The notes under the pieces: generated by a model
Told to the model about the DNA's origin: nothing
Databases searched by the model: none
What the model saw: only the letters and a program-made list of their open reading frames with translations
Source of the DNA: Hahella sp. KA22
GTDB lineage: Bacteria; Pseudomonadota; Gammaproteobacteria; Pseudomonadales; Oleiphilaceae
Direction of reading: 5' to 3'
DNA length: 64,000 bases
Assembly: GCF_004135205.1 (NCBI RefSeq)
Contig: NZ_CP035490.1
Coordinates: 4,011,644-4,075,643 of the forward strand
Shown: positions 1 through 64,000 of the stretch, one piece after another
Numbering within the stretch: position 1 is the stretch's first letter
Layout: the number at the start of each line of letters is the position of its first letter
Made by a program: the position numbers and the translations under genes

Positions 1-825
1 TTCGCGAATGTAGATAACGTCATCGGCGCGCACGAGGTCGTACAGCTCCGACTCTTTCAACTCCACATCGCCTTTGGCGTCCTTGCGATACACCTTGATG
101 CCATTGTCGGTGCCGCGCAGGCTGACTCCCCCGCCCTGGGCCAGGGCCTGTTGTACGGTCATGTTGCGTTCGACCCGATAGACGCCGGGACGCTGCACTT
201 CGCCGTAGATGTAATACACCGGGGCTTTATCGACAAAAATCACATCGCCGCCAGCCACCTGGATATTAGCGTTGCGCTCCCCCTGGGCGAAGATGGCGGG
301 AAAATCCACTTCTTTGTGGAACGGTCTGCCTTCGCGAATCCCGGACACCACGACAATGTCTGAGCCTGAGGCGGTGACGCCGCCGGCCATGGCCAGCACG
401 TCGGAAAGTCGGGTCTTTTGCGTTTCCAGAGGAAAGCGGCCGGGGCGGCTTACCTGCCCCAACACCGAAACCTGATTGCCGCGAATTTCCAGCAGCGTAA
501 TAGTCACTTGCGGGTCCTTCACGTACTTGCCTTGGCGCAAGCCTGCGGCGATTTGTTGTTCCGCCGCCGCCAGCGTTTCTCCGCCCAATTGCAGGCTGCC
601 GATCAGCGGGTAAGTAATACTTCCGTTTTCGGAAATACGGGTGTCCAGAGTCAGGTCCGGTTGTTGAAATACGTTGATGCGAATCGCATCCCCGGGGGCC
701 AGGCGATAATTCAGGCCGGCGACCTCCGCCCGAGCCGGGGTGAACAGGATCAGCGTCAACAGACCCAGCACTATCTTTGTTCGCATTTGCGTCAATTGCA
801 TGACGTAAGAAAATAAAGCTTCCAT
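1..825 (-). CDS. Polysaccharide export outer-membrane protein, EpsE/Wza-like (partial)
   Basis: The reverse strand reads open from an ATG at 825 to the left window edge, so the C-terminus is missing. After a hydrophobic leader ending near an ARA cleavage site, the protein reads NYRLAPGDAIRINVF, the typical start of a Poly_export domain. Two SLBB-like stretches follow (VSVLGQVSRPGRFPL and VYYIYGEVQRPGVYRV). Such proteins line an outer-membrane channel for exopolysaccharide export. The gene starts 14 bases after the EpsD-like gene, consistent with one operon. In-frame ATGs at 801 and 786 are alternative starts. No start has a strong ribosome site, so the N-terminus is uncertain. Confidence 0.85.
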   Translation of the reverse strand, partial: MEALFSYVMQLTQMRTKIVLGLLTLILFTPARAEVAGLNYRLAPGDAIRINVFQQPDLTLDTRISENGSITYPLIGSLQLGGETLAAAEQQIAAGLRQGKYVKDPQVTITLLEIRGNQVSVLGQVSRPGRFPLETQKTRLSDVLAMAGGVTASGSDIVVVSGIREGRPFHKEVDFPAIFAQGERNANIQVAGGDVIFVDKAPVYYIYGEVQRPGVYRVERNMTVQQALAQGGGVSLRGTDNGIKVYRKDAKGDVELKESELYDLVRADDVIYIRE

Positions 826-839
826 GTTTTTAGGCGCCG

Positions 840-1802
840 TTACGCATCACTTCCCAGTTGTAAAGAAACGGCCTCGGCATTGCGGATATCCTCTCCGCCC
901 TCGACGCCGCTGTTTTCAGTTCCTATCTCCACGCCAGCCTCCCCGCCTGCCGCAGGGATGGCGAGCCGCTTGAAGTCGCCGACATATTCAATGGCGGCGC
1001 TGTTCTTTAAGCGCTCGACTTCTTCGGTAACGGTCTTTTGTACCTTCAGATTATGAAGGTATTGTGTAATGCGGGGTTTAGCGTCCTCTTCCGACACCGG
1101 TCTTTGCTGCGAGGCCGTCACTCTGACGACCAAATAGTTGTTGGGTCCCTGAAACAAGGTCATCGCGCCGTCTTCCAGCCTGGCTACCTGGGTCAACAGC
1201 TCCAGACCGATCTGTTCCGCGGAGCGGTTCGCCGCGTTGACGCGATATTGCACGCCCTCGGATTTCAACCAGGAAACGATGTCTTCCAGTTGCTCTGCGC
1301 TATTAACTTTTTCATTAAGCGGCGCAAGCAGTTCTCGCCGCGGCTCAATGGCGACTTCCTGCAAGCTGTACAGCTTGCGTTCTGCGAATAACGCGGGATG
1401 TTCTGCGTAATACTGATGGATATCTTCCTGGGAAGGTTGCGACAGCGCGCCAATCACCTGTTGCAGATAAGCGCGGGCGATGATGCTTTTCTTCATGGAT
1501 TCAATCGCCATGACCACGTCGGGACTGCGGTCCAGCTTGAGTTCCACCGCCTTGTCGTAGGCGACTTGCTGCTCCACCAGCTCATCCAATGCCTGCGCCC
1601 GCGCCGTGTCGGAACTGACGCCCTGGGAAGGCTGCTTGGCGAGTATGGCGTTAAGCTGATGTATAGAGATTTCCGAACCGTTGACTTTGGCGACTACCTG
1701 GGTTGCGTCCGTCGCCTCGCCTGCGCCGCCGCACCCGGCCAAAGAACCCGTCAGGGCGGTCAGAAAGACAAACTTCGGATAGGAAGTTCTATGGAGAAAC
1801 AT
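840..1802 (-). CDS. EpsD-family peptidyl-prolyl isomerase-like lipoprotein
   Basis: A 320-residue protein. The N-terminus has a hydrophobic stretch and a lipobox (LTGSLAGC), so it is probably a lipoprotein facing the periplasm. The early region (VAKVNGSEISIHQLNAIL) and the following helices match the SurA/PpiC-type N-terminal chaperone fold. A weak parvulin-like part (KLYSLQEVAIEP onward) follows. This is the pattern of EpsD proteins in exosortase-associated exopolysaccharide loci, where they probably help fold or assemble the export machinery. AAAGGA sits upstream of the ATG. It lies between the EpsL-like barrel and the EpsE-like exporter on the same strand. Isomerase activity is not demonstrable from sequence; the family call rests on architecture and neighbours. 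Confidence 0.75.
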   Translation of the reverse strand: MFLHRTSYPKFVFLTALTGSLAGCGGAGEATDATQVVAKVNGSEISIHQLNAILAKQPSQGVSSDTARAQALDELVEQQVAYDKAVELKLDRSPDVVMAIESMKKSIIARAYLQQVIGALSQPSQEDIHQYYAEHPALFAERKLYSLQEVAIEPRRELLAPLNEKVNSAEQLEDIVSWLKSEGVQYRVNAANRSAEQIGLELLTQVARLEDGAMTLFQGPNNYLVVRVTASQQRPVSEEDAKPRITQYLHNLKVQKTVTEEVERLKNSAAIEYVGDFKRLAIPAAGGEAGVEIGTENSGVEGGEDIRNAEAVSLQLGSDA

Positions 1803-1911
1803 TGCTAAATCCTTTAGTTAATATGTGCGGCGCGATTGACCACACAGTTACACATTCCTACATGTGGGCTACATACTAAACCTAAAAATTTTCCAGTGAT
1901 AGTGATTCTCA

Positions 1912-3135
1912 CTAAAAAGTAAAGGTTAACGACAGGGTCGCCATATCGCTGTTGAAATCTGCGTTCGTTTGATTCGAAGCACGCCTCTCCCGCTGCAACG
2001 CGGCGCCTATCAGGACATAGTTGACGGGGCTCCAATCGCCCCCTAAAACCAGCGTTTGCAAGCGGTCTTTACGCCCATCCATGGCGGTCAGCAAACCGCC
2101 CTGATAGTCCCTTTCTTCATAGCGCCAGCGGGCATGTAGACTCACCTTGGCGGAGTAGCGCCACAGCGGCCCGATGGAGACCAGACGTCGCCGATAATAG
2201 CTGCTGTTATAGTAAGCCTGACCAGTTATCACTTTATCGACATCTGTAACCGGCGAACTTTGATAGGACACCAGATTTTGTTCAATCGCCGCAGTTACGC
2301 TGGTTGATCCCGTCCATTGATAATCCAGACTCAGCCCGCCAATGGCGCCCTGGTAATCCCGCTCGCCGTAGTGATCGTGTTCACGTTCGACATAGCCAAG
2401 GTTGCCGCGAATTTTTGATTTGCCACTGAAAATCCACAGGAAGCGCATCTCCGCAAGACGCTGTTCGAAACCGGAGTCCACACGGTCCGCCGCGCTGATC
2501 ACACGATTGGCGTAATCGCCGTCCGTATTGCGCAGCGACACGGAAATATTGCTGCCGGAGGGCGTGTCATATCCTGCGCCCAGTTCCCAAGAGTCAGACT
2601 GATAGTCCCCTTCGACGCGGTACAACGAGCTGTTTTCCTGCTGGTAATGGGCGCCGCCGGCCAGCAGTCGCCAACGCCCGACTACACGCCAGTCCGCGTC
2701 CAGATAATAGCGACGGCGGGTGCGGATATTCTGTTCGGTTCCGGAGAAGTCGGCGAAGCTGTTGATGGATTCGTTGTAGTCGGCGCCGAGCACGCCCTGC
2801 AATCGACTGGTGGCCAGCCAGTCCCAGGCTGCTTCCGCTTCCCAGGCGGAGTAATCCAGGTAGTCGTAATGATGGTAGCGATTATCGGAAAACCGGGCGT
2901 CCAGTTTCAGGTTCTGACGGGAGATCGCCTGCTCGCCGCTGACCGCCGCGAAGGTGGACACAATCTGTTCGTTTCTTTCGTTATCGGAGGTCGACCGGAA
3001 CAGGTTGTCCTCATGACGCAAAAGGCTGCCTGCGCTGAATTCCCAGGCGTCGCCGACTTTACCCTGCGCCGCCGTGCAGTAAAACAATGACAAGCCCGCT
3101 GTAATCCATGCGGTAGGTTTGATCGGACAGAACAT
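1912..3135 (-). CDS. EpsL-like outer-membrane beta-barrel protein
   Basis: A 407-residue protein with a signal peptide (cleavage probably near CTAAQG). It then has long alternating polar/aromatic strands (for example FSAGSLLRHEDNLFRS and WRLLAGGAHYQQENSSLYR) and ends in LSLTFTF with a terminal phenylalanine. This is the signature of an outer-membrane beta-barrel. Barrels of this size next to EpsD and EpsE are usually annotated as the EpsL exopolysaccharide operon protein, thought to be the outer-membrane channel or secretin-like partner. The 109 bases before the EpsD-like gene contain no ORF and could hold an internal promoter. No strong ribosome site precedes the ATG at 3135. Fold confidence is high; the EpsL assignment is from context. 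Confidence 0.75.
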   Translation of the reverse strand: MFCPIKPTAWITAGLSLFYCTAAQGKVGDAWEFSAGSLLRHEDNLFRSTSDNERNEQIVSTFAAVSGEQAISRQNLKLDARFSDNRYHHYDYLDYSAWEAEAAWDWLATSRLQGVLGADYNESINSFADFSGTEQNIRTRRRYYLDADWRVVGRWRLLAGGAHYQQENSSLYRVEGDYQSDSWELGAGYDTPSGSNISVSLRNTDGDYANRVISAADRVDSGFEQRLAEMRFLWIFSGKSKIRGNLGYVEREHDHYGERDYQGAIGGLSLDYQWTGSTSVTAAIEQNLVSYQSSPVTDVDKVITGQAYYNSSYYRRRLVSIGPLWRYSAKVSLHARWRYEERDYQGGLLTAMDGRKDRLQTLVLGGDWSPVNYVLIGAALQRERRASNQTNADFNSDMATLSLTFTF

Positions 3136-3544
3136 TTGAATTCGTCACTCACATTAAGAACGCGATCCTGCGCTCCAAAGAATTTTAAGGCAGACGCCGA
3201 ACACCGTGCGCGTATGTCGTGAATGACTTGCATGAAGAGAGTCAAAGCCATGACGCACGCTTCTGGCGACGGAAAATCCAAGATCCCTGGATGGCGTCTG
3301 CGTAGAACCAAACGAGGGCCATTCTAGAGGAGATTGAGTTTCCTTACTATTACGAAAAAGACTAACTCGGCGCAGGGCGTTGCAAGCACGCAGCCGCTTC
3401 GCCACGGGGTTGCTTCGATGACGTAGGTTGTACGATTGGCCGCGCGTCAGTCGGAATTGAGCTAGACTGGTTAGGTTAAGCAGTGGAACAACAAAACAGG
3501 CCATTAGGGACCACAAAAAGCTGTGATTAGGGAGAACAAAAAGG
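3136..3544. other. Intergenic region with divergent 5' ends
   Basis: No ORF here looks real. It must hold the promoter of the exopolysaccharide genes (leftward) and of the small gene at 3545 (rightward). A clear ribosome site for the latter (GGGAGAACAAAAAGG) ends the region. I see no convincing sigma-70 boxes or repeats. Confidence 0.5.
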
Positions 3545-3838
3545 ATGACTCAATCTTTGATTGACGGCGACTGGCGCCAGCTGCTCATTGACGACAACGT
3601 GTGCGACGCCCCCAAGCAACAGGTTATCGACGGCAAGCGCAAGCAACTGCAGGACCTCAAAGCCAGACCGGACACCCCCGTCCAGGTTCGGCGTCTGATT
3701 ATCTCCGCCTGTGATGCGCTGGAGCGTTTGAAGGGGCATGTCGGCGCGGAGGAGTTCTATATTTATTACGGGCGCCTGACTGACCTCCTCAGAGTCATTG
3801 GCAAGGAACTGGAGGTCTGCGGCATCGCCGTTGATTAG
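3545..3838 (+). CDS. Small conserved-looking hypothetical protein
   Basis: A 97-residue protein preceded by a good purine-rich ribosome site. It is soluble, with no signal peptide or membrane segment, and mostly helical. It has a charged central stretch (GKRKQLQDLKARPDTP) and a second half rich in hydrophobic helix residues (RRLIISACDALERL). I do not recognise a family. It faces away from the exopolysaccharide operon and is followed by a hairpin at 3898-3929, so it is probably transcribed alone. The good start context and sensible composition argue for a real gene. Confidence 0.65.
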   Translation: MTQSLIDGDWRQLLIDDNVCDAPKQQVIDGKRKQLQDLKARPDTPVQVRRLIISACDALERLKGHVGAEEFYIYYGRLTDLLRVIGKELEVCGIAVD

Positions 3839-3897
3839 GCGTATGCGCGCCAGCCGTCGCCGTCATAATAGGTCGGCGATGCGCAGACGCTTATGAG

Positions 3898-3929
3898 AGC
3901 GGGAGTATTGGTCGCCCATGTCTCCCGCT
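3898..3929 (+). terminator. Hairpin after the small gene at 3545
   Basis: AGCGGGAG and CTCCCGCT form an 8-bp stem with a 16-base loop, 60 bases after the stop, followed by a short TGGGTTT run. Possible intrinsic terminator, weak because the T-tract is short. Confidence 0.45.
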
Positions 3930-3952
3930 TGGGTTTCAGACTATTAATCCGT

Positions 3953-3981
3953 CAGACAAATAACGTCCGTCTATTTGTCTG
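3953..3981. repeat. Hairpin related to the cluster-flanking repeat
   Basis: CAGACAAATA and TATTTGTCTG form a perfect 10-bp stem with a 9-base loop. The same arms form the first hairpin of the 145-bp repeats at 7159 and 50691, so this looks like a short relative of that family. It sits between two convergent genes, where it could also act as a terminator. Confidence 0.5.
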
Positions 3982-4037
3982 CAAGCGACCTATCTGTCAG
4001 TGAACGACAAATTGTCTGCAAACTACAAAGTGAAAGC

Positions 4038-4715
4038 TTACGCTTTCTGGCTGCGTCGACGGGCCACGTAGCCCACGATGCCCAGGCCGGCCATCCACAT
4101 GGCGTAGGCGTCGGCTTCGGGAACCATGGTTACGGCGGCTGTGCCGAACTGATTGGAAGCGAAGTAAACGTCACCGATCAAGATAGAATCCGTGGCGCCA
4201 TTCAGGTTCAGGTTGATCTCGCCCAGCCTGGTTTTCCATCCATCAAAAACGCTGCTGTTATAAGCGCCGATAATGCCTTCGTTCGCCGGGCCCGCATACC
4301 ATTGGAAACTGGTGATATTACCGTCTACGATGGTCAATACGCCGCTGTCGCCATCCTGGGTGCTGTCGGGGGTCCAGGTGACGCCATCCGGCGCCTCCTG
4401 ACGGGTCCCTTCAATACCGCCAAGCATGCCGCTCACAATCGCCAGATTCAGGCCATTGGAGTTGAGGCTCACCTGGTGCGTACCAGTCAGGTAATTATCG
4501 AAGTTGGGAAGAATAATCTGACCGAGGAACGTCGCATAGGATGCATCCTCCATAAATATGTCAGTGTATTCGTCAATCGTTTGCTGGCTGTGATAATTTG
4601 GGTCAAAAGTCAGGTCGACGCTTCCCGAAAAATCAAAAACCAGTGTACTGGCGCTAACGCCCATACTCACTGCTGAAAGCATTGTCGCCAGGACTGCCCC
4701 TCTAAAAGGATTCAT
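4038..4715 (-). CDS. PEP-CTERM sorting-domain protein
   Basis: A 225-residue secreted protein. It has a signal peptide (hydrophobic core LATMLSAVSMGVSA) and a polar, Asn/Gly/Thr-rich body. The C-terminus is a PEP-CTERM tripartite signal: VPEADAY, a hydrophobic helix (MWMAGLGIVGYV), then ARRRSQKA. Proteins with this tail are processed by an exosortase and released to the surface or extracellular matrix. The neighbouring EpsD/E/L-like genes belong to the exopolysaccharide type that co-occurs with exosortase. AAGGAG precedes the ATG. The body has no recognised domain, and no exosortase is seen in the window. Confidence 0.85.
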   Translation of the reverse strand: MNPFRGAVLATMLSAVSMGVSASTLVFDFSGSVDLTFDPNYHSQQTIDEYTDIFMEDASYATFLGQIILPNFDNYLTGTHQVSLNSNGLNLAIVSGMLGGIEGTRQEAPDGVTWTPDSTQDGDSGVLTIVDGNITSFQWYAGPANEGIIGAYNSSVFDGWKTRLGEINLNLNGATDSILIGDVYFASNQFGTAAVTMVPEADAYAMWMAGLGIVGYVARRRSQKA

Positions 4716-5420
4716 GTTTAACTCCTTGTTTTATTGGGTTGAGGTCCATTTCCATAGGCGATACTAAATTTCTAACTAATACGACTCATAATAGAAATAC
4801 GACGTCGCCGACATGAATAATACTCACTCGTATAAAAAGAAAACAACTGTTGACGCAATAAAAGTCCAACAATCGTTACATACTTTTTCTTTGGGTGATC
4901 ATGATGTCGAACGAGGCGGTAAAAAGTTCTGACTCAGTCCGGCGTCCCAGGGGGCGCCTGTCTGAACAGAGTGTACCTCTGCGCAGACAACGTCATCAGT
5001 ACTTAATACCATATCCCCGTAACTATCGAATAATCCGCGCCGCATCTGACTTTAAACAGGTCTGTGCGCGCCTGTTCATGCGGTTTTTCCCCATTTCCTT
5101 TCTGGATATTACAAACGCCAATATATGCCGCGTTCTTTTTTATCTTTTGAAAACAAAATAAATCGGATATGTATCAATCAGGTTACGGATACATAATTAT
5201 TTTTATCGTTTCGTGATTTATTCCATACATAGCGCATCATAACAATTGGTTATAAATTCACCTCACGCATGCGCTCTATATGCAAATATCCAATAAAAAT
5301 AACCCTTTGCAAATTACGCCTTCATATAAGTAATAACGCCACTCCTTCCGGGGCGGTGGATTTGAACTAAGCTGATAGAGTCGGGTTGTATTGTTCTATC
5401 ACTGGAATAAGGAAATTGCT
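4716..5420. other. AT-rich intergenic region between divergent genes
   Basis: About 700 bases, clearly more AT-rich than the coding parts. It holds the ribosome site of the PEP-CTERM gene (AAGGAG) at one end and that of the GH18-like gene (ATAAGGAAATTGCT) at the other. An ORF at 4895-5161 has no family features and is rejected. Promoters for both genes should lie here, but I cannot place them with confidence. Confidence 0.5.
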
Positions 5421-6167
5421 ATGAGCGATTATGTGATTGGCGGCTGGACGCAAAACCCTGCAGACTCCTCTCCTCAATCTTTTTCTTACACCATGTACGG
5501 CATGGTAACCAACCTTTCCGGGCTAACGACCGGCACGCCTCAGTCTCCGGGGTGGAGTCCGGACACGACTGCTGCGCCTGGCGGATCAGGCAAAGTGCTT
5601 TGGACCTACGGCGGCGGTGGCTGCACGCCGAACAATATGCCCCAGAACGCGACGGAAGTGAGCGCCATCGTCAATGCGACCCAAACCAAGAACTGGGCCG
5701 GCGTGGATTTTGATGACGAGTGCTACATGAACGTGGACATGCTGGTTGAGACGATGAGCAAGCTGAAATCCCTCAACAAGGAGTGCAGCTACACCTTTCT
5801 GGCCGGTTGGGATTACAACAACCCCAGCGCCTCCAGTGAGGGAACCAAAATTAATCAGGCCGTCAAAACCATGGCGCAATCAGGCGCGGTCAATCGCTTT
5901 TGCCTGATGTGCTACGCCGAGGCCATGTGGAGCATGAGCGACATTGAAGCCAACGTAGGTCCGGCGATAAAGCGCACCATCGCCAACGGCGTTCCCGCCA
6001 AGCAGGTGATACTGGCGCTGACGCCCGCAGGATTGAATCAGCAGAACCTGAGTTACTTCCTCAATGAGGTGACTCAAAACGACATTGGCGGTCTCTTTAT
6101 CTGGGACTACCCCGCCCTGCCCAGCAGCTATCTGCAGCAGATTGAGCAGGCGCTGTTGGGCGCCTGA
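5421..6167 (+). CDS. GH18-like (chitinase-fold) protein
   Basis: A 248-residue protein from the ATG at 5421, chosen because AAGGAAATTGCT precedes it; an upstream in-frame start at 5391 lacks such a site. Residues around 94-101 read AGVDFDDE, matching the glycoside hydrolase family 18 active-site pattern GxDxDxE that ends in the catalytic glutamate. Barrel-like segments follow (YTFLAGWDY, RFCLMCYAE, VILALTP, GGLFIWDYP), with the last carrying the WDY seen at the end of GH18 barrels. No signal peptide is visible, so it is cytoplasmic or exported by another route. At about 250 residues it is shorter than most chitinases, so it may be a minimal or endo-glucosaminidase-type member. Substrate unknown. 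Confidence 0.7.
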   Translation: MSDYVIGGWTQNPADSSPQSFSYTMYGMVTNLSGLTTGTPQSPGWSPDTTAAPGGSGKVLWTYGGGGCTPNNMPQNATEVSAIVNATQTKNWAGVDFDDECYMNVDMLVETMSKLKSLNKECSYTFLAGWDYNNPSASSEGTKINQAVKTMAQSGAVNRFCLMCYAEAMWSMSDIEANVGPAIKRTIANGVPAKQVILALTPAGLNQQNLSYFLNEVTQNDIGGLFIWDYPALPSSYLQQIEQALLGA

Positions 6168-6179
6168 ATTTCAGGTTAA

Positions 6180-6227
6180 GCGACAGGACCTGCGCAGGTC
6201 AGGCCCTGTCTTTCGCGGCTTGTCGCG
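6180..6227. repeat. Partial copy of the cluster-flanking repeat; bidirectional hairpin
   Basis: GACAGGACCTG and CAGGCCCTGTC form a nearly perfect stem around GCGCAGGT-like bases, followed by a GCGGCTTGTCGCG segment. Both parts match the centre of the 145-bp repeat at 7159-7303. It lies between the convergent ends of the GH18-like and dehydrogenase genes, so it may stop transcription both ways. Confidence 0.6.
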
Positions 6228-6259
6228 TTAGTTAAAGTAATAGCTAGTAAGAATAAAAG

Positions 6260-7111
6260 TCAGTAAGAGTAAAAACCCTTGCCGGTCTTGCGGCCCAAAT
6301 GACCGGCATCCACCATACTGCGCATTAACGGACAGACCCGGTATTTCGAATCCTGAAATGTCTGATAAAGCACATCCAGCGAATTCACCACCGTGTCTAC
6401 GCCGATCAGATCCGCCGTCTCCAGCGGCCCCATTTTATGGCCAAAGCATTCCTTGAAGATGGCGTCCACATCCGCAGGTTGCGCGATGCCGTCCTGAATA
6501 GCGAACGCCGCTTCATTCATGAATAGGTGGGAGATGCGGTTGGAGACAAAACCAGGGCCGTCCTTCACCACCACCGATTTTTTGCCCAGCATCGCCAGCA
6601 TTTCCAGGCAGCGGTCTCTGGTTTGTTCTGACGTATTCAGGCCCAGTATCACTTCCACGGTATGTTTCAGGTAAACCGGGTTCATGAAGTGAACGCCAAT
6701 GACCTGCGCCGACGTTTTATGGAAAGACCCCAGTTTGGTGATAGGAATGCAGGAGGTGTTGGCCGCCAGAACGGCATTGGGCGCAATAAACTCAGCCATG
6801 CGGGTATACAGCGCCTGTTTAAGCTCAATGTTTTCCGGGATATTCTCAACCACGAAGGCGCAATCAGAGATCGCGCTCAGCTCATTCGTCCAGCGAATGT
6901 TGTCCAGAATATCCTGTGGTTTCTTCCCTTTCGCCAGTGGGCTGAACAACGGCGCGTAACCCGCCGTCTCCAGCACGCGGGCGCGACTTTGCTCGCAGGA
7001 CGGCTCGTCTTTTTCAACCACGACGACATGATGGCCGCGCAGTGCGCAATCAAACGCCAGACTGGAGCCGATATTACCGCCGCCAATCACGGCAATGTTT
7101 AGTTTTGACAT
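6260..7111 (-). CDS. 3-hydroxyacyl-CoA dehydrogenase-like enzyme (aminomalonyl-ACP pathway candidate)
   Basis: A 283-residue protein of the 3-hydroxybutyryl-CoA dehydrogenase family. The N-terminus is a Rossmann dinucleotide fold (IAVIGGGNIGSSLA). The catalytic histidine lies in VIGVHFMNP and the C-terminal domain is present (GPGFVSNRI, GPLETADLIGVD). In secondary-metabolite clusters this family (FkbK, ZmaG) oxidises the hydroxyl of a glyceryl- or seryl-ACP. Here the cluster also has a serine adenylation domain, a discrete ACP and an acyl-CoA-dehydrogenase homologue, so oxidation of seryl-ACP toward aminomalonyl-ACP is the best guess. AAGGAAG precedes the ATG. It lies outside the inverted repeat at 7159, separated by 232 bases from the acetyltransferase gene, and may have its own promoter. 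A housekeeping fatty-acid role cannot be excluded. Confidence 0.85.
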   Translation of the reverse strand: MSKLNIAVIGGGNIGSSLAFDCALRGHHVVVVEKDEPSCEQSRARVLETAGYAPLFSPLAKGKKPQDILDNIRWTNELSAISDCAFVVENIPENIELKQALYTRMAEFIAPNAVLAANTSCIPITKLGSFHKTSAQVIGVHFMNPVYLKHTVEVILGLNTSEQTRDRCLEMLAMLGKKSVVVKDGPGFVSNRISHLFMNEAAFAIQDGIAQPADVDAIFKECFGHKMGPLETADLIGVDTVVNSLDVLYQTFQDSKYRVCPLMRSMVDAGHLGRKTGKGFYSY

Positions 7112-7158
7112 ACAAACTTCTTCCTTGTTGTGCTTTAAAAATCTGTTTTCCGTTGACT

Positions 7159-7303
7159 AATCAGGCAGCCAAATAGATTCCTTCTATTTGTCTGCAACGA
7201 CAGGGCCTGCACAGGTCAGGCCCTGTCTCCCGCGGCTTGTCGCCGCGCAGGCGCGTCCATGCGCCTGGTGATTAACATGCCAATATCATTGCCATGTTTA
7301 TAA
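7159..7303 (+). repeat. 145-bp hairpin-rich repeat, left copy of inverted pair
   Basis: Nearly identical (about seven differences by eye over 145 bases) to the reverse complement of 50691-50837. Within it are successive hairpins: CCAAATAG/CTATTTG; GACAGGGCCTG/CAGGCCCTGTC with a 7-base loop; AGGCGCGTCCATGCGCCT; and the palindromic end AACATGCCAATATCATTGCCATGTT-like. It holds no ORF. It lies between the 3' end of the acetyltransferase gene and the start of the dehydrogenase gene, so it may terminate the main operon. Confidence 0.85.
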
Positions 7304-7343
7304 CAACAAACGGCTTCTGTGCGTCACCAGGCTGCTCCGGCGT

Positions 7344-8087
7344 TTATTCAGCGGAATCCGGCGAGATCACTTCCCACTTTCCAAACCAGGTCAGCCCTGC
7401 CGCCTTCGCCAATGACGCCGAGGCCTGATTATCGAACTGACAACGGTATTGCGGTTCATATCCCCTCTCACTGGCGCGTCTGCAAATCGCGCGCACGACC
7501 TTGCGGGCGTATCCTTTTCCTCTGAAGGGCGGCAGCGTCAGCACGCCCAGATCGGCGATGCGCGTATGGTCGCCGGGATAGCTGTCCCAGGGGTACATGC
7601 TGGCGGCGCAAACCAGACTGTCGTCAATAAACGCGCCGCAAACCTCCCAGTGATCCAGTTCGACATAAGCGTCATCCAGGTCCTGTTCCGTCGCGGACGC
7701 CTGGAATTCGGCGAAGACGGCCTCATCCTCAATATTTAACGGGCGGATGTCGCCTTCTGTGGTTTCCTGCATCAGTTTTGCTTTGTCCTGTGCAGAGAAA
7801 TAAAAGATCTCATCGGCGCCATGCAGCGCCACTCCCGTGTCCTGCAGCGCCTGGCGCAGAGCGGTTGTCGACAAGGCGTCCAGCTGATAGAAGCCCAGCT
7901 TGTCCGCCATCACCGGCGTCATGACCGCCATGACTCGGCCGTCCGACAATTCCAGCACCATCAGCCGTCTTTCCTCCGGCAACGCCGCATTGGCGATGAC
8001 CGTCAGGCTCCCGGTTTGCAGCAGAACTTCCCCCTTGGTAAAAGGGGTCATCCAAAAATCCATTATCGTTGATGAAAATACAGACAT
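7344..8087 (-). CDS. GNAT-family N-acetyltransferase (candidate self-resistance)
   Basis: A 247-residue protein. The C-terminal half carries the GNAT acetyl-CoA-binding motif (LGVLTLPPFRGKGYARKVV, with the R-G-K-G-Y core) and a following QFDNQASASLAKAAG segment typical of motif B. The N-terminal ~110 residues are less conserved and probably part of substrate binding. Aminated antibiotics of the zwittermicin, edeine and paenilamicin types are inactivated in their producers by a dedicated GNAT enzyme. A GNAT at the end of this cluster is therefore a good candidate for self-protection, or for tailoring. It follows the thioesterase gene after 70 bases containing a strong hairpin. The ATG at 8087 has AGAGAGAAGT upstream. 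Substrate is inferred, not shown. Confidence 0.8.
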   Translation of the reverse strand: MSVFSSTIMDFWMTPFTKGEVLLQTGSLTVIANAALPEERRLMVLELSDGRVMAVMTPVMADKLGFYQLDALSTTALRQALQDTGVALHGADEIFYFSAQDKAKLMQETTEGDIRPLNIEDEAVFAEFQASATEQDLDDAYVELDHWEVCGAFIDDSLVCAASMYPWDSYPGDHTRIADLGVLTLPPFRGKGYARKVVRAICRRASERGYEPQYRCQFDNQASASLAKAAGLTWFGKWEVISPDSAE

Positions 8088-8111
8088 ACTTCTCTCTCGA
8101 CTTCGTTGTCA

Positions 8112-8217
8112 TTAATTCGGCGGACAGGTCGCTTCCGTCTGTCCGCCAATCACTCAATCACAATACCTGTGATGTCAGGTCCTGTTTCTCTCTGCTTGGC
8201 GCCGCGCAGGCGCGACT
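8112..8217. repeat. Diverged repeat copy overlapping the thioesterase 3' end
   Basis: A perfect hairpin (GGCGGACAG at 8119-8127, CTGTCCGCC at 8139-8147) lies just after the thioesterase stop. It is followed by a segment (8176-8217) that aligns with the centre of the 145-bp repeat, including the shared GCCGCGCAGGCGCG. The order hairpin, GTCAGG-CCTGT element, GC-rich element is the same as in the intact copies. The second part is read as the last residues of the thioesterase. Confidence 0.55.
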
Positions 8218-8979
8218 GTCCTGCAAGCCCGTTAACTCGCTGACCCGCGCTTCAATCCATGGCGCCACTTGGTTATCGGCGAACAGATAAAAGTGGCCGC
8301 CATTGAACACCCGCTGGGTCAGGGGCGCAACGAACGCCCGCCGCCATCCCGCCAGACGGGACACCGGTACGCGGTTATCGCTGTCTCCTCCCGCGATAAA
8401 GCCATGAACGTCCAGCGGCGGCTTCGGCATGCCAGCCAGGACCGCCAACAGCGTCAGATCATTGCGCATCACGCCAATCACATATGACCGCAACTCAGGG
8501 TCCGCCAGCACCTCCGGCGGCGTACCTTCGTATTGCTCCAGCAGGCGCAGAATCTCGTCGTCTGACAGAGACTCCCGAGGTCTTCCGCGCAGGTCAACAG
8601 GATCGATATAGCCGCGGGCGGAGAGAATCACTCCCAGGCGCATCTCCGGCGCCTTGCGCCTGAGTCTGTGCGCAGTCTGGTAAGCCAGCTCCGCGCCCAG
8701 GCTGTGGCCGCATAGCATCAAGGGCTTGTCGCGCCCCAGCTGCAATCGCTCGACGGCGTCGAGAATCTCTTCTAAGACCGCATCAGCGTCCGCGTTAAGA
8801 GGCTCCAGAAAACGCGCGCCTCGTCCCGCCAGCTCCAGGCAATAGACTTCAATCGAATCGGACAGATTCTGCGCCAGTTGCATGTAGGTGTAACTGGAGC
8901 CCCCGGCATGGTGCATAAACAGCAATTGCGCGGCGGCGTGCGGCCTGCTTTTCGCTGCAAACAAGACTGAATCAGACAA
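8158..8979 (-). CDS. Type II (external) thioesterase
   Basis: A 273-residue alpha/beta hydrolase of the GrsT/TesA type. It opens with LLFMHHAGGSSYTY (oxyanion loop), has the nucleophile motif CGHSLGAELAY, an acidic segment around GFIAGGDSDNRVP, and the catalytic histidine in FNGGHFYLF. Such enzymes clear mis-primed or stalled acyl groups from carrier proteins. I choose a TTG start at 8979 because GGGAGGAGG lies six bases upstream. It overlaps the JmjC gene's stop by eight bases, showing translational coupling. The longer reading from 9057 would run through the JmjC gene and add a basic, unfolded-looking leader. The last ~15 residues come from the repeat at 8112-8217 and are likely not part of the ancestral enzyme. 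Confidence 0.88.
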   Translation of the reverse strand: MSDSVLFAAKSRPHAAAQLLFMHHAGGSSYTYMQLAQNLSDSIEVYCLELAGRGARFLEPLNADADAVLEEILDAVERLQLGRDKPLMLCGHSLGAELAYQTAHRLRRKAPEMRLGVILSARGYIDPVDLRGRPRESLSDDEILRLLEQYEGTPPEVLADPELRSYVIGVMRNDLTLLAVLAGMPKPPLDVHGFIAGGDSDNRVPVSRLAGWRRAFVAPLTQRVFNGGHFYLFADNQVAPWIEARVSELTGLQDSRACAAPSREKQDLTSQVL

Positions 8980-10081
8980 GGCTTGCCTCCTCCCTGGCGT
9001 CAATCCCGGAAGCGGCGCGCTTTTGATATACCGACTTGAACGCCGGCGCCGCCGCAATAGGAGCGCTGGCGATCCATCCCGGACCGCGCGCGCTTTTGAA
9101 TTTATAATAATCGTCGTACTCCTGGCTGGTGACGAAGTTGTAAGTCAGGGAAATGCTGGGGGACAGGGTATGCACTTCGTGAGTCAGTCCCTTGGGAATC
9201 AGCATGATTTCTCCCGGCTCCAGATCGAAGCGCCAAATCCTGTCCGCCTGCCCGCCAGGCTCATTGGCGGCGGCGGGCGAATGGGCGAAAGAGCGACCTT
9301 CTGCAAGGGTTCTGGCGGCGCCTTCCAGCGACGAAGAAAAAATCCATCCCGCTTTTTTGCCCACTACCTGACACAACACCGCATTCGTGCGCATGCCGTC
9401 CACATGTAAACGGGTGCAGGCGCCCGGCGCGGAGAAATAAAGTCCCCAGTCCTGGCACATACGCTTGTTCGGCTCTAAGGAGCCCATCTGCACCCAGGGA
9501 ATCCGATAGCCGCTCTGGGGCAGAAAATAAGGTCGGCCCCAGTGCCGCTGAATGCGCTGAAACGCGAGGAAGCTGAACGACTGCGTTTTGACGCGATGAC
9601 CGAACCCCCAGGTGAACAGCAGATGCTTGAAAAAGGAGTCATAGGTATAGCGCAGGTAGTCCAGCTCATTGCTCATGCATCCCAGCTCTACAGCAGGAAG
9701 CGCAGCAATCTGCTTCAGGTAGGCGCGCAACTCGACGCTGTCTTTCGGTTTGAATCCCGCGTCCTGCAAACGGACGGACAGGTCGCCGAACTCCTCGCTA
9801 AAGAAGTCGAAGCTCCATAGTTGTTGCGCCGGCCAGTCCCGCAGTCCGTCTGCGACAATGACGGGCTCATTGCGCATCAGGTAGCGTTCGCTGAACGTCG
9901 CCGAGGTAATATCCGAGACTCTTTCCACATGGCGGTAATCCGCCTCTTGCAGGCGCGACGCCGCCTCGTTTTCATCCATCAACGGCTGCGTTTCCCGTTT
10001 GCGCCGATAGATGCTGGCTTCCTCATAGGACCACAACGCCACATCGCCCAGCGCATTCCATACATCGCCAATAAAGCTCAT
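8972..10081 (-). CDS. JmjC/cupin-type Fe(II)/2-oxoglutarate oxygenase
   Basis: A 369-residue protein. The opening (YLMRNEPVIVADGLRDWPA) is typical of JmjC-like hydroxylases of the cupin_8 class. The metal-binding HxD is in TRLHVDGM and the distal histidine probably in KGLTHEVHTL, followed by SLTYNFV. Such enzymes hydroxylate amino-acid side chains or peptide substrates. In an NRPS/PKS cluster the likely role is beta- or gamma-hydroxylation of a carrier-bound or free residue, for example asparagine or proline. It lies 12 bases after the PKS2 stop with GGGAAGGGCGG before the ATG, and overlaps the thioesterase gene by eight bases, so it is within the operon. The substrate is not predictable. Confidence 0.82.
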   Translation of the reverse strand: MSFIGDVWNALGDVALWSYEEASIYRRKRETQPLMDENEAASRLQEADYRHVERVSDITSATFSERYLMRNEPVIVADGLRDWPAQQLWSFDFFSEEFGDLSVRLQDAGFKPKDSVELRAYLKQIAALPAVELGCMSNELDYLRYTYDSFFKHLLFTWGFGHRVKTQSFSFLAFQRIQRHWGRPYFLPQSGYRIPWVQMGSLEPNKRMCQDWGLYFSAPGACTRLHVDGMRTNAVLCQVVGKKAGWIFSSSLEGAARTLAEGRSFAHSPAAANEPGGQADRIWRFDLEPGEIMLIPKGLTHEVHTLSPSISLTYNFVTSQEYDDYYKFKSARGPGWIASAPIAAAPAFKSVYQKRAASGIDAREEASLV

Positions 10082-10093
10082 AACCGCCCTTCC

Positions 10094-13000
10094 CTAAAAA
10101 TCAAACTCTAAGTCCACATCCCTTTCCGCCATCTGCGCGGCGTCTGTTTGGACGGGTTGGTATTCGAGGTTTTGCAGCAAGTCCCCCACTTCCGTTTCCG
10201 GATCGGCGAGGATGGCGCCCACCAGTTCAAAGTAGTACTGGAACAACGCCAGAATTGTCGCCTGCTCGAACATGTGTTCGCGATACTGAATGGTGCAATC
10301 AAAGCCGTCCCGGGTTTCGGAAACCTCCAGCACCAGATCAAACTTCGCGGTGTCCGAACTGATATCAAGCCGCGACAGCCCGGCCTCCTGAGCCTCCTCA
10401 GCGCCCCCGTTCAGGCTTTGCGGCAAGTATCCAAAAACCACATCGAACAGAGGGTGTTTGCCCTGGCGATGCTGACAGTAGGGCTCTGCGCTCAGGTCCT
10501 GTAAAAGCGCGCTCATGGGATAGGTTTGGTATGGCGCGCATTCGGCCCATTGTTCGTTCAGGTCCAGCAGATAATCCGCCACCGGGAACTCCGCCTCCGG
10601 CTCAAGCTTGAGGGCGAGCATGTTGACCAGATACCCGACCAGCTGCATCTCTTCCGGTTGCGTGCGCCCGGTGACCGGAACGCCAAGCAGTAACGATTCC
10701 GTGCGGGCGATCTTGCTCATCAGCACGCCAAACGCGCCGAGGAAGAAAGTAAAGGTCGGCAGCCCCAGTTCCTCGCACAGCTGTTTGATGTCTTCACCAA
10801 CCTGTCTGGGCAGCGCCTGCGCCAGCGTGGCGCCCTGATTGCGCACGGTTTCGTCGCCGTCATCGCATCCTTCCACCCGCGGTAACACCAGCGGCGCCGG
10901 CAACGGTAATAAGTTGGCGAGCCAGAACGCTTTGTCCTTGCGGATTTTTTCCTCATTTTCAGCCGCCTGTCGCACCTGACGGAACGCGGCGTAGCTGTAT
11001 TCCAAAGGCGGCGCCGGCCGCCCGGCGAGAAAGTTCTGCAAATCGTCTGCGAGGATGCCCAGCGACACCGCATCGCAAACAATATGATGGACGACGATCA
11101 ACACTTGATGAGGCCGCCCGGCGCCGGGGCTGGTTATCATCATGGCGCGAATGGGCGGCGTGGCGTGCAGATCGAAGGGCATGGCGGCGAACTGCTGCAG
11201 CCGCGCGCGATTCTCCGCCTCCGTCGCAGCGCTTTCAAACACCGCCAGACTGGCTTTGGCCAGAACCTGGGGCTCCATCATCAGGTTGGCGCCCTGTCGC
11301 TTGAACAGGCACTTCAACACCAGATGCCTGTCAGCCACCTGCTCAATCGCCGCCGCAATCGCGGTGGGACTGAATGACGCGGGACACTCGAACGCCACTG
11401 GCATGTTATAACTGGCGTCCTGAAAGGTGGTCTGATGCATGTAAAGCAGTTCCTGATCCGCGCTCGCCAATATGGGCGCGGCGGGATCAATGTCCAGCGC
11501 AGGGACTTTGACGTCCTCCTGCTCCAGCAGACATTGACGTTCAATTTCCCGAATAGTCGGCTGCGCGAAGAAATCCTGTATGGCGATCCGCTTGCCCAGC
11601 TTCTTGTACACTTTCTCCGCCATCACGATCGTTTTGAGACTATCGCCGCCCAACTCCATAAAGCGATCGTCGATCCCTACGCCTTCAACGCCGAGAATGC
11701 CGCTCCAGATGGCCGCAATCTCTTCCTGCAAGGCGTTGCCGGGCGCGGCAAACGCCGCCGCCACGGTCGCCGGTCTCGGCTTCAGCTTAATGCTGTGGAG
11801 CGCGGACGATGAATGTCCCTCGCCGTTCGCCGGGCGCCGACCGCCCCAGGCGTACAAACGATCGCTAAACTGTCCGGCTGAGAAAATCTTCTGATTCTCG
11901 CGGTCGAACTCGCGCAAGCTGCGTTCGAACAAGGCGGGGAACTCCGCTCCCAGCAGAGCGGTTTCGTTGGCGCCCCAGGCGTTGGCGTCTTTTTGAGACG
12001 CTTCCTCGAAGTGGATGGTCTCCCAGTTCACCGTCACCCAGCGGGTCGCCGTCAGTCTGTTGTTGCGCCGTTGGCTCCAGCCATCCAGAAACAGGTTAGC
12101 GGCCGCATAAGGCGCGTGGGCGATGCCTCCGAAAAACGCGGACATGGAAGAGGTGACAAAACAGATCTCCACAGGCACGCTTTCGAACACCCGCGCCAGC
12201 GTCTGCGCAACCCGCGCTTTCGGCCCAAGCTGAGCCAGATAGCGATCTGCGTCGAGCTGGGCGAGCGGCGCAAAGGAGTCGCCATCCGTCACCCCGGCGG
12301 CGTGAATCACCACCTGTATTTCACCCAGACGCTGGCGAATGCTCTCAAACAGCGCCAGGGCGTCGCTTTCTGATTCCAGCGCATAGGGAAACACCTCCAC
12401 CGCGCCAGCGCCGGCCGCCGTCAGTTTCTGCCGCAGCTCTTTCATGGCGGGCGAGTCCGCTGGCTGACGGCTGATCAGAGCCAGTCGTCCCTGAAAGCGC
12501 TGGGCGATAGTTTGCGCCATCGCTCTGGCCATTCTGCCCCCCGCACCGGTAATCACGAAGGTCCCGCCAGTAAAATGCGACGCATCCAGCACCTCGTTTT
12601 CGTCTTCGTCAGGACTGCGAAAGTCCTCTACGAACAGTCCTTCTGCGCTCAGCTTCAGAGGACCATGCATGGGAGACGCCAGTACGCTGGCGAGCGCCGC
12701 CGGCGTCCATTTTTCACTGGGATTGCAGATCTCCACACAGGCGCACGCGATGCCGGGGATCTCCTGAGGCGCCACCAACGCCAGGGATTTCAGCGCGGCT
12801 GTCGTCAGCACCTGATCGGCGTCCTGCTGCGGGTCGTCCACGGCCGATAATGAAGGCGCCAGCAAATAGATATGCACGGACGCATACCCTGAAAAATCAG
12901 CGTCCGTCAGCGCCCTGCCCAGTTCAGCCAGCGTCTGCAGAGACTCGGTGTTCATTGACAGGCCGTCGGCGGGAAACGCCAGCGTTAACGTCAGCGCCTG

Positions 13001-15088
13001 CTCGCTTCGCGCGCCTGCGGCCAGCTCCGCCAGTGCGCCGCGCAATTGCACTGAACATAAAGGGTTGCAGTCGAGCACTTCGATATCATGCCGGGAGAGC
13101 CCTGCGGTAAGCGCCTCTGTCGAAGCCGGGGCGAGCAGCACGCGCCGGGACCCGGATTGCGCCGGGGTTTTGCGAAGCCGTATGGATTTCCAGAATGGCG
13201 TCAGCATGCCCGCCGCGTTTTTGGAGAGATTGCCGCCTTCCGGCGCCGACAGAACGTCCGCGATGCGTCCCCAGGTTTTATCCGAGACATGGCCTGCGCC
13301 GTGGTCTTCGCGGGCGAAAGCGTAACCCGGAACCTCTTTCAGGGGCGGTATGGATTGATCGCCCCACAGAGACCGAGGCAATTCCTTGCTCACGCCGGAA
13401 AGCCATTTTTCGATACTGTCTTTATCAAGAGGCGCAGGCATCCCATTCAGGACTTCCGGCGTCAGTGACGCCAGGGTCGAACGGATCAGGGACGGCGCAT
13501 CGCCATCCTCTGCGAGCGCCAGATAACGCTCGATTTCCCGCATTAAGGCGAATTGGGAATCCGCCGCCAGCAGCGCCCGACAGGGAAAGCTGTGACGTTT
13601 GCGCAGCGTATGAGAGAGCGCGCGAAGATCAGGATTCTCCTGCGTCACCAGCCACTGGGACACGGCTTCCAGATGCTGCGTCAACGACGCTGAGTTGATA
13701 GCGGAAAAAGGGAAGAACAGCGGTTCGCCCTGCTCTTTTTCGACAGGTTTCTTCGTCGGCGCTGGCGCATATTCCTGCAACACAATATGGGCGTTGGTTC
13801 CACCAATGCCGAAACTGCTGACGCCGCCGGTGCGCAGCTTGCCGTCCTGCGACGGCCAAGGCTCCGCTTCAGTGTTGACATAGAAGCACGACTTTTCAAA
13901 ATCCAGCTGCGGATTGGGACGCTGGAAATGCAGCGTCGGCGGTATCACGCCATGTTTGAGCGCCAGCACCATCTTGATGAATCCGGCGACCCCGGCGGCG
14001 GAGTCCAGATGACCGATATTGCTTTTAACGGCGCCCAGCGCGCACTGGTTCGGCGTGTCGCTGTCGGCGCCGGTCTCACCGAATACCTCGCGCAAGGCCA
14101 TGAACTCAATGCTGTCCCCCAATCCGGTGGCGGTGCCGTGGCACTCGATAAAATCCACGTCGGCGGCGTCCACTTCCGCCAGTTGCAGGGCGGCGCGAAT
14201 CACTTCCGCCTGCCCTTTCACGCTGGGGGCGGTGTAACCCACTTTGCGGGCGCCGTCGTTGTTAATGGCGGAGCCTTTGAGAATCGCCCAGATGGGATCA
14301 TTGTCGGCGATGGCGTCCCCCGCTCGGCGCAACACCACCGCGCCCAGGCCGCTGCCAAACACGCTGCCGCTGGCGTCGGCGTCAAACGCGCGGGTTTTGC
14401 CGTCTTTGGAGAACAGCATGCCCTCCTGATAGAGATGCCCGTTCTGTTGCGGCAACAACAGGCTGACGCCGCCGGCCACAGCAAAATCGCATTCGCCGTT
14501 CAACAGACTTTGCACCGCCTGATGAATGCTGACCAGACTCGTCGAACAGGCGGTCTGCATGGTGAAGCTCGGCCCTTGCAGTCCCAGTTTCCAGGAGATC
14601 AGCGTGCTCATGGCGTCTTTATTGGCCAGTTGCGAGGCCAGAAAACCGCCAACGTTATCCACCTGCTCGGACAACATGGCCTGCATGGTCCACTGCACGG
14701 TGCTGCGCGCGCCCAGAAACAGACCGATGCTGCGTCCGCGTTTGTCGGGATCGACGCCAGCGTTCTCCAGCGCATGCCACACGCACTCCAGCATCAGCCG
14801 GGTTTGCGGGTCCATCAACGCCGCCTCCGCCTGGCTGTATCCGAAGAACTCCGCATCGAAATACTGCGCCCCGCCCAGCACGCCGTTGGCCGCCACGAAG
14901 TCCTTGTTGCGTATCTTGTTGGCGTCGTGCCCGGCCTTGAGCAGTTCTTCGTCGCTAAAATGAGAAATGCCGTCCACGCCCATGAGCAGGTTGCGCCAAT
15001 ACTCACGGCAGTTGTCGGAACCGGGAAAGCGACCCGCCAGACCGATAACGGCGATATCCAGATCTTCTCTAATCTCTACAACACTCAT
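10094..15088 (-). CDS. PKS2: KS-KR-ACP-C hybrid, no acyltransferase domain
   Basis: A 1664-residue protein from the ATG at 15088 (an open frame to 15259 lacks family features before MSVVEIRED). Domains: ketosynthase about 10-440 with intact triad (TACSTS, HGTAT, NIGHLD); a 400-residue linker and structural region; ketoreductase about 840-1030 (FVITGAGGRMARA, then TSSMS and APYAAAN supplying Ser, Tyr and Asn); ACP about 1110-1180 (FMELGGDSLKTI); condensation domain about 1200-1650 (HHIVCDA). There is no GHSxG acyltransferase between KS and KR, so the extender must be loaded in trans, presumably by the discrete AT at 41258-42511. The terminal C domain has no A domain after it. It can join the chain to the proline module of NRPS3, which begins with A. 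Expected output is a beta-hydroxy extension condensed with an amino acid. Confidence 0.9.
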   Translation of the reverse strand: MSVVEIREDLDIAVIGLAGRFPGSDNCREYWRNLLMGVDGISHFSDEELLKAGHDANKIRNKDFVAANGVLGGAQYFDAEFFGYSQAEAALMDPQTRLMLECVWHALENAGVDPDKRGRSIGLFLGARSTVQWTMQAMLSEQVDNVGGFLASQLANKDAMSTLISWKLGLQGPSFTMQTACSTSLVSIHQAVQSLLNGECDFAVAGGVSLLLPQQNGHLYQEGMLFSKDGKTRAFDADASGSVFGSGLGAVVLRRAGDAIADNDPIWAILKGSAINNDGARKVGYTAPSVKGQAEVIRAALQLAEVDAADVDFIECHGTATGLGDSIEFMALREVFGETGADSDTPNQCALGAVKSNIGHLDSAAGVAGFIKMVLALKHGVIPPTLHFQRPNPQLDFEKSCFYVNTEAEPWPSQDGKLRTGGVSSFGIGGTNAHIVLQEYAPAPTKKPVEKEQGEPLFFPFSAINSASLTQHLEAVSQWLVTQENPDLRALSHTLRKRHSFPCRALLAADSQFALMREIERYLALAEDGDAPSLIRSTLASLTPEVLNGMPAPLDKDSIEKWLSGVSKELPRSLWGDQSIPPLKEVPGYAFAREDHGAGHVSDKTWGRIADVLSAPEGGNLSKNAAGMLTPFWKSIRLRKTPAQSGSRRVLLAPASTEALTAGLSRHDIEVLDCNPLCSVQLRGALAELAAGARSEQALTLTLAFPADGLSMNTESLQTLAELGRALTDADFSGYASVHIYLLAPSLSAVDDPQQDADQVLTTAALKSLALVAPQEIPGIACACVEICNPSEKWTPAALASVLASPMHGPLKLSAEGLFVEDFRSPDEDENEVLDASHFTGGTFVITGAGGRMARAMAQTIAQRFQGRLALISRQPADSPAMKELRQKLTAAGAGAVEVFPYALESESDALALFESIRQRLGEIQVVIHAAGVTDGDSFAPLAQLDADRYLAQLGPKARVAQTLARVFESVPVEICFVTSSMSAFFGGIAHAPYAAANLFLDGWSQRRNNRLTATRWVTVNWETIHFEEASQKDANAWGANETALLGAEFPALFERSLREFDRENQKIFSAGQFSDRLYAWGGRRPANGEGHSSSALHSIKLKPRPATVAAAFAAPGNALQEEIAAIWSGILGVEGVGIDDRFMELGGDSLKTIVMAEKVYKKLGKRIAIQDFFAQPTIREIERQCLLEQEDVKVPALDIDPAAPILASADQELLYMHQTTFQDASYNMPVAFECPASFSPTAIAAAIEQVADRHLVLKCLFKRQGANLMMEPQVLAKASLAVFESAATEAENRARLQQFAAMPFDLHATPPIRAMMITSPGAGRPHQVLIVVHHIVCDAVSLGILADDLQNFLAGRPAPPLEYSYAAFRQVRQAAENEEKIRKDKAFWLANLLPLPAPLVLPRVEGCDDGDETVRNQGATLAQALPRQVGEDIKQLCEELGLPTFTFFLGAFGVLMSKIARTESLLLGVPVTGRTQPEEMQLVGYLVNMLALKLEPEAEFPVADYLLDLNEQWAECAPYQTYPMSALLQDLSAEPYCQHRQGKHPLFDVVFGYLPQSLNGGAEEAQEAGLSRLDISSDTAKFDLVLEVSETRDGFDCTIQYREHMFEQATILALFQYYFELVGAILADPETEVGDLLQNLEYQPVQTDAAQMAERDVDLEFDF

Positions 15089-15164
15089 AATTCCATACCT
15101 TGTTATGCTCTCAGACGAGGTCGTCTGATATAAATCCTTGTGGTCCTTGCAACGCCCCTGAACA

Positions 15165-18100
15165 CTAAACCGGCTCGGGCTGACTTGCCGCAACGGGCGG
15201 CGCCTGGGAGAAATCTGTGGGTGACACATCATCGGCCCCCAATCCTCGCAAAAACTCAACGTGATCCCCTTGCAGGCGCCGTATCAGCGCATTCGCCGGC
15301 GCGGAACGCAGCAACGCGGCGGCGCTTTTCCCGTCGGCGTCGTCGGAGAGAAACACCCGCGTCGGAATGCGGTTCAACGGGGACGCCGACAATCGCTCCG
15401 GGAAGCGCGCGGGCTGGATGAGCTGATGCTGCAACCGGTAGTAACGCCATTCCATAAACAGAGACGGCGAGGCTTCCCGCAGCGCCGCTTCGTCTTCGAT
15501 CGCCGCCAGCGCTTTTGCTGTCCCACTGTCTTCAGCGGACGCGGCGATATCCCGGAACAACGCCAGGAACTCCGCATACAGCGCCGGCCCGTCGAACACA
15601 CTGGTTTGCAGGTTGGGATCAAGAAACACCAGCTGCTCAACGTCCTGGCCTAATTCCGGACGCTGCGTCAGCAACGCCGCCAGCATTTCCGCCCCCAGGG
15701 AATAGCCGCCCAGCCACAGGGGGCGCGCGGGCGTTTCCTGGAGCGCCGCCGCCAGCGCCGATAAGGCGTCCGCCAACGCGGTCTGCAACGCCTCCGCAGA
15801 AAGATCAACCGCGGCGTTTGGCTCCAAGGCCAGCACCGATAGCGTCACGGTCCCCGCCAACGCATCCGCCAGCCCTTGCAGCTCCACCAGTCCGCCTAAT
15901 GCGGGAGGCAGCAGCACCCACTTGGGAAGTCTGGCGTCGTCCGCATTCAGCAAGCGCTCCTGCAGACATCCCCCCGCCATATGCCGGGATTGGCGACGGT
16001 TTGCGATCAGGGCCCGCTGGGCGGCCAGGGTGGCGTGGCGAAACACATCCACCGGACTGAACGGCACGCCGAACCGCCTCTCGATCTGGCTGGCCAGGCG
16101 CACTGCGCTCAAAGACGACCCGGACACCTGGAAAAAGTCCGAATCTGGCGTCAACGCTCCCTGGAAACCCAGACATTCACGCCAGCACACCGCCAGTTCC
16201 CCCAGCTCTCCGTCCCAGGCCGGGTCCGTGGCGTCCGGGGCTGCCTGCGCGCGTTCACGCCACGTCTGAAACAGGGCGACGATTTGCGCTCGATCCAGCT
16301 TGCCGGTTTCGGTGCGGGGCAAACGCGTCACCGGGAAGATGGCGGAAGGCAAATGGGAGCGCGGATAATGCCGGGCCAGATGCTCCTGTAGTCCTGAACC
16401 ACCGTTCTCATCGCCTTCAATCGCCAGCACCAGACAGGCCTCCGGCGTTCCCGCCAGCGCCACCGCCGCTCCCGCCGCGATCACGCCGGGATGTTGTCCC
16501 GCCCGGCTCTCCAGTTCGCCAAGGCCGATAAAATTGCCTCGCACCTTGCAGCTGTCGTCCATGCGCCCTTTCAGGAAACACTGGCCACTGGCGTCCACCA
16601 TGGCCATATCGCCAGTGCGGAAATAAGCGCCCTGATCATCGCTCCCGAATTTCTGCGCTGTCAGTTCCGCCTCATTCAGGTAGCCGTGCTGCGCAAAGTC
16701 TCCGTAGATCAACAGTTCGCCCCACTGCCCCGGACGCAGGCGACGCCCCTGGGCGTCCACCACTGCGAAGGCGACATGGTCGAGAGGCGCGCCGATGGAC
16801 AGCATCGCTCCCGAATCCATGCCCGCACAGTTCGCCATGGAGACGGCGATGCAGGTTTCCGTCGGACCATAACTGTTCCAGATCTGGGTGCGCTCCAACA
16901 GGCGGTCGATATCGCCGAAGGCGAGAAAGTCTCCTCCGCTGATGCACACTTTGGGGAGCGGCGCCAGGTTTTCCATACGGTTCCAGGCGGAAAACAGCGC
17001 CGGCGCCGCAGAAATCACATCGGGACGGCGCTGCGCCAGAAACGCTTTCGCCCTGCGCTCGTCGAGCAGGCTGTAGCGGTCAGTCACCAGACTGGTTCCC
17101 TGCACAGCCCAGGCCAGCAGTACTTCTTCCAGATAGCCGTCGAAGCTGGGTGAAAATTGCTGTGTTACGCGCGCCCCGGGTTGCAGGTTCAGCGTGCGGA
17201 CCAGCGAATCCAGATATTGCGCGACGGTCTGCGCCGCGACGCAAATGCCCTTGGGGCGACCTGTGGTGCCTGAACTGTACAGTATCCATGCGATGGGATT
17301 GGTCTCCATGGACTTCAGGCTCGCAAACTGGCGCCAGTCGACGTCCCTGGCGGCGATCGCATCGTCCGCATTCAGCACGATATCCGGCTGCCCATGGCGA
17401 ATCACTTCCTCTACACGAGCCTGTGGCGTTCCCTCCTCCAGGGCGAGATAAGTGGTTCGCGTCAGAAAGCACGCCGCCAGAAACGCCTGCAACCGGCGTC
17501 CGGGACGGCCTTGGATCAGTGCGCGCCGAATCTCTGAGCGGTTCAGGCGGTCTGCATAGCTCCCGGTCAGTGACGCGAACTCGGCCCAACTCAGCTCGCC
17601 CTCGTCGTCAATCACGGCGGGACGATCGCCCAGGGCCAGAAAACCCTGGCGTAAAATATCTTCAATGGAGCCATAGGCTTCACGCCGTTGCGCAGGCCGG
17701 AACGCCTGGGCGGCGATGTCGCCGGCAACCAGCAGGTCCTTCAGTCGTGGCGTTGAACTGTCGCCAAGCGCCTGCCGCAGGATATCGCGATAGCTTGCGG
17801 CGAGCTTCGCTATCCGCGCGTCCGACAAGGCGGCGCGCTGATATTCCAGCACCAGGCGACTGTGGTCGCCGCCGTGGAAGACGGTGAGGTTCAACGGGCC
17901 ATGGGCCTCGTTGTCGTTCTCTTTATCCGTCCCGTCGCTGGCGAGAGCGTCGCTTTCCTCTTCGGCGTCGAAATAGGAGTAGGCGACGTTAAGCAGTGGG
18001 TTGGCGCCAAACACCCTCGGGTCGTGACGCAGTAACGCAAACACTTCCTCTACTGGAAAGAACAGCTGTTCCATGGCCCGCCACTGCGCCTCCGCCAGGG

Positions 18101-21100
18101 ACTTGAGATAGGCGTCGAAACATTCTTCGTCGCGATCAAAACGAAACGCGCAGGGAGACAAAGACACGAACATGCCCACCGTGGTTTGCGCCTGAGGCGG
18201 ACGGTACGCATTCGCCACGGAGATAGAAAACCCATCGCTGCGGCCCTCCCGCGCCACGGCCAGTCCCCATATCCCCAGAAAGAACACCGCCGGCGTGACA
18301 TTGTGGCGGGCGCATACCCGATTGACCGCCTCAATCTCCGTCGCAGACAGAGACCAGGAGGAGTACTTCACGCCATCTTCGTCATCCACGGCGCCATGGC
18401 CGAAAGGATCAAAATCGAGATCCTCAAGGTAATCCTTCCAGAATGCCTGCGCTTCCCCCCAGAGCGGCAGCTGACGGGCTTGCGCCAGCGCCTGCGCATA
18501 ACGGCGGTAACTCAGGCTGGATGGCGACGGCCGCTCTCCGCGCAGAAGCTGCTCAAACTCATGCTTGAGCATCTCCATCGAGGGCTTGTCCACCAGAATA
18601 TGATGGACCTGCAGATGTAACCGCGCCCGCTCCGTCTGCGGCTCCAGCAGGCTTCCTCGCAGTAACGGACCGCGCTCCAGGGCGAACGCCCTGCTCCAGT
18701 CCGCGTCAGCGCCGATCAACACCTGGTCGACGTCGAGGGTCGCCAGCGCTTCTGCGCAAGGCGCGCCCTGTTCATCAAGGGGGTAACGCGTGCGCAAAAT
18801 AGCATGGCGGTCAAGCAAGGCCTGCAGGGCCTGTTTCACCGTGTCGCTGGCGACATCCCGCGCAAGGGGAATGTCTATTTCCAGCACATAGGCCATGGAG
18901 TCTGGATGCAGTCGGTACTGCGCATACAAGCGGGCTTCCTGAGGGGACAGCTCGCCCCGAACCACCTCGCCGGCCTCCGCCGCCTTATCCAGCAGGCTGG
19001 AGAACGCGTTTCCGGCGCCGTCCCGCTGCCCGGCGCAGCGCGCGTCGATCAGCGCCGCCAGACTTGCGATGGCGTCATGCTTAAAGAACTCCAGCAGTGA
19101 CACCCCCTGTCCGAACTCCTGTTGTATTTCCGCCAGCACCCTGCCCGCTCGCAAAGAGTGTCCACCCAAAGCGAAAAAGCTCCTGTCCGCTCCGATAGCG
19201 CTGACATCCAACTCCAGATGTCGCGCCCAGCACACCGCCAGCCACTCCTGGGTACGCCCTTGGGGACGGGGGCCGAGGTCGCTGTTGGCGACGTCACTGA
19301 GCATCTGCTTCAGCTTCTGTCGATCCAGCTTGCCGTTGCGGGTCAACGGCAATGAGGGAGTCAGAATAATCTGGCTGGGAACCATGTAGGCCGGCGTACG
19401 CTGCAGCAGCATCTCCCGCACATCACGCTCGTTGAGGCCGCTATCGTTGGCGACAATGAAAGCGCCAAGCCGGGCATGTCCCCGCTGGTCCGTCAAACTG
19501 ATTACCGCCGCCTGGGACACGCCAGGCAAGTCCAGCACCTTTCTCTCGACGGCGTCCAGTTCAACGCGGAAGCCATTGACTTTTAACTGCCGGTCCCGCC
19601 TGCCCAGAATTTCCAGTTCGCCGTTCGCGTCCCAGCAACAGATGTCGCCGCTGCGATAAAAGCGACCCTGCAGAGCCCCGTTGTCCAGCTCGATAAAGGC
19701 GTTTTCGGTCAGATCGGGGCGATTCAGGTAACCGGCGCCTACTCCGGCGCCGCCGATCAGCAGTTCACCCGGCGCACCGATCGGACAGGGTTGCAGGGTG
19801 TCGGGAAACGCCACCACGCACTGGCAGCCATTGAATGGCCCGCCGATGGTTATCTTCTGATCATTGCGGGTGATCTTCTGATAGGTGGTGAGCACCCCGG
19901 TTTCGCTGGGCCCGTAGACGTTGATCAGCTCGTAGTTATTTTTCTGGAACGCGCGCAGGCTTTCGCCGCCGAAATACAATTGCCGCAGGCTGGGGATATC
20001 CCCCTGCGCCATGATGTCCTCCGCCAGCACAGTGGTCGTAAACATCAGATCAATGCGCTGCTCCCGCAGGAAATCCACGCACTTCGCCGCGTCGGTGCGA
20101 GCCGCTTCCGGCGCCACGACAATGACGACGTCTTCCGTCAGCGCCAGCACGCACTCAAGCACGAAGTAATCAAAGGTATGGTTCGCCAGCGAGGCGACCC
20201 GCGAGTCATCCGTGTGATACTGGGCGCGCTCTTCCTGACAGATATTGAGCAGCGCCCGGTGGGTGTTGACGCAGCCTTTGGGCTTGCCTTCGCTGCCGGA
20301 CGTCATCACCACGCACAAAGGGTCGTCCAGTGACGCCGCGTCGCCCTTGCGCAACGCTTCATCGCGACCACACGCCGGTGCGGACGCCACAATTACGCCG
20401 CTGTATGACGGCAGGATAACGACGCGGCAGCCCTGAGCGACAAAGCGTTGCTCCAGCTCGCCGCCGCCATCCTGCAACAGCACCGTTTGGGTCCCGTGCA
20501 GGGCCACCACATCGGATAGCTGCTCTATTGGCGATTGTCGGGACTGCAGACAGAACGGTTTGCCGATGCGCATACAAACCATCGCCGCCAGTGTGGTCTC
20601 CACCCCTTTATCGCCAACGATCAAAACATAGTCGCCCAGGGCGTCCCACTGTGGCCAGTCGGGAGCTTGCAGCAACGCGTCGATATAGCCGTCCAGCTGA
20701 TTAAAGCTGACCGTCTGTTCGTCGCACTCCAGAAACACCTGCTCGCCCCGATCGCGAATCGACGCCGCAATCGCCTGGGCGACATTGCGATAAGCCAACG
20801 GTCGGCCCTGAGTCGGCGCGGACAGCGCATCGATGCGCGTCTGCTCCGTCGCTGGAATCCAGGGCATGGACCCGAGCACGCCACCCGGGTCGAACGCCAT
20901 CGCCTCCATCAGCGTCCGCAGACGCTCCTGCAACAGCGTCGCCAGCGCCGGGTCCACCTGAGCCGGGTTAAAGCGCAGATGCACCCGGGTTGCTTCAGGA
21001 CGCGCCTCAACGCCAATACAAAGCCTGTACTGCGAGGCGTCAAAGCCTGCACAGGGGGCTCCCGTTTCCGAATAGCCCACCAGCACCTGCGGCCCCGCCG

Positions 21101-21620
21101 ACATGTCGGCGGAGGCGCTTTGCGGCGACAGGCCGGCGACCAGTCCGGCGACCTGCTTCCATTGCCTCAGCTCCGCGCCGATCAGGTGTTTGACTGGTTG
21201 CGCCAATTCTGTTTCCGTCAGCCGCCACTGGGCGGGAATGACATAAAAGCCGTCATTCGGGCCGTTCGTCGGCGCTTCGGGCGCAGACGCGCCGCCTTGC
21301 CCCAGCTCTCCGGCGCCTATCGCCCAGTTCAGCGCGCCCAGGGATTCGTGGCTGTGCGCAAACGCCAGATACTTGATACAGGCGGAGAACAGCGATAGCC
21401 GGTGCAACGGAGAGGCGGACGCCATCGCGTAAATCCGGCGGTTAAGCGCCTCAGGAAGCGCGCAGGTAATGGTCGTCGTCGCGTTCGCCTCAGGCGTCGC
21501 CTGCGCCATCACAAAAAACGGGCACTCCTGATAGTCCGCCGCCAACTGCTGGCGGACATAGGCTTTGAGCGCCTGTTTCCTTGCATTCATTGCAATGGGA
21601 TCATTCGTGAGCATTTCCAT
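15165..21620 (-). CDS. NRPS4: half-C-A-PCP-C-A-PCP-TE (termination)
   Basis: A 2151-residue protein with GGAG upstream of its ATG. Residues about 1-270 resemble only the C-terminal lobe of a condensation domain and lack HHxxxDG. A1 about 280-790 (VVMTSGSEGKPKG; code read as D-Y-L-T-Y-G-V-V-L-K, no amino acid I recognise). PCP about 820 (LGGHSLR). C about 880-1290 with HHILVDK, where lysine replaces the usual glycine. A2 about 1320-1790 (YSSGTTGRPKG; code D-G-E-S-C-S-S-I-A-K, unassigned). PCP about 1835 (VSGSSLSAV). Thioesterase from about 1890 with GGYSLGAEM and a likely catalytic histidine in GDHVEFL. It is the only module with an integrated TE, so it should release the product. It follows NRPS3 by 72 bases. 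Both adenylation codes are atypical. Confidence 0.9.
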   Translation of the reverse strand: MEMLTNDPIAMNARKQALKAYVRQQLAADYQECPFFVMAQATPEANATTTITCALPEALNRRIYAMASASPLHRLSLFSACIKYLAFAHSHESLGALNWAIGAGELGQGGASAPEAPTNGPNDGFYVIPAQWRLTETELAQPVKHLIGAELRQWKQVAGLVAGLSPQSASADMSAGPQVLVGYSETGAPCAGFDASQYRLCIGVEARPEATRVHLRFNPAQVDPALATLLQERLRTLMEAMAFDPGGVLGSMPWIPATEQTRIDALSAPTQGRPLAYRNVAQAIAASIRDRGEQVFLECDEQTVSFNQLDGYIDALLQAPDWPQWDALGDYVLIVGDKGVETTLAAMVCMRIGKPFCLQSRQSPIEQLSDVVALHGTQTVLLQDGGGELEQRFVAQGCRVVILPSYSGVIVASAPACGRDEALRKGDAASLDDPLCVVMTSGSEGKPKGCVNTHRALLNICQEERAQYHTDDSRVASLANHTFDYFVLECVLALTEDVVIVVAPEAARTDAAKCVDFLREQRIDLMFTTTVLAEDIMAQGDIPSLRQLYFGGESLRAFQKNNYELINVYGPSETGVLTTYQKITRNDQKITIGGPFNGCQCVVAFPDTLQPCPIGAPGELLIGGAGVGAGYLNRPDLTENAFIELDNGALQGRFYRSGDICCWDANGELEILGRRDRQLKVNGFRVELDAVERKVLDLPGVSQAAVISLTDQRGHARLGAFIVANDSGLNERDVREMLLQRTPAYMVPSQIILTPSLPLTRNGKLDRQKLKQMLSDVANSDLGPRPQGRTQEWLAVCWARHLELDVSAIGADRSFFALGGHSLRAGRVLAEIQQEFGQGVSLLEFFKHDAIASLAALIDARCAGQRDGAGNAFSSLLDKAAEAGEVVRGELSPQEARLYAQYRLHPDSMAYVLEIDIPLARDVASDTVKQALQALLDRHAILRTRYPLDEQGAPCAEALATLDVDQVLIGADADWSRAFALERGPLLRGSLLEPQTERARLHLQVHHILVDKPSMEMLKHEFEQLLRGERPSPSSLSYRRYAQALAQARQLPLWGEAQAFWKDYLEDLDFDPFGHGAVDDEDGVKYSSWSLSATEIEAVNRVCARHNVTPAVFFLGIWGLAVAREGRSDGFSISVANAYRPPQAQTTVGMFVSLSPCAFRFDRDEECFDAYLKSLAEAQWRAMEQLFFPVEEVFALLRHDPRVFGANPLLNVAYSYFDAEEESDALASDGTDKENDNEAHGPLNLTVFHGGDHSRLVLEYQRAALSDARIAKLAASYRDILRQALGDSSTPRLKDLLVAGDIAAQAFRPAQRREAYGSIEDILRQGFLALGDRPAVIDDEGELSWAEFASLTGSYADRLNRSEIRRALIQGRPGRRLQAFLAACFLTRTTYLALEEGTPQARVEEVIRHGQPDIVLNADDAIAARDVDWRQFASLKSMETNPIAWILYSSGTTGRPKGICVAAQTVAQYLDSLVRTLNLQPGARVTQQFSPSFDGYLEEVLLAWAVQGTSLVTDRYSLLDERRAKAFLAQRRPDVISAAPALFSAWNRMENLAPLPKVCISGGDFLAFGDIDRLLERTQIWNSYGPTETCIAVSMANCAGMDSGAMLSIGAPLDHVAFAVVDAQGRRLRPGQWGELLIYGDFAQHGYLNEAELTAQKFGSDDQGAYFRTGDMAMVDASGQCFLKGRMDDSCKVRGNFIGLGELESRAGQHPGVIAAGAAVALAGTPEACLVLAIEGDENGGSGLQEHLARHYPRSHLPSAIFPVTRLPRTETGKLDRAQIVALFQTWRERAQAAPDATDPAWDGELGELAVCWRECLGFQGALTPDSDFFQVSGSSLSAVRLASQIERRFGVPFSPVDVFRHATLAAQRALIANRRQSRHMAGGCLQERLLNADDARLPKWVLLPPALGGLVELQGLADALAGTVTLSVLALEPNAAVDLSAEALQTALADALSALAAALQETPARPLWLGGYSLGAEMLAALLTQRPELGQDVEQLVFLDPNLQTSVFDGPALYAEFLALFRDIAASAEDSGTAKALAAIEDEAALREASPSLFMEWRYYRLQHQLIQPARFPERLSASPLNRIPTRVFLSDDADGKSAAALLRSAPANALIRRLQGDHVEFLRGLGADDVSPTDFSQAPPVAASQPEPV

Positions 21621-21692
21621 GTTTTACTGCTTCTCCATTTTTACTACGTCTCCATGCCTTTCTGCTTATCCGTGTTTGCCTGGATTCTTTTT

Positions 21693-22283
21693 TCAATCCA
21701 GCGCACATTGCAGCGCTTCCTTGAAGCGGGCGCCCCAGTCTTCCTGCGCCGCCTCGGCGCGATACGCCAATGCCTCCAGCCTGATTTCAAAGCCGGCGTC
21801 ATGTTCCGCCACCTCGCAGGTCAGGCTCCACTGCGACTGCGCTCCCGCCACGCCGGTCAGCTCAAGCTGGCGACAGGGGACTCCGGCGATGCGGCCGGTA
21901 AAGCCGTCTTTATTGAAGTAGCCGAAAAAGGCGGAGGGATACAGCGCCTCTCTGGACAGGTCAGGATGACGGGCGCCGAGGTCCTCCGCATCGTACAGGT
22001 AATGGCGGCAGGCCTCGCGGACCGCACTGGACACCTCTTGCAACAAGGCGCCCCCCTGCTCCGACCCCATGGCCACCCGCACAGGCAACAGGGTCATCAG
22101 CGGCGCGATGACCGTCTGTTGCGCCAGATTGTCGCGGCCGTGGAAGATCATGGAGACCAGTTGCTCCGCCTGCTGGTCGAGCCCGCTCTTGAACTGGGTG
22201 AACACCGCCATGAAGTATTCCGGAACGCTGATCTTCAGTCTGGCGGTCAGCGCTTCAATGCGCGCCTTGCAGTCGGCGTCCAC
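21693..22283 (-). pseudogene. Detached C-terminal lobe of the last condensation domain of NRPS3
   Basis: This frame continues NRPS3 after the frameshift at about 22374-22380. Read in this frame from the shift, the sequence gives DYWLAQLQGW, the conserved helix start of condensation domains, and then a complete C-lobe ending near 21693. The ATG at 22283 is only an internal methionine with no ribosome site, so an independent protein is unlikely. As written, NRPS3 loses this lobe. A sequencing error or slippage at the (GT)3 run would restore one protein ending at 21693. Confidence 0.8.
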
Positions 22284-25200
22284 AGAGACCAGCCATGCGC
22301 CGGTGCGCGGTTGAGCAGTGACCGCCGGCGAGGACGGCGTCCAACCTTGCAGTTGCGCCAGCCAGTAATCCGCGTGTGTGCGTCGCTGAGGGCGAAGGCC
22401 GGGCTGTAGAACAACTCGGAGTACGCGCTCAGATCGCCGCCGGCGTCGGACTGGGCGGCGTCCGCCGACAGCTCATGCAGAACCTGGGTCAGTCCCGAGC
22501 CGTCAATGCAGGCATGAGAGAAATCCAGCAACAAAACGCCGCCCTGAGCATCGGATACCCAGCGACCGCGCACGTTTACCCCATCCTCCAGAGAAAACGG
22601 CCGCACAAAGTCGCGCACATCCTCTTCCAGACTCCCCAGACTGTGCCGTTTTTCCAGACGAAACAGGAAGCGTTTGGCGGGGCGCAGGAAAAGTTCGCCT
22701 TCCGCGAGCGTAAACTGCGCGCTGAGACTCTCATGGCGTGAAAACACCGTTTGCAGCAGATTGCGCAGTTGCTTCAGATCCGGCTCCGCATCAAACGCCA
22801 GCGCCACGAAACTGTTGTTGCTGAGATCGCCGGGATTCAGTTTCACCGCCTTGTAAATCGCTCTTTGCGCAGGCAGCGCCCGAATGCCCTGGGTCGGTGA
22901 CTGAGTTGATGCTGGCGGCTTAGTTGACGCTGACATAAGTGTCGCTGATTGCGCGTCCGCAGTCTGTTCCGCCTGAGAACGTGCTAATTCGGCTTCAATC
23001 AATCCGGCCTGACTCTCCAGATCCAGATGCGCTACGATTGCGCTCAGGGATAAAGCGAGATTGAACTCCCGCTGAATGCCCGCCATCAGCGCCACCGCCA
23101 ACAAGGAGTGTCCGCCGGCTTCGAAAAAGTGCGTTTGACGGCCAATGGCGTCGGTGTTGAGCAGAGCGCGCCACAGTTGCGCCAGTCTGGCCTCCACGCC
23201 CTCCCTGGGCGCTTGCGCCTCAGAAGGAGCCGCGGCGCTGAAAGACGGCGCCGGCAACGCTTTGCGATCCAGTTTGCCATTGCTGGTGACGGGCATGGTC
23301 GCCAGCCAGACAAAGTTGGAAGGAATCATGAACGCCGGCAGGCGGTCTTGCAGATGTTCCCGCAGCGCGAGATTCAACGCGTCTGCCTGAGCGTCCACGT
23401 CTTCGGCGTTCGCCAGCGCCAGTGACGGCGCGGCCGTGACATAGGCGACCAGACGGGCGTCTCCCGGCGCATCTTCGCGCACCAGCGCCACGCATTCCTT
23501 GACGCTGGCGTGGGACGCAATCGCCGCCTCCACCTCGCCCAGCTCAATGCGAAAACCGCGCAGTTTGACCTGAAAGTCATTGCGTCCCAGGTACTCAATG
23601 TCGCCATTCGGTAGAAAACGCGCCAGATCGCCCGTGCGATACATGGCCCGCCCCCCGTCAGCGCAGAATGGATCGGCGACGAATTTTTCGGCGGTTAATT
23701 CAGCCTGATTCAGATAGCCCCGCGCCACGCCCACGCCAGCGATATACAGCTCGCCAACGACTCCGACCGGACAGGGCTGGCGGTGCGGATCAAGAATATA
23801 AAGGCGGATGTTGTCGATCGGACGGCCGATGGGAACCGTCGCGCCGACCTCATTGCCCACGCAATCCCACACCGTCACGTCTATCGCGGCCTCGGTCGGT
23901 CCATACAGGTTATAGAGTTCAACGCCGGGGAATCGCTCCCGGAATCGACGCACGCTCTGAGCAGGCAAGGCTTCGCCGCTGCAAAACACATGGCGCAGGC
24001 TGTCGCTGACGCTGGCCGCCGCCTGATCCAGAAACGGCGACAGCATGGACGGCACGAAATGCAGGGTGGTGATGCGACGGGCGCGAATGAGGTCGCTCAA
24101 GTAAACCGGGTCCTTGTGCCCCTCCGGCTTCGCCACCACCAGGCGCGCGCCGTACATCAACGGCCAGAAGAATTCCCACACGGAGACATCGAAGCTGAAC
24201 GGCGTTTTTTGCAGCACCGCGTCCTCCGCCGTCAAAGCGTGGGCCTTCTGCATCCAGGTCAAACGGTTCACCACGCCGCGATGTTCGTTCATCACGCCTT
24301 TCGGGCGTCCGGTGGACCCGGATGTGTAGATGACATACGCCAGATGAGAGGCGTTCACCGCCGTTTCTTCCCGGCTCAGATCGACGCTGCGCTTGTGCTC
24401 CCAGGCCGACGTGGCATTGAGATCAATCAGGCGCGCCTCGCGCTCTACGGCATAGGCCGCCAGCAGCGCATTAACGTCCGCGGGTACTTGAGCGTGAGTC
24501 AGCACCGCTTTCGGAGCGGCGTCGCGCAACATGTAGTCGAGACGGTCGCCGGGATAATGCGGGTCCAGCGGCGCATAGGCGGCGCCGGCTTTCAACACCG
24601 CCAGCAAGGCCACCACCATTTCCAGACTGCGCTCCACGCAGACGCCGACGATGGCGTCCGGCCCGACGCCCACGTCTTCCTTCAGATAGCGCGCCAGTTG
24701 ATTGGCGCGGCGGTTCAACTGCCCGTAAGTCAGTGTTTCCTCGCCGAATTCCACTGCCACCGCGTCCGGCGTGCGCGCAGCCTGCGCTTCGATCAACCAA
24801 TGCAGGCAGGCCTCGCCAGGAAAGTCCGCCTGGGTCTGATTCCAGCGTCGCACCACCAGATCACGTTCCTGCTCAGGCATGGCGCTCAGGCGGCCAAGGC
24901 GGGTTTCCGGCGCCGCTTCCAGGGCGCCGACGATTTCCCGCAGCGCCGTCTCAAAAAAGTCGCACACCCGCTCTGGATCATGTCCCTGCGTCACCTGTGC
25001 GTTGACCACAAAATCATCGCCAAAATCGTCCACATTCACCGACACCGGATAGGTGGTGCGCTCCATCACGCCGGAGTAGCTGACGCCCTCTACGGCGGAC
25101 GGATTGAGGGCCTGAAACGGGTCCGCCGACGGAACATTGCGCACGTCACTGTGACGGTAGTTCAGCATGGTCGTGAACAACGGCGTCTCGCCCTGAACCT

Positions 25201-28192
25201 GCGCGGACTTTTGCGCCTGCGCCAGGGAGGCCTGTTCATGCTTCACCAATTGCATCAGCCTGTCCTGGGCGTTCCAGAGTCCTTCCAGCACCGGCAGCGC
25301 CCCCAGACGCAGACGAATCGGCAGCGTGTTGATGAACTGCCCCATGGCGCTCTCCGCTTCGTCGCCGGCGAACATGCGTCCCAGCAGCACCGTGCCGAAC
25401 ACCACGTCATCGCGACCGCTCAGGCAGCCCACTACCTGGGCCCAGGCCAGATGAATAATCGCTGCGACGCTGACGCCGTGCGCCCTGGCCTGCCGCCGAA
25501 TCTGCGCGGATTGCGCCGGAGAGAGCGAGCGCCAGGCTTCCGTGACCGCATCTTCGCCGGTCAGATACTGTTCCAGGCCAAGGGGCGCGGGCCCCGGTTC
25601 ATAGTCCTGCAGCATGGCGTCGAAGAAGGCTTTGCGCTCTGCGGTGTCGGTTTTGCGCGCCGCAGTATTGATGTCGGAATACAGGCCGGACCGGGTCTGG
25701 GAGAACGACACGGCGGATACCGGCGCCAGCGCTTTGCCCAGCAGTTGCGCTTCTATCTCCTGCTGCATTTTTTCTACAGTGGCGTGGTCCACCGCCAGAT
25801 GATGCAGCAGGTGCAGCAACACCCATTGCCCGTTCTGGGCGTCATAGCAGTAGTAACAACGCTGCAGGGGCGCCCTGGCGATATCGAAGCGTTGCGCGGA
25901 TGCGGCGCAGCGCCGCTTCAGGGCGGTCACGGCGTCTTCACCCTCTCTTTCCGCATGCACTTCCTCTACGGCCAACGGCGCCTCTCGCCAAACCACCTGC
26001 AGCGGTTGCGCCAGCCCTTTATAGGCAATACTGACGCGAAAAGCGTCGTGCCGGGAGATAGTGTTGCGCAACGCATCCAGATAGCCATGCAACAGATCGG
26101 CGCTGGCGAACCGGGTCGCCTGCCATAACACATAAGGGTCCGCCGCCGGATTGGCGAGAGTATGATAGAACATGCCCTGCTGCAGCGGCCCCAAAGGACA
26201 GACGTCCTTGATGTTGGCGGGTCCGCCCGTGACGGCGGCGATGGCGGTCTGTTCCTCCTGGCTCAGTTGCGACCACAACGTCGGCCGGGTTTCGTTCGCC
26301 GCTAAAGTCGCCGTCCCCTGCTGCGCGTCAAACCGCCGCAACTGCGTCGCCAGATCCGCCAGGACCGGGTGCCGATACAGAGTGTGCGCATCCACGATGA
26401 AGCCGCGACGGCGCAGCGCCAGCATCATTTTCACGATAAGCAGCGAGTGGCCGCCCAGGTTGAAAAAGTGCGCGCTGCGGCCGATGTCCTGAACCCCCAG
26501 CAGCTCGCTCCACACCTCCGCCAGCAGGCGCTCCAGCGCAGTCTCGGGCGGCATGGCGTCGCCGTTGTTCGCCGCCCTGTGGGCGATGACCGGAAAGGCT
26601 TTACGGTCGACCTTGCCGCTGGCGGATAACGGGAAACGCTCCATGATGACCACCGCCGCGGGCCTCATGTAGTCCGGCGCCTGCTCCTGCATATAACGGC
26701 GAATGCTTTCCTGAACGCCCTCTGGCGTCTGTCGTTGTAGCGCCCGCTCCGAAACCAGCACGAAAGCCGCGAGACATTTGCTGTCCGCATCCTCTCCCTG
26801 CGCCGCCACGACCGCATCGCGCACCGCAGGATGCCGCATCAGCATGGCTTCGACTTCACCCAGTTCAACCCGGTAGCCGCGTATTTTGACCTGGAAATCG
26901 ATGCGGCCCAGAATGTCCAGCAGCCCGTCCGGCCGCCAGCGCGCCAGATCCCCCGTGCGATACAGGCGCCGCGGCCCGCCGCCGTCCACATCGATATCGA
27001 CGAACCGGGCGGCGGTCTCCTGCGGACGCTGATGATAGCCATAGGCGAGTTGCAGCCCGCCAATGCACAGCTCACCCGGCGTTTCGTCGCGCAACGGACG
27101 GTTGTTCTCGTCCAGCACGAACAGCTCAACCTGATCGATGGCCGCCCCCACTGAGGGCAGATCCGGCCAGCTCCGGGGATGTCCGGTCAAAGTGTGCGCC
27201 GTCACCACATGGCTTTCCGACGGGCCGTAGTGGTTATGCAGACGACAGTTCGGCAAGGCGCTGAAGAATTGCCTGATGGCGGGGGTGATCACCAGCTGCT
27301 CGCCGGCGGTCACTACATCAAGCAGCCCGCCTGGATAGCGATCCTCCGCCACCGCCGCCAGCGCCAGACTGTTCAGCGCCACATAGGGCAGAAATATCCG
27401 TTGCGCCTGCTGGGACTCGATCAGCGTCAGCAGCGCCAGCGGGTCCAGCCGCAGCTCGTTCGCCATCAACACCAGTTCGCCGCCGCTGGCCAGCGTGGCG
27501 AAGATTTCCTGAAACGACACATCAAAGCTCAGCGGGGAAAACTGCAGGGTTTTCTTACCTGCGTAGTCGCCCTGCTCGCGAATCTGCCAGTCCAGTAAAT
27601 TCACCAGGGCTTTGTGGGGCATGCACACACCCTTGGGCGTTCCCGTGGAGCCGGAGGTATAGATAAGGTACGCCAGATCCTCCGGCGCGCAGGCGCGGGG
27701 CGAATTCTGCGCCTCATCGTCGTTTGCGTCGCCGGAAAAGTCATAGGCGTCCATATCCAGGAAGGCGAAGGCATCGGGCAGCGTGCGGATTATCTCACCG
27801 CGGGAAATCACCACCGAGACATTGGAGTCGCGCAGAATATAGGCCTGACGCTCAACCGGATAACTCATGTCCACCGGCGCATAGGCCGCGCCGGCTTTGA
27901 GCGCGCCCAGCACCGCCACGATAGCGTCCATGCCGCGATCCAGGCAGACGCCGACGACGGCCATGGCGTCGCCATACTGACGGCGCAGTTCACGCGCCAG
28001 TCTGTTGGCGCGGCGGTTCAACGCCTCATAGGTCAGGGTTTGCGCGCCGAAACGCAGCGCAACAGCGTCCGGGGTGCGCGCCGCCTGACGCTCGAACAGG
28101 TCGTGCACGCAATCGTCCGCGACGGCGTCGACGCCAGGGTCGGTTTGGTCGAGATGGCCAGAATTACTGTCTGACAACGATTTAGTAAACAT
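22247..28192 (-). CDS. NRPS3: A(Pro)-PCP-C-A(Ser)-PCP-C, frameshifted in the last C
   Basis: 1981 residues from the ATG at 28192, which overlaps the peptidase-ABC stop by 11 bases; the reading back to 28213 uses a TTG. It begins directly with an A domain (about 30-530, YTSGSTGTPKG); its code D-V-Q-F-V-A-H-V-V-K fits proline. PCP1 about 580 (LGGHSLL). C1 about 640-1080 (DVCPLGPLQQGMFYH, HHLAVDH, a dual or LCL-like type with His for Gly). A2 about 1115-1620 with code D-V-W-H-F-S-L-I-D-K, serine. PCP2 about 1692 (AGGHSLL). C2 from about 1770 with SHACIDG, first histidine replaced. About 1940 residues in, a shift at 22374-22380 breaks the frame and the last ~40 residues are out of frame; the true continuation is the fragment ending at 21693. 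The missing upstream C domain is probably supplied by the C-terminal end of PKS2. Confidence 0.88.
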   Translation of the reverse strand: MFTKSLSDSNSGHLDQTDPGVDAVADDCVHDLFERQAARTPDAVALRFGAQTLTYEALNRRANRLARELRRQYGDAMAVVGVCLDRGMDAIVAVLGALKAGAAYAPVDMSYPVERQAYILRDSNVSVVISRGEIIRTLPDAFAFLDMDAYDFSGDANDDEAQNSPRACAPEDLAYLIYTSGSTGTPKGVCMPHKALVNLLDWQIREQGDYAGKKTLQFSPLSFDVSFQEIFATLASGGELVLMANELRLDPLALLTLIESQQAQRIFLPYVALNSLALAAVAEDRYPGGLLDVVTAGEQLVITPAIRQFFSALPNCRLHNHYGPSESHVVTAHTLTGHPRSWPDLPSVGAAIDQVELFVLDENNRPLRDETPGELCIGGLQLAYGYHQRPQETAARFVDIDVDGGGPRRLYRTGDLARWRPDGLLDILGRIDFQVKIRGYRVELGEVEAMLMRHPAVRDAVVAAQGEDADSKCLAAFVLVSERALQRQTPEGVQESIRRYMQEQAPDYMRPAAVVIMERFPLSASGKVDRKAFPVIAHRAANNGDAMPPETALERLLAEVWSELLGVQDIGRSAHFFNLGGHSLLIVKMMLALRRRGFIVDAHTLYRHPVLADLATQLRRFDAQQGTATLAANETRPTLWSQLSQEEQTAIAAVTGGPANIKDVCPLGPLQQGMFYHTLANPAADPYVLWQATRFASADLLHGYLDALRNTISRHDAFRVSIAYKGLAQPLQVVWREAPLAVEEVHAEREGEDAVTALKRRCAASAQRFDIARAPLQRCYYCYDAQNGQWVLLHLLHHLAVDHATVEKMQQEIEAQLLGKALAPVSAVSFSQTRSGLYSDINTAARKTDTAERKAFFDAMLQDYEPGPAPLGLEQYLTGEDAVTEAWRSLSPAQSAQIRRQARAHGVSVAAIIHLAWAQVVGCLSGRDDVVFGTVLLGRMFAGDEAESAMGQFINTLPIRLRLGALPVLEGLWNAQDRLMQLVKHEQASLAQAQKSAQVQGETPLFTTMLNYRHSDVRNVPSADPFQALNPSAVEGVSYSGVMERTTYPVSVNVDDFGDDFVVNAQVTQGHDPERVCDFFETALREIVGALEAAPETRLGRLSAMPEQERDLVVRRWNQTQADFPGEACLHWLIEAQAARTPDAVAVEFGEETLTYGQLNRRANQLARYLKEDVGVGPDAIVGVCVERSLEMVVALLAVLKAGAAYAPLDPHYPGDRLDYMLRDAAPKAVLTHAQVPADVNALLAAYAVEREARLIDLNATSAWEHKRSVDLSREETAVNASHLAYVIYTSGSTGRPKGVMNEHRGVVNRLTWMQKAHALTAEDAVLQKTPFSFDVSVWEFFWPLMYGARLVVAKPEGHKDPVYLSDLIRARRITTLHFVPSMLSPFLDQAAASVSDSLRHVFCSGEALPAQSVRRFRERFPGVELYNLYGPTEAAIDVTVWDCVGNEVGATVPIGRPIDNIRLYILDPHRQPCPVGVVGELYIAGVGVARGYLNQAELTAEKFVADPFCADGGRAMYRTGDLARFLPNGDIEYLGRNDFQVKLRGFRIELGEVEAAIASHASVKECVALVREDAPGDARLVAYVTAAPSLALANAEDVDAQADALNLALREHLQDRLPAFMIPSNFVWLATMPVTSNGKLDRKALPAPSFSAAAPSEAQAPREGVEARLAQLWRALLNTDAIGRQTHFFEAGGHSLLAVALMAGIQREFNLALSLSAIVAHLDLESQAGLIEAELARSQAEQTADAQSATLMSASTKPPASTQSPTQGIRALPAQRAIYKAVKLNPGDLSNNSFVALAFDAEPDLKQLRNLLQTVFSRHESLSAQFTLAEGELFLRPAKRFLFRLEKRHSLGSLEEDVRDFVRPFSLEDGVNVRGRWVSDAQGGVLLLDFSHACIDGSGLTQVLHELSADAAQSDAGGDLSAYSELFYSPAFALSDAHTRITGWRNCKVGRRPRRRSLLNRAPAHGWSLWTPTARRALKR
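22374..22380 (-). other. Apparent 2-bp slippage frameshift site in NRPS3
   Basis: The plus strand reads GTGTGTG here (CACACAC on the coding strand). Removing one CA/AC pair gives codons for A-H-A-D-Y-W-L-A-Q-L, the expected condensation-domain sequence, and joins the two frames. With the bases as given, the upstream frame runs into nonsense and stops at 22247. Confidence 0.8.
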
Positions 28193-31100
28193 AACTATCT
28201 TCTTTGAACTCAATAAGTTGACCGTTTTTCATGGTGATCAGGGCGTCCGCCTCGGAAAAATACTCATCATCATGGGTCACGACAAAAACGATGCGTCCCT
28301 GGGCTTTCAGCATAGGGACCCATTCCTTGTAAAACCGGGATTTGGAGCGCGGGTCCTGGTCCGCGGCCCACTCATCCAGCACCACCACCGGACTGGGGTC
28401 CGCCAGCAGCATGGCCAAAGAAAGGCGTTTGCGCTGCCCGGTGGACAGCTTGATGTTGTCGAAGGCGCCGTCGTCCAGCAGGGTGGACTTATCCGCCATG
28501 CCCAGCAGCGCGATGTTGCGGTTGATGGCGTCCCGCGCCGCGATCAGGGCGGGGTCGTATACCCGCTTGAACAGCCAGTTGTCGCTGAAGATGGCGCGGG
28601 TGTGCTCCAGCAACTGGCTTTGCGACACCTCGACGCCGTCTATCCTGAGCGCGCCCTGGGCGGGGGCGTAGAGACCCGCCAGAATCATCGCCAGGGTGCT
28701 CTTGCCGGAGCCGTTGCCGCCTGTCAGGAAGTAGGCCTTGCCCCTTTCCGCCGTCATGGAGACCGGCCCGACCCCGAAGCATTCGCTTTCCCCTCCCGGC
28801 GCGGGATAGTTGAAGCGAACGCCTTCAAGCTGCAGGGTTTTGACCGGTTGCAGGGTTTTGGCCTGTTGCAAAGTCGCGCCCGCCACGCCGGACTCAACGC
28901 TCTGGATGGACTGACTGAACGCCACCATATTGCGCATCAGGCTGCGCAGCCGCACCAGTTCGGGCATCGCCGACATGACCGCGTTCAAAGGACCGATCAG
29001 GTACAGCAGGATGATCAGATACTCTTTCGACGCATCTCCGTCGAACCGGGGAATCAGCAACGGAAACAGCAAAGCCACCGCCACCAGCAACACCGTAAGC
29101 AGGGACTCGCCGATGAAGAACGCGCTCAGGAAGCCGCGGTCATACTGAATTCTCAGTCCCTTGAAGCGGTCTGACACCGCCTGGGCGTGACGATGGAAAC
29201 TGCGTTTCACCGCCTCCCGGCGCAGCCCTTTGTAGCCCTTCTGCAGGTCTTCGACGGTGTCCATGAACTCACTGCGGGTCTGCAACGCCTGCGGCATGAT
29301 GCGGTTGGCGCGCTCGGACACGTAGTAGTACAGGCCAATCATGGGAACCGCGCAGGCCAGCAGAATGGACGTCGCCAGCGCGGATTTGAACGCCATCAGA
29401 TAGGCGAACAGAAACACAATCGTCAGCAGGTTGGCGAAGAACGGCACGAAGGCGAGCACGCTTTTGGCCAGCTCCTGGGAATCTTCACCCACCACGGACT
29501 GAATTTTTCCAGGCGAGAGTCGCTCCACGCTTTTGTAATCCGACGCCAGCAGCTTACGGATGATCTCCATGCGCCAGCCCTGCACGAAAGCGTGGCCGAA
29601 CCGCATGATCTGCAGTTCCGCGGCCTTGCGGGCGGAAATGTAGAAATAGATGCAGTTGAACAACAGCGCAGCGCTGTACGCCAGATTGGCCGCCGGGCTG
29701 TCAATCGCCTGGATGATGCACAGCACCAGGGCCGAGTTGAGCAGGCCGGAAATCACCGTCAGGCCGACCACTTTGGCGATCATCAGCGACGAAAAGGTTT
29801 TGCTGTTGAACTTGTCGCTGTGACGGGACGCCTGGAAAAAGAACAGGCTCAGAGCGTTGACGCAGACCACCAGTCCCGCCGCCGCAGCCAGCAGACTTGT
29901 TGGGCCCCACACCAGCAGGTTCGCCCATCCCAGTCCCAGGGTAAGGGGCGGCGCGATCATCAGCACCGACGCCAGCGCGACGTTCAGCACCAGCAGGCGT
30001 CCCAGGAATGCGCGCCAGCTCACCCTTTCCGCAGACTGCACGAAACTTTCCTGCACAATGGCCGCGTCCACCTGGGAGCCCTTGCCTTCGCCATCCGCCG
30101 GCTCCGCGGAACGCGTTTGCAGACGCCGCAGTACAGGCAGCGTCAGCAGCGCGCACAACCAGAAAACCACGGCGGCGACGGTCGCGCCCCAGTCTCCCGT
30201 ATCCGCGGCGAAGCGCTCCGGCAGAGGCTGCGGCGACGCGCCTCGCAGATGTTCGAAGACCGCCCGGCCCAGCTGAATCACTTGCGGGCTGTTGCTGTTG
30301 CCCAGCAACGCAACGCCGACTCCGGTTTGCGGATCGAACGCCACATAGGCGCCGGCGTTGGGGTTCTGCCCAGGATGACTCCAACTGGTGGTGGCGCCCG
30401 CCTCCACATCCCACCCGTAGGCGTAGCCTGAGTCGCTGTCGCCGCCATAGGGACGTTTCGCCTGCTGCAACGCCCATTGCAGGACGTCCAGACGCGCGTC
30501 GCTTTGCTGTGGCGGGGGCTGCAGCAGAAACTGCAACCACAACGCCATGTCCTCCGGCGTGCTGAGGATGTATCCCGCCGGGGTGTTTTGCAGATAGCGC
30601 GGCGCCTCATAAGGTCTGGCGACGGTGAAGCTGAGCTTATAGCCCGGTATGCGCGGCGCGGTGGCGGCGGGGTCGCCTTCCACAAAAGTGTCCTTCATGC
30701 CCAGAGGCAGGAAAATTTTCTCCCGTAACAGGGCCGCGAAGGATTTCCCCGTCGCCCGTTCCGCCGCCAGCCCCAACAGGCTGTAGTTCAGCGTGGCGTA
30801 CTCTTCCCTGGCGCCGACCGGGTAAGCCAGCGGCGTGTCCCGTAACAAGCCCGGCAGTTGCTCAAGAGCGTTGGCGGCGTCGCTGGGGCGCAGCAGGTCC
30901 AGGGTATCCCCGGACAGGCCGCTGCTATGGAACAGCAGATTATTCAGGCGAATGGCGGAATATCCCAATTCCGGACGCTGATTCAGCTCCGGAATCCAGC
31001 GCGTGATCGCATCCTGCCTGCTCAGCGCGCCTTCCTGCTCCAGTACGGCGATCAACAGGCCGGTGAAGGCTTTCGAACAGGACGCCAGCTCGAATACGCC

Positions 31101-31328
31101 GGCTTCCTGCTCTCCCAGACGCAACGTTTGCGCCTGACCATTGACGACCACGCTGAGTCCCCCGGTGGGGATCTGCGACGCGTCCCAGCGCCGGGTCAGC
31201 TCGCTGACCGTCTGCGCCAGGTCCGCCGCGGGCTTGACGCCCGCCATGTCGGCGAACGCGCGTCCCGTCAACGCAAACAGGAGGCTGATCAGAAGTACGC
31301 CAATGCGGATTAAGCCGACATTATTCAT
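28182..31328 (-). CDS. Periplasmic prodrug peptidase (beta-lactamase fold) fused to ABC exporter
   Basis: 1048 residues from the ATG at 31328 (AGGAGA upstream; overlaps the PKS1 stop by eight bases). A signal peptide (IRIGVLLISLLFALTGRAFA) leads to a class-C beta-lactamase/esterase domain, about 40-385, with SxxK in ELASCSKAFTG and a tyrosine motif in YATLNYSLLG. Three membrane helices follow (about 385-500), then a six-helix ABC exporter core. The nucleotide-binding domain has Walker A GGNGSGKST (about 874), signature LSTGQRKRL and Walker B VVVLDEW. Peptidase plus three helices is the design of ClbP and XcnG, which cut N-acyl-D-Asn caps from prodrugs. The extra ABC half is the ZmaM-type arrangement. 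With the Asn-epimerising NRPS1 in the same operon, export plus cap removal is the expected role. It should face the periplasm. Confidence 0.88.
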   Translation of the reverse strand: MNNVGLIRIGVLLISLLFALTGRAFADMAGVKPAADLAQTVSELTRRWDASQIPTGGLSVVVNGQAQTLRLGEQEAGVFELASCSKAFTGLLIAVLEQEGALSRQDAITRWIPELNQRPELGYSAIRLNNLLFHSSGLSGDTLDLLRPSDAANALEQLPGLLRDTPLAYPVGAREEYATLNYSLLGLAAERATGKSFAALLREKIFLPLGMKDTFVEGDPAATAPRIPGYKLSFTVARPYEAPRYLQNTPAGYILSTPEDMALWLQFLLQPPPQQSDARLDVLQWALQQAKRPYGGDSDSGYAYGWDVEAGATTSWSHPGQNPNAGAYVAFDPQTGVGVALLGNSNSPQVIQLGRAVFEHLRGASPQPLPERFAADTGDWGATVAAVVFWLCALLTLPVLRRLQTRSAEPADGEGKGSQVDAAIVQESFVQSAERVSWRAFLGRLLVLNVALASVLMIAPPLTLGLGWANLLVWGPTSLLAAAAGLVVCVNALSLFFFQASRHSDKFNSKTFSSLMIAKVVGLTVISGLLNSALVLCIIQAIDSPAANLAYSAALLFNCIYFYISARKAAELQIMRFGHAFVQGWRMEIIRKLLASDYKSVERLSPGKIQSVVGEDSQELAKSVLAFVPFFANLLTIVFLFAYLMAFKSALATSILLACAVPMIGLYYYVSERANRIMPQALQTRSEFMDTVEDLQKGYKGLRREAVKRSFHRHAQAVSDRFKGLRIQYDRGFLSAFFIGESLLTVLLVAVALLFPLLIPRFDGDASKEYLIILLYLIGPLNAVMSAMPELVRLRSLMRNMVAFSQSIQSVESGVAGATLQQAKTLQPVKTLQLEGVRFNYPAPGGESECFGVGPVSMTAERGKAYFLTGGNGSGKSTLAMILAGLYAPAQGALRIDGVEVSQSQLLEHTRAIFSDNWLFKRVYDPALIAARDAINRNIALLGMADKSTLLDDGAFDNIKLSTGQRKRLSLAMLLADPSPVVVLDEWAADQDPRSKSRFYKEWVPMLKAQGRIVFVVTHDDEYFSEADALITMKNGQLIEFKEDSYVY

Positions 31329-34300
31329 TGACTTCGCTCTCCTGACGCTGGCTCGCGCCCCGCAACTTGCGACGGGCCTGCAGCGCCCGTCGCTTGTCGC
31401 CAAGGTCCGCCTGCGCAGACGGCGCGGGATCGACCGGGGCGGATTCCGTCGGCGCCAGTTCCTTGCTCAACTCACGCAGGGAGGCGGCTTTAAACAGCAG
31501 GGCCACCGGAATCTCACGGGCCAGCCTTTGCTCCAGTCGCTTGGCGAACTGGATCAGGTCCAGTGAGGTCGCTCCCAGGTTGAAGAAGCTGGCGTCAACA
31601 TCCAGCCCGTCCGTCCCCAGGAAGCTTTCCAGCATGGCGCGCATCGCCGTCAGCAGCGTTTCCGCGTCCGCGCCCGCCAGAGATTCCGCCTCATCGGCGG
31701 CGTCCGGCGCGCCCTGAGAAGCGCTGGCGCTGAACAGCATCTGCTGAGTGCTCAGTTGTTTCTCCAGCACGACGCCGATCGGCAGTTTGGATACAGCGGC
31801 AAAAGACGATGAGGTCTGGCGCGCCAGGGTCGCCATCGCCAGGGCAATACGTGTTCCTTCCTGGTTCGACAGTCCCTCTTCCCGCAGTTTGGCGGCGAAG
31901 CTTCGCTCCTCCGAACGCGTCTCCATCGCAATGACGATCTTTCCGATGTGCCTGCCCTGGGCCATAAACTGAAACGCCTCGGCGATGTCTCTGGCGGCGT
32001 AGGCTTTGGTGGGCAGCGGTCTCAGCGCCTCCCGCTCCAGCAGCGCCACGACCTCGGACCAGGCTTCATTGTAAGCAGGGTGCTCCGCCCCGGCTTGCAC
32101 GGCGTGGAAACTGCCGCCCTTCGCAAAAATCGACAATCCCAGCTTCCAATCCTGCAGGATGTCCCGCAGGCCAAGCTCCAGAAAACGACCTTGCGGCGCT
32201 AACAAAGACACGCTTTCTTCCAGAAGTTCTCCCGCCAGCGCGTTGAGAATCACCTGGAAAGGCCGTTCGCCCAGGCGCTCGCGGAAAACGTCGCCGAATT
32301 CACGGGTTCTGGAGTTCGCCGTGCCCTGGGCGCCCAGACTCACCAGCAGATTGCGTTTTTCTTCGCTGCCGGCGGTGACCCAGACTTCCGCCCCCAGATG
32401 CAACGCGATCTGCATCGCCGCCATGCCCACGCCCCCAGCGGCGGAATGGATCAGTATGCGTTCGCCCCGTTTGAGATTGGCGGCATGCTTCAGAGCGATC
32501 CAGGCGGTGGTGAACGCGACAGGAACGCCGGCGGCCTGCTGATATCCGAGCACAGGGGGGATAAGAGCCACCACCCGCTCCGGCATCAGGACATGGTCCG
32601 CCAGACAGCTGTGTCCCGCGCACATCACGCGGTCGCCGACGCGAACCTTCGTCACCTCCGCGCCAACCCGGGTGACGACGCCCGCCGCTTCCTGGCCGAA
32701 GGTCATGCTTGGATCGGACGGCGCGGGTAAAACCCCCAGGGCGATCAAGACATCCTTGAAGTTCAGACCCGCCGCCCTGACTTGAATCTCCACCTCCAGC
32801 GGGCCGGGCTCCCGGCGCGGCTCCTGGCGGGATTCGAAGGCGAAATTGCCGTCGCTGGCGTCGCCATTGCGCAAACGCATGACGGCGTGACGGGCCGAGT
32901 CATTACTGCGTAACGCTTCAGACGCATCCACCAGCAGCAGGTCGTCGATCGCCACCAACAAGGCGTTCGCATCCGAATAGATTTTCACCTGCAGCAATTT
33001 ACCGGCGCCCAGATCGCTGACCTGCACCCGGCTCCTGACCCGGTCGCACATGGGCGCATACTGCGTGAAGGCGCCGATGGACACTGGCGCATATTGCGCG
33101 TCTTCCTGTTCCGGAGAGGCGATCAGGGTGGCGGTGTCCAGCAATGCGACATGCAGCCCCTCCGCCGCCGCTTCGCCCTGATAAGCCGCCGGCAGCTGCA
33201 ATTGCACAGCGACGGCGTCGGGGGCGACGCGATCCACCGCGATCACATTGCGCCAGCGCGGTCCGAAGGCCAGCGCGCCTTTGGGGCTGACGCCGACACC
33301 ATCGCGAGCGCGGAACAGAGGCTCCCTCTCCCCAACTGACTCCTCGTCCCCGACTGTCTCCTTACCCCCGACTGGCTCCGGGCCCGCCTGTTGCGATGAG
33401 ATTGCGCTATCGCCAAGGCGGATTTTGCCAGTTGCGTGGCGGGTCCAGGACTCTGCGGAGAATGCGCCAACGCCGGAGAAAATCGTGAAAGCGGCGTGGT
33501 CGTCGGAGAACGCCACCGCCACGTCTAACTCTACTCCGTCCTGCACCACCAGCGGCCTTTCAATGGCGACGCCGTGCAGGGAAAACCGTTGCGCCAGCGC
33601 TTGTGCGGCGATGGCGCGATAGGCCAGCGTCACCATGCCCATGGCCGGCATCACCGTCGTGGCGGCATCCATGCGGTGCTCGTCCAGCCACCAGTCCCGC
33701 CTGGCGTCCAGGGGGCGGCGCCACAGCGAGGCATGCTCCGCTTCGGACCGCACAGGCTGTTTGAGGGCGTCATCCAGTTGCTGCGCCGAGCGCGTCGCCA
33801 TGCCGGACTCCGCCCAGTCGTCCCAGGCGATGGCCAGCGCGCGGCCGCCCCGTCGACGCACCTGTTCGGCGTATGCCTCCAGACAGGCGTTGGCGGAAAC
33901 ATAGGCGACCTGACCGACTTTTTCCTTCGGCAGCAGGTTGCCCAGACTGGAGAACAGCAACAGGGTCGGTTTCCCCAGCCGCTCCAGGTTGTCGCACAGG
34001 AAACGGGTTCCCGTGACTTTCGGCGCCAGGGTGGCGAGGGATTCCGCCTCCGAGCGCATCTGCATCATGGCGCCTTCGCCGCGACCAGCGGTATGGAACA
34101 CATAGTCGACGCCAACGCCCTGCGCCGCGAGCTGGAACACCGGCGCGAAAGCCTTGTTCAGAGTTGCTTCGTCGCCAAGATCCCCCTGCAGCAAAGTGAC
34201 GCGGCCACCTTTGAATTCCAGGCTCAGCACCCATTGCAGAAACTCAGCGTTGGCGCTCTGCCTGGCGATCTCCGCCGCCCAGTCCCGTCGCGGCGGCAGA

Positions 34301-37300
34301 GACTTGCGCACCAGCAACAGCAGATGACAGTGGTAGACCTCCGCCAGATGCTCCGCAATCGCCGCGCCCATGCCGCCATTGGCGCCGGTGATGAGCACCC
34401 AGCTGTTGCGGCTGATGTCTGGGAGCGCGCGCGCCAGAGGTTGCTCCTGTATCCGTGCGCTCACACGTCGACGCCAGAACGCATCGCGTCGCAGGCAATA
34501 CAACTGGCCGCCGCGCCAGCCGTGCTCCAGCCAGGGTTTGAGAGCCTGGGCGACGCTTTCCCCATCAGGGCCGTCCGCCTGCTCGCTCGCCAGGTCTATG
34601 CACAGGGCTGACAGGTCCGTGTACTCTTCCGGCGCAATCAGCAATGGGCCCAGCAACTGGCTTTTTTCCGCGCTCAGGGTTTCCGTTCCCTCCCAGGCCG
34701 CCATGCCGACGGCGGGAAATACCTGTCTTAATCTCGGCGAGGACGGCTGCGCCGCGCTCCACCTGGCCAGCGCCACCGGCAGCCAGAACGCCCAGAATTG
34801 CGCCTGTGTGGCGTCCAGGTCATCCAGCAACCCGGTGACAATCACGTCCATCGCCGCAGACGCCCGCAACCCCTGCTGCGTCAGCCAGTCCTGCAACTCA
34901 GCATGAACCCTGCTGAAATCGCCTCGCCACTCGCCGCACTCGATCACTCCACAGCGCTGGTTGCGGGTTTCCAGCGCCTGCGCCAGATCCCGTTCTCGTT
35001 GCGTCAATTGACGACAGATAATCCAGATATCCGGGGTTTCATCCATCGGCAAACGTTCGGGCGGTTGCGCGCCAATGCTTTCCCATTCCTGACCATAAAA
35101 ATGCGAGCCAAAGAACAGCGAAGCGACCCTGTTTGAATCCTGTGCGGAAGATGCAGGTAATGAACGCGCCTTCGTCAGTGGCGCACAGACGCGACGCTCA
35201 AAGGCGTGACCAGGCAGATGGCTGCGCAGGCTTTCTTGATCCCGCGCCTCCAGGGAATGCAATCTGGGCCAGACTATGCGCGCGCCCTGGGTCCAAGTTT
35301 TGGCGATAAACTGGCGTAGCGCCGTCGCCTCTTGCTCCACGCCGGCGGCGCCCAGACTTGGCGTCAATCTTGACGCCTGCAGACGCAGCCATTTACGCGC
35401 ATGCTGCAGCAAATCCACGCCGGTTCCGATTTGCGTATAGAGCGCATCAGGATGCGCCGCATTCACTTCCGCCAGCGCCGCGCCCCACTGCACCGGCGAC
35501 AGCATTTGCCGCACCCAGTATTGCGGATCGCACATGTCGCGCTCGTCGAGCTTGCGGCCCGTGGCGGTCGAGAAAATGGCGCATTGCGCCGGTTGCAGCG
35601 CGCAGGATTGCAGCATTTCGCCGAACGCCCGCGCCGCCGATTCGATCAACGGCGTATGGAAGGCGTGGGACACCGCGACGCGCTTGAACGTCAGTCCCTG
35701 GCGCGTCAGCCAGGCTTCCGCCGCCGCAGCGCCCTCCTCCGAGGTCGCCAGGGTCCAGGTTCCCGGACTCAGTTCCGCAACCCGCCACAACTCAGCGGGA
35801 AATGCATCGTCAAAGCCTTGCTTGCAGCTCACGGCGAACACCGCGCCTTTGGGCGTGGCGTCCATCAGCCTGGCGCGGGCGACCACCAGCGTCATGCCCT
35901 CTTCAGGGGTGAAAACGCCTGCGACCGCCGCTGCGGCGAATTCCCCCAGGCTGAAGCCACACAAAGCCGCCGGCTGACAGCCCAGCTGGCGCAGCCAAAC
36001 ACCCAGGGCGGTTTGCAGCGCATAGATCAGCGGTTGCAGATACAGCGTCGACAAGGATTCCGGCTGTTTGAGGCGCTCGATCAGGGCGTCCCGCTCAGCG
36101 CCGGGCTGCGCGCCCAGTTCTGTGATCAGTAATTGCGCCGCCTGCTCCAGCAGACGGAAATAACGTTCGCCGAATTCGGGAAATTCCGCCGCCAGACGCA
36201 GACCCATTTGCGGGGATTGCGATCCCTGCCCCGGGAACAGCCAGACCTGTTCGTCTCTGGGCTTCTCGGCGCCGTCCGTCCATTCCCATGCGTCCAGCTG
36301 CTGCTTCCAGTCCGCGCCGTCGGTGGCGACAAAGGCCGCGCGACAGGAATACTCGCTGCGGTTGTCCTGCAACTGCCGGACGATTAGCGACAGATCCGCG
36401 CCGCCCTCTGCAAGCTCCAGGTCCAGATGCAAGGCGTAGGCTTGCGCCAACCGGGCCAGCGCCGCCGGCGAGGATGCCGACAGCGGCAGAATATGCCTCT
36501 GCGCCGTCGTCTGTGTCTCAGCGGTCTTCACGGCGGTATGCACGGCGCTCTCCACAGAATTGGCTGCGCCCAGATCCCCGATGCGCGGCGGTTGCTCCAG
36601 CAGCACATGGACATTGGTGCCGCCGATGCCGAATGAACTGACCCCTGCGCGGCGTATGGGCTGATCCGCTGGCCACGCTGCCGCCTGGGTAGGAGCCCAG
36701 AAAGGGGTTTTATCCAGCTCCAGGTGCGGGTTGGGCTGGTTGAAATGCAGCGTGGGGGGAATTTTGCCGTAGCGAACGCTCAAGGCGGCCTTAATCAGAC
36801 CGGCGACGCCCGCCGCCGCATCCAGATGCCCCATGTTGGATTTTACGCTGCCGATGGCGCAACGAAACTGCGCCAGTTGCTCCGGCGGCGTCAACGCCTG
36901 CGCTGCTTTGTTCAACGCCTGAATTTCTATGGGGTCTCCAAGCACCGTGGCGGTGCCGTGGGCTTCGATCATGCCCAGACTGGAGAACGGAATATCCGCC
37001 AGTTGGTACACCCGGGAAATGACATCCGCCTGACCCTGCACGCTGGGGGCTTCAAAGCTTACCTTGCGATCGCCGTCGTTGTTCATGCCGGACTCCAGGA
37101 TCACCGCATGAATCGGATCGCCGTCCGCCAGAGCGTCTTCCAAAAGCTTTAGCAACACCACGCCCACGCCATTGCCGTTAACCGTGCCCTGGCCTTGATC
37201 CGAGAAAGTCTTACAGTGACCGTCCGGCGACAGGATCATACCGTTCTGGTACAGGTAGCCGCCTGTCACCGGGTCCGTAATACATGCGCCGCCAGCCAGC

Positions 37301-37899
37301 GCCATGTCGCACTCTCCCGCCAGCAAGGACTTGCAGGCCAGGTGCACGGCGGAGAGCGAGGTCGAACAGGCGGTCTGCACATGCACCGCCGGCCCCTGCA
37401 GTTTCATACGATAGGCGATCTGCGTGGCGAAGGCGGCGGGGTCGTTGTAGTTGCCGACGTCGAACATTTCCGCAATGTCCTGACTGGCGCCCGCGAACTG
37501 CTCCAGTCGCTCCATGTTCAGCGTCGAACCGATGAACACGCCGGCGTTGAGAGAGGACGCGCCTGGATTCAGCCCGGCGTCGAGAAAGGCGTTGTAGCTG
37601 ACTTCGTGCAGCACCCGCAATTGCGGGTCCATTTTCTGGGCTTCCCGCTGCGAATAGCCGAAAAACTCATAGTCAAAGCACTCTGCATCCTCAAGCGCGG
37701 CTTTGGCCGGCACGTAGTTGGGCAGGTCGATGAGGTCCGATGGCGCGCCGGCGGCCAACAGTTCGTCCCTGGAAAAAAACGACACCAGCTCGCGCCCGGC
37801 CAGGAGATTGCGCCAGAACGCGCGCCAGTCGGGGCTTTGGGGGAATCGGCAGGAAATACCAATTATGGCGACTTCGTTACCGCTAAATTCTCGCTTCAT
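31321..37899 (-). CDS. PKS1: KS-AT-KR-DH-ER-ACP, reducing polyketide synthase
   Basis: 2192 residues; its ATG overlaps the NRPS2 stop (ATGA) with AAAGGAAGT upstream. KS about 10-440 (TACSTS, HGTAT, NMGHLD). AT about 535-830 with nucleophile GFSLGEF and specificity motif HAFH, usual for malonyl. KR about 1165-1370 (VLITGANGGMGAA, SSLGN, AYVSANA). DH-like about 1400-1650: the HxxxGxxxxP motif reads HRMDAATTVMP, one residue long and without the glycine, though a later Asp (HVALLDTAT) fits the second active-site residue. ER about 1680-1985 (AAGGVGMAAMQIA). ACP about 2070-2150 (NLGATSLDL). The order KR-DH-ER differs from the usual DH-ER-KR. If all loops work the added unit is fully reduced. If DH is inactive it stops at the hydroxyl. 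Confidence 0.9.
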   Translation of the reverse strand: MKREFSGNEVAIIGISCRFPQSPDWRAFWRNLLAGRELVSFFSRDELLAAGAPSDLIDLPNYVPAKAALEDAECFDYEFFGYSQREAQKMDPQLRVLHEVSYNAFLDAGLNPGASSLNAGVFIGSTLNMERLEQFAGASQDIAEMFDVGNYNDPAAFATQIAYRMKLQGPAVHVQTACSTSLSAVHLACKSLLAGECDMALAGGACITDPVTGGYLYQNGMILSPDGHCKTFSDQGQGTVNGNGVGVVLLKLLEDALADGDPIHAVILESGMNNDGDRKVSFEAPSVQGQADVISRVYQLADIPFSSLGMIEAHGTATVLGDPIEIQALNKAAQALTPPEQLAQFRCAIGSVKSNMGHLDAAAGVAGLIKAALSVRYGKIPPTLHFNQPNPHLELDKTPFWAPTQAAAWPADQPIRRAGVSSFGIGGTNVHVLLEQPPRIGDLGAANSVESAVHTAVKTAETQTTAQRHILPLSASSPAALARLAQAYALHLDLELAEGGADLSLIVRQLQDNRSEYSCRAAFVATDGADWKQQLDAWEWTDGAEKPRDEQVWLFPGQGSQSPQMGLRLAAEFPEFGERYFRLLEQAAQLLITELGAQPGAERDALIERLKQPESLSTLYLQPLIYALQTALGVWLRQLGCQPAALCGFSLGEFAAAAVAGVFTPEEGMTLVVARARLMDATPKGAVFAVSCKQGFDDAFPAELWRVAELSPGTWTLATSEEGAAAAEAWLTRQGLTFKRVAVSHAFHTPLIESAARAFGEMLQSCALQPAQCAIFSTATGRKLDERDMCDPQYWVRQMLSPVQWGAALAEVNAAHPDALYTQIGTGVDLLQHARKWLRLQASRLTPSLGAAGVEQEATALRQFIAKTWTQGARIVWPRLHSLEARDQESLRSHLPGHAFERRVCAPLTKARSLPASSAQDSNRVASLFFGSHFYGQEWESIGAQPPERLPMDETPDIWIICRQLTQRERDLAQALETRNQRCGVIECGEWRGDFSRVHAELQDWLTQQGLRASAAMDVIVTGLLDDLDATQAQFWAFWLPVALARWSAAQPSSPRLRQVFPAVGMAAWEGTETLSAEKSQLLGPLLIAPEEYTDLSALCIDLASEQADGPDGESVAQALKPWLEHGWRGGQLYCLRRDAFWRRRVSARIQEQPLARALPDISRNSWVLITGANGGMGAAIAEHLAEVYHCHLLLLVRKSLPPRRDWAAEIARQSANAEFLQWVLSLEFKGGRVTLLQGDLGDEATLNKAFAPVFQLAAQGVGVDYVFHTAGRGEGAMMQMRSEAESLATLAPKVTGTRFLCDNLERLGKPTLLLFSSLGNLLPKEKVGQVAYVSANACLEAYAEQVRRRGGRALAIAWDDWAESGMATRSAQQLDDALKQPVRSEAEHASLWRRPLDARRDWWLDEHRMDAATTVMPAMGMVTLAYRAIAAQALAQRFSLHGVAIERPLVVQDGVELDVAVAFSDDHAAFTIFSGVGAFSAESWTRHATGKIRLGDSAISSQQAGPEPVGGKETVGDEESVGEREPLFRARDGVGVSPKGALAFGPRWRNVIAVDRVAPDAVAVQLQLPAAYQGEAAAEGLHVALLDTATLIASPEQEDAQYAPVSIGAFTQYAPMCDRVRSRVQVSDLGAGKLLQVKIYSDANALLVAIDDLLLVDASEALRSNDSARHAVMRLRNGDASDGNFAFESRQEPRREPGPLEVEIQVRAAGLNFKDVLIALGVLPAPSDPSMTFGQEAAGVVTRVGAEVTKVRVGDRVMCAGHSCLADHVLMPERVVALIPPVLGYQQAAGVPVAFTTAWIALKHAANLKRGERILIHSAAGGVGMAAMQIALHLGAEVWVTAGSEEKRNLLVSLGAQGTANSRTREFGDVFRERLGERPFQVILNALAGELLEESVSLLAPQGRFLELGLRDILQDWKLGLSIFAKGGSFHAVQAGAEHPAYNEAWSEVVALLEREALRPLPTKAYAARDIAEAFQFMAQGRHIGKIVIAMETRSEERSFAAKLREEGLSNQEGTRIALAMATLARQTSSSFAAVSKLPIGVVLEKQLSTQQMLFSASASQGAPDAADEAESLAGADAETLLTAMRAMLESFLGTDGLDVDASFFNLGATSLDLIQFAKRLEQRLAREIPVALLFKAASLRELSKELAPTESAPVDPAPSAQADLGDKRRALQARRKLRGASQRQESEVNE

Positions 37900-40800
37900 G
37901 ATACTGAACTTCCTTTTACTTTACGCCGTCTGTCGGCCAGCCGGTTCTTGCCGGAACGGGCGGACGACAGGATATGTGCCTGGGTGGACGCAGCGCCGGC
38001 GTCAGCCGGGTCCGTCTGCGCGCCGGTATGCTCTGCGGACGCTTCGCTGCGCCTGATCCAGGCGGCGAAGGAAGCGATGGTCGGATGCTCAAAAATAACC
38101 GCCACGCCAATGTCCCGGGCGAATCGTTGCTGCAGTTGCGATTGCAGGGTAATAATTTTGATGGAGTCGCCGCCGGCGTCGAAAAAGTTGATGTCCGACG
38201 CCACTGCCGGGGTCTCCAGAATGTCGCGCCAGATCGCCTGCACCTGCGCTTCCACCGGGTCCGTCAGCGGCGCCTGCGCCGCCGCTGTCTGAGCGTCTTC
38301 CCGGGCCTGCCGGGCGGCGATATCGAGTAGTCGCCGACGGTCGACTTTGCCGGTGAGCGTACGCGCAAAACCGTTCACCGCCAGAATTCGCGACGGGGTC
38401 CAGGACTCCGGCAGATGCCGGCGAATGTGCTCGCGAACCCGGGGCTCCAGTTGCGCCGCTGGCGCAGCGCTGTCGACGAACAGCCGCCATTGCCGCTTGC
38501 CGCCTGGGTCGCTGACCGGCAGCAGACAACTGGCCTGCACCTCCGCCATGGTTTCCACCACCCGTTCCAGCTCGCGGGGCTCGATGCGCACGCCGTTGAT
38601 TTTCACCTGATCGTCGATGCGTCCCAGGTAGTTGAATCCGCTCGCCGGAGAAAAGGTCACCGCGTCTCCAGTGCGATAGAACCTTTGATCCTGATAGTTG
38701 ACGAAGGCTCTGGCGGTCTCGACCGGGTTTGTGGCGTAGCCCCGGGCCACCGCACGCCCCGCCACCCACAGCTCGCCGCGTACGCCGGGAGGCAGCGGCT
38801 TGCCGAAGATATCCGCGCAATAAGCGACGACGTTCTGAATAGGCCAGCCAATGGCGATCTCCGCATCCAGCGATTGTCTGGCGCTCAGGCAGTCCACGGT
38901 CGTCTCGCTGGGGCCATAATGGTTGCTCACCGCGTATCCCTGAGCCAGCAGCTGGTCCCGCAAGCGCAACGGCAGTTCTTCCCCGCCGAAGATCCACAAC
39001 CGCATGGCGGGCAGCCTGGGAGCGTCTTCCAGCAACGGCGCAATGGCGCCGGGGATGAAGTTGACCAGAGTCGCCTCTGTCTCCTGCATCATGCGAATAA
39101 ACGCCGCGCGTTCCTGTAAAACCAGCGGCGGGGGGTATATCAGCGTAGCGCCCACGCAGAGGCTGCCGAACAGGTCTTCCACGCTGGGATCGAAATTCAG
39201 GTCCGTCAGTCCCAGCACCCGGTCCGCCTGGGTGAGGCCGGTTTCACCAATGAACCAGTCCAGCAGATTCGCGACGGACTCGTTGCGAATGGAGATGCCT
39301 TTGGGCGCGCCGGTGGTGCCGGAGGTGAAAATGAAATAAAACTCGTCTTCGGGACGCCGTTGCGAGCACAAAACCGGAAGCTGGGACCGCAAGGTCGAGG
39401 GATCGCTGTCCATCTGTGCAGCGGGCGACGCCTCGGTCTCCCCTATCGTCCCTATCTCTACTCTTTCCTCTATTTCCAATAGAAGGCAACCGCTATCCGC
39501 GCCCAGTTCGGGGATCAGCGCGGCGTCGCTCAGCACAATGCCGCAGCCCGCCAGTTCCAATAGCGTCTGCCTGCGCGACGTCGGGTCTTTCGGGTTGAGA
39601 TAAAAGTAGCTGCCGCCGCTGAACAGGATCGCCAGAATCGCCACCGTCGATCCTTCGCCTTTCGGCGCATGCACGCCTACCCTGTCGCCGACCACAAAGC
39701 CTGCGCGCGCTAATTGCGCCTGCACGGCGGCGATGCGTTGCGCCAGTTCGCCGTGGCCGATGAGCCGGTCGCCGTCGATCAGGCCGATGTTTTGCGGCGC
39801 CTCGATCAGGCGCTGACGTATGCCCTGCAAGGCAGCGTTGATGTCCGCCGTCGCAGTGGTCGCTCCCGCCACCAGATGGCTCGCCTGCGCCTGATCCGGG
39901 ACCAGCTGTAACAAGCCGTCCGCAATCGGCGCGTCGTCCGCCTGCGCGACCAGATCCGCCGCCAGACTGTCGAAGGCGTGAAACGCCGCGGTGACTGCGG
40001 CGGGATCGCCGCTAAAGGTTTCGCCCGCGCTTAACTCGACTTTCCAGGCGTCCGCGCCGGAAACTGTGAGGGTCAGGCCGAAATGGGTGGTTTCCTCGGT
40101 ATGCAGATCAGTCAGGCTGGTGGCGTAGGACGCGTCCTGCAAACTGGGGTCGATGGGATAGTTGTCGAACACGACCAGCGAGTCATACAGTTCTTCTCTC
40201 TGTCCCGCTATTTCCCGAATCAGCAGCGGCGGCGTTTTTTCGTGGGCCTGAGTGCGCTGCAAGGTCTGGAACATCGCACGCAGCGCCTTTTCCAGGGTCC
40301 AGGCCCCGTCCAGGGTCAGCAACAGCGGCGTCGTGTTGGTGAACAGTCCCAACGGCTGCTGCTCTGCATTCTGCGCCAACGCCGCCTCGCGCCCGGAAAA
40401 GGCGCAGCCGAACGCCACGGTTTTCTGAAAGGTAAGCTTGCTTAAGGTCAGCGCCCAACACAGGTACACAAAACTTGCTGGCGTCACGCCGGCGCGACGG
40501 CACAGCGCCTCGATCTCCGCCTTACGGGCCTGCGGCCACAGACGCCCGGCTTTTGCGGTAGTCTCTGCGAGCGGCGCGGCGTCAGTGTTTGATTTTGATG
40601 TCGCGCGACGGAACAGAGGTTCATCCAGTAATTTAGTCGTGACCGCCACATCCCGATCGTCAACGCCCTGCAACGCATCACGCCAATACTCCCGACTGCG
40701 TTGCAGCGCTTCCGGGTCCAGCCCTTTCCAAAGCTGCTGCGAATACAGCCGCGACGCCAGCGGCGGGATAGCCTGGCCGCGCAGGCCCTGCACCCACAGG

Positions 40801-41261
40801 GAGACCAGTAACGAGCTGCTCCAGCCATCCATCAGTATGTGATGGAAACAGAAAGCAATGCTCAGCGTCCCCGCTGCAACGTCATGCAGGCAGGCGATGC
40901 GGAACACTTCGGCGTCCAGCTCGAAGGGCCGCGCCTTGGACTGGGCCAGCCAGTCGAGACAGCGGGCTTTGTGGTCTGACGCAGCGAGAGGCGCATAATC
41001 CAAAGCAATGCGGGGCGACGCATACACCGCCTGATGCGGCGTACGCAGGCCACGCCACAGGAAAACGGATCGCAGGGCGGGCTGCGACGTTTGGATTCGC
41101 CGCCACAGGTCGCCAATTTCCGCCTCGCTCGCCGGCGTGCGCAGAGTAAAGGACACGCCAATGTGATAGGCGCTGTTGCCGTCCTTCAACGCATGAAACA
41201 GCAAACCGCTCGCTTGCGGAGTCGCCTGCAGCAACTCCTCAATGTAGTTTGACGACATCAT
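37896..41261 (-). CDS. NRPS2: C-A-PCP module
   Basis: 1121 residues from the ATG at 41261, which overlaps the AT gene's TGA; GGAG lies nine bases upstream, and a longer reading from 41267 would need TTG. Condensation domain about 10-440 with a perfect HHILMDG. Adenylation domain about 500-990 (FTSGTTGAPKG, YRTGDAV, lysine in LTGKVDR). The code reads D-P-E-N-W-F-H-V-D-K, which I cannot assign. PCP near 1027 (FFDAGGDSIKI). It directly follows the Asn-epimerising NRPS1 in function, so its C domain should accept a D-configured donor. Its amino acid would become the new N-terminus once the acyl-D-Asn cap is cut. It ends in PCP and hands the chain to the KS of PKS1, with which it is translationally coupled. 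Confidence 0.9.
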   Translation of the reverse strand: MMSSNYIEELLQATPQASGLLFHALKDGNSAYHIGVSFTLRTPASEAEIGDLWRRIQTSQPALRSVFLWRGLRTPHQAVYASPRIALDYAPLAASDHKARCLDWLAQSKARPFELDAEVFRIACLHDVAAGTLSIAFCFHHILMDGWSSSLLVSLWVQGLRGQAIPPLASRLYSQQLWKGLDPEALQRSREYWRDALQGVDDRDVAVTTKLLDEPLFRRATSKSNTDAAPLAETTAKAGRLWPQARKAEIEALCRRAGVTPASFVYLCWALTLSKLTFQKTVAFGCAFSGREAALAQNAEQQPLGLFTNTTPLLLTLDGAWTLEKALRAMFQTLQRTQAHEKTPPLLIREIAGQREELYDSLVVFDNYPIDPSLQDASYATSLTDLHTEETTHFGLTLTVSGADAWKVELSAGETFSGDPAAVTAAFHAFDSLAADLVAQADDAPIADGLLQLVPDQAQASHLVAGATTATADINAALQGIRQRLIEAPQNIGLIDGDRLIGHGELAQRIAAVQAQLARAGFVVGDRVGVHAPKGEGSTVAILAILFSGGSYFYLNPKDPTSRRQTLLELAGCGIVLSDAALIPELGADSGCLLLEIEERVEIGTIGETEASPAAQMDSDPSTLRSQLPVLCSQRRPEDEFYFIFTSGTTGAPKGISIRNESVANLLDWFIGETGLTQADRVLGLTDLNFDPSVEDLFGSLCVGATLIYPPPLVLQERAAFIRMMQETEATLVNFIPGAIAPLLEDAPRLPAMRLWIFGGEELPLRLRDQLLAQGYAVSNHYGPSETTVDCLSARQSLDAEIAIGWPIQNVVAYCADIFGKPLPPGVRGELWVAGRAVARGYATNPVETARAFVNYQDQRFYRTGDAVTFSPASGFNYLGRIDDQVKINGVRIEPRELERVVETMAEVQASCLLPVSDPGGKRQWRLFVDSAAPAAQLEPRVREHIRRHLPESWTPSRILAVNGFARTLTGKVDRRRLLDIAARQAREDAQTAAAQAPLTDPVEAQVQAIWRDILETPAVASDINFFDAGGDSIKIITLQSQLQQRFARDIGVAVIFEHPTIASFAAWIRRSEASAEHTGAQTDPADAGAASTQAHILSSARSGKNRLADRRRKVKGSSVS

Positions 41262-42511
41262 GCGCAACGCTCCGCCGCGTCGTAAAGGTGTTGCAGCCTG
41301 CGCTTGTCGATGGCCAGAGAGACGGCGCCGGCGTCTTCAATAATGTTCAGCCACTGCTGGGTGCGGGCGTGAATGAAGGCAGCCTGTCTGTCGTTTTTGT
41401 CCTGTTGGCGGTCCGCATCAGCCAGCGTCTCCTTTACTTCGTTTCTGATGCGTCGCAGCTGTTGCACGGCGCCGGGATCATCCAGAACCGGCAGTTTCGC
41501 GCTGTACAGGTGATAACAGCAGCGCTGCAGAAACTGCTCGCGGCGATTCTGCGGCGCGCTCATCGTCTGTGCGAAGGCGAACAGGTCCTGAGGCTCGCAA
41601 ACCGATTGCATAGGCAAGGTCGCGCGCTGGGTCAGATAACTCAGGACGGATTTGGGGGAAATTTCCAGATAACGGGTGACGCCGTTTTGCGCCACATACT
41701 GCAAACTCCGCAACCACTGCACCGGCGACGTCAGGTGTTGCAGGATGGAGGCTTTTATGTTCGCCGCCGGCGTTTCCGCGCCGCTCACATTACAGACCAG
41801 GCGGGACAGCTGCTCGACCGGTTGTGCGGTGGGCAGGAAGTCAAGCTGGCGCTCCAGTTGCGCGCGCGCCTCCGCCATCAGCGGAGAGTGGAAAGGTCCG
41901 CCGATCTTCAGGGGATACAGCAGACCGCCCATGGCCTCCATCCGCGGCGCAAAACGTCTAATCTCCGCCATTTCTCCAGAGACCGTCGCCTGATCGAAGG
42001 CGTCTATGGCGGAGATGTAGATATTCACCCCATCCTCTGCTCTCGCCTTCTCCACTTCCTGCGCGACGGTCGCGGCCGGGGCGTGCAGCACCCAGCACAT
42101 TTCGCCTTGCTCGAACTGACGCGCACAGGCCTCGACGATCTCCGAACGCAGATTGACCACCTGCGTCAGCGTAGCCAGATCCAGATAGCCGGCGGCGCAC
42201 ATGGCGGGATATTGCCCCAGGCTGTGTCCCATCACAAAATCGGGAACCAGCCCGCAGTGCTTGCGCAAAATGTCGGCGATGGCGACGGTGGTCGCCGTCA
42301 GCGCCAACTGGGCGACGCGCACCTGCTTTAGGGCGTCGCGGCGCTCGCCATGAATCACCTCCTGCAGGTTGACCTGGGACAGCTCCGACACTTCCTGCAG
42401 GCGCTCCCGATACTCGGGATAGACCAGGAATTCGGCGAACATATCCGGCTGCTGGGCGCCCACTCCGGGAAAAAGAAAGACGGTTTTAGCTGAATCCATA
42501 GCGGTTCTCAT
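41258..42511 (-). CDS. Discrete (trans-acting) acyltransferase
   Basis: 417 residues of the FabD/ZmaF type. It opens with VFLFPGVGAQ, the nucleophile motif is VMGHSLGQYPA, and the histidine motif is GGPFHSPLM. The last ~100 residues are helical and poorly conserved. The ATG overlaps the NRPS1 stop as ATGA, with GGAG upstream. PKS2 has no AT domain, so this enzyme should load its ACP. Because the cluster carries an aminomalonyl-ACP pathway and ZmaF of zwittermicin transfers such unusual extender units, it may prefer aminomalonyl-ACP over malonyl-CoA. That specificity is inference; the HxFH residue pattern here (PFH) does not decide it. Confidence 0.85.
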   Translation of the reverse strand: MRTAMDSAKTVFLFPGVGAQQPDMFAEFLVYPEYRERLQEVSELSQVNLQEVIHGERRDALKQVRVAQLALTATTVAIADILRKHCGLVPDFVMGHSLGQYPAMCAAGYLDLATLTQVVNLRSEIVEACARQFEQGEMCWVLHAPAATVAQEVEKARAEDGVNIYISAIDAFDQATVSGEMAEIRRFAPRMEAMGGLLYPLKIGGPFHSPLMAEARAQLERQLDFLPTAQPVEQLSRLVCNVSGAETPAANIKASILQHLTSPVQWLRSLQYVAQNGVTRYLEISPKSVLSYLTQRATLPMQSVCEPQDLFAFAQTMSAPQNRREQFLQRCCYHLYSAKLPVLDDPGAVQQLRRIRNEVKETLADADRQQDKNDRQAAFIHARTQQWLNIIEDAGAVSLAIDKRRLQHLYDAAERCA

Positions 42512-45500
42512 ACTGCGGCTCCGTTAATGATGAGATCCAGCTCCGTCTGTGAGAGCTGGCAAAAGGGAAAATCCGAGGGAAGCAGGACGGACGGCGCGCC
42601 AGAAATCGCGTCGCCCTCGCCCAGCAGTGCGTCGCGCCAGGCTGACAGTCCGGCGTTCAGTTGCGTCAGATACTGGATGGCGCGCGTCTCGCTGGCGCCA
42701 GGAACGCCTAGACGTAACTCCACGCTAACCGCGCCGGACTCGCGCTCGTCAAACACCAGCAGGTCGAAGTCGGCCACACTGCGTTCCTGCGGGTGACGGA
42801 AGCCCCCGGACAACGACGGCGTCAGCGTGAAGTGACGCCACTGCCCGCTCAGTCCCCGCCCAATGTCGTTGATACAGAGCAAAGGCCTGACCCGCTGGGT
42901 CTGCGCGCCCAGATGACGTAGCCAGTTCTGGCGTCCGTCGCAACAACGGGACTTGATCTCTCGCAACTGCGCCGACGCGCCTTGCGCAAGCGGATCAAGG
43001 CTCACCTGATGGAAGCCGGTGAACCAGCCCACCGCATTGGCCAGCGCGCCGTCCCATTCGTGGGGAACGTTCGCTTCCGAAAAAACGCGACCGTGATGTT
43101 CAAACAGCAGCGCGGGCTGCGCCGGCGTGGCGTTGTCTTCATCCAGCGCCGCCATCAGCGCGGCGGCGAGCAACTGGGTGCGCTCCGCCTTGAGCCGCCG
43201 CTCCATGTCCTGAATGTCCGCGCCCGACAGCGTCAGCGTCAACCTGACCGGCTCCGCCGTCGCCGCCGCATCCCCGCAGGGCGTCACCGGCGCTTCGCCG
43301 CCGTGATCGCGCAGCCATTTCCCCCACAGGAACGCGCCGGCCTCCACCTCTCCGCCGGCGATAGTCGCGTCGCCCAGGGCCTGATCCAGTTCATCCAGTA
43401 AATAAATCCAGGAATGCACGTCGCAAATCAGGTGATGGCACACCCAGATCAGATAGTTCTGGTTCGACGCAGGATCGCAAACGATTTCGTGAACGCTGGG
43501 CTGATGTTGCAGGCTGACTGCGCCCTGCAACTCACGCAACCGCGCCATGAGCGACTCCCCTGTCGCCAGTTCATGTACGGCCAGCGAGGTAGAGGCGGAC
43601 TCAAAGTGACACGCGCTAAGGTCGGCGTTGGTTCTCAGCGCAAAGATTTTATGGCGCGCCTGCACCGCCAGAACGGCGGCGTGAATGCGCTCCGGCGCCA
43701 GCGACGACGGCGCCGCCAGGGTCACCCCCTGTTGCAGGCGATCCGGATAGTGAAAGCCTTGCTCCCGCATCCAGCGCACGCTGGGCAGATGGGTGATCCA
43801 GTTCGCATCGACGTCCCCAATGGCGATGGCCTCGCCGGCATGCTGCGTCTGACCGTTGGCGCAGGCTTTCTCCAGCACGGCGCCCAGGGCGGACATGGAC
43901 AACAGCTCCCCTGCGCCGACGCGGACGCCCTGCTTCGCAAGCAGCGCCGCCAGGCGGATGGCTTTGATGGAGTCGCCCCCCAGCGCCAGGAACGACGCCT
44001 TCAGGTCCACGCCCTGGGGCCAGATCGGCGCGAAAAAGTCGTCATTCAACCACTCAGGCAGGGTATAGGTTTGTGCGGCGTCGGCGTCCTGAGCGCCAAT
44101 GCTGCGCGAGGGCGTCAGCGTCGCCGCCAGGGCGTTGTGAGCCGCCGCCGTCAGCGCCTTCATATCCACTTTGCCGTTGGCGTTGACCGGCCAGGGCGCC
44201 ACCGTGCAGTACAGGCCGGGGAGCCAGGCGTCGGGCAGTCTGTCCTGCAGGCGCGCCAGAAAATCCGGGTTGTCGTGAGGGATCGGTTCGCTGCTGCACA
44301 GCGCCACCAGCTCGCGGTTCTCACCTGCCCCGTCCGATGTATGCGAGGCGTTGGCGGCGGCAATTTTCAGCGCTTTTATCTTGCCCTGGCGATCCTCCGC
44401 GCCGAGGGCCGCCAGCGCGCTTTCCACTGCTTTTTCAATTTCCGTGGGATGAATGCGGTAACCACGCACTTTGAATTCTTCGTCGATGCGCCCGAGACAG
44501 TGCAGCTCCCCCTGGGCGTCCAGCACGCCCAGGTCGCCGGAGCGATACCAGCGATGTCCGTCCCGACGACTGCGCACGAATTTGGCGTCAGTCTGCATGG
44601 AGTTGTTGAGGTAACCCTCCGCCAGCACCGGGCCGCCTATCCATAACTCGCCCTGAAATCCTTGCGGCATGGGTTCGCCTCTGGCGTCGCGCACCGACAT
44701 CCGCGCAGCGCCAAGCGGCGCGCCAATGGGCGTGACGCCTGCGCTGTCTTCAGCGGCTACAGTCGAACTGTGACTTGTATGAATGCAGCAGCCCACCGTT
44801 GCTTCCGTAGGACCGTATTCATTCACCACGCAGCTAGCCGCCGGGAAAACACGTAACGCCTGACGCACCAGTCCCTCGGACAGGTTTTCGCCGCCGACTA
44901 CAAAGGTCAGCGGTTGGCACCGCGGAACGCTGTGCTCGGTGAGCAAAGACAAATGGGAGGGCGTGCATTTCACCCCGGACAGGCGCTCATCCGCCAGCAG
45001 CGTCCGCAGCAACTCGGGGTTATCGCGAATATCCTGTTCATGAGGCTGCATAAACCCGCCGGACAGGACAGGAACCAGAATGCTGGTCTGGGTGAGGTCG
45101 AATCCAAAGGAGGTGAACAGCGGGGTATTGAACGGTCGTTCCCCGGCGTACGCCTCAGTGGCCGCCACGGCGTAATGCGCCAGCGCCACAGGAGAGATCG
45201 CCACGCCTTTAGGCTCTCCCGTCGAGCCTGAGGTGTACAGGATATAAGCCGGTTTATCCTGGACTGCGTCCGTTAAGGCGTCCGGCGTCGGCGCCATTGT
45301 TGCGGACCAAACCGATGACTCTGGCGCCTGGTGACTCGACCATTCCAGCGGAACGGACATGTCCAGCAGCGCCAACGGCAGCTCCAGGCTTTCCGCCAGA
45401 CTCTGATCAGGCTCTACGTACAGGCACAGAGACGCCCCGGAATTTCGCGCGATAGTTAACAGCCTGGCCGCGGGCGTCGTGGGACAAACAGGAACCACGG

Positions 45501-47094
45501 TGATGTTATCGATCAGGCACGCCAGATACGCCAGCACCGTCGCCGGCGTGCGGCGCCCAAGGATCATGACGGGTCGGTCGTCGTCGGCGCGTTGCTGACG
45601 AAGTTGTTCACGTAGCGCGCGCATCCAGTCCCAGCCCTGGCGGTAATAAATGGGATCACTTTCAGGGCTGGCGCTAAACAGGATCTGGTTGGAGTAACGC
45701 TGAAAAGCATCTCTGATGCGCACGCCGATGGGCGCCGTGGACTCTGCGTCGGCGCCATCAACCCGCGGCGCGAAGGTCGTTTCTGTCTTATCTGCTTGAT
45801 GCATCGCCTCCGCGGCGGTCATCACGTCCGCAGCCGCTTCCATCGCGTAATCGACCACCGTCTGCATAAAAGCGAGGCATTGAGGCTCCGACCACTGGCG
45901 ACGAAAATCCGCTTCCAGCTTGATGCTTCCATCTTCGAAGCGATCATGAATATGCACGGTGGCGAACAGCGCTTCCACCGCCTGCAAATGGTCGATTTCC
46001 ACCTGGGCGCCAGAGACGGAAGGCTGAAACGCGCCGGTCTGATAGGACACGCCGAACGCAGGAATGACCCGTTTCCAGTCTTGTGAGGCGAAGTCGCCCC
46101 AGCGCGCGCCGGGGGCGTATCGGGAATGCGCCAGGGCTTTTTGCAGCCCCTTGCGCAGCACGCGATAGCAGTCCGCCACGGTCTCGCCCGCCGCGCGGGA
46201 TACCGGAACCAGCACCGGCGCCACGGCCATGGCGATGGCGCGTTTTTCGTCCTCGCTCCAGCGGTTCAGCATCGGCGCCTGCACCAGGACCCCGTCGCCG
46301 TCTTCCACCACCATCTGCGCATAGGCGACGGCGGCGAAAAACAGACGGAACACGGAACCGCCTCCAGCCCTGAACCGACTCAGCAACGCATTTTGATCAG
46401 CGCGTAAAGACAAGCGCACGCGCCGGCTGCGCGCCTCCCCGCCCCGGTAGTCGCCAATGGGCTGGCGGCCGCTTTGCTGAGCGGCGGGGGCGGATTCGCC
46501 GAACAGGCTGCGCCAGTATTGCGCGTCCCTGCTCCAGCGTGGAGACGCTTCGTACTCCTGTTCCCGCTCAGCCATGACGGAAAAAGCAGGGCTCCCGACC
46601 AGCCCACAGGCGTCGCCTTCCAGCGCCGCCGCCAGGCGTTCCATTAATAACGCCAGTGCGGCTCCGTCTGCAGCGGCGTGGTGGGCCTTCACAAACCAGC
46701 CGGATTGTTGGTCGCGATACTGGACGGCGAAGACGCGGATCGGCGTTCGCGACAGATCCTCTTCCAGCAGCAGCTGACGCTCGGCCCACTGGGAGAACGC
46801 CTGTTCCGGATCAGGATGCTGGCTGAAATCCACCTTTTGCACGTCCGCCCATGGCGCCTCATGACGCACGCCCCGCCACAGCGCGTCGGACGCATCGGCG
46901 ACAAAGCCAATGCGAAAGACATCCTCGGCCTGAATGACCGCTTCAGCCGCCTGCGCCAGACGCTCCAGCGCCAGACCGCCGTGCAGGCGCGCCACGCCGC
47001 CCAGATAAAACCGCCGCCCGGACAAATGAAAGGCTTCCATCTTGAAAACGGTCTGTTGTGACCGGGACAACTCAAATGTCAGCGTATTCATCAT
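42508..47094 (-). CDS. NRPS1: C(starter)-A(Asn)-PCP-E prodrug-loading module
   Basis: 1528 residues; the ATG follows directly on the TAA of the serine A-domain gene. C domain about 10-440 with HHAAADG; as the first module it is probably a starter C domain adding a fatty acyl group. A domain about 480-960 (YTSGSTGEPKG). The specificity residues read D-L-T-K-V-G-E-V-G-K, a standard asparagine code. PCP near 1040 (LALGGDSIKA). The last domain is an epimerase: HHLICDVHSW, LFEHHGR, VGWFTGF and the later NDIGR are E-domain motifs. Product: an N-acyl-D-asparaginyl thioester. The same C-A-PCP-E layout with Asn opens colibactin, xenocoumacin and zwittermicin assembly. Confidence 0.92.
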   Translation of the reverse strand: MMNTLTFELSRSQQTVFKMEAFHLSGRRFYLGGVARLHGGLALERLAQAAEAVIQAEDVFRIGFVADASDALWRGVRHEAPWADVQKVDFSQHPDPEQAFSQWAERQLLLEEDLSRTPIRVFAVQYRDQQSGWFVKAHHAAADGAALALLMERLAAALEGDACGLVGSPAFSVMAEREQEYEASPRWSRDAQYWRSLFGESAPAAQQSGRQPIGDYRGGEARSRRVRLSLRADQNALLSRFRAGGGSVFRLFFAAVAYAQMVVEDGDGVLVQAPMLNRWSEDEKRAIAMAVAPVLVPVSRAAGETVADCYRVLRKGLQKALAHSRYAPGARWGDFASQDWKRVIPAFGVSYQTGAFQPSVSGAQVEIDHLQAVEALFATVHIHDRFEDGSIKLEADFRRQWSEPQCLAFMQTVVDYAMEAAADVMTAAEAMHQADKTETTFAPRVDGADAESTAPIGVRIRDAFQRYSNQILFSASPESDPIYYRQGWDWMRALREQLRQQRADDDRPVMILGRRTPATVLAYLACLIDNITVVPVCPTTPAARLLTIARNSGASLCLYVEPDQSLAESLELPLALLDMSVPLEWSSHQAPESSVWSATMAPTPDALTDAVQDKPAYILYTSGSTGEPKGVAISPVALAHYAVAATEAYAGERPFNTPLFTSFGFDLTQTSILVPVLSGGFMQPHEQDIRDNPELLRTLLADERLSGVKCTPSHLSLLTEHSVPRCQPLTFVVGGENLSEGLVRQALRVFPAASCVVNEYGPTEATVGCCIHTSHSSTVAAEDSAGVTPIGAPLGAARMSVRDARGEPMPQGFQGELWIGGPVLAEGYLNNSMQTDAKFVRSRRDGHRWYRSGDLGVLDAQGELHCLGRIDEEFKVRGYRIHPTEIEKAVESALAALGAEDRQGKIKALKIAAANASHTSDGAGENRELVALCSSEPIPHDNPDFLARLQDRLPDAWLPGLYCTVAPWPVNANGKVDMKALTAAAHNALAATLTPSRSIGAQDADAAQTYTLPEWLNDDFFAPIWPQGVDLKASFLALGGDSIKAIRLAALLAKQGVRVGAGELLSMSALGAVLEKACANGQTQHAGEAIAIGDVDANWITHLPSVRWMREQGFHYPDRLQQGVTLAAPSSLAPERIHAAVLAVQARHKIFALRTNADLSACHFESASTSLAVHELATGESLMARLRELQGAVSLQHQPSVHEIVCDPASNQNYLIWVCHHLICDVHSWIYLLDELDQALGDATIAGGEVEAGAFLWGKWLRDHGGEAPVTPCGDAAATAEPVRLTLTLSGADIQDMERRLKAERTQLLAAALMAALDEDNATPAQPALLFEHHGRVFSEANVPHEWDGALANAVGWFTGFHQVSLDPLAQGASAQLREIKSRCCDGRQNWLRHLGAQTQRVRPLLCINDIGRGLSGQWRHFTLTPSLSGGFRHPQERSVADFDLLVFDERESGAVSVELRLGVPGASETRAIQYLTQLNAGLSAWRDALLGEGDAISGAPSVLLPSDFPFCQLSQTELDLIINGAAV

Positions 47095-48690
47095 TTACGC
47101 TACCGCCTCCGCGAAGAAGTGCTCACGCAGAGTCTCCGCAATCGCCTTGCGGTTGAGCTTGCCGGAGCTGGACCGGGGCAATTTACCGGTTTGCCAGAAT
47201 CGGGTCGGCAACATGTAAGCGGGCATCTGCGCAGCGAGAAACTGACGCATTTCCTGTGTCTCTAGCATGTCGCCGCTCGCCGCGATGGCGGCTATCAGCC
47301 ATTGTTCGCCCTCTTCGTCCTCCACCACGCAGACCACGGCTTCGTTAATCGCCGGATGACTGAGCAGGTGATGCTCTATTTCGCCCAGCTCGATACGCAG
47401 CCCGCGCAATTTCACCTGGGTGTCCTTACGGCCCTGACAGAAAAACAGGTCGCCATCTTCACGCCATCCCAGGTCGCCGGTCAGGTAAATGCGCTGTTGC
47501 AGTTGCGGATGCATGACAAACGCCTTCTCCGTCAGGTCCCGACGCTGGTAATAACCTTCAGCCAGACAGAGTCCGCCGATAGCGATCTCCCCGTGCTCCG
47601 CCTCGCCCTTCAACGCCAGCGTGTCCGGGTCGACGATATATAACTCGCACCCGGTCAGCGGTCGTCCGATCGGCACCGCCTGCGGCGCGGGCGCGTCACA
47701 ATCGTAATAGCTCACGTCAATGGCGGCTTCCGTGGGGCCATACAAGTTAGTCAGCAGACAGCGGGAGCCGAACTGCGTCTGAAACTGGGCGACCAGACTG
47801 GCCTGTAGCGATTCGCCGCTGACATAAACGTTGCGCAGGGCGGTCTCCGCAGGCTGCAACTCTTGCAGTACCGGCTTGAGCAGACTGGGGACAAAGTGCG
47901 CCACGGTGATGTTTTCACTTTGCAGCGCCGCCACGATGCCTCGGGGAAATGACTCCAGACCTGGGCGCAGCAAATAGTGGCTGGCGCCGTTCAACGCAGG
48001 CAGAAAAAGCTCCCACAGAGATACGTCAAAGGTCAGCGCGGTGCGTTGCAGAATGATGTCCGACGCTGTCATCGCACTGTGTTGTTGGTGCCACTGCAGT
48101 CGGTTGATAAAGGCGCCGTGATTGACCAGCACGCCTTTGGGGGTTCCCGTAGTGCCTGACGTAAAGATCAGGTAAGCCGGGTCCGTCGCCTGCAATCGCG
48201 GCGCGTTCCGCATCGCGTCTATTTCAGGTTTGGATACATAGATATCCTCCAGCCGCTCCGCCAGAATCAGCGCCAGATCCGGTCCCGCCTGGGAAATCTG
48301 GCCAGCCTGGGCGGCGCTGCAAAACGCAACGCGACACTGCGCCGTCTGCAGCATGGAAGCCATGCGCGCAACGGGCGTTTTCGCATCCAGAGGGAAATAC
48401 ACGCCGCCTGCAAGCATCACGGCGTAGGCCGCCACCACAAACGCCGGACTTCGCTCCAGGCCAATGGCGACGCATTCACCCTGGCGCAGGTCACGCTCAT
48501 CAATCAGATATTGAGCCAGTAGCAGCGCGCGCTCATGCAGTTCGCACCAGGATAAAGTCTCCCCCTTGCCCCAGCGTATCGCCGGGTTGGGGTTGTCTCG
48601 CGCCGTGTCCTCGAAAAAATCAGTAATAAGTCGACCAGTGTCCATAGAGCCGGAGTCCTTTGATTGCTGGCTGAGTCGCTCCTGAGCCAT
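47095..48690 (-). CDS. Stand-alone serine adenylation enzyme
   Basis: 531 residues, a single complete adenylation domain with no carrier or condensation domain. Core motifs: YLIFTSGTTGTPKG, NLYGPTEAA, YLTGDLGW, and the lysine in SSSGKLNRK. The specificity residues read D-V-W-H-Y-S-L-I-D-K, a serine code. A free Ser-activating A domain beside a discrete ACP is the first step of aminomalonyl-ACP synthesis (ZmaJ in zwittermicin). Start: I keep the first ATG at 48690, but the methionine 16 codons in (48645) has AAAGGA upstream and may be the true start. It sits 109 bases after the dehydrogenase gene and directly before NRPS1. Confidence 0.9.
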   Translation of the reverse strand: MAQERLSQQSKDSGSMDTGRLITDFFEDTARDNPNPAIRWGKGETLSWCELHERALLLAQYLIDERDLRQGECVAIGLERSPAFVVAAYAVMLAGGVYFPLDAKTPVARMASMLQTAQCRVAFCSAAQAGQISQAGPDLALILAERLEDIYVSKPEIDAMRNAPRLQATDPAYLIFTSGTTGTPKGVLVNHGAFINRLQWHQQHSAMTASDIILQRTALTFDVSLWELFLPALNGASHYLLRPGLESFPRGIVAALQSENITVAHFVPSLLKPVLQELQPAETALRNVYVSGESLQASLVAQFQTQFGSRCLLTNLYGPTEAAIDVSYYDCDAPAPQAVPIGRPLTGCELYIVDPDTLALKGEAEHGEIAIGGLCLAEGYYQRRDLTEKAFVMHPQLQQRIYLTGDLGWREDGDLFFCQGRKDTQVKLRGLRIELGEIEHHLLSHPAINEAVVCVVEDEEGEQWLIAAIAASGDMLETQEMRQFLAAQMPAYMLPTRFWQTGKLPRSSSGKLNRKAIAETLREHFFAEAVA

Positions 48691-48799
48691 AGCGCGCCCG
48701 GGGTTACAGACGAACCCGGGGCGACAGGCATCCGTCAGCCGAGACCTTGGGTCTCAAGCCTGGAGGATAGAAATGGTGAGAAGCGGATTATGAAATAGT

Positions 48800-49951
48800 C
48801 TATACAGCGCTATAGCTGTATCGATTACATACTTCCTTGCCGATCAGCATTTTTTGAAGTTCATTGCTGCCTTCGACAACCTGCAAAATTTTCGCATCCC
48901 GATAGAGACGGCTGACGCCGTTGCTCTCGTCGCAGCCATGGCCGCCGTGAATCTGGACGGCTTTGGCCGCCGCCGTACCGGCTTCATGTGATGCAAAAAG
49001 CTTGGCCTGAAGAATCTGCTCCAGGGCGTCTTCGTCCCGGGATTCCTTGGCTTTTGTCGCTGACAGGCAAATGAGTTGGGAGGCAAGCAGACTACTGGAC
49101 ATTTCCGCCAGGTAGCCGCGAATGATGCCTTGGTCCGCAAGCAGCGCACCAAAGGTGGAACGGGCGTTGGCTCTGCGCGCGGAGGCCGCCAGCGCCGCTT
49201 GTTGAACGCCCAGCGCCGCCCAGGCCACGCTGATGCGGCCGTAGTCCAGAGCGCTATTGGAGATGAGGTTCTGGCCGAAACCGGGTTTCCCGATGATGTG
49301 AGACTTGGGAATCCGCACGTCGACAAAGTCGAGCACCGCCAGATAGGCGCTCTTGAAGCCAAGCATGTTTTTCTTGGCGGTGATGGTGAATCCTGGCGTT
49401 TCTTTGGGAATCAGAACAGCGGTGTCCAGCCCCTGGTATTTACCGAACACCAGAAACAGATCCGCGATCTGGGCGAACGTGATCCAGGTCTTTTGTCCGT
49501 TGACCAGCAAGGCGTCGCCATCGTCGACAAACTGCGTCGACAGATTCTTGGAGTCGCCTCCGGCGCCGACCTCGGTTTGCGCAAACGCGCCGATGATCTC
49601 GCCTTTCACCAACGGCGTCAGATACTGTTGCTTTTGCTCCGGCGTTCCCCAGTCCTCAATGGTTTTCAACACCATTGAGTGGACGTTCAGCAAGCCCGTC
49701 AATGAGCCGCTTCCCGCCCCGATCGCCATGTTCAGAAGCCCGAAAGTGGTGGCGTCGAAACCAAGTCCGCCGCTTTCCTCTTTCGCCAGGCCGCCCAGCC
49801 AGCCGTTAGTGGCGAGTTTTTTCACTACCGAGGCGGGAGTCGCCTCTTGCAGGTCCCACTCATCGGCATAAGGCGCGACTTCATCGGCGGAGAACTGTTC
49901 GAAGGCGTGCAGCCACTGGTTTTGAGAAGGCGATAGAAAACGGTTAAGCAT
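48800..49951 (-). CDS. Acyl-CoA dehydrogenase-like enzyme (seryl/aminomalonyl-ACP oxidation)
   Basis: 383 residues of the acyl-CoA dehydrogenase family: FAQTEVGAGGD (flavin-contact region), GQKTWITFAQ, the C-terminal helix bundle, and VVEGSNELQKM where the glutamate is the usual catalytic base. In FkbI- and ZmaI-type proteins this fold acts on carrier-bound C3 units rather than CoA esters. Together with the 3-hydroxyacyl-CoA dehydrogenase homologue it would oxidise seryl-ACP to aminomalonyl-ACP. The start overlaps the ACP stop by eight bases, so both are made together, strongly supporting joint function. FAD is the expected cofactor. Confidence 0.88.
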   Translation of the reverse strand: MLNRFLSPSQNQWLHAFEQFSADEVAPYADEWDLQEATPASVVKKLATNGWLGGLAKEESGGLGFDATTFGLLNMAIGAGSGSLTGLLNVHSMVLKTIEDWGTPEQKQQYLTPLVKGEIIGAFAQTEVGAGGDSKNLSTQFVDDGDALLVNGQKTWITFAQIADLFLVFGKYQGLDTAVLIPKETPGFTITAKKNMLGFKSAYLAVLDFVDVRIPKSHIIGKPGFGQNLISNSALDYGRISVAWAALGVQQAALAASARRANARSTFGALLADQGIIRGYLAEMSSSLLASQLICLSATKAKESRDEDALEQILQAKLFASHEAGTAAAKAVQIHGGHGCDESNGVSRLYRDAKILQVVEGSNELQKMLIGKEVCNRYSYSAV

Positions 49952-50195
49952 TTACCACCGCCTTTCTCTCCAAGAAATGACAGACAGCCTGAATACTACA
50001 AAAGTTGGCGTTATCAAGGTCGTCTATTTCAACCTTGATTCTGAAGTTTTTTTCGAGAAAGGAGATTAATTGGATAGCGGCCAGGGAGTTAACCAGACCT
50101 GTTTCGAAGATGTCGACTGAGTCGTCCAAATCCTGTTTTCCAGCGAGTTTACTCAGGTATTCAGACACTAATTTTTTACGCGCAGATACGTCCAT
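49944..50195 (-). CDS. Discrete acyl carrier protein
   Basis: 83 residues, a small carrier protein with the attachment serine at position 37 in DIFETGLVNSLAAIQLI. That sequence follows the FkbJ/ZmaH pattern (phenylalanine and G-V-N-S-L) rather than the DSL of fatty-acid ACP. It is the first gene of the cluster operon, with AAAGGAAAGT upstream of its ATG and a candidate promoter at 50317-50346. It should carry the seryl unit charged by the stand-alone A domain while the two dehydrogenases oxidise it. A phosphopantetheinyl transferase is not in the window and must come from elsewhere. Confidence 0.9.
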   Translation of the reverse strand: MDVSARKKLVSEYLSKLAGKQDLDDSVDIFETGLVNSLAAIQLISFLEKNFRIKVEIDDLDNANFCSIQAVCHFLERKAVVNA

Positions 50196-50690
50196 TACTA
50201 CTTTCCTTTGCGAGCTTAAATTCCATTAGTCTTTCCATTGATAAATCGATTCGGCTTTTTATGAAAAGGCTTTCTTTTTCAAGCCCCATCTTGGGGCGCC
50301 GAACCAATCTGCAGCAATCATATATCAACCCTATCGATAGGCGCAATCTCCCACATCACTGATTTTATTTAAAAAAATTAATGCTTTGCGATGAATTCAA
50401 AAACCTTCGTTATCCCTTGCAATACGCGCAAACTGATCGATTTCACATGACCGGTAACGACGAAATCGCTCTTTTTCATTTAAGGAATATCAGAAGGTAT
50501 GCATCTTTCCCGAATAATTTGGGACAAAGTTGGGACTCCGCATATAGCAACCTCCTGGCAATGAAAACGCGCCTCAAAACGCGCCTGTTAAATCATCTGC
50601 CTAAACATCAATGAAGACTAGGTCAACTTACCTTACCGAAAGGTTATGATGCGCTTCGGATTCCCTCCCTGCCCCAACGCTTTAGTTTAA
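50196..50690. other. AT-rich leader region upstream of the NRPS/PKS operon
   Basis: About 495 bases between the first cluster gene and the inverted repeat. Apart from the candidate promoter and hairpin above, it has long A/T runs near 50366-50380 that might be a UP element or upstream binding region. The ORF at 50381-50614 on the plus strand has no family features and is rejected. Confidence 0.5.
50317..50346 (-). promoter_or_regulatory. Candidate cluster promoter with palindromic operator
   Basis: On the minus strand, TTGCGC (50346-50341) and TATGAT (50322-50317) are 18 bases apart, a plausible sigma-70 promoter about 120 bases before the ACP gene. The spacer holds a perfect 12-base palindrome, CCTATCGATAGG (50330-50341), which could bind a repressor. 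A small GCCCC/GGGGC hairpin (50283-50297) lies in the leader. Read by eye only. Confidence 0.45.
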
Positions 50691-50837
50691 GATATTAACA
50701 TGGCAATGATATTGGCATGTTAATCATCAGGCGCATGGACGCGCCTGCGCGGCGTTAAGCCGCGGGAGACAGGGCCTGACATGTGCAGGCCCTGTCGTTG
50801 CAGACAAATAGAAGGAAGCTATTTGTCTGCCTGATTA
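50691..50837 (-). repeat. 145-bp hairpin-rich repeat, right copy of inverted pair
   Basis: The reverse complement matches 7159-7303 almost base for base. On the minus strand it begins inside the last codons and stop of the ATP-grasp gene (AATCAGGCAGACAAATAG) and then gives the CAGACAAATAG/CTATTTGTCTG and GACAGGGCCTG/CAGGCCCTGTC hairpins. It may therefore end the ATP-grasp transcript and insulate the cluster promoter. Confidence 0.85.
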
Positions 50838-52102
50838 ATAACCGGAGCATGACCGCGCGCAGTTTCATCATTGACTACCGCCTCAACTTCCAGCCTGACC
50901 TTCGCCGTCGCCAGCGCCGACACACGTTCTGCTTCCGCCTGAGTTGCGCCCACGGTCATCAAGTATCCGGCGCGGTCATTGCTGTCGTTCAGAGAGGTCA
51001 CTGTGTCACCGATGCGGGGATAGATTTTTACCTCCCTGACGCCTTCCAGCGACTGAGCCTCATCCAGGCCGTCGATGCTTTTTAGTACGCCGTTTTCGGT
51101 GGTGAAAAACCTGAGCAGCACGGCGTTATTCCCGTGGGCGTCCACCAGATCGTCGACGTTGAAGTCCCAACCCAAAGCCGCCAGCAAGGTTGCTTTGGCG
51201 AGGTTAAATCCCGTTGCGGCGCGAACGAATCGGGCTTCTTCGCCGCCGCCGATTCTGGGCATGACTTCGATGATGCGGTACTGGTTTGCGTGGGAGGACG
51301 TGACGATCACCTGGGCGAAAAACGGCGCGGTATCGACGCCCATTTGTTGCAGCGCGGTTTCCATGTCGGCTCTGAGTTGATCGAGTAATTCAGCCGGAAG
51401 ATCCGTCGGATATTGTTTGGTTAAAGCGACGCCGAATCCCGCTTCCGTCCGCGACGGACTGCCTCGATATGAGGCGATGAATGGAGCAATCTGACCGCGG
51501 TAGATAAACCCACTCAGGCTGTATTCAACGCCTTCCACAAACTCCTGAATAATCGCCCGCGATTTCACGGAGGCGTTCATGGCGGATTTAACCACCGATT
51601 TTAACTGCTCTGGATCAGCGGCGGCTCCCACGCCTTCCTGTCCCGTACCGTCAACCGGCTTGACCACCACGGGGTAACCCAAGGCTTCCGCCAGCGAGGC
51701 GGCCTGCTCATAGGACTCGACAAAGTCATAGCGGGGAGCGGGTAAATCAGCGGCTCTCAACAGCGCAGCCATACGCAATTTATCCAGAGGCAACGCGGCG
51801 GATTCTTCTGAAAGATAGGTGTTTACTCCACATTGGGCGGCGCACTCCGCCATCAGTTTGATCGAACGGTCACTGCCAGCGGAAACGATGGCGTCGAACG
51901 CATGCGCAGACGCGTACTCGACAATGCTTTTCTTATCATGACGGTTAAAGGGAACCCGCTGAATGCGCTCAGCAAGCGCCGGATCAATAATCCCATCCCT
52001 GTCATCCACCACAAACACCTCAACCCCCATCTTCACGCCTTCCTCGATCAGCGGCAGCTGTATATGCCCTCCCCCAATCACCAGCACCTTGGCTTTCTTC
52101 AC
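50819..52102 (-). CDS. ATP-grasp ligase of unknown substrate
   Basis: 427 residues from a GTG start, chosen because AAGGAG lies seven bases upstream. The N-terminus is a pre-ATP-grasp Rossmann-like domain (VLVIGGGHIQLPLIEEG). The ATP-binding fold follows: YPVVVKPVDGTGQEGV (the Lys and glycine-rich loop), IIQEFVEGVEYS, and the metal-binding stretch YRIIEVMPRIGGGEEARF. The C-terminal ~90 residues form the usual accessory domain. The family (PurK/carbamoyl-phosphate-synthase-like, including L-amino-acid ligases) joins a carboxylate to an amine via an acyl phosphate. It reads toward the cluster but is separated by the repeat and a new promoter, so membership is possible but not proven. Its stop codon lies within the repeat. 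Confidence 0.8.
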   Translation of the reverse strand: MKKAKVLVIGGGHIQLPLIEEGVKMGVEVFVVDDRDGIIDPALAERIQRVPFNRHDKKSIVEYASAHAFDAIVSAGSDRSIKLMAECAAQCGVNTYLSEESAALPLDKLRMAALLRAADLPAPRYDFVESYEQAASLAEALGYPVVVKPVDGTGQEGVGAAADPEQLKSVVKSAMNASVKSRAIIQEFVEGVEYSLSGFIYRGQIAPFIASYRGSPSRTEAGFGVALTKQYPTDLPAELLDQLRADMETALQQMGVDTAPFFAQVIVTSSHANQYRIIEVMPRIGGGEEARFVRAATGFNLAKATLLAALGWDFNVDDLVDAHGNNAVLLRFFTTENGVLKSIDGLDEAQSLEGVREVKIYPRIGDTVTSLNDSNDRAGYLMTVGATQAEAERVSALATAKVRLEVEAVVNDETARGHAPVINQADK

Positions 52103-52291
52103 GCAAAACTCCTTATCTCATCACTCAGTCGGCGTTCCCCAGCGAAACAACATCGACTCGCCTTTACGAGGCTATGAAGTTATGTGGTCTTTCATGAGGT
52201 TTCCCAAGTGTTTGCAGCAGAAAGAGAGCGCTTCGGTGAAAGTGGGCAAGACTGTTGAGTAAAAGTATTAAATAAGAATATTAAATAAGAG

Positions 52292-52376
52292 TGTTGGATG
52301 GCGCTGCGCTTATCCAACCTACGGTTTATAGATTGTTCGCTACGTGTAGGTTGGAAAAGCGCAGCGCCTTCCAACA
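52292..52376. repeat. Long palindromic intergenic repeat, copy 1
   Basis: Arms of about 30 bases, GTTGGATGGCGCTGCGCTTA... and ...AAAAGCGCAGCGCCTTCCAAC, enclose a ~25-base loop. The reverse complement of 63396-63476 has the same arms with an unrelated loop. It lies in the 406-base gap between the chemoreceptor 3' end and the ATP-grasp gene; I see nothing else of note in that gap. Confidence 0.75.
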
Positions 52377-52508
52377 ACTGAGGTTATATCAGGCAGCGCC
52401 GGAGCAGACGAAGGTCGCCCTGGTTTCTTGATCGACAGCGGCCTGAAAACGGCGCCCTCACAGTCGTCGACTGAAGGCGACAATCGAAGGCGCGCGTTCC
52501 CAGGATTT

Positions 52509-53213
52509 TCATGCTCCAAACCGTGCGGTCAGCGTACTCAGCTCATCCGCCAAAGCGGAGAGATTTTCCGCTCGCTTGGCGACTTGCAGCGCTCGATCTG
52601 AGGACTGCCCCGTCACTTCGTTGATGGACACGATGTTTCTATTGATTTCTTCCGCCACGGAATGCTGTTCCCGGGCGGCTGCGGCGATTTGCGCGCTCAT
52701 TTCACTGGCGACTTTTATCGCTTCCGACACCTGATTGATGGTTTCGGATGTGCGTTGCGCATATTCCACGGATTGCGCGGTTTTACCCGACGCCTGCTCG
52801 ATCACCGACACCATGGCCTGGGCCCCTGAGTGGAGTCGTTCGATCATGTGATGGATCTCTTCTGTGGACGCCTGGGTTTTCTGCGCGAGACTCCGCACTT
52901 CATCGGCGACCACGGCGAAACCCCGACCTTGCTCGCCCGCTCTGGCGGCCTCGATGGCGGCGTTCAACGCCAGTAGATTGGTCTGCTCAGCGATACCGCG
53001 AATGACATCAAGTACGGCGCCGATGCTTTTGCTGTCCTCGTTCAGCTTGTTCACGACTTCTTTGGCGTCCTGCATGCTTTCGGACACTTGCGCAATCGCC
53101 GCCGACGCCGCCTGAGTAACCTGCAGGCCCTGCTTGGCAGCTTCATCGGCGCTGGCGGACGCCGATGACGATTGCGATGCGTTTTCCGCCACATGATTCA
53201 CCGTGCTGGCCAT
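52509..53213 (-). CDS. Chemoreceptor signalling half (out of frame with the sensor half)
   Basis: The frame encodes the cytoplasmic signalling domain of a methyl-accepting chemotaxis protein. The hairpin tip [20 protein letters not shown] and then [16 protein letters not shown] are unmistakable. Upstream in the same frame is the rest of the helical bundle ([14 protein letters not shown]). The ATG at 53213 is an internal methionine without ribosome site, so this is the detached end of the gene starting at 54247, not a separate gene. See the 22-bp repeat at 53249-53320. Confidence 0.85.
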
Positions 53214-54247
53214 TTGATTGACCGCCGCCGCAGCGGTTTCGGTCTGCCGTTGCTGATGATGAATGTCGTCGTTGCTGATGATGAATGTCGTCGTTGCTGA
53301 TGATGAATGTCGTCGTTGCTCTGGTCGGTGATGTCCGACAGCTCTTTGGCGGACGCCGCCACGTCGCGGGTCAAGGCGACAATCTTGGTGAAGGTCTGCG
53401 ACAGATCGTTGACAAAGTTATTGAATGCGGCGGCGATACGGCTGATTTCATCATTACCGTCCGCATCGAGCCTGCGCGTGAGATCGCTGCCGCCGCCGGA
53501 AATTTCTTCCATCGCAATGGCGATGTTATTAATGCGACGGTGCGCCAGCATGCGGTACAGGAAGGCGGTGAGTCCCAATACTGCAAGCAGGGCCACCGCC
53601 AGCAAAACCGCTATTTTGGAGCCCAGCGCCTGTCCATTGGCCAGCGGACCGTCAATATTGATATCCACTTCCAGAACGCCTCTGACGTCCCCCAGTTTCC
53701 AGTCATTTTTGGGCGTATCCGCCCGGGTGTTGTGACAGGAGACGCAGGCTTGCGCGACCATCTTGTCAGCCACCGCAACGCGCACGATAGACCCCAGTTT
53801 TGCATCCTTGTCCACCTGTGAAAAAGTGGTGTCCGGACTTTTCGTCAGACTGGCCCAGGCGGCCTGCCCAAAGCTATCCAGACGCCGCTCGGAGCGGTTG
53901 GGAAACGGGAAGGCGCTGTACAGTTTCAGCGTCATGCCTTTTTGTGAAAACTCTTTGCTCAAGTCGTGAATCATGGTCGCCGGCAACGGGATCGCATCCT
54001 TCTCCTTATCATGGTCAAAAGACGCCTTCATACCTGAATTCCCCAGCACCTTCTGCACCACATTCTTGGTGTAGTAACCACGCAACGTCTTGAACTGCTG
54101 CACAACCTGCTCCGCCGACGCGGTGGCCTCGCTGATGGCGTTGGCTTCAACCGCTTTGGGGATATAAATGTAGATTGCGATGACGGATAAAGTGAAAACA
54201 ACAATAACAGGAAGAGTGATTTTCCAGATGAGAGAGAGTCTGTTCAT
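53198..54247 (-). CDS. Heme-type chemoreceptor, sensor half (truncated by tandem repeat)
   Basis: From the ATG at 54247 (GAGGAGCTGCGAT upstream). A first membrane helix ([20 protein letters not shown]) leads to a periplasmic domain of about 170 residues. That domain carries CVSCHN, a CxxCH c-type heme motif, in the style of Tll0287/DUF3365 sensors. A second helix ([20 protein letters not shown]) and a HAMP-like linker ([29 protein letters not shown]) follow. After the linker the 22-bp repeat shifts the frame, giving about 30 wrong residues and a stop at 53198. As written, the protein would lack the signalling domain. Redox, gas or heme ligand sensing is likely. Whether the truncation is phase variation or an assembly error cannot be told from this sequence. 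Confidence 0.85.
53249..53320. repeat. 22-bp tandem repeat, three full copies plus six bases
   Basis: The unit GTTGCTGATGATGAATGTCGTC occurs at 53249, 53271 and 53293, followed by GTTGCT. One copy keeps the chemoreceptor in frame ([12 protein letters not shown]). Each extra copy adds 22 bases, so three copies shift the frame by two; four would restore it. Confidence 0.9.
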
Positions 54248-54484
54248 ATCGCAGCTCCTCACCACAGACAAGCCGGAATACCCCGAGGGTTCCCGGTAAT
54301 GATTAAGGGACGAAAGCGGGCCTATGTATATATTAAGTGTAGTCCTATTGCCGATTAGTTTTGGCGTTTTATTTGTAAAAATTGGGGGAAAACGTATCGC
54401 CTTCCGACATAGGTGCTAAATCAAACCAGAGAGGGAGTCATAAGGCTATTTAGGTCGGTCGCCATTGGCTGCAACGGCGGCCAC

Positions 54485-54521
54485 GCTTCAAGCCATATCG
54501 TGTATTTGTATGGCTTGAAGC
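54485..54521 (-). terminator. Strong hairpin after the lipoprotein gene
   Basis: GCTTCAAGCCATA and TATGGCTTGAAGC form a perfect 13-bp stem with an 11-base loop, starting 10 bases after the lipoprotein stop. There is no T-run, so the terminator role is likely but not certain. Confidence 0.6.
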
Positions 54522-54530
54522 TACAACATT

Positions 54531-55253
54531 TTACTTCTCTAAGAAGCCTGCGGCCTTCAGTTCTGTCTTCCTTACTTTGTCCTGAGCCTCCATGTTAGCC
54601 TGTTCAGCGCTCCTATTCTGATGAGCTGCATCTTCATAAATACTCTGTACCGCATTGGCCAACGTACCAGCACGGTAGTACTCCAAAATATCCACCAATC
54701 CTTGTTCCATGGTGTAATCAATATATGGTATAGCCATACCTTTTATCAGGGATAGCTTCTTAGTAGCCCTCAGCGCCTTCATTTTGACAATAAGTGCCTG
54801 AGCCGTTTGCTCATAATAGAAGTTCTTATCAATTTCTGTACGAGTTGAAGAAGTTAGACTGGCAATGCTAGAAATAATGGTTTTTGTATCTGTGACGGTT
54901 GAGACTGCAGATCCAAGAGATAAAATCGTGCTAGCCATACCAAAGCCAAAATTTGATTTCGCCTTACCAGCGATTAAGCTCCCCTCATAGCTTTGATAGT
55001 TATAATCAACTAACAAAATCAATTCGTTAATAATTATATCCCTCTCTTTTTTCATGCAATCTTTATCTTTCTTGACTATGCATTCTTTAACACTTCCATC
55101 AAACGAAGTTTTGCTATACTTTGAATTTAATTCTTCTATTTTTTTAGAGTCAGACATTAGAGGGTTTTGAGGAATAACCACAACCCCAAAGCATCCTCCC
55201 AGCAGCAATACAGCTGAAACTAAAAGTACCGATAAACCCACCTTGTTCAGCAT
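54531..55253 (-). CDS. Predicted lipoprotein of unknown function
   Basis: 240 residues from the ATG at 55253, chosen because AAAGGAGGT precedes it. A typical lipoprotein signal (LSVLLVSAVLLLGGC) gives a lipid-modified cysteine at about residue 20. The mature part is helical and lysine-rich (KKDKDCMKKERDIIINEL) with a middle section of weak hydrophobicity (GMASTILSLGSAVSTVTD). I recognise no family. The base composition is clearly more AT-rich than the NRPS genes and even the chemoreceptor, so it may be recently acquired. It has no operon partner. Confidence 0.75.
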   Translation of the reverse strand: MLNKVGLSVLLVSAVLLLGGCFGVVVIPQNPLMSDSKKIEELNSKYSKTSFDGSVKECIVKKDKDCMKKERDIIINELILLVDYNYQSYEGSLIAGKAKSNFGFGMASTILSLGSAVSTVTDTKTIISSIASLTSSTRTEIDKNFYYEQTAQALIVKMKALRATKKLSLIKGMAIPYIDYTMEQGLVDILEYYRAGTLANAVQSIYEDAAHQNRSAEQANMEAQDKVRKTELKAAGFLEK

Positions 55254-55569
55254 CACCTTGACCTCCTTTCCGTAAAATAAAACATCACCCCACAAAAATA
55301 TAAATTGCAATCACTCACAAAATGTTAACATTTGTTAACGGAGATAGTCTTGAATCTTTATAGCTAAACTAAAGTTTATTAGGCCAATCGAGGATGATTA
55401 TTGAGAAAAGTAGGTTTTCTATATATCTATAATACGAAGTGTATACGCAGCCTAAATTCACCCACATAAATACTAAGACTGCATTAATCAGAAAATATCG
55501 CAGCTCCTTGAAGCCTTCAGAGTTATACTTTCGCGTCAGTTTTGGCCCTTAGAAGGCAAAAATGCAGAA
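55254..55569. other. AT-rich intergenic region
   Basis: About 316 AT-rich bases between the lipoprotein start and the end of the SnoaL-like gene. It should hold the lipoprotein promoter. No ORF, no clear repeat; a palindromic TTAACATTTGTTAA lies just upstream of the lipoprotein leader (near 55323-55338). Confidence 0.45.
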
Positions 55570-56340
55570 TCAAAACTTCCCATTGTCACTCTTCCATTGC
55601 GACCTGGGAGGAATGGGTTCTATGGTGTCCCAATGCTCGACTAGTTTGCCTGCTTGCACTCGGAACAGGTCGTAGAATGAGCTGTGCGTATCGCGCCACA
55701 GGCCTTCGCTGACACTGAGAACAAAGTCGCCTTCCGCCAGGACTCGGTGCAAGGTTGTGTAGGTTAAGGCGTAACGATCATTTTCGCGTAAGGACAGAGC
55801 TTCGTGGAGGGATGCAACGCCGTCGCGCATCTCGGGATTGTGCTGGATAAAGCCTGTGCCGGAGACGAAGTCCTCCAGCCGTTGCAATTGTCGATTTATC
55901 AGTACTTCGTTCACGTATTCCCGCACCAGCGTTCTATTGGTTTCCGTCAGATGCAAGTCGCTGGATTGTTGTGGACCATCCAGCATGCCGTGTCTGGAAG
56001 GGTTTGGACCCGCCAGAGGCTGAAGATTGTCCCAGTGCTCCACCGCCAGGCCGTCCTCGAAACGAAACACCTCAAACGCCGCCTTTACCGAGGAGAACTC
56101 GTATTTCATGTGGGCGAACACAAAATCCTGATCTTCAAACGCCCGCACCATCGTTACTTTAGGTCCGGTCCTGGCGATTTGTTTGAACAGCTCCGCCAGT
56201 CCCAGGCTTCCCTCGCCGGTATGTGGATTGTGCTGCACGTACCGATTCTCGTTGACGACGCTGGCGGCGTCCGGGTCGCCGGTTTCTATGCCTTTCAGCA
56301 GTTTGAAGACCTTCTCTTTGTTGCTCAGTTCACTCAACAT
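55570..56340 (-). CDS. SnoaL-like double-domain protein (NTF2 fold)
   Basis: 256 residues from the ATG at 56340 (AAGAAGGAAAC upstream); the longer reading to 56505 would overlap the hydrolase gene and a terminator hairpin. Two similar halves each show the SnoaL/NTF2 pattern. The first has RYVQHNPHTGEG, then VFAHMKYEF and FRFEDGLAVEHWDNLQ. The second has GFIQHNPEMRDG and LFRVQAGKLVEHWDTIE. Such proteins are small-molecule isomerases, cyclases or binding proteins; many are annotated as aldol-condensation catalysts without proof. It lies downstream of the metallo-hydrolase in the same direction and could be co-regulated by the LysR protein, although a hairpin lies between them. Substrate unknown. 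Confidence 0.8.
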   Translation of the reverse strand: MLSELSNKEKVFKLLKGIETGDPDAASVVNENRYVQHNPHTGEGSLGLAELFKQIARTGPKVTMVRAFEDQDFVFAHMKYEFSSVKAAFEVFRFEDGLAVEHWDNLQPLAGPNPSRHGMLDGPQQSSDLHLTETNRTLVREYVNEVLINRQLQRLEDFVSGTGFIQHNPEMRDGVASLHEALSLRENDRYALTYTTLHRVLAEGDFVLSVSEGLWRDTHSSFYDLFRVQAGKLVEHWDTIEPIPPRSQWKSDNGKF

Positions 56341-56406
56341 GATGCGTTTCCTTCTTTCAGGGCGGTCCCTGCTATGCCCGGTTATATCGGTTATACCAGT
56401 TATAGA

Positions 56407-56435
56407 CGGCGGGCCTGATCTACGCAGGCCCGCCG
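56407..56435. terminator. Hairpin between metallo-hydrolase and SnoaL-like gene
   Basis: CGGCGGGCCTG and CAGGCCCGCCG form a perfect 11-bp GC-rich stem with a 7-base loop, 27 bases after the hydrolase stop. On the coding (minus) strand the hairpin is followed by TCTATAAC, not a T-run. It may attenuate rather than end transcription. Confidence 0.6.
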
Positions 56436-56461
56436 TTCTCGGAAGAGCGTCTGCGGGATGA

Positions 56462-57370
56462 TCAATCTTGCGCAGGACGCCAGGGGAACGGCCCCATGAA
56501 TTCATCCGCCAGGATGCGCCAGACGTTCATCGACAGCCATTCGTCATAGCCAACCCAGTCTTTGTATTTGGGCAACCGCAATGTAGAGGCTATGGCCATG
56601 GGAGGCGTGCCTTTCTTAAGTTCAGCATAGAACTCGGCGCGCAGATCCTGCAGGTAAGTCAGTTGCGCTTTGACATCCTCTTTGTCGCCGCCTTTTAGAG
56701 GCTCGGCTTTTTCGTTGTGAGAGAAAATGACGGTGTCGAAGTTGAGTTTAAGCACCTCATTCAGGGTTCTCTCCCACTCCCGCAGATTGAAGTCCGGCAC
56801 GACGGAGAAGATAACCCGGTTCGGCGTCACGATATCCGCCAGATACGCGGTTTTGCTTTGCGGCAGGTAGAAAACGGTCATGCCCAGGCCATGATTCATG
56901 CCGAAATAATGCAGGTTGATCTTTAAACCATCGACATCGAACTGCTTGAAATCGCCCTTCCAGGTTAATGTCGGCGCCGTCATGTCCGGATAGGGATTGG
57001 CCCGCATCCAGGCCGCCGCTTCTTCATGAGCGATGGTTTGCGCGCCTGCCTGAATAAACACCTGACCGCCGCTGGCGTGATCCCAGTGATTGTGGCTGTG
57101 AAAGGCGTATTTTACAGGCTTGGCGGTTATCTTTCTGATAGCGGTCAGCATGGCTTGCGCATGTTGTGAGTTCATCGTCTCGAAGACAACGACGCTTTTG
57201 TCTGTGATGGCGAACATGGAGATGTAACCGCCGTCCATGCTGAATGAATACAGGTTGTCGGCGACTTTATAGACGGTTTCCTGCAGCGCCGCCTTGGCGG
57301 GCGCGCAGATCAGTATGGTCGCCAGTGAGACGACGAGGGATGCAAAAATGCGTTTAAATGTATGTTTCAT
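56462..57370 (-). CDS. Secreted MBL-fold metallo-hydrolase
   Basis: 302 residues with a signal peptide (SLVVSLATILICAPAKA). The metallo-beta-lactamase fold is shown by HSHNHWDHASG (HxHxDH zinc motif), a further histidine in YFGMNHGLGM and AYLADIV. The C-terminal part (EYAELKK-like and MNVWRILADEFMG) is not a beta-lactamase tail; it resembles periplasmic quinoprotein-relay or SoxH-type hydrolases. Zinc-dependent hydrolysis in the periplasm is expected; the substrate is unknown. It is divergent from the LysR gene at 57481, with 110 bases between, so it is the likely target of that regulator. Confidence 0.82.
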   Translation of the reverse strand: MKHTFKRIFASLVVSLATILICAPAKAALQETVYKVADNLYSFSMDGGYISMFAITDKSVVVFETMNSQHAQAMLTAIRKITAKPVKYAFHSHNHWDHASGGQVFIQAGAQTIAHEEAAAWMRANPYPDMTAPTLTWKGDFKQFDVDGLKINLHYFGMNHGLGMTVFYLPQSKTAYLADIVTPNRVIFSVVPDFNLREWERTLNEVLKLNFDTVIFSHNEKAEPLKGGDKEDVKAQLTYLQDLRAEFYAELKKGTPPMAIASTLRLPKYKDWVGYDEWLSMNVWRILADEFMGPFPWRPAQD

Positions 57371-57420
57371 ACCAGATACCCAAATGCGAATTAATGTGAA
57401 TCTGTATCCAGTATATTTAG

Positions 57421-57476
57421 TTGCACTTATTGATATGAATACCTAGGATTGCAAAACCTAAATGCAAAAAGTGCAA
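57421..57476. promoter_or_regulatory. Inverted repeat in the LysR/hydrolase divergent promoter
   Basis: TTGCACTT (57421-57428) and AAGTGCAA (57469-57476) are perfect inverted copies 40 bases apart between the divergent genes. Overlapping CTTATTG/CAATAAG extends them. Placement fits a LysR binding region. Binding is inferred. Confidence 0.45.
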
Positions 57477-57480
57477 TAAG

Positions 57481-58362
57481 ATGAGCTCCCCTGAAGCGAT
57501 CTTTATACGCGTCGTCGAAGCAGGCGGCTTCAAACAGGCGGCGCAGCAACTGAACATGGAGCCTTCGACGGTGAGTCGAAAGGTCGCCAAACTTGAACAA
57601 CGCCTGAAGGCGAAGCTGCTGAACCGCTCTACCGCCCAAACCACGCCTACCGAACTGGGAAAAGCCTACTATCAGGGACTGCGCAGGCTATTGAACGAGC
57701 AGGACGCTCTGGAAGAAGAGATTTTCAGCAACAGCAAAGACATCAAGGGACATCTTCGAATCGCCACCACCGTGGACCTGGGAGACACCTTCATCGCTCC
57801 CATTGTCGAGCAGATGCTGAAGCTCGCTCCTGAGCTAAGCGTCGAGCTGATCCTGGGGGCGGATATCGCTGATCTGCCAAGAAGCAATATCGACGTCGCC
57901 ATCCGCCTCGGCCGCATCGAAGACTCGGAAATGTACGCCAAGTATCTGGGAGAAATCCCACGAGTGCTGACGGCTAGCCCGGAATACCTGAAAGCCCACG
58001 GAACCCCGAAAAAGATCAGCGATCTGGCGCAACACCACTTCGTGCTCTACTCCCAACTGCAAGCCAAATCCGACATCCAATTCCAGGACGGCAGCCACTT
58101 CCCCGCTGTCAAAATCCGCAGCGCCATCATGGCCAACAGCCTCAAATCCATCGCCTACTTCGTAAAAAGCGGCCTGGGCGTCAACTGGGGCCCAAGATGG
58201 CTCTACGAACAAGACCTGCAAGAAGGCAAACTAATCGAACTCCTCCCCGCCACCCCCACCGAAAACTTCACCGTCACCGCCCTCTACACCACTCGACAAT
58301 TTCTGCCCTATCGGGTGAGGTGGTTTTTGGAATTGCTGGGGGAGCGGTTGGAGTTGGGTTAA
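57481..58362 (+). CDS. LysR-family transcriptional regulator
   Basis: 293 residues. The N-terminal winged helix-turn-helix is typical (FIRVVEAGGFKQAAQQLNM, then PSTVSRKVAKLEQRL). The effector-binding domain follows with GHLRIATTVDLG and a late VKSGLGVNWGPRW segment. LysR proteins bind DNA as tetramers and usually control a divergent target, here the metallo-hydrolase at 57370 and perhaps the SnoaL-like gene behind it. No strong ribosome site precedes the ATG, and the start lies close to the helix-turn-helix, so a slightly different start is possible. The inducer is unknown. Confidence 0.9.
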   Translation: MSSPEAIFIRVVEAGGFKQAAQQLNMEPSTVSRKVAKLEQRLKAKLLNRSTAQTTPTELGKAYYQGLRRLLNEQDALEEEIFSNSKDIKGHLRIATTVDLGDTFIAPIVEQMLKLAPELSVELILGADIADLPRSNIDVAIRLGRIEDSEMYAKYLGEIPRVLTASPEYLKAHGTPKKISDLAQHHFVLYSQLQAKSDIQFQDGSHFPAVKIRSAIMANSLKSIAYFVKSGLGVNWGPRWLYEQDLQEGKLIELLPATPTENFTVTALYTTRQFLPYRVRWFLELLGERLELG

Positions 58363-58526
58363 GGGATAGTTTTGTATTCGTTGTAATAATATATCTTTGC
58401 TAAAGGTTGAAGCACTCGTAAGCACTGGACACCCCTTTTATGCATTCACCACTAACTACTTTTGGCTAGTTTATCTGTCATTTTTTGTTGTTTTTTAACT
58501 CGAAAAATTAATGACATCGGCTTACG

Positions 58527-60632
58527 TCAGATATCGTCTGCACCAATTTGTCGCTCAAATGCTTGTGTAACTAAAGCCAAGATATGAGGAATATCATTTA
58601 AGTTGTCGAAACCTACTTCGACATCACCGTTCCCCCAACGCCCTAAGTTCGTGACATCTTTGCACAGTCCACGAGGGTCGTCGATTTCGGCGAAAGGCAT
58701 GTTGAGCGACAAGCGGAGTCTCTTCGCCTGAGGCACCACATCGACAAAATTTGTTTCGGCTTTAAAGGCGACATAAAGTTTTTTCACCTCCTCTGTCACA
58801 CATGGGTCCAGCCCCAACACCGCTTTACGGAATGCCTGATAAATATCAGCCATTTTCCCAGTCACCAGCTGAGGGTGGTCCGCCAAACTATATGCCGTTG
58901 ATTGCTCAATTTGTGGTTTATATGCATCGAAAATATCCTTAGGCAACTCAACCTTTGCCCATACCTCGGTCGCTTTATTTGCTAGCTTATTGGCACGCTT
59001 TTGAATAGCAGCTTCATCCCACTTGGCTTCAACAGCAATCCCTTCATTCATCTTAAGTGGACTGAATTTAAAACCATACTCATGTTCACACTTAGCGATG
59101 AACGCACTGTTGCTATATTCTGTGTTGTATCCTGTTAAAGTTAAGTTTCCTAGAGTATGGCGATAAATCTCCCAAACACGCTCCCACTCATCTCCCAATT
59201 CAGAGCGCCATACCAAAGGTAGCTTTTCTGCTTTATTGTCGGCTTGAGGCATGATGTGCTCAATTGTGTACTCATCGACCAAAATGCGCTCTTTACGACC
59301 AAAGTTTTCCATGCGCCTCAACCAGTAACTTTTACTGCGGAAGTTATAAATGTCTTTGGTTTGAATTTTTCTATGGAACTCTTCATCGCCAGGAAAACGT
59401 CGATAGGACGGTAACAGCAGGAAAGCGGCTTTTATGCTTTCAAGATAACGATCCTTTTTAAGGCCTATACCCATTCGAGCAAAGGTTTTGTTCATGGAGT
59501 TTGTTGGGATCTCACAGATAGCGCGCCTGAATACATAGCTTTCGATGATACGCACAGCGGACAAAAACTCGCTGTGGCTCAACAGGTCACCTGAAAAGTC
59601 TGAATACAACTCAAGTAACAGTGGGTAGGCAACATCAACTTTGAGTTCTCGCAAATCTTTAAAGGCTAGCTTTAACTCCTCATCCTTTTCTTTACCCAAA
59701 GCGAAAGCGCAGAAGAAAACTGCATAGTTCCTAATATCTTTAACCAGTTCATCTACGCCTTTGGTTGCGATAGACGGTCGTCTCGAATACTCCTTGAACA
59801 CCTCATATACTTCACCAATCTTAGGAATTTCACGAGTCTTTACGGTAAGGAAATGACGCATAAAGCTGTCAAAGTAATCGCTATATGCTTGCTGCCCAAA
59901 TGTCAGCTCCATTGGTCGCCAATATTGTTCGTAGAGATGGGTTTGATGCTCAGGCTCTAGCCCCATGAGAATATAATTGCGGATCAAATCCGCTTGGCTC
60001 AACTCCCTTCCCGTTGAGTTCATGCTCTCAAATATAAGTTGAGGGTTGTCTTGCTCCCGGTTAAGTGAAATATCAACAACCATCAGTTTTGCCAGTCCAC
60101 TGCAAACTGGTTTCAGATCAATAAGCTTTTGCAGCTTCGACTTGAAGAACTCATAGTTTTCAACCACACGAATAGATCTATTATCTGGCTGCTCAAGCCC
60201 CTTGATAATAGCTTTTAATGACTTATCGTCGGCTTGAGACAACACCAGCTTGTAGAACTTCTCACCGCTTTCCAGAGGGTTGGTTAAATAATAGCCCTTT
60301 AATTTGGTACAACTGAAATCTTCTAAGGGCTCTTGCTCACCAATCACCTCCGTTAACGCTGAAATTAAAAGGGTAATAGTTGTTAAGCGTTGCTGACCGT
60401 CGATTACTAAGAGTGGTGTTTGAGACGATACAGAGTAGAGGCCTTTCTCGACATAAACAACAGACCCCATGAAATGGGCATTGATATCAACATTATTGCC
60501 ACTGCGAATGATATCATCCCACAACTGCTGGCATTCTTTTTCTTTCCAAGAGTACGTTCGTTGATAAATTGGAATGACAAATTGCGGTGACTTTTTCAAA
60601 AACTCCAACAGTTTCGCTTCAGTTGCTTTCAT
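58527..60632 (-). CDS. GmrSD-like DUF262/DUF1524 protein (candidate defence nuclease)
   Basis: 701 residues. The N-terminus is a DUF262 domain with FVIPIYQRTYSW and the diagnostic DGQQRLTTITLL. The C-terminal half has a DUF1524/HNH-type nuclease region with EHIMP (YTIEHIMPQADN) and LGNLTLTGYN. A final ~100 residues (SLADHPQLVTGKM to the end) look like a DUF5655-type tail. This combined layout is that of GmrSD-like proteins, several of which cut modified phage DNA as type IV restriction systems. It is AT-rich compared with the NRPS cluster and has no clear partner, so a stand-alone defence gene is plausible. Activity against a particular DNA modification is inference. Confidence 0.85.
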   Translation of the reverse strand: MKATEAKLLEFLKKSPQFVIPIYQRTYSWKEKECQQLWDDIIRSGNNVDINAHFMGSVVYVEKGLYSVSSQTPLLVIDGQQRLTTITLLISALTEVIGEQEPLEDFSCTKLKGYYLTNPLESGEKFYKLVLSQADDKSLKAIIKGLEQPDNRSIRVVENYEFFKSKLQKLIDLKPVCSGLAKLMVVDISLNREQDNPQLIFESMNSTGRELSQADLIRNYILMGLEPEHQTHLYEQYWRPMELTFGQQAYSDYFDSFMRHFLTVKTREIPKIGEVYEVFKEYSRRPSIATKGVDELVKDIRNYAVFFCAFALGKEKDEELKLAFKDLRELKVDVAYPLLLELYSDFSGDLLSHSEFLSAVRIIESYVFRRAICEIPTNSMNKTFARMGIGLKKDRYLESIKAAFLLLPSYRRFPGDEEFHRKIQTKDIYNFRSKSYWLRRMENFGRKERILVDEYTIEHIMPQADNKAEKLPLVWRSELGDEWERVWEIYRHTLGNLTLTGYNTEYSNSAFIAKCEHEYGFKFSPLKMNEGIAVEAKWDEAAIQKRANKLANKATEVWAKVELPKDIFDAYKPQIEQSTAYSLADHPQLVTGKMADIYQAFRKAVLGLDPCVTEEVKKLYVAFKAETNFVDVVPQAKRLRLSLNMPFAEIDDPRGLCKDVTNLGRWGNGDVEVGFDNLNDIPHILALVTQAFERQIGADDI

Positions 60633-61015
60633 ATCACATCAAGCTCCATCTAACATTGAACACATCTGCTCAGTTGTATTCAAAAGTAATCTCAGTAATC
60701 TGCATACCGCGTTTCCTGTCCTTAGGGGCTTGATTCACTGAGACTGCAGATTGGACCAACAACAGATCACGAATGCCGCAGCCGAACAACAGCAGAGATG
60801 GTTTCTTGATTTACCCTCTGCGCCGCTTCTTTATAGCGCAATACCACTGTGGCGCGCCCATGTCCGGTTTCTCAGACGATGTACTCTTGTGTTACTCCAT
60901 ACAGACAAGATGACAGCAGCTTATGGGCTGCTGCTTCAAGTAATCAGGCTTTAGGAATTAAAGGAAGCATAACAGGACTTTTAAATTTCCCCAGCATTTC
61001 GTTAAAAGAAAGGCC
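60633..61015. other. Intergenic region, no supported gene
   Basis: About 380 bases upstream of the GmrSD-like gene. A plus-strand ORF at 60751-60954 has no family features and unremarkable composition; I do not call it. The region should hold the promoter for the leftward DUF262 gene. No repeats seen. Confidence 0.4.
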
Positions 61016-61258
61016 CTATTCCTCCGTATCCCACTCAGGCCATTCGCCTCGAAAGCGGGCGACTATTTCTGTAGTCGAGATGAATCCGACAATGATATGC
61101 GTATCAGGTACTTTTTCTTCTCCAGGCAGGTCATACCAGCAATTGTCTTTCCACCGCAGTAGCTGGTTTTCTCCGAGTCCGTTGGGAAACTTTGTTGACG
61201 CTAGAAAAATCCCCTCCCATTTTGGAGAGCCTTTTTGCCATTTTACTGTTCTATTCAT
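61016..61258 (-). CDS. Small hypothetical protein
   Basis: 80 residues, tryptophan-rich and acidic (KWQKGSPKWEG, RWKDNCWYDLPGEE, GEWPEWDTEE). There is no signal peptide or membrane segment. The spaced tryptophans resemble small phage- or plasmid-borne proteins, but I do not recognise a family. GACGGG lies before the ATG, a weak ribosome site. It sits between the GmrSD-like gene and a solute-binding protein gene on the same strand, with no obvious partner. Confidence 0.5.
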   Translation of the reverse strand: MNRTVKWQKGSPKWEGIFLASTKFPNGLGENQLLRWKDNCWYDLPGEEKVPDTHIIVGFISTTEIVARFRGEWPEWDTEE

Positions 61259-61395
61259 TGATACCCGTCTTTAAATTCGTTCATTGCTTGAGCAGGTTTC
61301 TAGTTGGGTTGGGCGTTGCCCGATTTGGGCATGCGGCAGGAAAAATCATAACACTATCCGTCAGCATCTTTCCTAATGCTCGAACACTCCTTCCA

Positions 61396-62157
61396 TTACC
61401 GATATTTATCCCATATCCCCTCAATCTCCCCACTATCAATCAACGCCTTAATCGCCGCATTCAGCCGACCCAGGGCGGCGGCTTTGTTGGGGTGGATGCG
61501 TAGCATGACGTTTACGCCGCCGACTTCGAAGCCGGGTTCGAGGCTTCGGTAGACGGGGTTTTCGCGCATGCGGTAGAGGGCGAGGTCTTTGTTGATGATG
61601 ACTTGGTCCAGGCGGCCGGCGAGGAGCATGGTGAGGAGTTGGGATTCGCCGTTGACGTCGTAGCGTTCGATGGCGCCGCTTTGGAAGAGTTTGGTGAAGG
61701 TTGGGTATTGGTAGCCGCGCACGACGCCGATGCGTTTGCCGATCAGGTCTGAGGGCGCTTCGACGGGCAGGCTTTTATTGCGTCCGAATAGCAGGATGTC
61801 GACGGACTGCGCATAGGGAATGGTGAACAGCCCCAGGGTCTTCTCCCCTGCCCGCCATGCGGGATTTACGCCGGACTCGATATCCACCAGATTTTCATTG
61901 AACATCATCAGGCCGCGGGCCAAGGGGTGAGTTTGAGAGATGAATGTGTCGCCCGTGATACGGCTGAGGGCGTCGAAGAAGTCTTTGTAAAAGCCGGTCG
62001 CGACTCCATCCTGATAGAAAAAATAGGGAGGAAACTCCGTATTATGAGCAAGCACCCTGAAGACTTCCGCATGCGCCCCGCCCTTCGGCCATATCCCGAT
62101 CAGGAGAACGAGGAGGCTTCTCAGAAAGATACCCGCCAACAGCTTTCGTAGGGTCAT
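61396..62157 (-). CDS. Periplasmic solute-binding protein (SBP family 3)
   Basis: 253 residues. Signal peptide (FLRSLLVLLIGIWPKGGAHA) followed by VFRVLAHNTEFPPYFF, the usual opening of extracellular solute-binding family 3. Later come GKRIGVVRGYQY and the C-terminal helix INAAIKALIDSGEIEGIWDKYR. These proteins bind amino acids or similar small polar ligands for ABC importers or sensors. No permease or ATPase gene is adjacent, so it may work with a distant system or as a sensor input. The next gene upstream on the same strand (62414-63139) encodes a second family-3 protein, an unusual pair. Confidence 0.85.
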   Translation of the reverse strand: MTLRKLLAGIFLRSLLVLLIGIWPKGGAHAEVFRVLAHNTEFPPYFFYQDGVATGFYKDFFDALSRITGDTFISQTHPLARGLMMFNENLVDIESGVNPAWRAGEKTLGLFTIPYAQSVDILLFGRNKSLPVEAPSDLIGKRIGVVRGYQYPTFTKLFQSGAIERYDVNGESQLLTMLLAGRLDQVIINKDLALYRMRENPVYRSLEPGFEVGGVNVMLRIHPNKAAALGRLNAAIKALIDSGEIEGIWDKYR

Positions 62158-62345
62158 TCTTGCTCTAACTTTTATTGCAAAGGCTTGTGAAAAGCGTTGG
62201 CTTTCCTTGCGTCCAATTGACGCCGCCTCAGCGTACGCGCTCGCTACCGTAAACGCCTTGGACGTTACAGTGGCTACCAGTTAATGCAGTCTGCTCTGAT
62301 CATCTCCTTTTTTGCATGACACATTTGTAAATCAATGCAAATTCA

Positions 62346-62394
62346 GCCGCCAGACCACCCCGCCCGTTTGCACGAGGCCGGCTTGTCTGGCGGC
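62346..62394 (-). terminator. Hairpin after the second solute-binding protein gene
   Basis: GCCGCCAGAC and GTCTGGCGGC form a perfect 10-bp stem with a long loop, 20 bases after the stop at 62414. There is no strong T-run on the minus strand; terminator role is probable. Confidence 0.5.
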
Positions 62395-62413
62395 AGGGGT
62401 AAAAGTGGACGGG

Positions 62414-63139
62414 TTATTTGACCCCGTAATCCGCCAGGATCTTATCGTAGGTTCCGTCCGCTTTGATGGCGGCGAGGCCGCGATTGTAGGCGTCGATGAT
62501 TTTCTGGCCCTGAGCGTTGGCCTTGCCGGTGGCCACATGCAGGTCGTTCACCGACAGGGCGTTACTGGTGAACTCCACCGAGCCCAGGTCGATGCCAGCG
62601 TCCTTCATGACAGATTTGGCGACGATCTCATCTTCCAGAGTCAGGTCCACGCGATCGCTCAACAGCTTTTTAACGTTGGCCTCAATCGTCCCCGCTTCCG
62701 GTCTGGAGAAATTAGTGGCATGGGTGAACTCGTCGCCATAGCCGTAACCGCTGACGATGCCGACCTTCTTCCCGCTGAGACTATCCAGGCCATTGAACTC
62801 AAACGGGTCGCCTTTGCGCTTGATAAACTTGATGCTGTTTTGCGCGTAATAGTTGCTGTAATTCAGCACCTTGGCGCGCTCCTCCGTGAACCAGGCGCCG
62901 GGCAATATGTCGATATTGCCGTTGATCACATCATTCAACGCCCGTTTCCATGGCAGGATTTTGAAATCCACCGTGTACCCCTCTTTCTCCATTGCCGCTT
63001 TCAGCAGCGCAATGGATATTCCGGGATCACTCCCCTCCTGTATAAACGGCGGCCAAGGGTCCTGCGCAGCGGTGACGGTTTCCGCCTGAGCGGAAAACGC
63101 AACGAGCATGGTCAGAATCAAGGTAGAAAGAGCCTTCAT
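62414..63139 (-). CDS. Periplasmic solute-binding protein (SBP family 3), second copy
   Basis: 241 residues from the ATG at 63139 (AGAGAGG upstream); the reading to 63226 would add an unlikely leader. Signal peptide (ALSTLILTMLVAFSAQA), then AAQDPWPPFIQ, GNIDILPGAWFTEERAK and GKKVGIVSGYGYGDEF, all typical of family 3. The C-terminus has AIKADGTYDKILADYG. Ligand probably an amino acid or other small polar compound. It is not closely similar to the neighbour at 61396, so it is not a recent duplicate. The gap of about 256 bases between them holds a hairpin, so they may be separate transcripts. Confidence 0.87.
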   Translation of the reverse strand: MKALSTLILTMLVAFSAQAETVTAAQDPWPPFIQEGSDPGISIALLKAAMEKEGYTVDFKILPWKRALNDVINGNIDILPGAWFTEERAKVLNYSNYYAQNSIKFIKRKGDPFEFNGLDSLSGKKVGIVSGYGYGDEFTHATNFSRPEAGTIEANVKKLLSDRVDLTLEDEIVAKSVMKDAGIDLGSVEFTSNALSVNDLHVATGKANAQGQKIIDAYNRGLAAIKADGTYDKILADYGVK

Positions 63140-63537
63140 GCTTAAACCTCTCTGTGTGAGATAGATCATTGGCGTAGGCCGATAAACTTCGGGGCGCAAG
63201 TTCATCAGGCGAAGGTCGAACGGCATTGTTTACATATCCCCAGGGTGGCGTGGCGCAGCGGCCAGCAACTGTTAATAAGGTTAGTTTATAAACAGATCGC
63301 CAACAAATTGGAGAACCGCCGTGCGAGGGCCTTTTGGGAGACAATATTGGGGGTGGCGGTAGTTTTGAGCATGGGTGCAGCCTTGAGCGTTTGAATGTTG
63401 GAAGGCGCTGCGCTTTTCCAACCTACTTTGGGAGGGGGTGTTAGTTGTAGGTTGGATAAGCGAAGCGCCATCCAACTCTTTTCGGGGATCGGGAAATGAG
63501 CGCCGGAGTCCGATTCAACTCCGGCGCATGAGAAAGG
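63140..63537. other. Intergenic region with palindromic repeat
   Basis: About 400 bases upstream of the second solute-binding protein gene. It holds the repeat at 63396-63476 listed separately. Minus-strand ORFs within are repeat-derived and not called. The promoter of the solute-binding gene should lie near 63150-63250 but is not clear to me. Confidence 0.45.
63396..63476. repeat. Long palindromic intergenic repeat, copy 2
   Basis: TGTTGGAAGGCGCTGCGCTT... and ...AAGCGAAGCGCCATCCAAC arms around a GC-rich loop. Arms match copy 1 (52292-52376) in opposite orientation; loops differ. No transposase is nearby, so it is a non-autonomous or structural repeat. Confidence 0.75.
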
Positions 63538-64000
63538 CTAGCGATCGCTAATCAGATAGACGTTGTCGGCGGCGCCTTTGGGCAGTTCGGTGGCGCTTTG
63601 GAACAGGAAGTTCTGGAAGTTATTCGCGCCGTTGAGCACATGAATTTCCGTACTGTTCACGCCATTGCGTTTGAAGCCGATCAGATCCGGCGCGCCGTCG
63701 CCATTGAAATCCGCCACGCGGAAGCTCCAGTTGTCGTTGGTGACATGCAGCGCCGTCGCCGAATGCACGACAAAATTGTCGTAGCCGCTTTGGGCGCTCA
63801 GTATGTGCACTTCCGTTCTGTTGGAGCCGCCCTGTTTGGAGATATACCAGAGGTCGGGCCTGCCGTCGCGGTCATAATCGCTGATCAGGAACTCATCCGA
63901 CGAGTTCGGTCGCAACCCCAGTCCTGTGGCGTCATGCAACAGGAAGTTCTGCGGGTTTCTCCCGTCCAGCACATGCACCTCGGTGCGGCCGCTGCCCGTC
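63538..64000 (-). CDS. FG-GAP/VCBS repeat protein (partial)
   Basis: The minus strand is open from the stop at 63538 to the window's right edge, so the N-terminus is missing. Three repeats of about 50 residues each carry T-E-(V/I)-H-(V/I)-L followed by NF and SAT- or DAT-like ends (TEVHVLDG, TEVHILSAQ, TEIHVLNGA). Between them lie FG-GAP-type calcium-binding loops (DYDRDGRPDLW, DFNGDGAPDLIGF). Such repeats fold into beta-propellers in secreted or surface proteins, often adhesins or enzymes. Function of the whole protein cannot be judged from the end alone. Confidence 0.85.
   Translation of the reverse strand, partial: TGSGRTEVHVLDGRNPQNFLLHDATGLGLRPNSSDEFLISDYDRDGRPDLWYISKQGGSNRTEVHILSAQSGYDNFVVHSATALHVTNDNWSFRVADFNGDGAPDLIGFKRNGVNSTEIHVLNGANNFQNFLFQSATELPKGAADNVYLISDR

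Follow-up and report, generated by a model that had tools for sequence, protein, structure and literature searches.

At positions 6260-50195 of the window, by which we mean the whole 64,000-nucleotide stretch of the Hahella sp. KA22 genome analyzed, we identified a cluster of 15 genes for polyketide synthases, nonribosomal peptide synthetases and associated enzymes (Table 1). The peptidase fusion and NRPS1, the two reading frames on which a sequence-only reading of this DNA was built, were confirmed at their positions on the minus strand. A nearby ATP-grasp gene (50819-52102) is excluded from the cluster because it has no match at E 1e-15 in seven other cluster regions.

Table 1. Genes of the cluster and the NRPS3 remainder, in window coordinates.
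Feature	Position	Strand	Remarks
Stand-alone carrier protein of 83 aa, opening the cluster; presumed aminomalonyl-ACP set	49944..50195	-	DltC/ACP-like, sub-cut-off
Acyl-CoA dehydrogenase family; presumed aminomalonyl-ACP set	48800..49951	-	81-99% in 7/7 other clusters
Stand-alone adenylation enzyme, serine-type code DVWH..SLIDK; presumed aminomalonyl-ACP set	47095..48690	-	
NRPS1 C-A(Asn)-PCP-E, putative cap-loading module for N-acyl-D-Asn	42508..47094	-	1528 aa
Discrete acyltransferase	41258..42511	-	
NRPS2 C-A-PCP, code DPEN..GHVDK	37896..41267	-	
PKS1 KS-AT-KR-DH-ER-ACP	31321..37899	-	
ClbP-like peptidase, three-helix domain and fused ABC half-transporter	28182..31403	-	1073 aa
NRPS3 (RdbH position), A(Pro-type)-PCP-C-A(Ser-type)-PCP and start of terminal C domain	22247..28213	-	
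ORF with probable out-of-frame remainder of NRPS3 terminal C domain	21693..22283	-	frames compared against G002
NRPS4 (RdbI position), A-PCP-C-A-PCP-TE after N-terminal 280 aa	15165..21620	-	
PKS2 KS-KR-ACP-C	10094..15259	-	
Cupin-8/JmjC-type oxygenase	8972..10081	-	71-94% in 6/7 other clusters
Type II thioesterase	8158..9057	-	found in 5/7 other clusters
GNAT acetyltransferase	7344..8087	-	PF00583, PF12746; 62-94% in 6/7 other clusters
3-hydroxyacyl-CoA dehydrogenase family; presumed aminomalonyl-ACP set	6260..7111	-	84-98% in 6/7 other clusters

The genes for the carrier protein (82-98% identical in all seven other clusters), the adenylation enzyme and the two dehydrogenases are those that we take to supply aminomalonyl-ACP, and the code of the adenylation enzyme presumably specifies serine. 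Domain searches found no AT domain in PKS2, and the discrete acyltransferase probably loads aminomalonyl onto this AT-less synthase. The adenylation codes of NRPS3 are assumed here to mean proline and serine, and the N-terminal 280 residues of NRPS4 have no Pfam match. The oxygenase is a probable hydroxylase and the acetyltransferase a candidate self-resistance enzyme. When eight further clusters were searched, the oxygenase gene was not found in two and the thioesterase gene was found in none.

NRPS1 had been described from sequence as a C-A-PCP-E module with an asparagine code and epimerase motifs, and this is borne out, for the E domain on weak scores. Pfam identifies Condensation (two stretches), AMP-binding and PP-binding domains. 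The script-read adenylation code, D-L-T-K-V-G-E-V-G-K, is identical in the eight clusters read; positions 299 and 301 were treated as neighbors, and outside NRPS1 residue 299 was read by eye from its context. The last third of the protein is recognized, with a weak score, as a condensation fold (PF00668, 31.0 bits against a cut-off of 30.6); it carries the motif HHLICDVHSW and has weak PDB matches including tyrocidine synthetase A (2xhg, E 7e-5). We read it as a putative E domain whose score lies barely above the Condensation cut-off.

The peptidase-ABC fusion protein

The fusion protein consists of a peptidase (residues ~70-387), a three-helix domain (~407-522) and, C-terminal to it as in ZmaM, an ABC half-transporter (~540-1073). 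Its Pfam matches are PF00144 (E 9e-54) and ABC_tran (E 2e-22). The top PDB matches are full-length ClbP entries (E 2e-45) that align with residues 72-520, so that both the peptidase and the transmembrane domain are covered. Kyte-Doolittle hydropathy peaks at 407-425, at 465-483 and at 497-515/504-522, as expected for three helices separating the peptidase from the ABC half; overlapping maxima at 475-498 were not taken as separate. An N-terminal stretch at 29-47 is also hydrophobic, the one sign here that bears on a placement of the catalytic domain outside the cytoplasm. Pfam, the ClbP match and hydropathy thus agree with the initial description of a beta-lactamase-fold peptidase with three extra helices and a fused ABC exporter. 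The TTG start chosen by the ORF finder is probably wrong, the ATG of Met26 near 31328 being likelier, and Met26 is kept in the window protein and seven aligned fused homologues. Against NCBIfam, the ABC half is closest to PRK10522 (274 bits, cut-off 604) and the cyclic peptide exporter TIGR01194 (253 bits, cut-off 286), both below cut-off.

All ten ClbP positions that we checked carry either the ClbP residue or a published variant. The catalytic residues are S108, K111 and Y202 (ClbP S95-x-x-K98 and Y186), the D-Asn pocket is formed by E105, T204, N273 and N347 (ClbP E92, S/T188, H/N257 and N331), and W493 and W499 correspond to W460 and W466 in the C-terminal three-helix domain of ClbP. All 16 peptidases of the cluster family have the pocket positions and both tryptophans. 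So do all eight second peptidases from the genus of X. bovienii, which match nine of the ten fingerprint positions. Comparison with ClbP at the SxxK and tyrosine positions, the check proposed with the sequence-only reading, thus found S, K and Y in place. It is N331 and the tryptophan pair, each found in none of 13 S12 comparators, that set the protein apart from these relatives. The comparators are partial S12 loci from samples of genomes at class, phylum and order level.

Apart from the window's own genome, those samples gave no match in 368 genomes of the class (E limit 1e-25) and partial S12 matches alone in 10 of 397 genomes of the phylum and 3 of 389 of the order (E limit 1e-20); they are thin, having missed every bearer found by other routes. 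A plasmid search with the full fusion protein matched 1405 records, none across more than 80% of its length; the best 30 of the 1405 fall only in the ABC part, and the peptidase part has no plasmid match at E 1e-20.

Related clusters and the rhabdobranin family

The cluster is collinear with clusters of the insect-associated bacteria Photorhabdus, Xenorhabdus and Chromobacterium. All 15 genes occur in the same order in the related genomes G001 and G002, in P. khanii and in C. subtsugae. The order is also kept in P. tasmaniensis (15 genes, the thioesterase match being partial), in X. bovienii T228 (14 of 15, lacking the thioesterase) and in P. caeni (the first 10 genes, up to the contig end). 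Across the genomes searched, it is shared by two from Photorhabdus and nine from the genus of X. bovienii, with individual genes absent or interrupted in part of them. The peptidase gene has a constant position in all 16 clusters, and the first A domain of NRPS3 varies among clusters, being Pro-type, Ser-type or absent.

This anatomy corresponds to that of the rhabdobranin (rdb) clusters of Xenorhabdus and Photorhabdus. The traits given in the available part of Shi et al. 2022 (PMC9177418) and found here are a peptidase gene, an RdbH first A domain that is present or absent, a TE domain in RdbI, an aminomalonyl unit and a Pro-Ser dipeptide; the acyl-D-Asn cap would be a further likeness. In that work, deletion of the rdb peptidase gene abolished the N-acyl-D-Asn compounds, and acyl-D-Asn-capped pre-rhabdobranins appeared. 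Judging from anatomy, we infer that the collinear Xenorhabdus and Photorhabdus clusters are the published rdb clusters; the members compared are other than X. budapestensis rdb1, the cluster with a structure-determined product. As far as the available text of PMC9177418 indicates, rhabdobranin-type biosynthesis is reported only from these two genera, and our literature searches found no published account of an rdb-type cluster in Hahella, Chromobacterium or Parachitinimonas. The window cluster differs from the rdb-like clusters in belonging to another genus, in the broken last domain of NRPS3 and in its thioesterase gene, which was found in none of the nine genomes from the genus of X. bovienii.

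Several components have been published before, namely the peptidase class, the peptidase-ABC fusion and a Hahella orthologue. ClbP of colibactin biosynthesis resembles the window protein in its catalytic residues and its three-helix domain, and also in the residues of the D-Asn pocket, either as such or as published variants. The sequence-only reading had attributed the peptidase-ABC pairing to colibactin, xenocoumacin and zwittermicin alike. This stands for zwittermicin, since ZmaM is fused, as are EdeA (edeine) and PamJ (paenilamicin), all proteins of ~1,100 aa with a ClbP-like peptidase and an ABC half-transporter that we compared by description only. However, it does not stand for ClbP and XcnG, which according to the available text have no fused ABC half (PMC9889268) and which serve other products. 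For zwittermicin and edeine, treatment with a ClbP-type boronate inhibitor has been published to shift production from N-acyl-D-Asn to a larger capped compound (PMC9889270). A ClbP-like protein of Hahella chejuensis has been called a ClbP orthologue (Dubois 2011, as cited in Massip 2019, PMC6776366) and restores antibacterial activity when supplied to E. coli Nissle carrying a clbP mutation; its cluster, fused exporter and product are not described in the available portion of PMC6776366. It is probably the G002 orthologue, which is 98% identical to the window peptidase.

NRPS3 also matches the NCBIfam model SolG (1460 bits, cut-off 2200), which pointed to the solanimycin cluster. We took this as generic similarity of serine modules and rejected the assignment; the sol cluster is without aminomalonyl genes, and the word peptidase is absent from the available text (PMC10204066).

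Proposed mechanism and alternatives

We consider it likely, with a probability of roughly 0.87, that this is a rhabdobranin-type cluster working by an N-acyl-D-Asn prodrug mechanism. NRPS1 would load, acylate and epimerize asparagine, as its domains suggest, and NRPS2, PKS1, NRPS3, NRPS4 and PKS2 would assemble the rest of the molecule. The codes together with the published rdb product suggest that the A/ACP/dehydrogenase set makes an aminomalonyl unit, which the discrete AT delivers, and that NRPS3 contributes a Pro-Ser dipeptide. The capped and presumably inactive compound would leave through the ABC half, perhaps acting as a dimer. The fused peptidase, whose active site is recognizable, would then remove the acyl-D-Asn cap outside the cytoplasm, and the GNAT enzyme may acetylate active product that re-enters the cell. 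A capped, inactive product activated after export by loss of acyl-D-Asn had already been proposed, and the ClbP fingerprint and the collinearity with rdb support it; the rhabdobranin family, the aminomalonyl genes and the frame break in NRPS3 had not been recognized. An orphan cluster thereby gains a concrete product class, and rhabdobranin-type biosynthesis would extend to Hahella, Chromobacterium and Parachitinimonas.

The Pfam family name of the peptidase, Beta-lactamase, would suit a commonplace beta-lactamase, esterase or D-peptidase that lies in the cluster by chance, but we regard this as very improbable given the residues that the S12 comparators lack and the constant position of the gene. 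The mechanism could instead be right and the scaffold zwittermicin-, edeine- or colibactin-like, which we think unlikely. The literature describes peptidase-ABC fusions in the zwittermicin, edeine and paenilamicin pathways (PMC9889268, available part), and the substrates of NRPS2 and NRPS4 are not assigned from their codes; yet the gene order and the Pro-type and Ser-type codes of NRPS3 fit rdb, as does the lettering, in which NRPS3 is H and NRPS4 is I counting from the carrier protein with the peptidase lettered apart. The scaffolds of zwittermicin, edeine and paenilamicin differ from the one expected of the window cluster. Aminomalonyl sets are known in zwittermicin and colibactin biosynthesis as well, which we count in favor of another scaffold.

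A further reading, compatible with the rhabdobranin-type prodrug explanation, is decay of the cluster in the window strain. Relative to G002, the NRPS3 frame is lost near 22.3 kb within the last condensation domain (the G002 tail matches Condensation at E 1e-21), the frames of G001 and G002 are longer, and the window strain may therefore not make the full product. The break would halt the line before branch attachment and leave the peptidase-exporter only remnants or another substrate. Against this, two relatives have uninterrupted copies of NRPS3, the other 14 genes are open with domains 92-100% identical to G002, and a single break may be an assembly error. We hold decay to be possible but doubtful.

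Peptidases with and without the fused exporter

The exporter is fused to the peptidase in 9 of the 16 clusters compared. At least 17 clusters were found, and that of C. sphagni (L032/G1126) was omitted because its contig ends within the peptidase gene. The number of bearers from a scan of contigs with two sequence patterns is a lower bound. Both patterns fall within the ABC half, which makes the scan blind to unfused forms. A concatenated tree was built from seven proteins, two of which are missing for P. caeni owing to the contig end; it omitted PKS1 (interrupted in G1132), NRPS3, NRPS4, PKS2 and genes missing in some clusters.

The window peptidase retains its ABC half, whereas seven of the nine clusters from the genus of X. 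bovienii are without one. These seven unfused peptidases belong to one Xenorhabdus clade and stop just after the third helix, which suggests one clean loss. It is about an even bet that, within one biosynthetic family, the fused (ZmaM-type) form gave rise to the stand-alone (ClbP-type) form by this single loss, the window form being older and making a rhabdobranin outside the nematode-symbiotic bacteria from which the compound is known. If so, the fused form may pass the capped compound directly from exporter to peptidase, and rdb-type clusters would be a natural paired test of whether this coupling matters. Clusters with and without the fused exporter, and with varying first NRPS3 A domains, form a natural series for the coupling of export to cap removal and for assembly-line evolution.

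Gene content and probable relationship to the rhabdobranin clusters

The cluster comprises 15 minus-strand genes in a genome represented by one contig of 6.96 Mb. Its G+C content is 0.618 versus 0.515 for the remainder of the window, and the cluster exceeds its flanks in G+C in all eight regions compared (the window counted). ARAGORN identified no tRNA genes in the 64-kb window. The adjoining ATP-grasp gene, of the L-amino-acid-ligase type, has no counterpart in the seven other regions compared, and an ORF just past the other end of the cluster looks, as read by eye, like a chitinase-type glycosidase.

Features of the cluster and its borders (window coordinates)
Order	Feature	Position	Strand
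	ATP-grasp gene	50819-52102	
	Whole cluster	50195 down to 6260	-
1	Carrier protein		-
2	Acyl-CoA-dehydrogenase-like		-
3	Stand-alone A enzyme		-
4	NRPS1	42508-47094	-
5	Discrete AT		-
6	NRPS2		-
7	PKS1	31321-37899	-
8	Peptidase-ABC	28182-31403	-
9	NRPS3	22247-28213	-
	Frame loss in NRPS3 (near 22.3 kb)	22247-22400	
10	NRPS4	15165-21620	-
11	PKS2		-
12	Cupin-type oxygenase		-
13	Thioesterase		-
14	GNAT		-
15	3-hydroxyacyl-CoA-dehydrogenase-like		-
	Chitinase-type ORF	5391-6167	+

A contig scan with three sequences from the window's own genus as queries returned at least 23 loci: 17 that match in the ABC half only (21-31% identity) and six relatives at 68-74%, namely Photorhabdus khanii, P. tasmaniensis, Xenorhabdus bovienii T228, Chromobacterium subtsugae, C. 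sphagni (truncated at a contig end) and Parachitinimonas caeni. NRPS1 orthologues (59-96% identical) are present in all six and in both congeneric genomes, G001 and G002. All 15 genes occur in the same order in G001, G002, P. khanii and C. subtsugae. The order is also kept by the 15 genes of P. tasmaniensis, where the thioesterase matches only in part, by 14 genes of X. bovienii T228, which lacks the thioesterase, and by the first ten of P. caeni, where a contig end cuts NRPS4. The thioesterase frame of P. tasmaniensis is short (141 codons).

The carrier protein, the stand-alone A enzyme and the two dehydrogenase-like enzymes would together make an aminomalonyl unit. Self-resistance acetyltransferases are known besides PamZ. 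By analogy with these and with PamZ, as described in the available text of PMC9054821, we infer that the GNAT is a candidate self-resistance enzyme.

The first A domain of NRPS3 carries what we take to be a Pro-type code, and the A domain that follows a presumed Ser-type code; the first is absent from both Photorhabdus clusters. In rhabdobranin, according to the part of Shi et al. available to us (PMC9177418), a Pro-Ser dipeptide branches from the nitrogen of an aminomalonyl unit, and the rdb clusters fall into three types by the presence of the RdbH first A domain and the RdbI TE. Deletion of the peptidase gene rdb1P in X. budapestensis abolished four N-myristoyl-D-Asn congeners, and four pre-rhabdobranins appeared (PMC9177418). 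With the carrier protein lettered A and the peptidase set apart, NRPS3 corresponds to H and NRPS4 to I. We take the window cluster to belong to the rdb family, a match made to the published description rather than to X. budapestensis sequence.

NRPS3 is open for about 2170 codons in G001 and G002, and in G002 runs on into a terminal Condensation domain that is out of frame in the window; this loss of frame relative to G002 may be genuine or may come from the assembly. In X. bovienii T228 (G1124:C517, ~15904-21738, the contig of locus L030), the first A core of NRPS3 (aa ~81-460) shares 97-100% DNA identity with the second, and windows immediately outside the core fall to 55-58%, with one at 80%. 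The same motifs occur in NRPS3 of another genome (G1130). The T228 sequence suggests a recent copy that would turn Pro into Ser, or possibly an artefact, since the assembly is a draft.

The peptidase and its D-Asn pocket

The sequence-only reading had proposed a C-A-PCP-E loading module with an asparagine code and a ClbP-like peptidase fused to an ABC exporter. Both were confirmed: NRPS1 has that domain order with the code DLTKVGEVGK, and full-length ClbP aligns with the peptidase protein across residues 72-520. Counting ClbP positions along the alignment with the ClbP chain (chain number + 30), the catalytic S95, K98 and Y186 (the SxxK and Tyr) correspond to S108, K111 and Y202; the D-Asn pocket positions E92, 188, 257 and N331 to E105, T204, N273 and N347; and K235, W460 and W466 to K256, W493 and W499. 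In the available text of PMC9889268, N331 is strictly conserved among prodrug-activating peptidases but not across the wider S12 family, and these peptidases have S or T rather than N at position 188 and H or N at 257.

The residue alignment held 38 rows: the window (twice), 15 cluster-family peptidases, eight second peptidases and 13 S12 relatives from the phylum and order samples. All ten residues are present in 16/16 cluster-family peptidases (window included). The S12 relatives all have the catalytic S, K and Y and all have N at position 188; none of the 13 has N331 or both tryptophans together, and isolated pocket positions occur in few (E92 in three, N257 in two). The proposed logic of an acyl-D-Asn cap and a peptidase that cuts it is very probably right, as judged from sequence.

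A second prodrug-type peptidase (loci L083-L090; 488-518 codons, 29-32% identical) with the D-Asn pocket was seen in 8/30 genomes of the X. bovienii genus. Nine of the ten residues are present in all eight, with Q for K235. Both peptidase types occur together in three (G1124, G1133 and G1145).

The peptidase class and its ABC fusion are already published (PMC9889268, in part available), and a Hahella chejuensis ClbP-like protein is described as restoring the antibacterial activity of an E. coli Nissle clbP mutant (PMC6776366, likewise). Across five Hahella genomes, a published antiSMASH survey counted 17 NRPS/PKS hybrids, and neither a peptidase nor zwittermicin is mentioned in its available portion (PMC9030710). 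The rhabdobranin literature, in the portions available, concerns Xenorhabdus or Photorhabdus. Among the matches listed for the open literature, no title or abstract reports the cluster in Hahella (searched with ClbP, XcnG, ZmaM, zwittermicin and D-asparagine) or in Chromobacterium or Parachitinimonas (ClbP, prodrug and N-acyl-D-asparagine).

Distribution and the exporter domain

The rdb-type peptidase occurs in 3/7 genomes of the window's own genus, 2/12 of the P. khanii genus, and 2/19 of the C. subtsugae genus (2/61 of its family). In the X. bovienii genus it occurs in 9/30 (61-69% identity), and 14/30 have some match at 1e-20. Outside the window's own genome, no match over the three-helix part was found in the class (n = 369), phylum (n = 398) and order (n = 390) samples, which are thin because every bearer identified by other routes is missing from them.

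Sixteen of the 17 clusters found were compared. The peptidase is fused to the ABC half in nine (open frames of 1070-1116 codons). The other seven, all from the X. bovienii genus, have frames of 545-589 codons that end soon after the third helix; in one (G1144) the match spans a TGA. These seven group as a single clade (bootstrap 100) in the tree of seven concatenated cluster proteins and again in the peptidase-only tree. The two fused clusters of that genus change place from tree to tree, joining Photorhabdus at support 97 in one and the unfused clade at support 61 in the other. The midpoint root has fused forms on either side, and therefore a single loss of the ABC half would be the simplest history. 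The trees were rooted without an outgroup, which leaves room for the alternative that the ABC half may have been gained. The comparative twist of this cluster is the probable loss of the exporter in a sister lineage.

A replacement exporter was sought in the 48-50-kb regions of the seven unfused clusters with the ABC half as query (E 1e-3). There was no match in three (G1133, G1144 and G1154), ATPase-part matches only in three (G1131, G1145 and G1155; 26-29%), and a 27% match along most of the ABC half in G1132. Short open frames were seen in G1132 (PKS1, 1138 codons; NRPS4, 1659 codons) and G1145 (stand-alone A enzyme, 346 codons), and no cupin gene was detected in the cluster regions of G1131 and G1155.

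Part of the flanking ORFs of four of the seven clusters were read by eye. Genes resembling ptsI/crr and sulfate operons flank the clusters of G1131 and G1133, and a stand-alone peptide-exporter-like gene flanks that of G1132. In G1145 an ABC-F-like ATPase gene (669-2216 of the joined region) adjoins the unfused rdb-type cluster, and could be a ribosome-protection gene or a chance neighbour.
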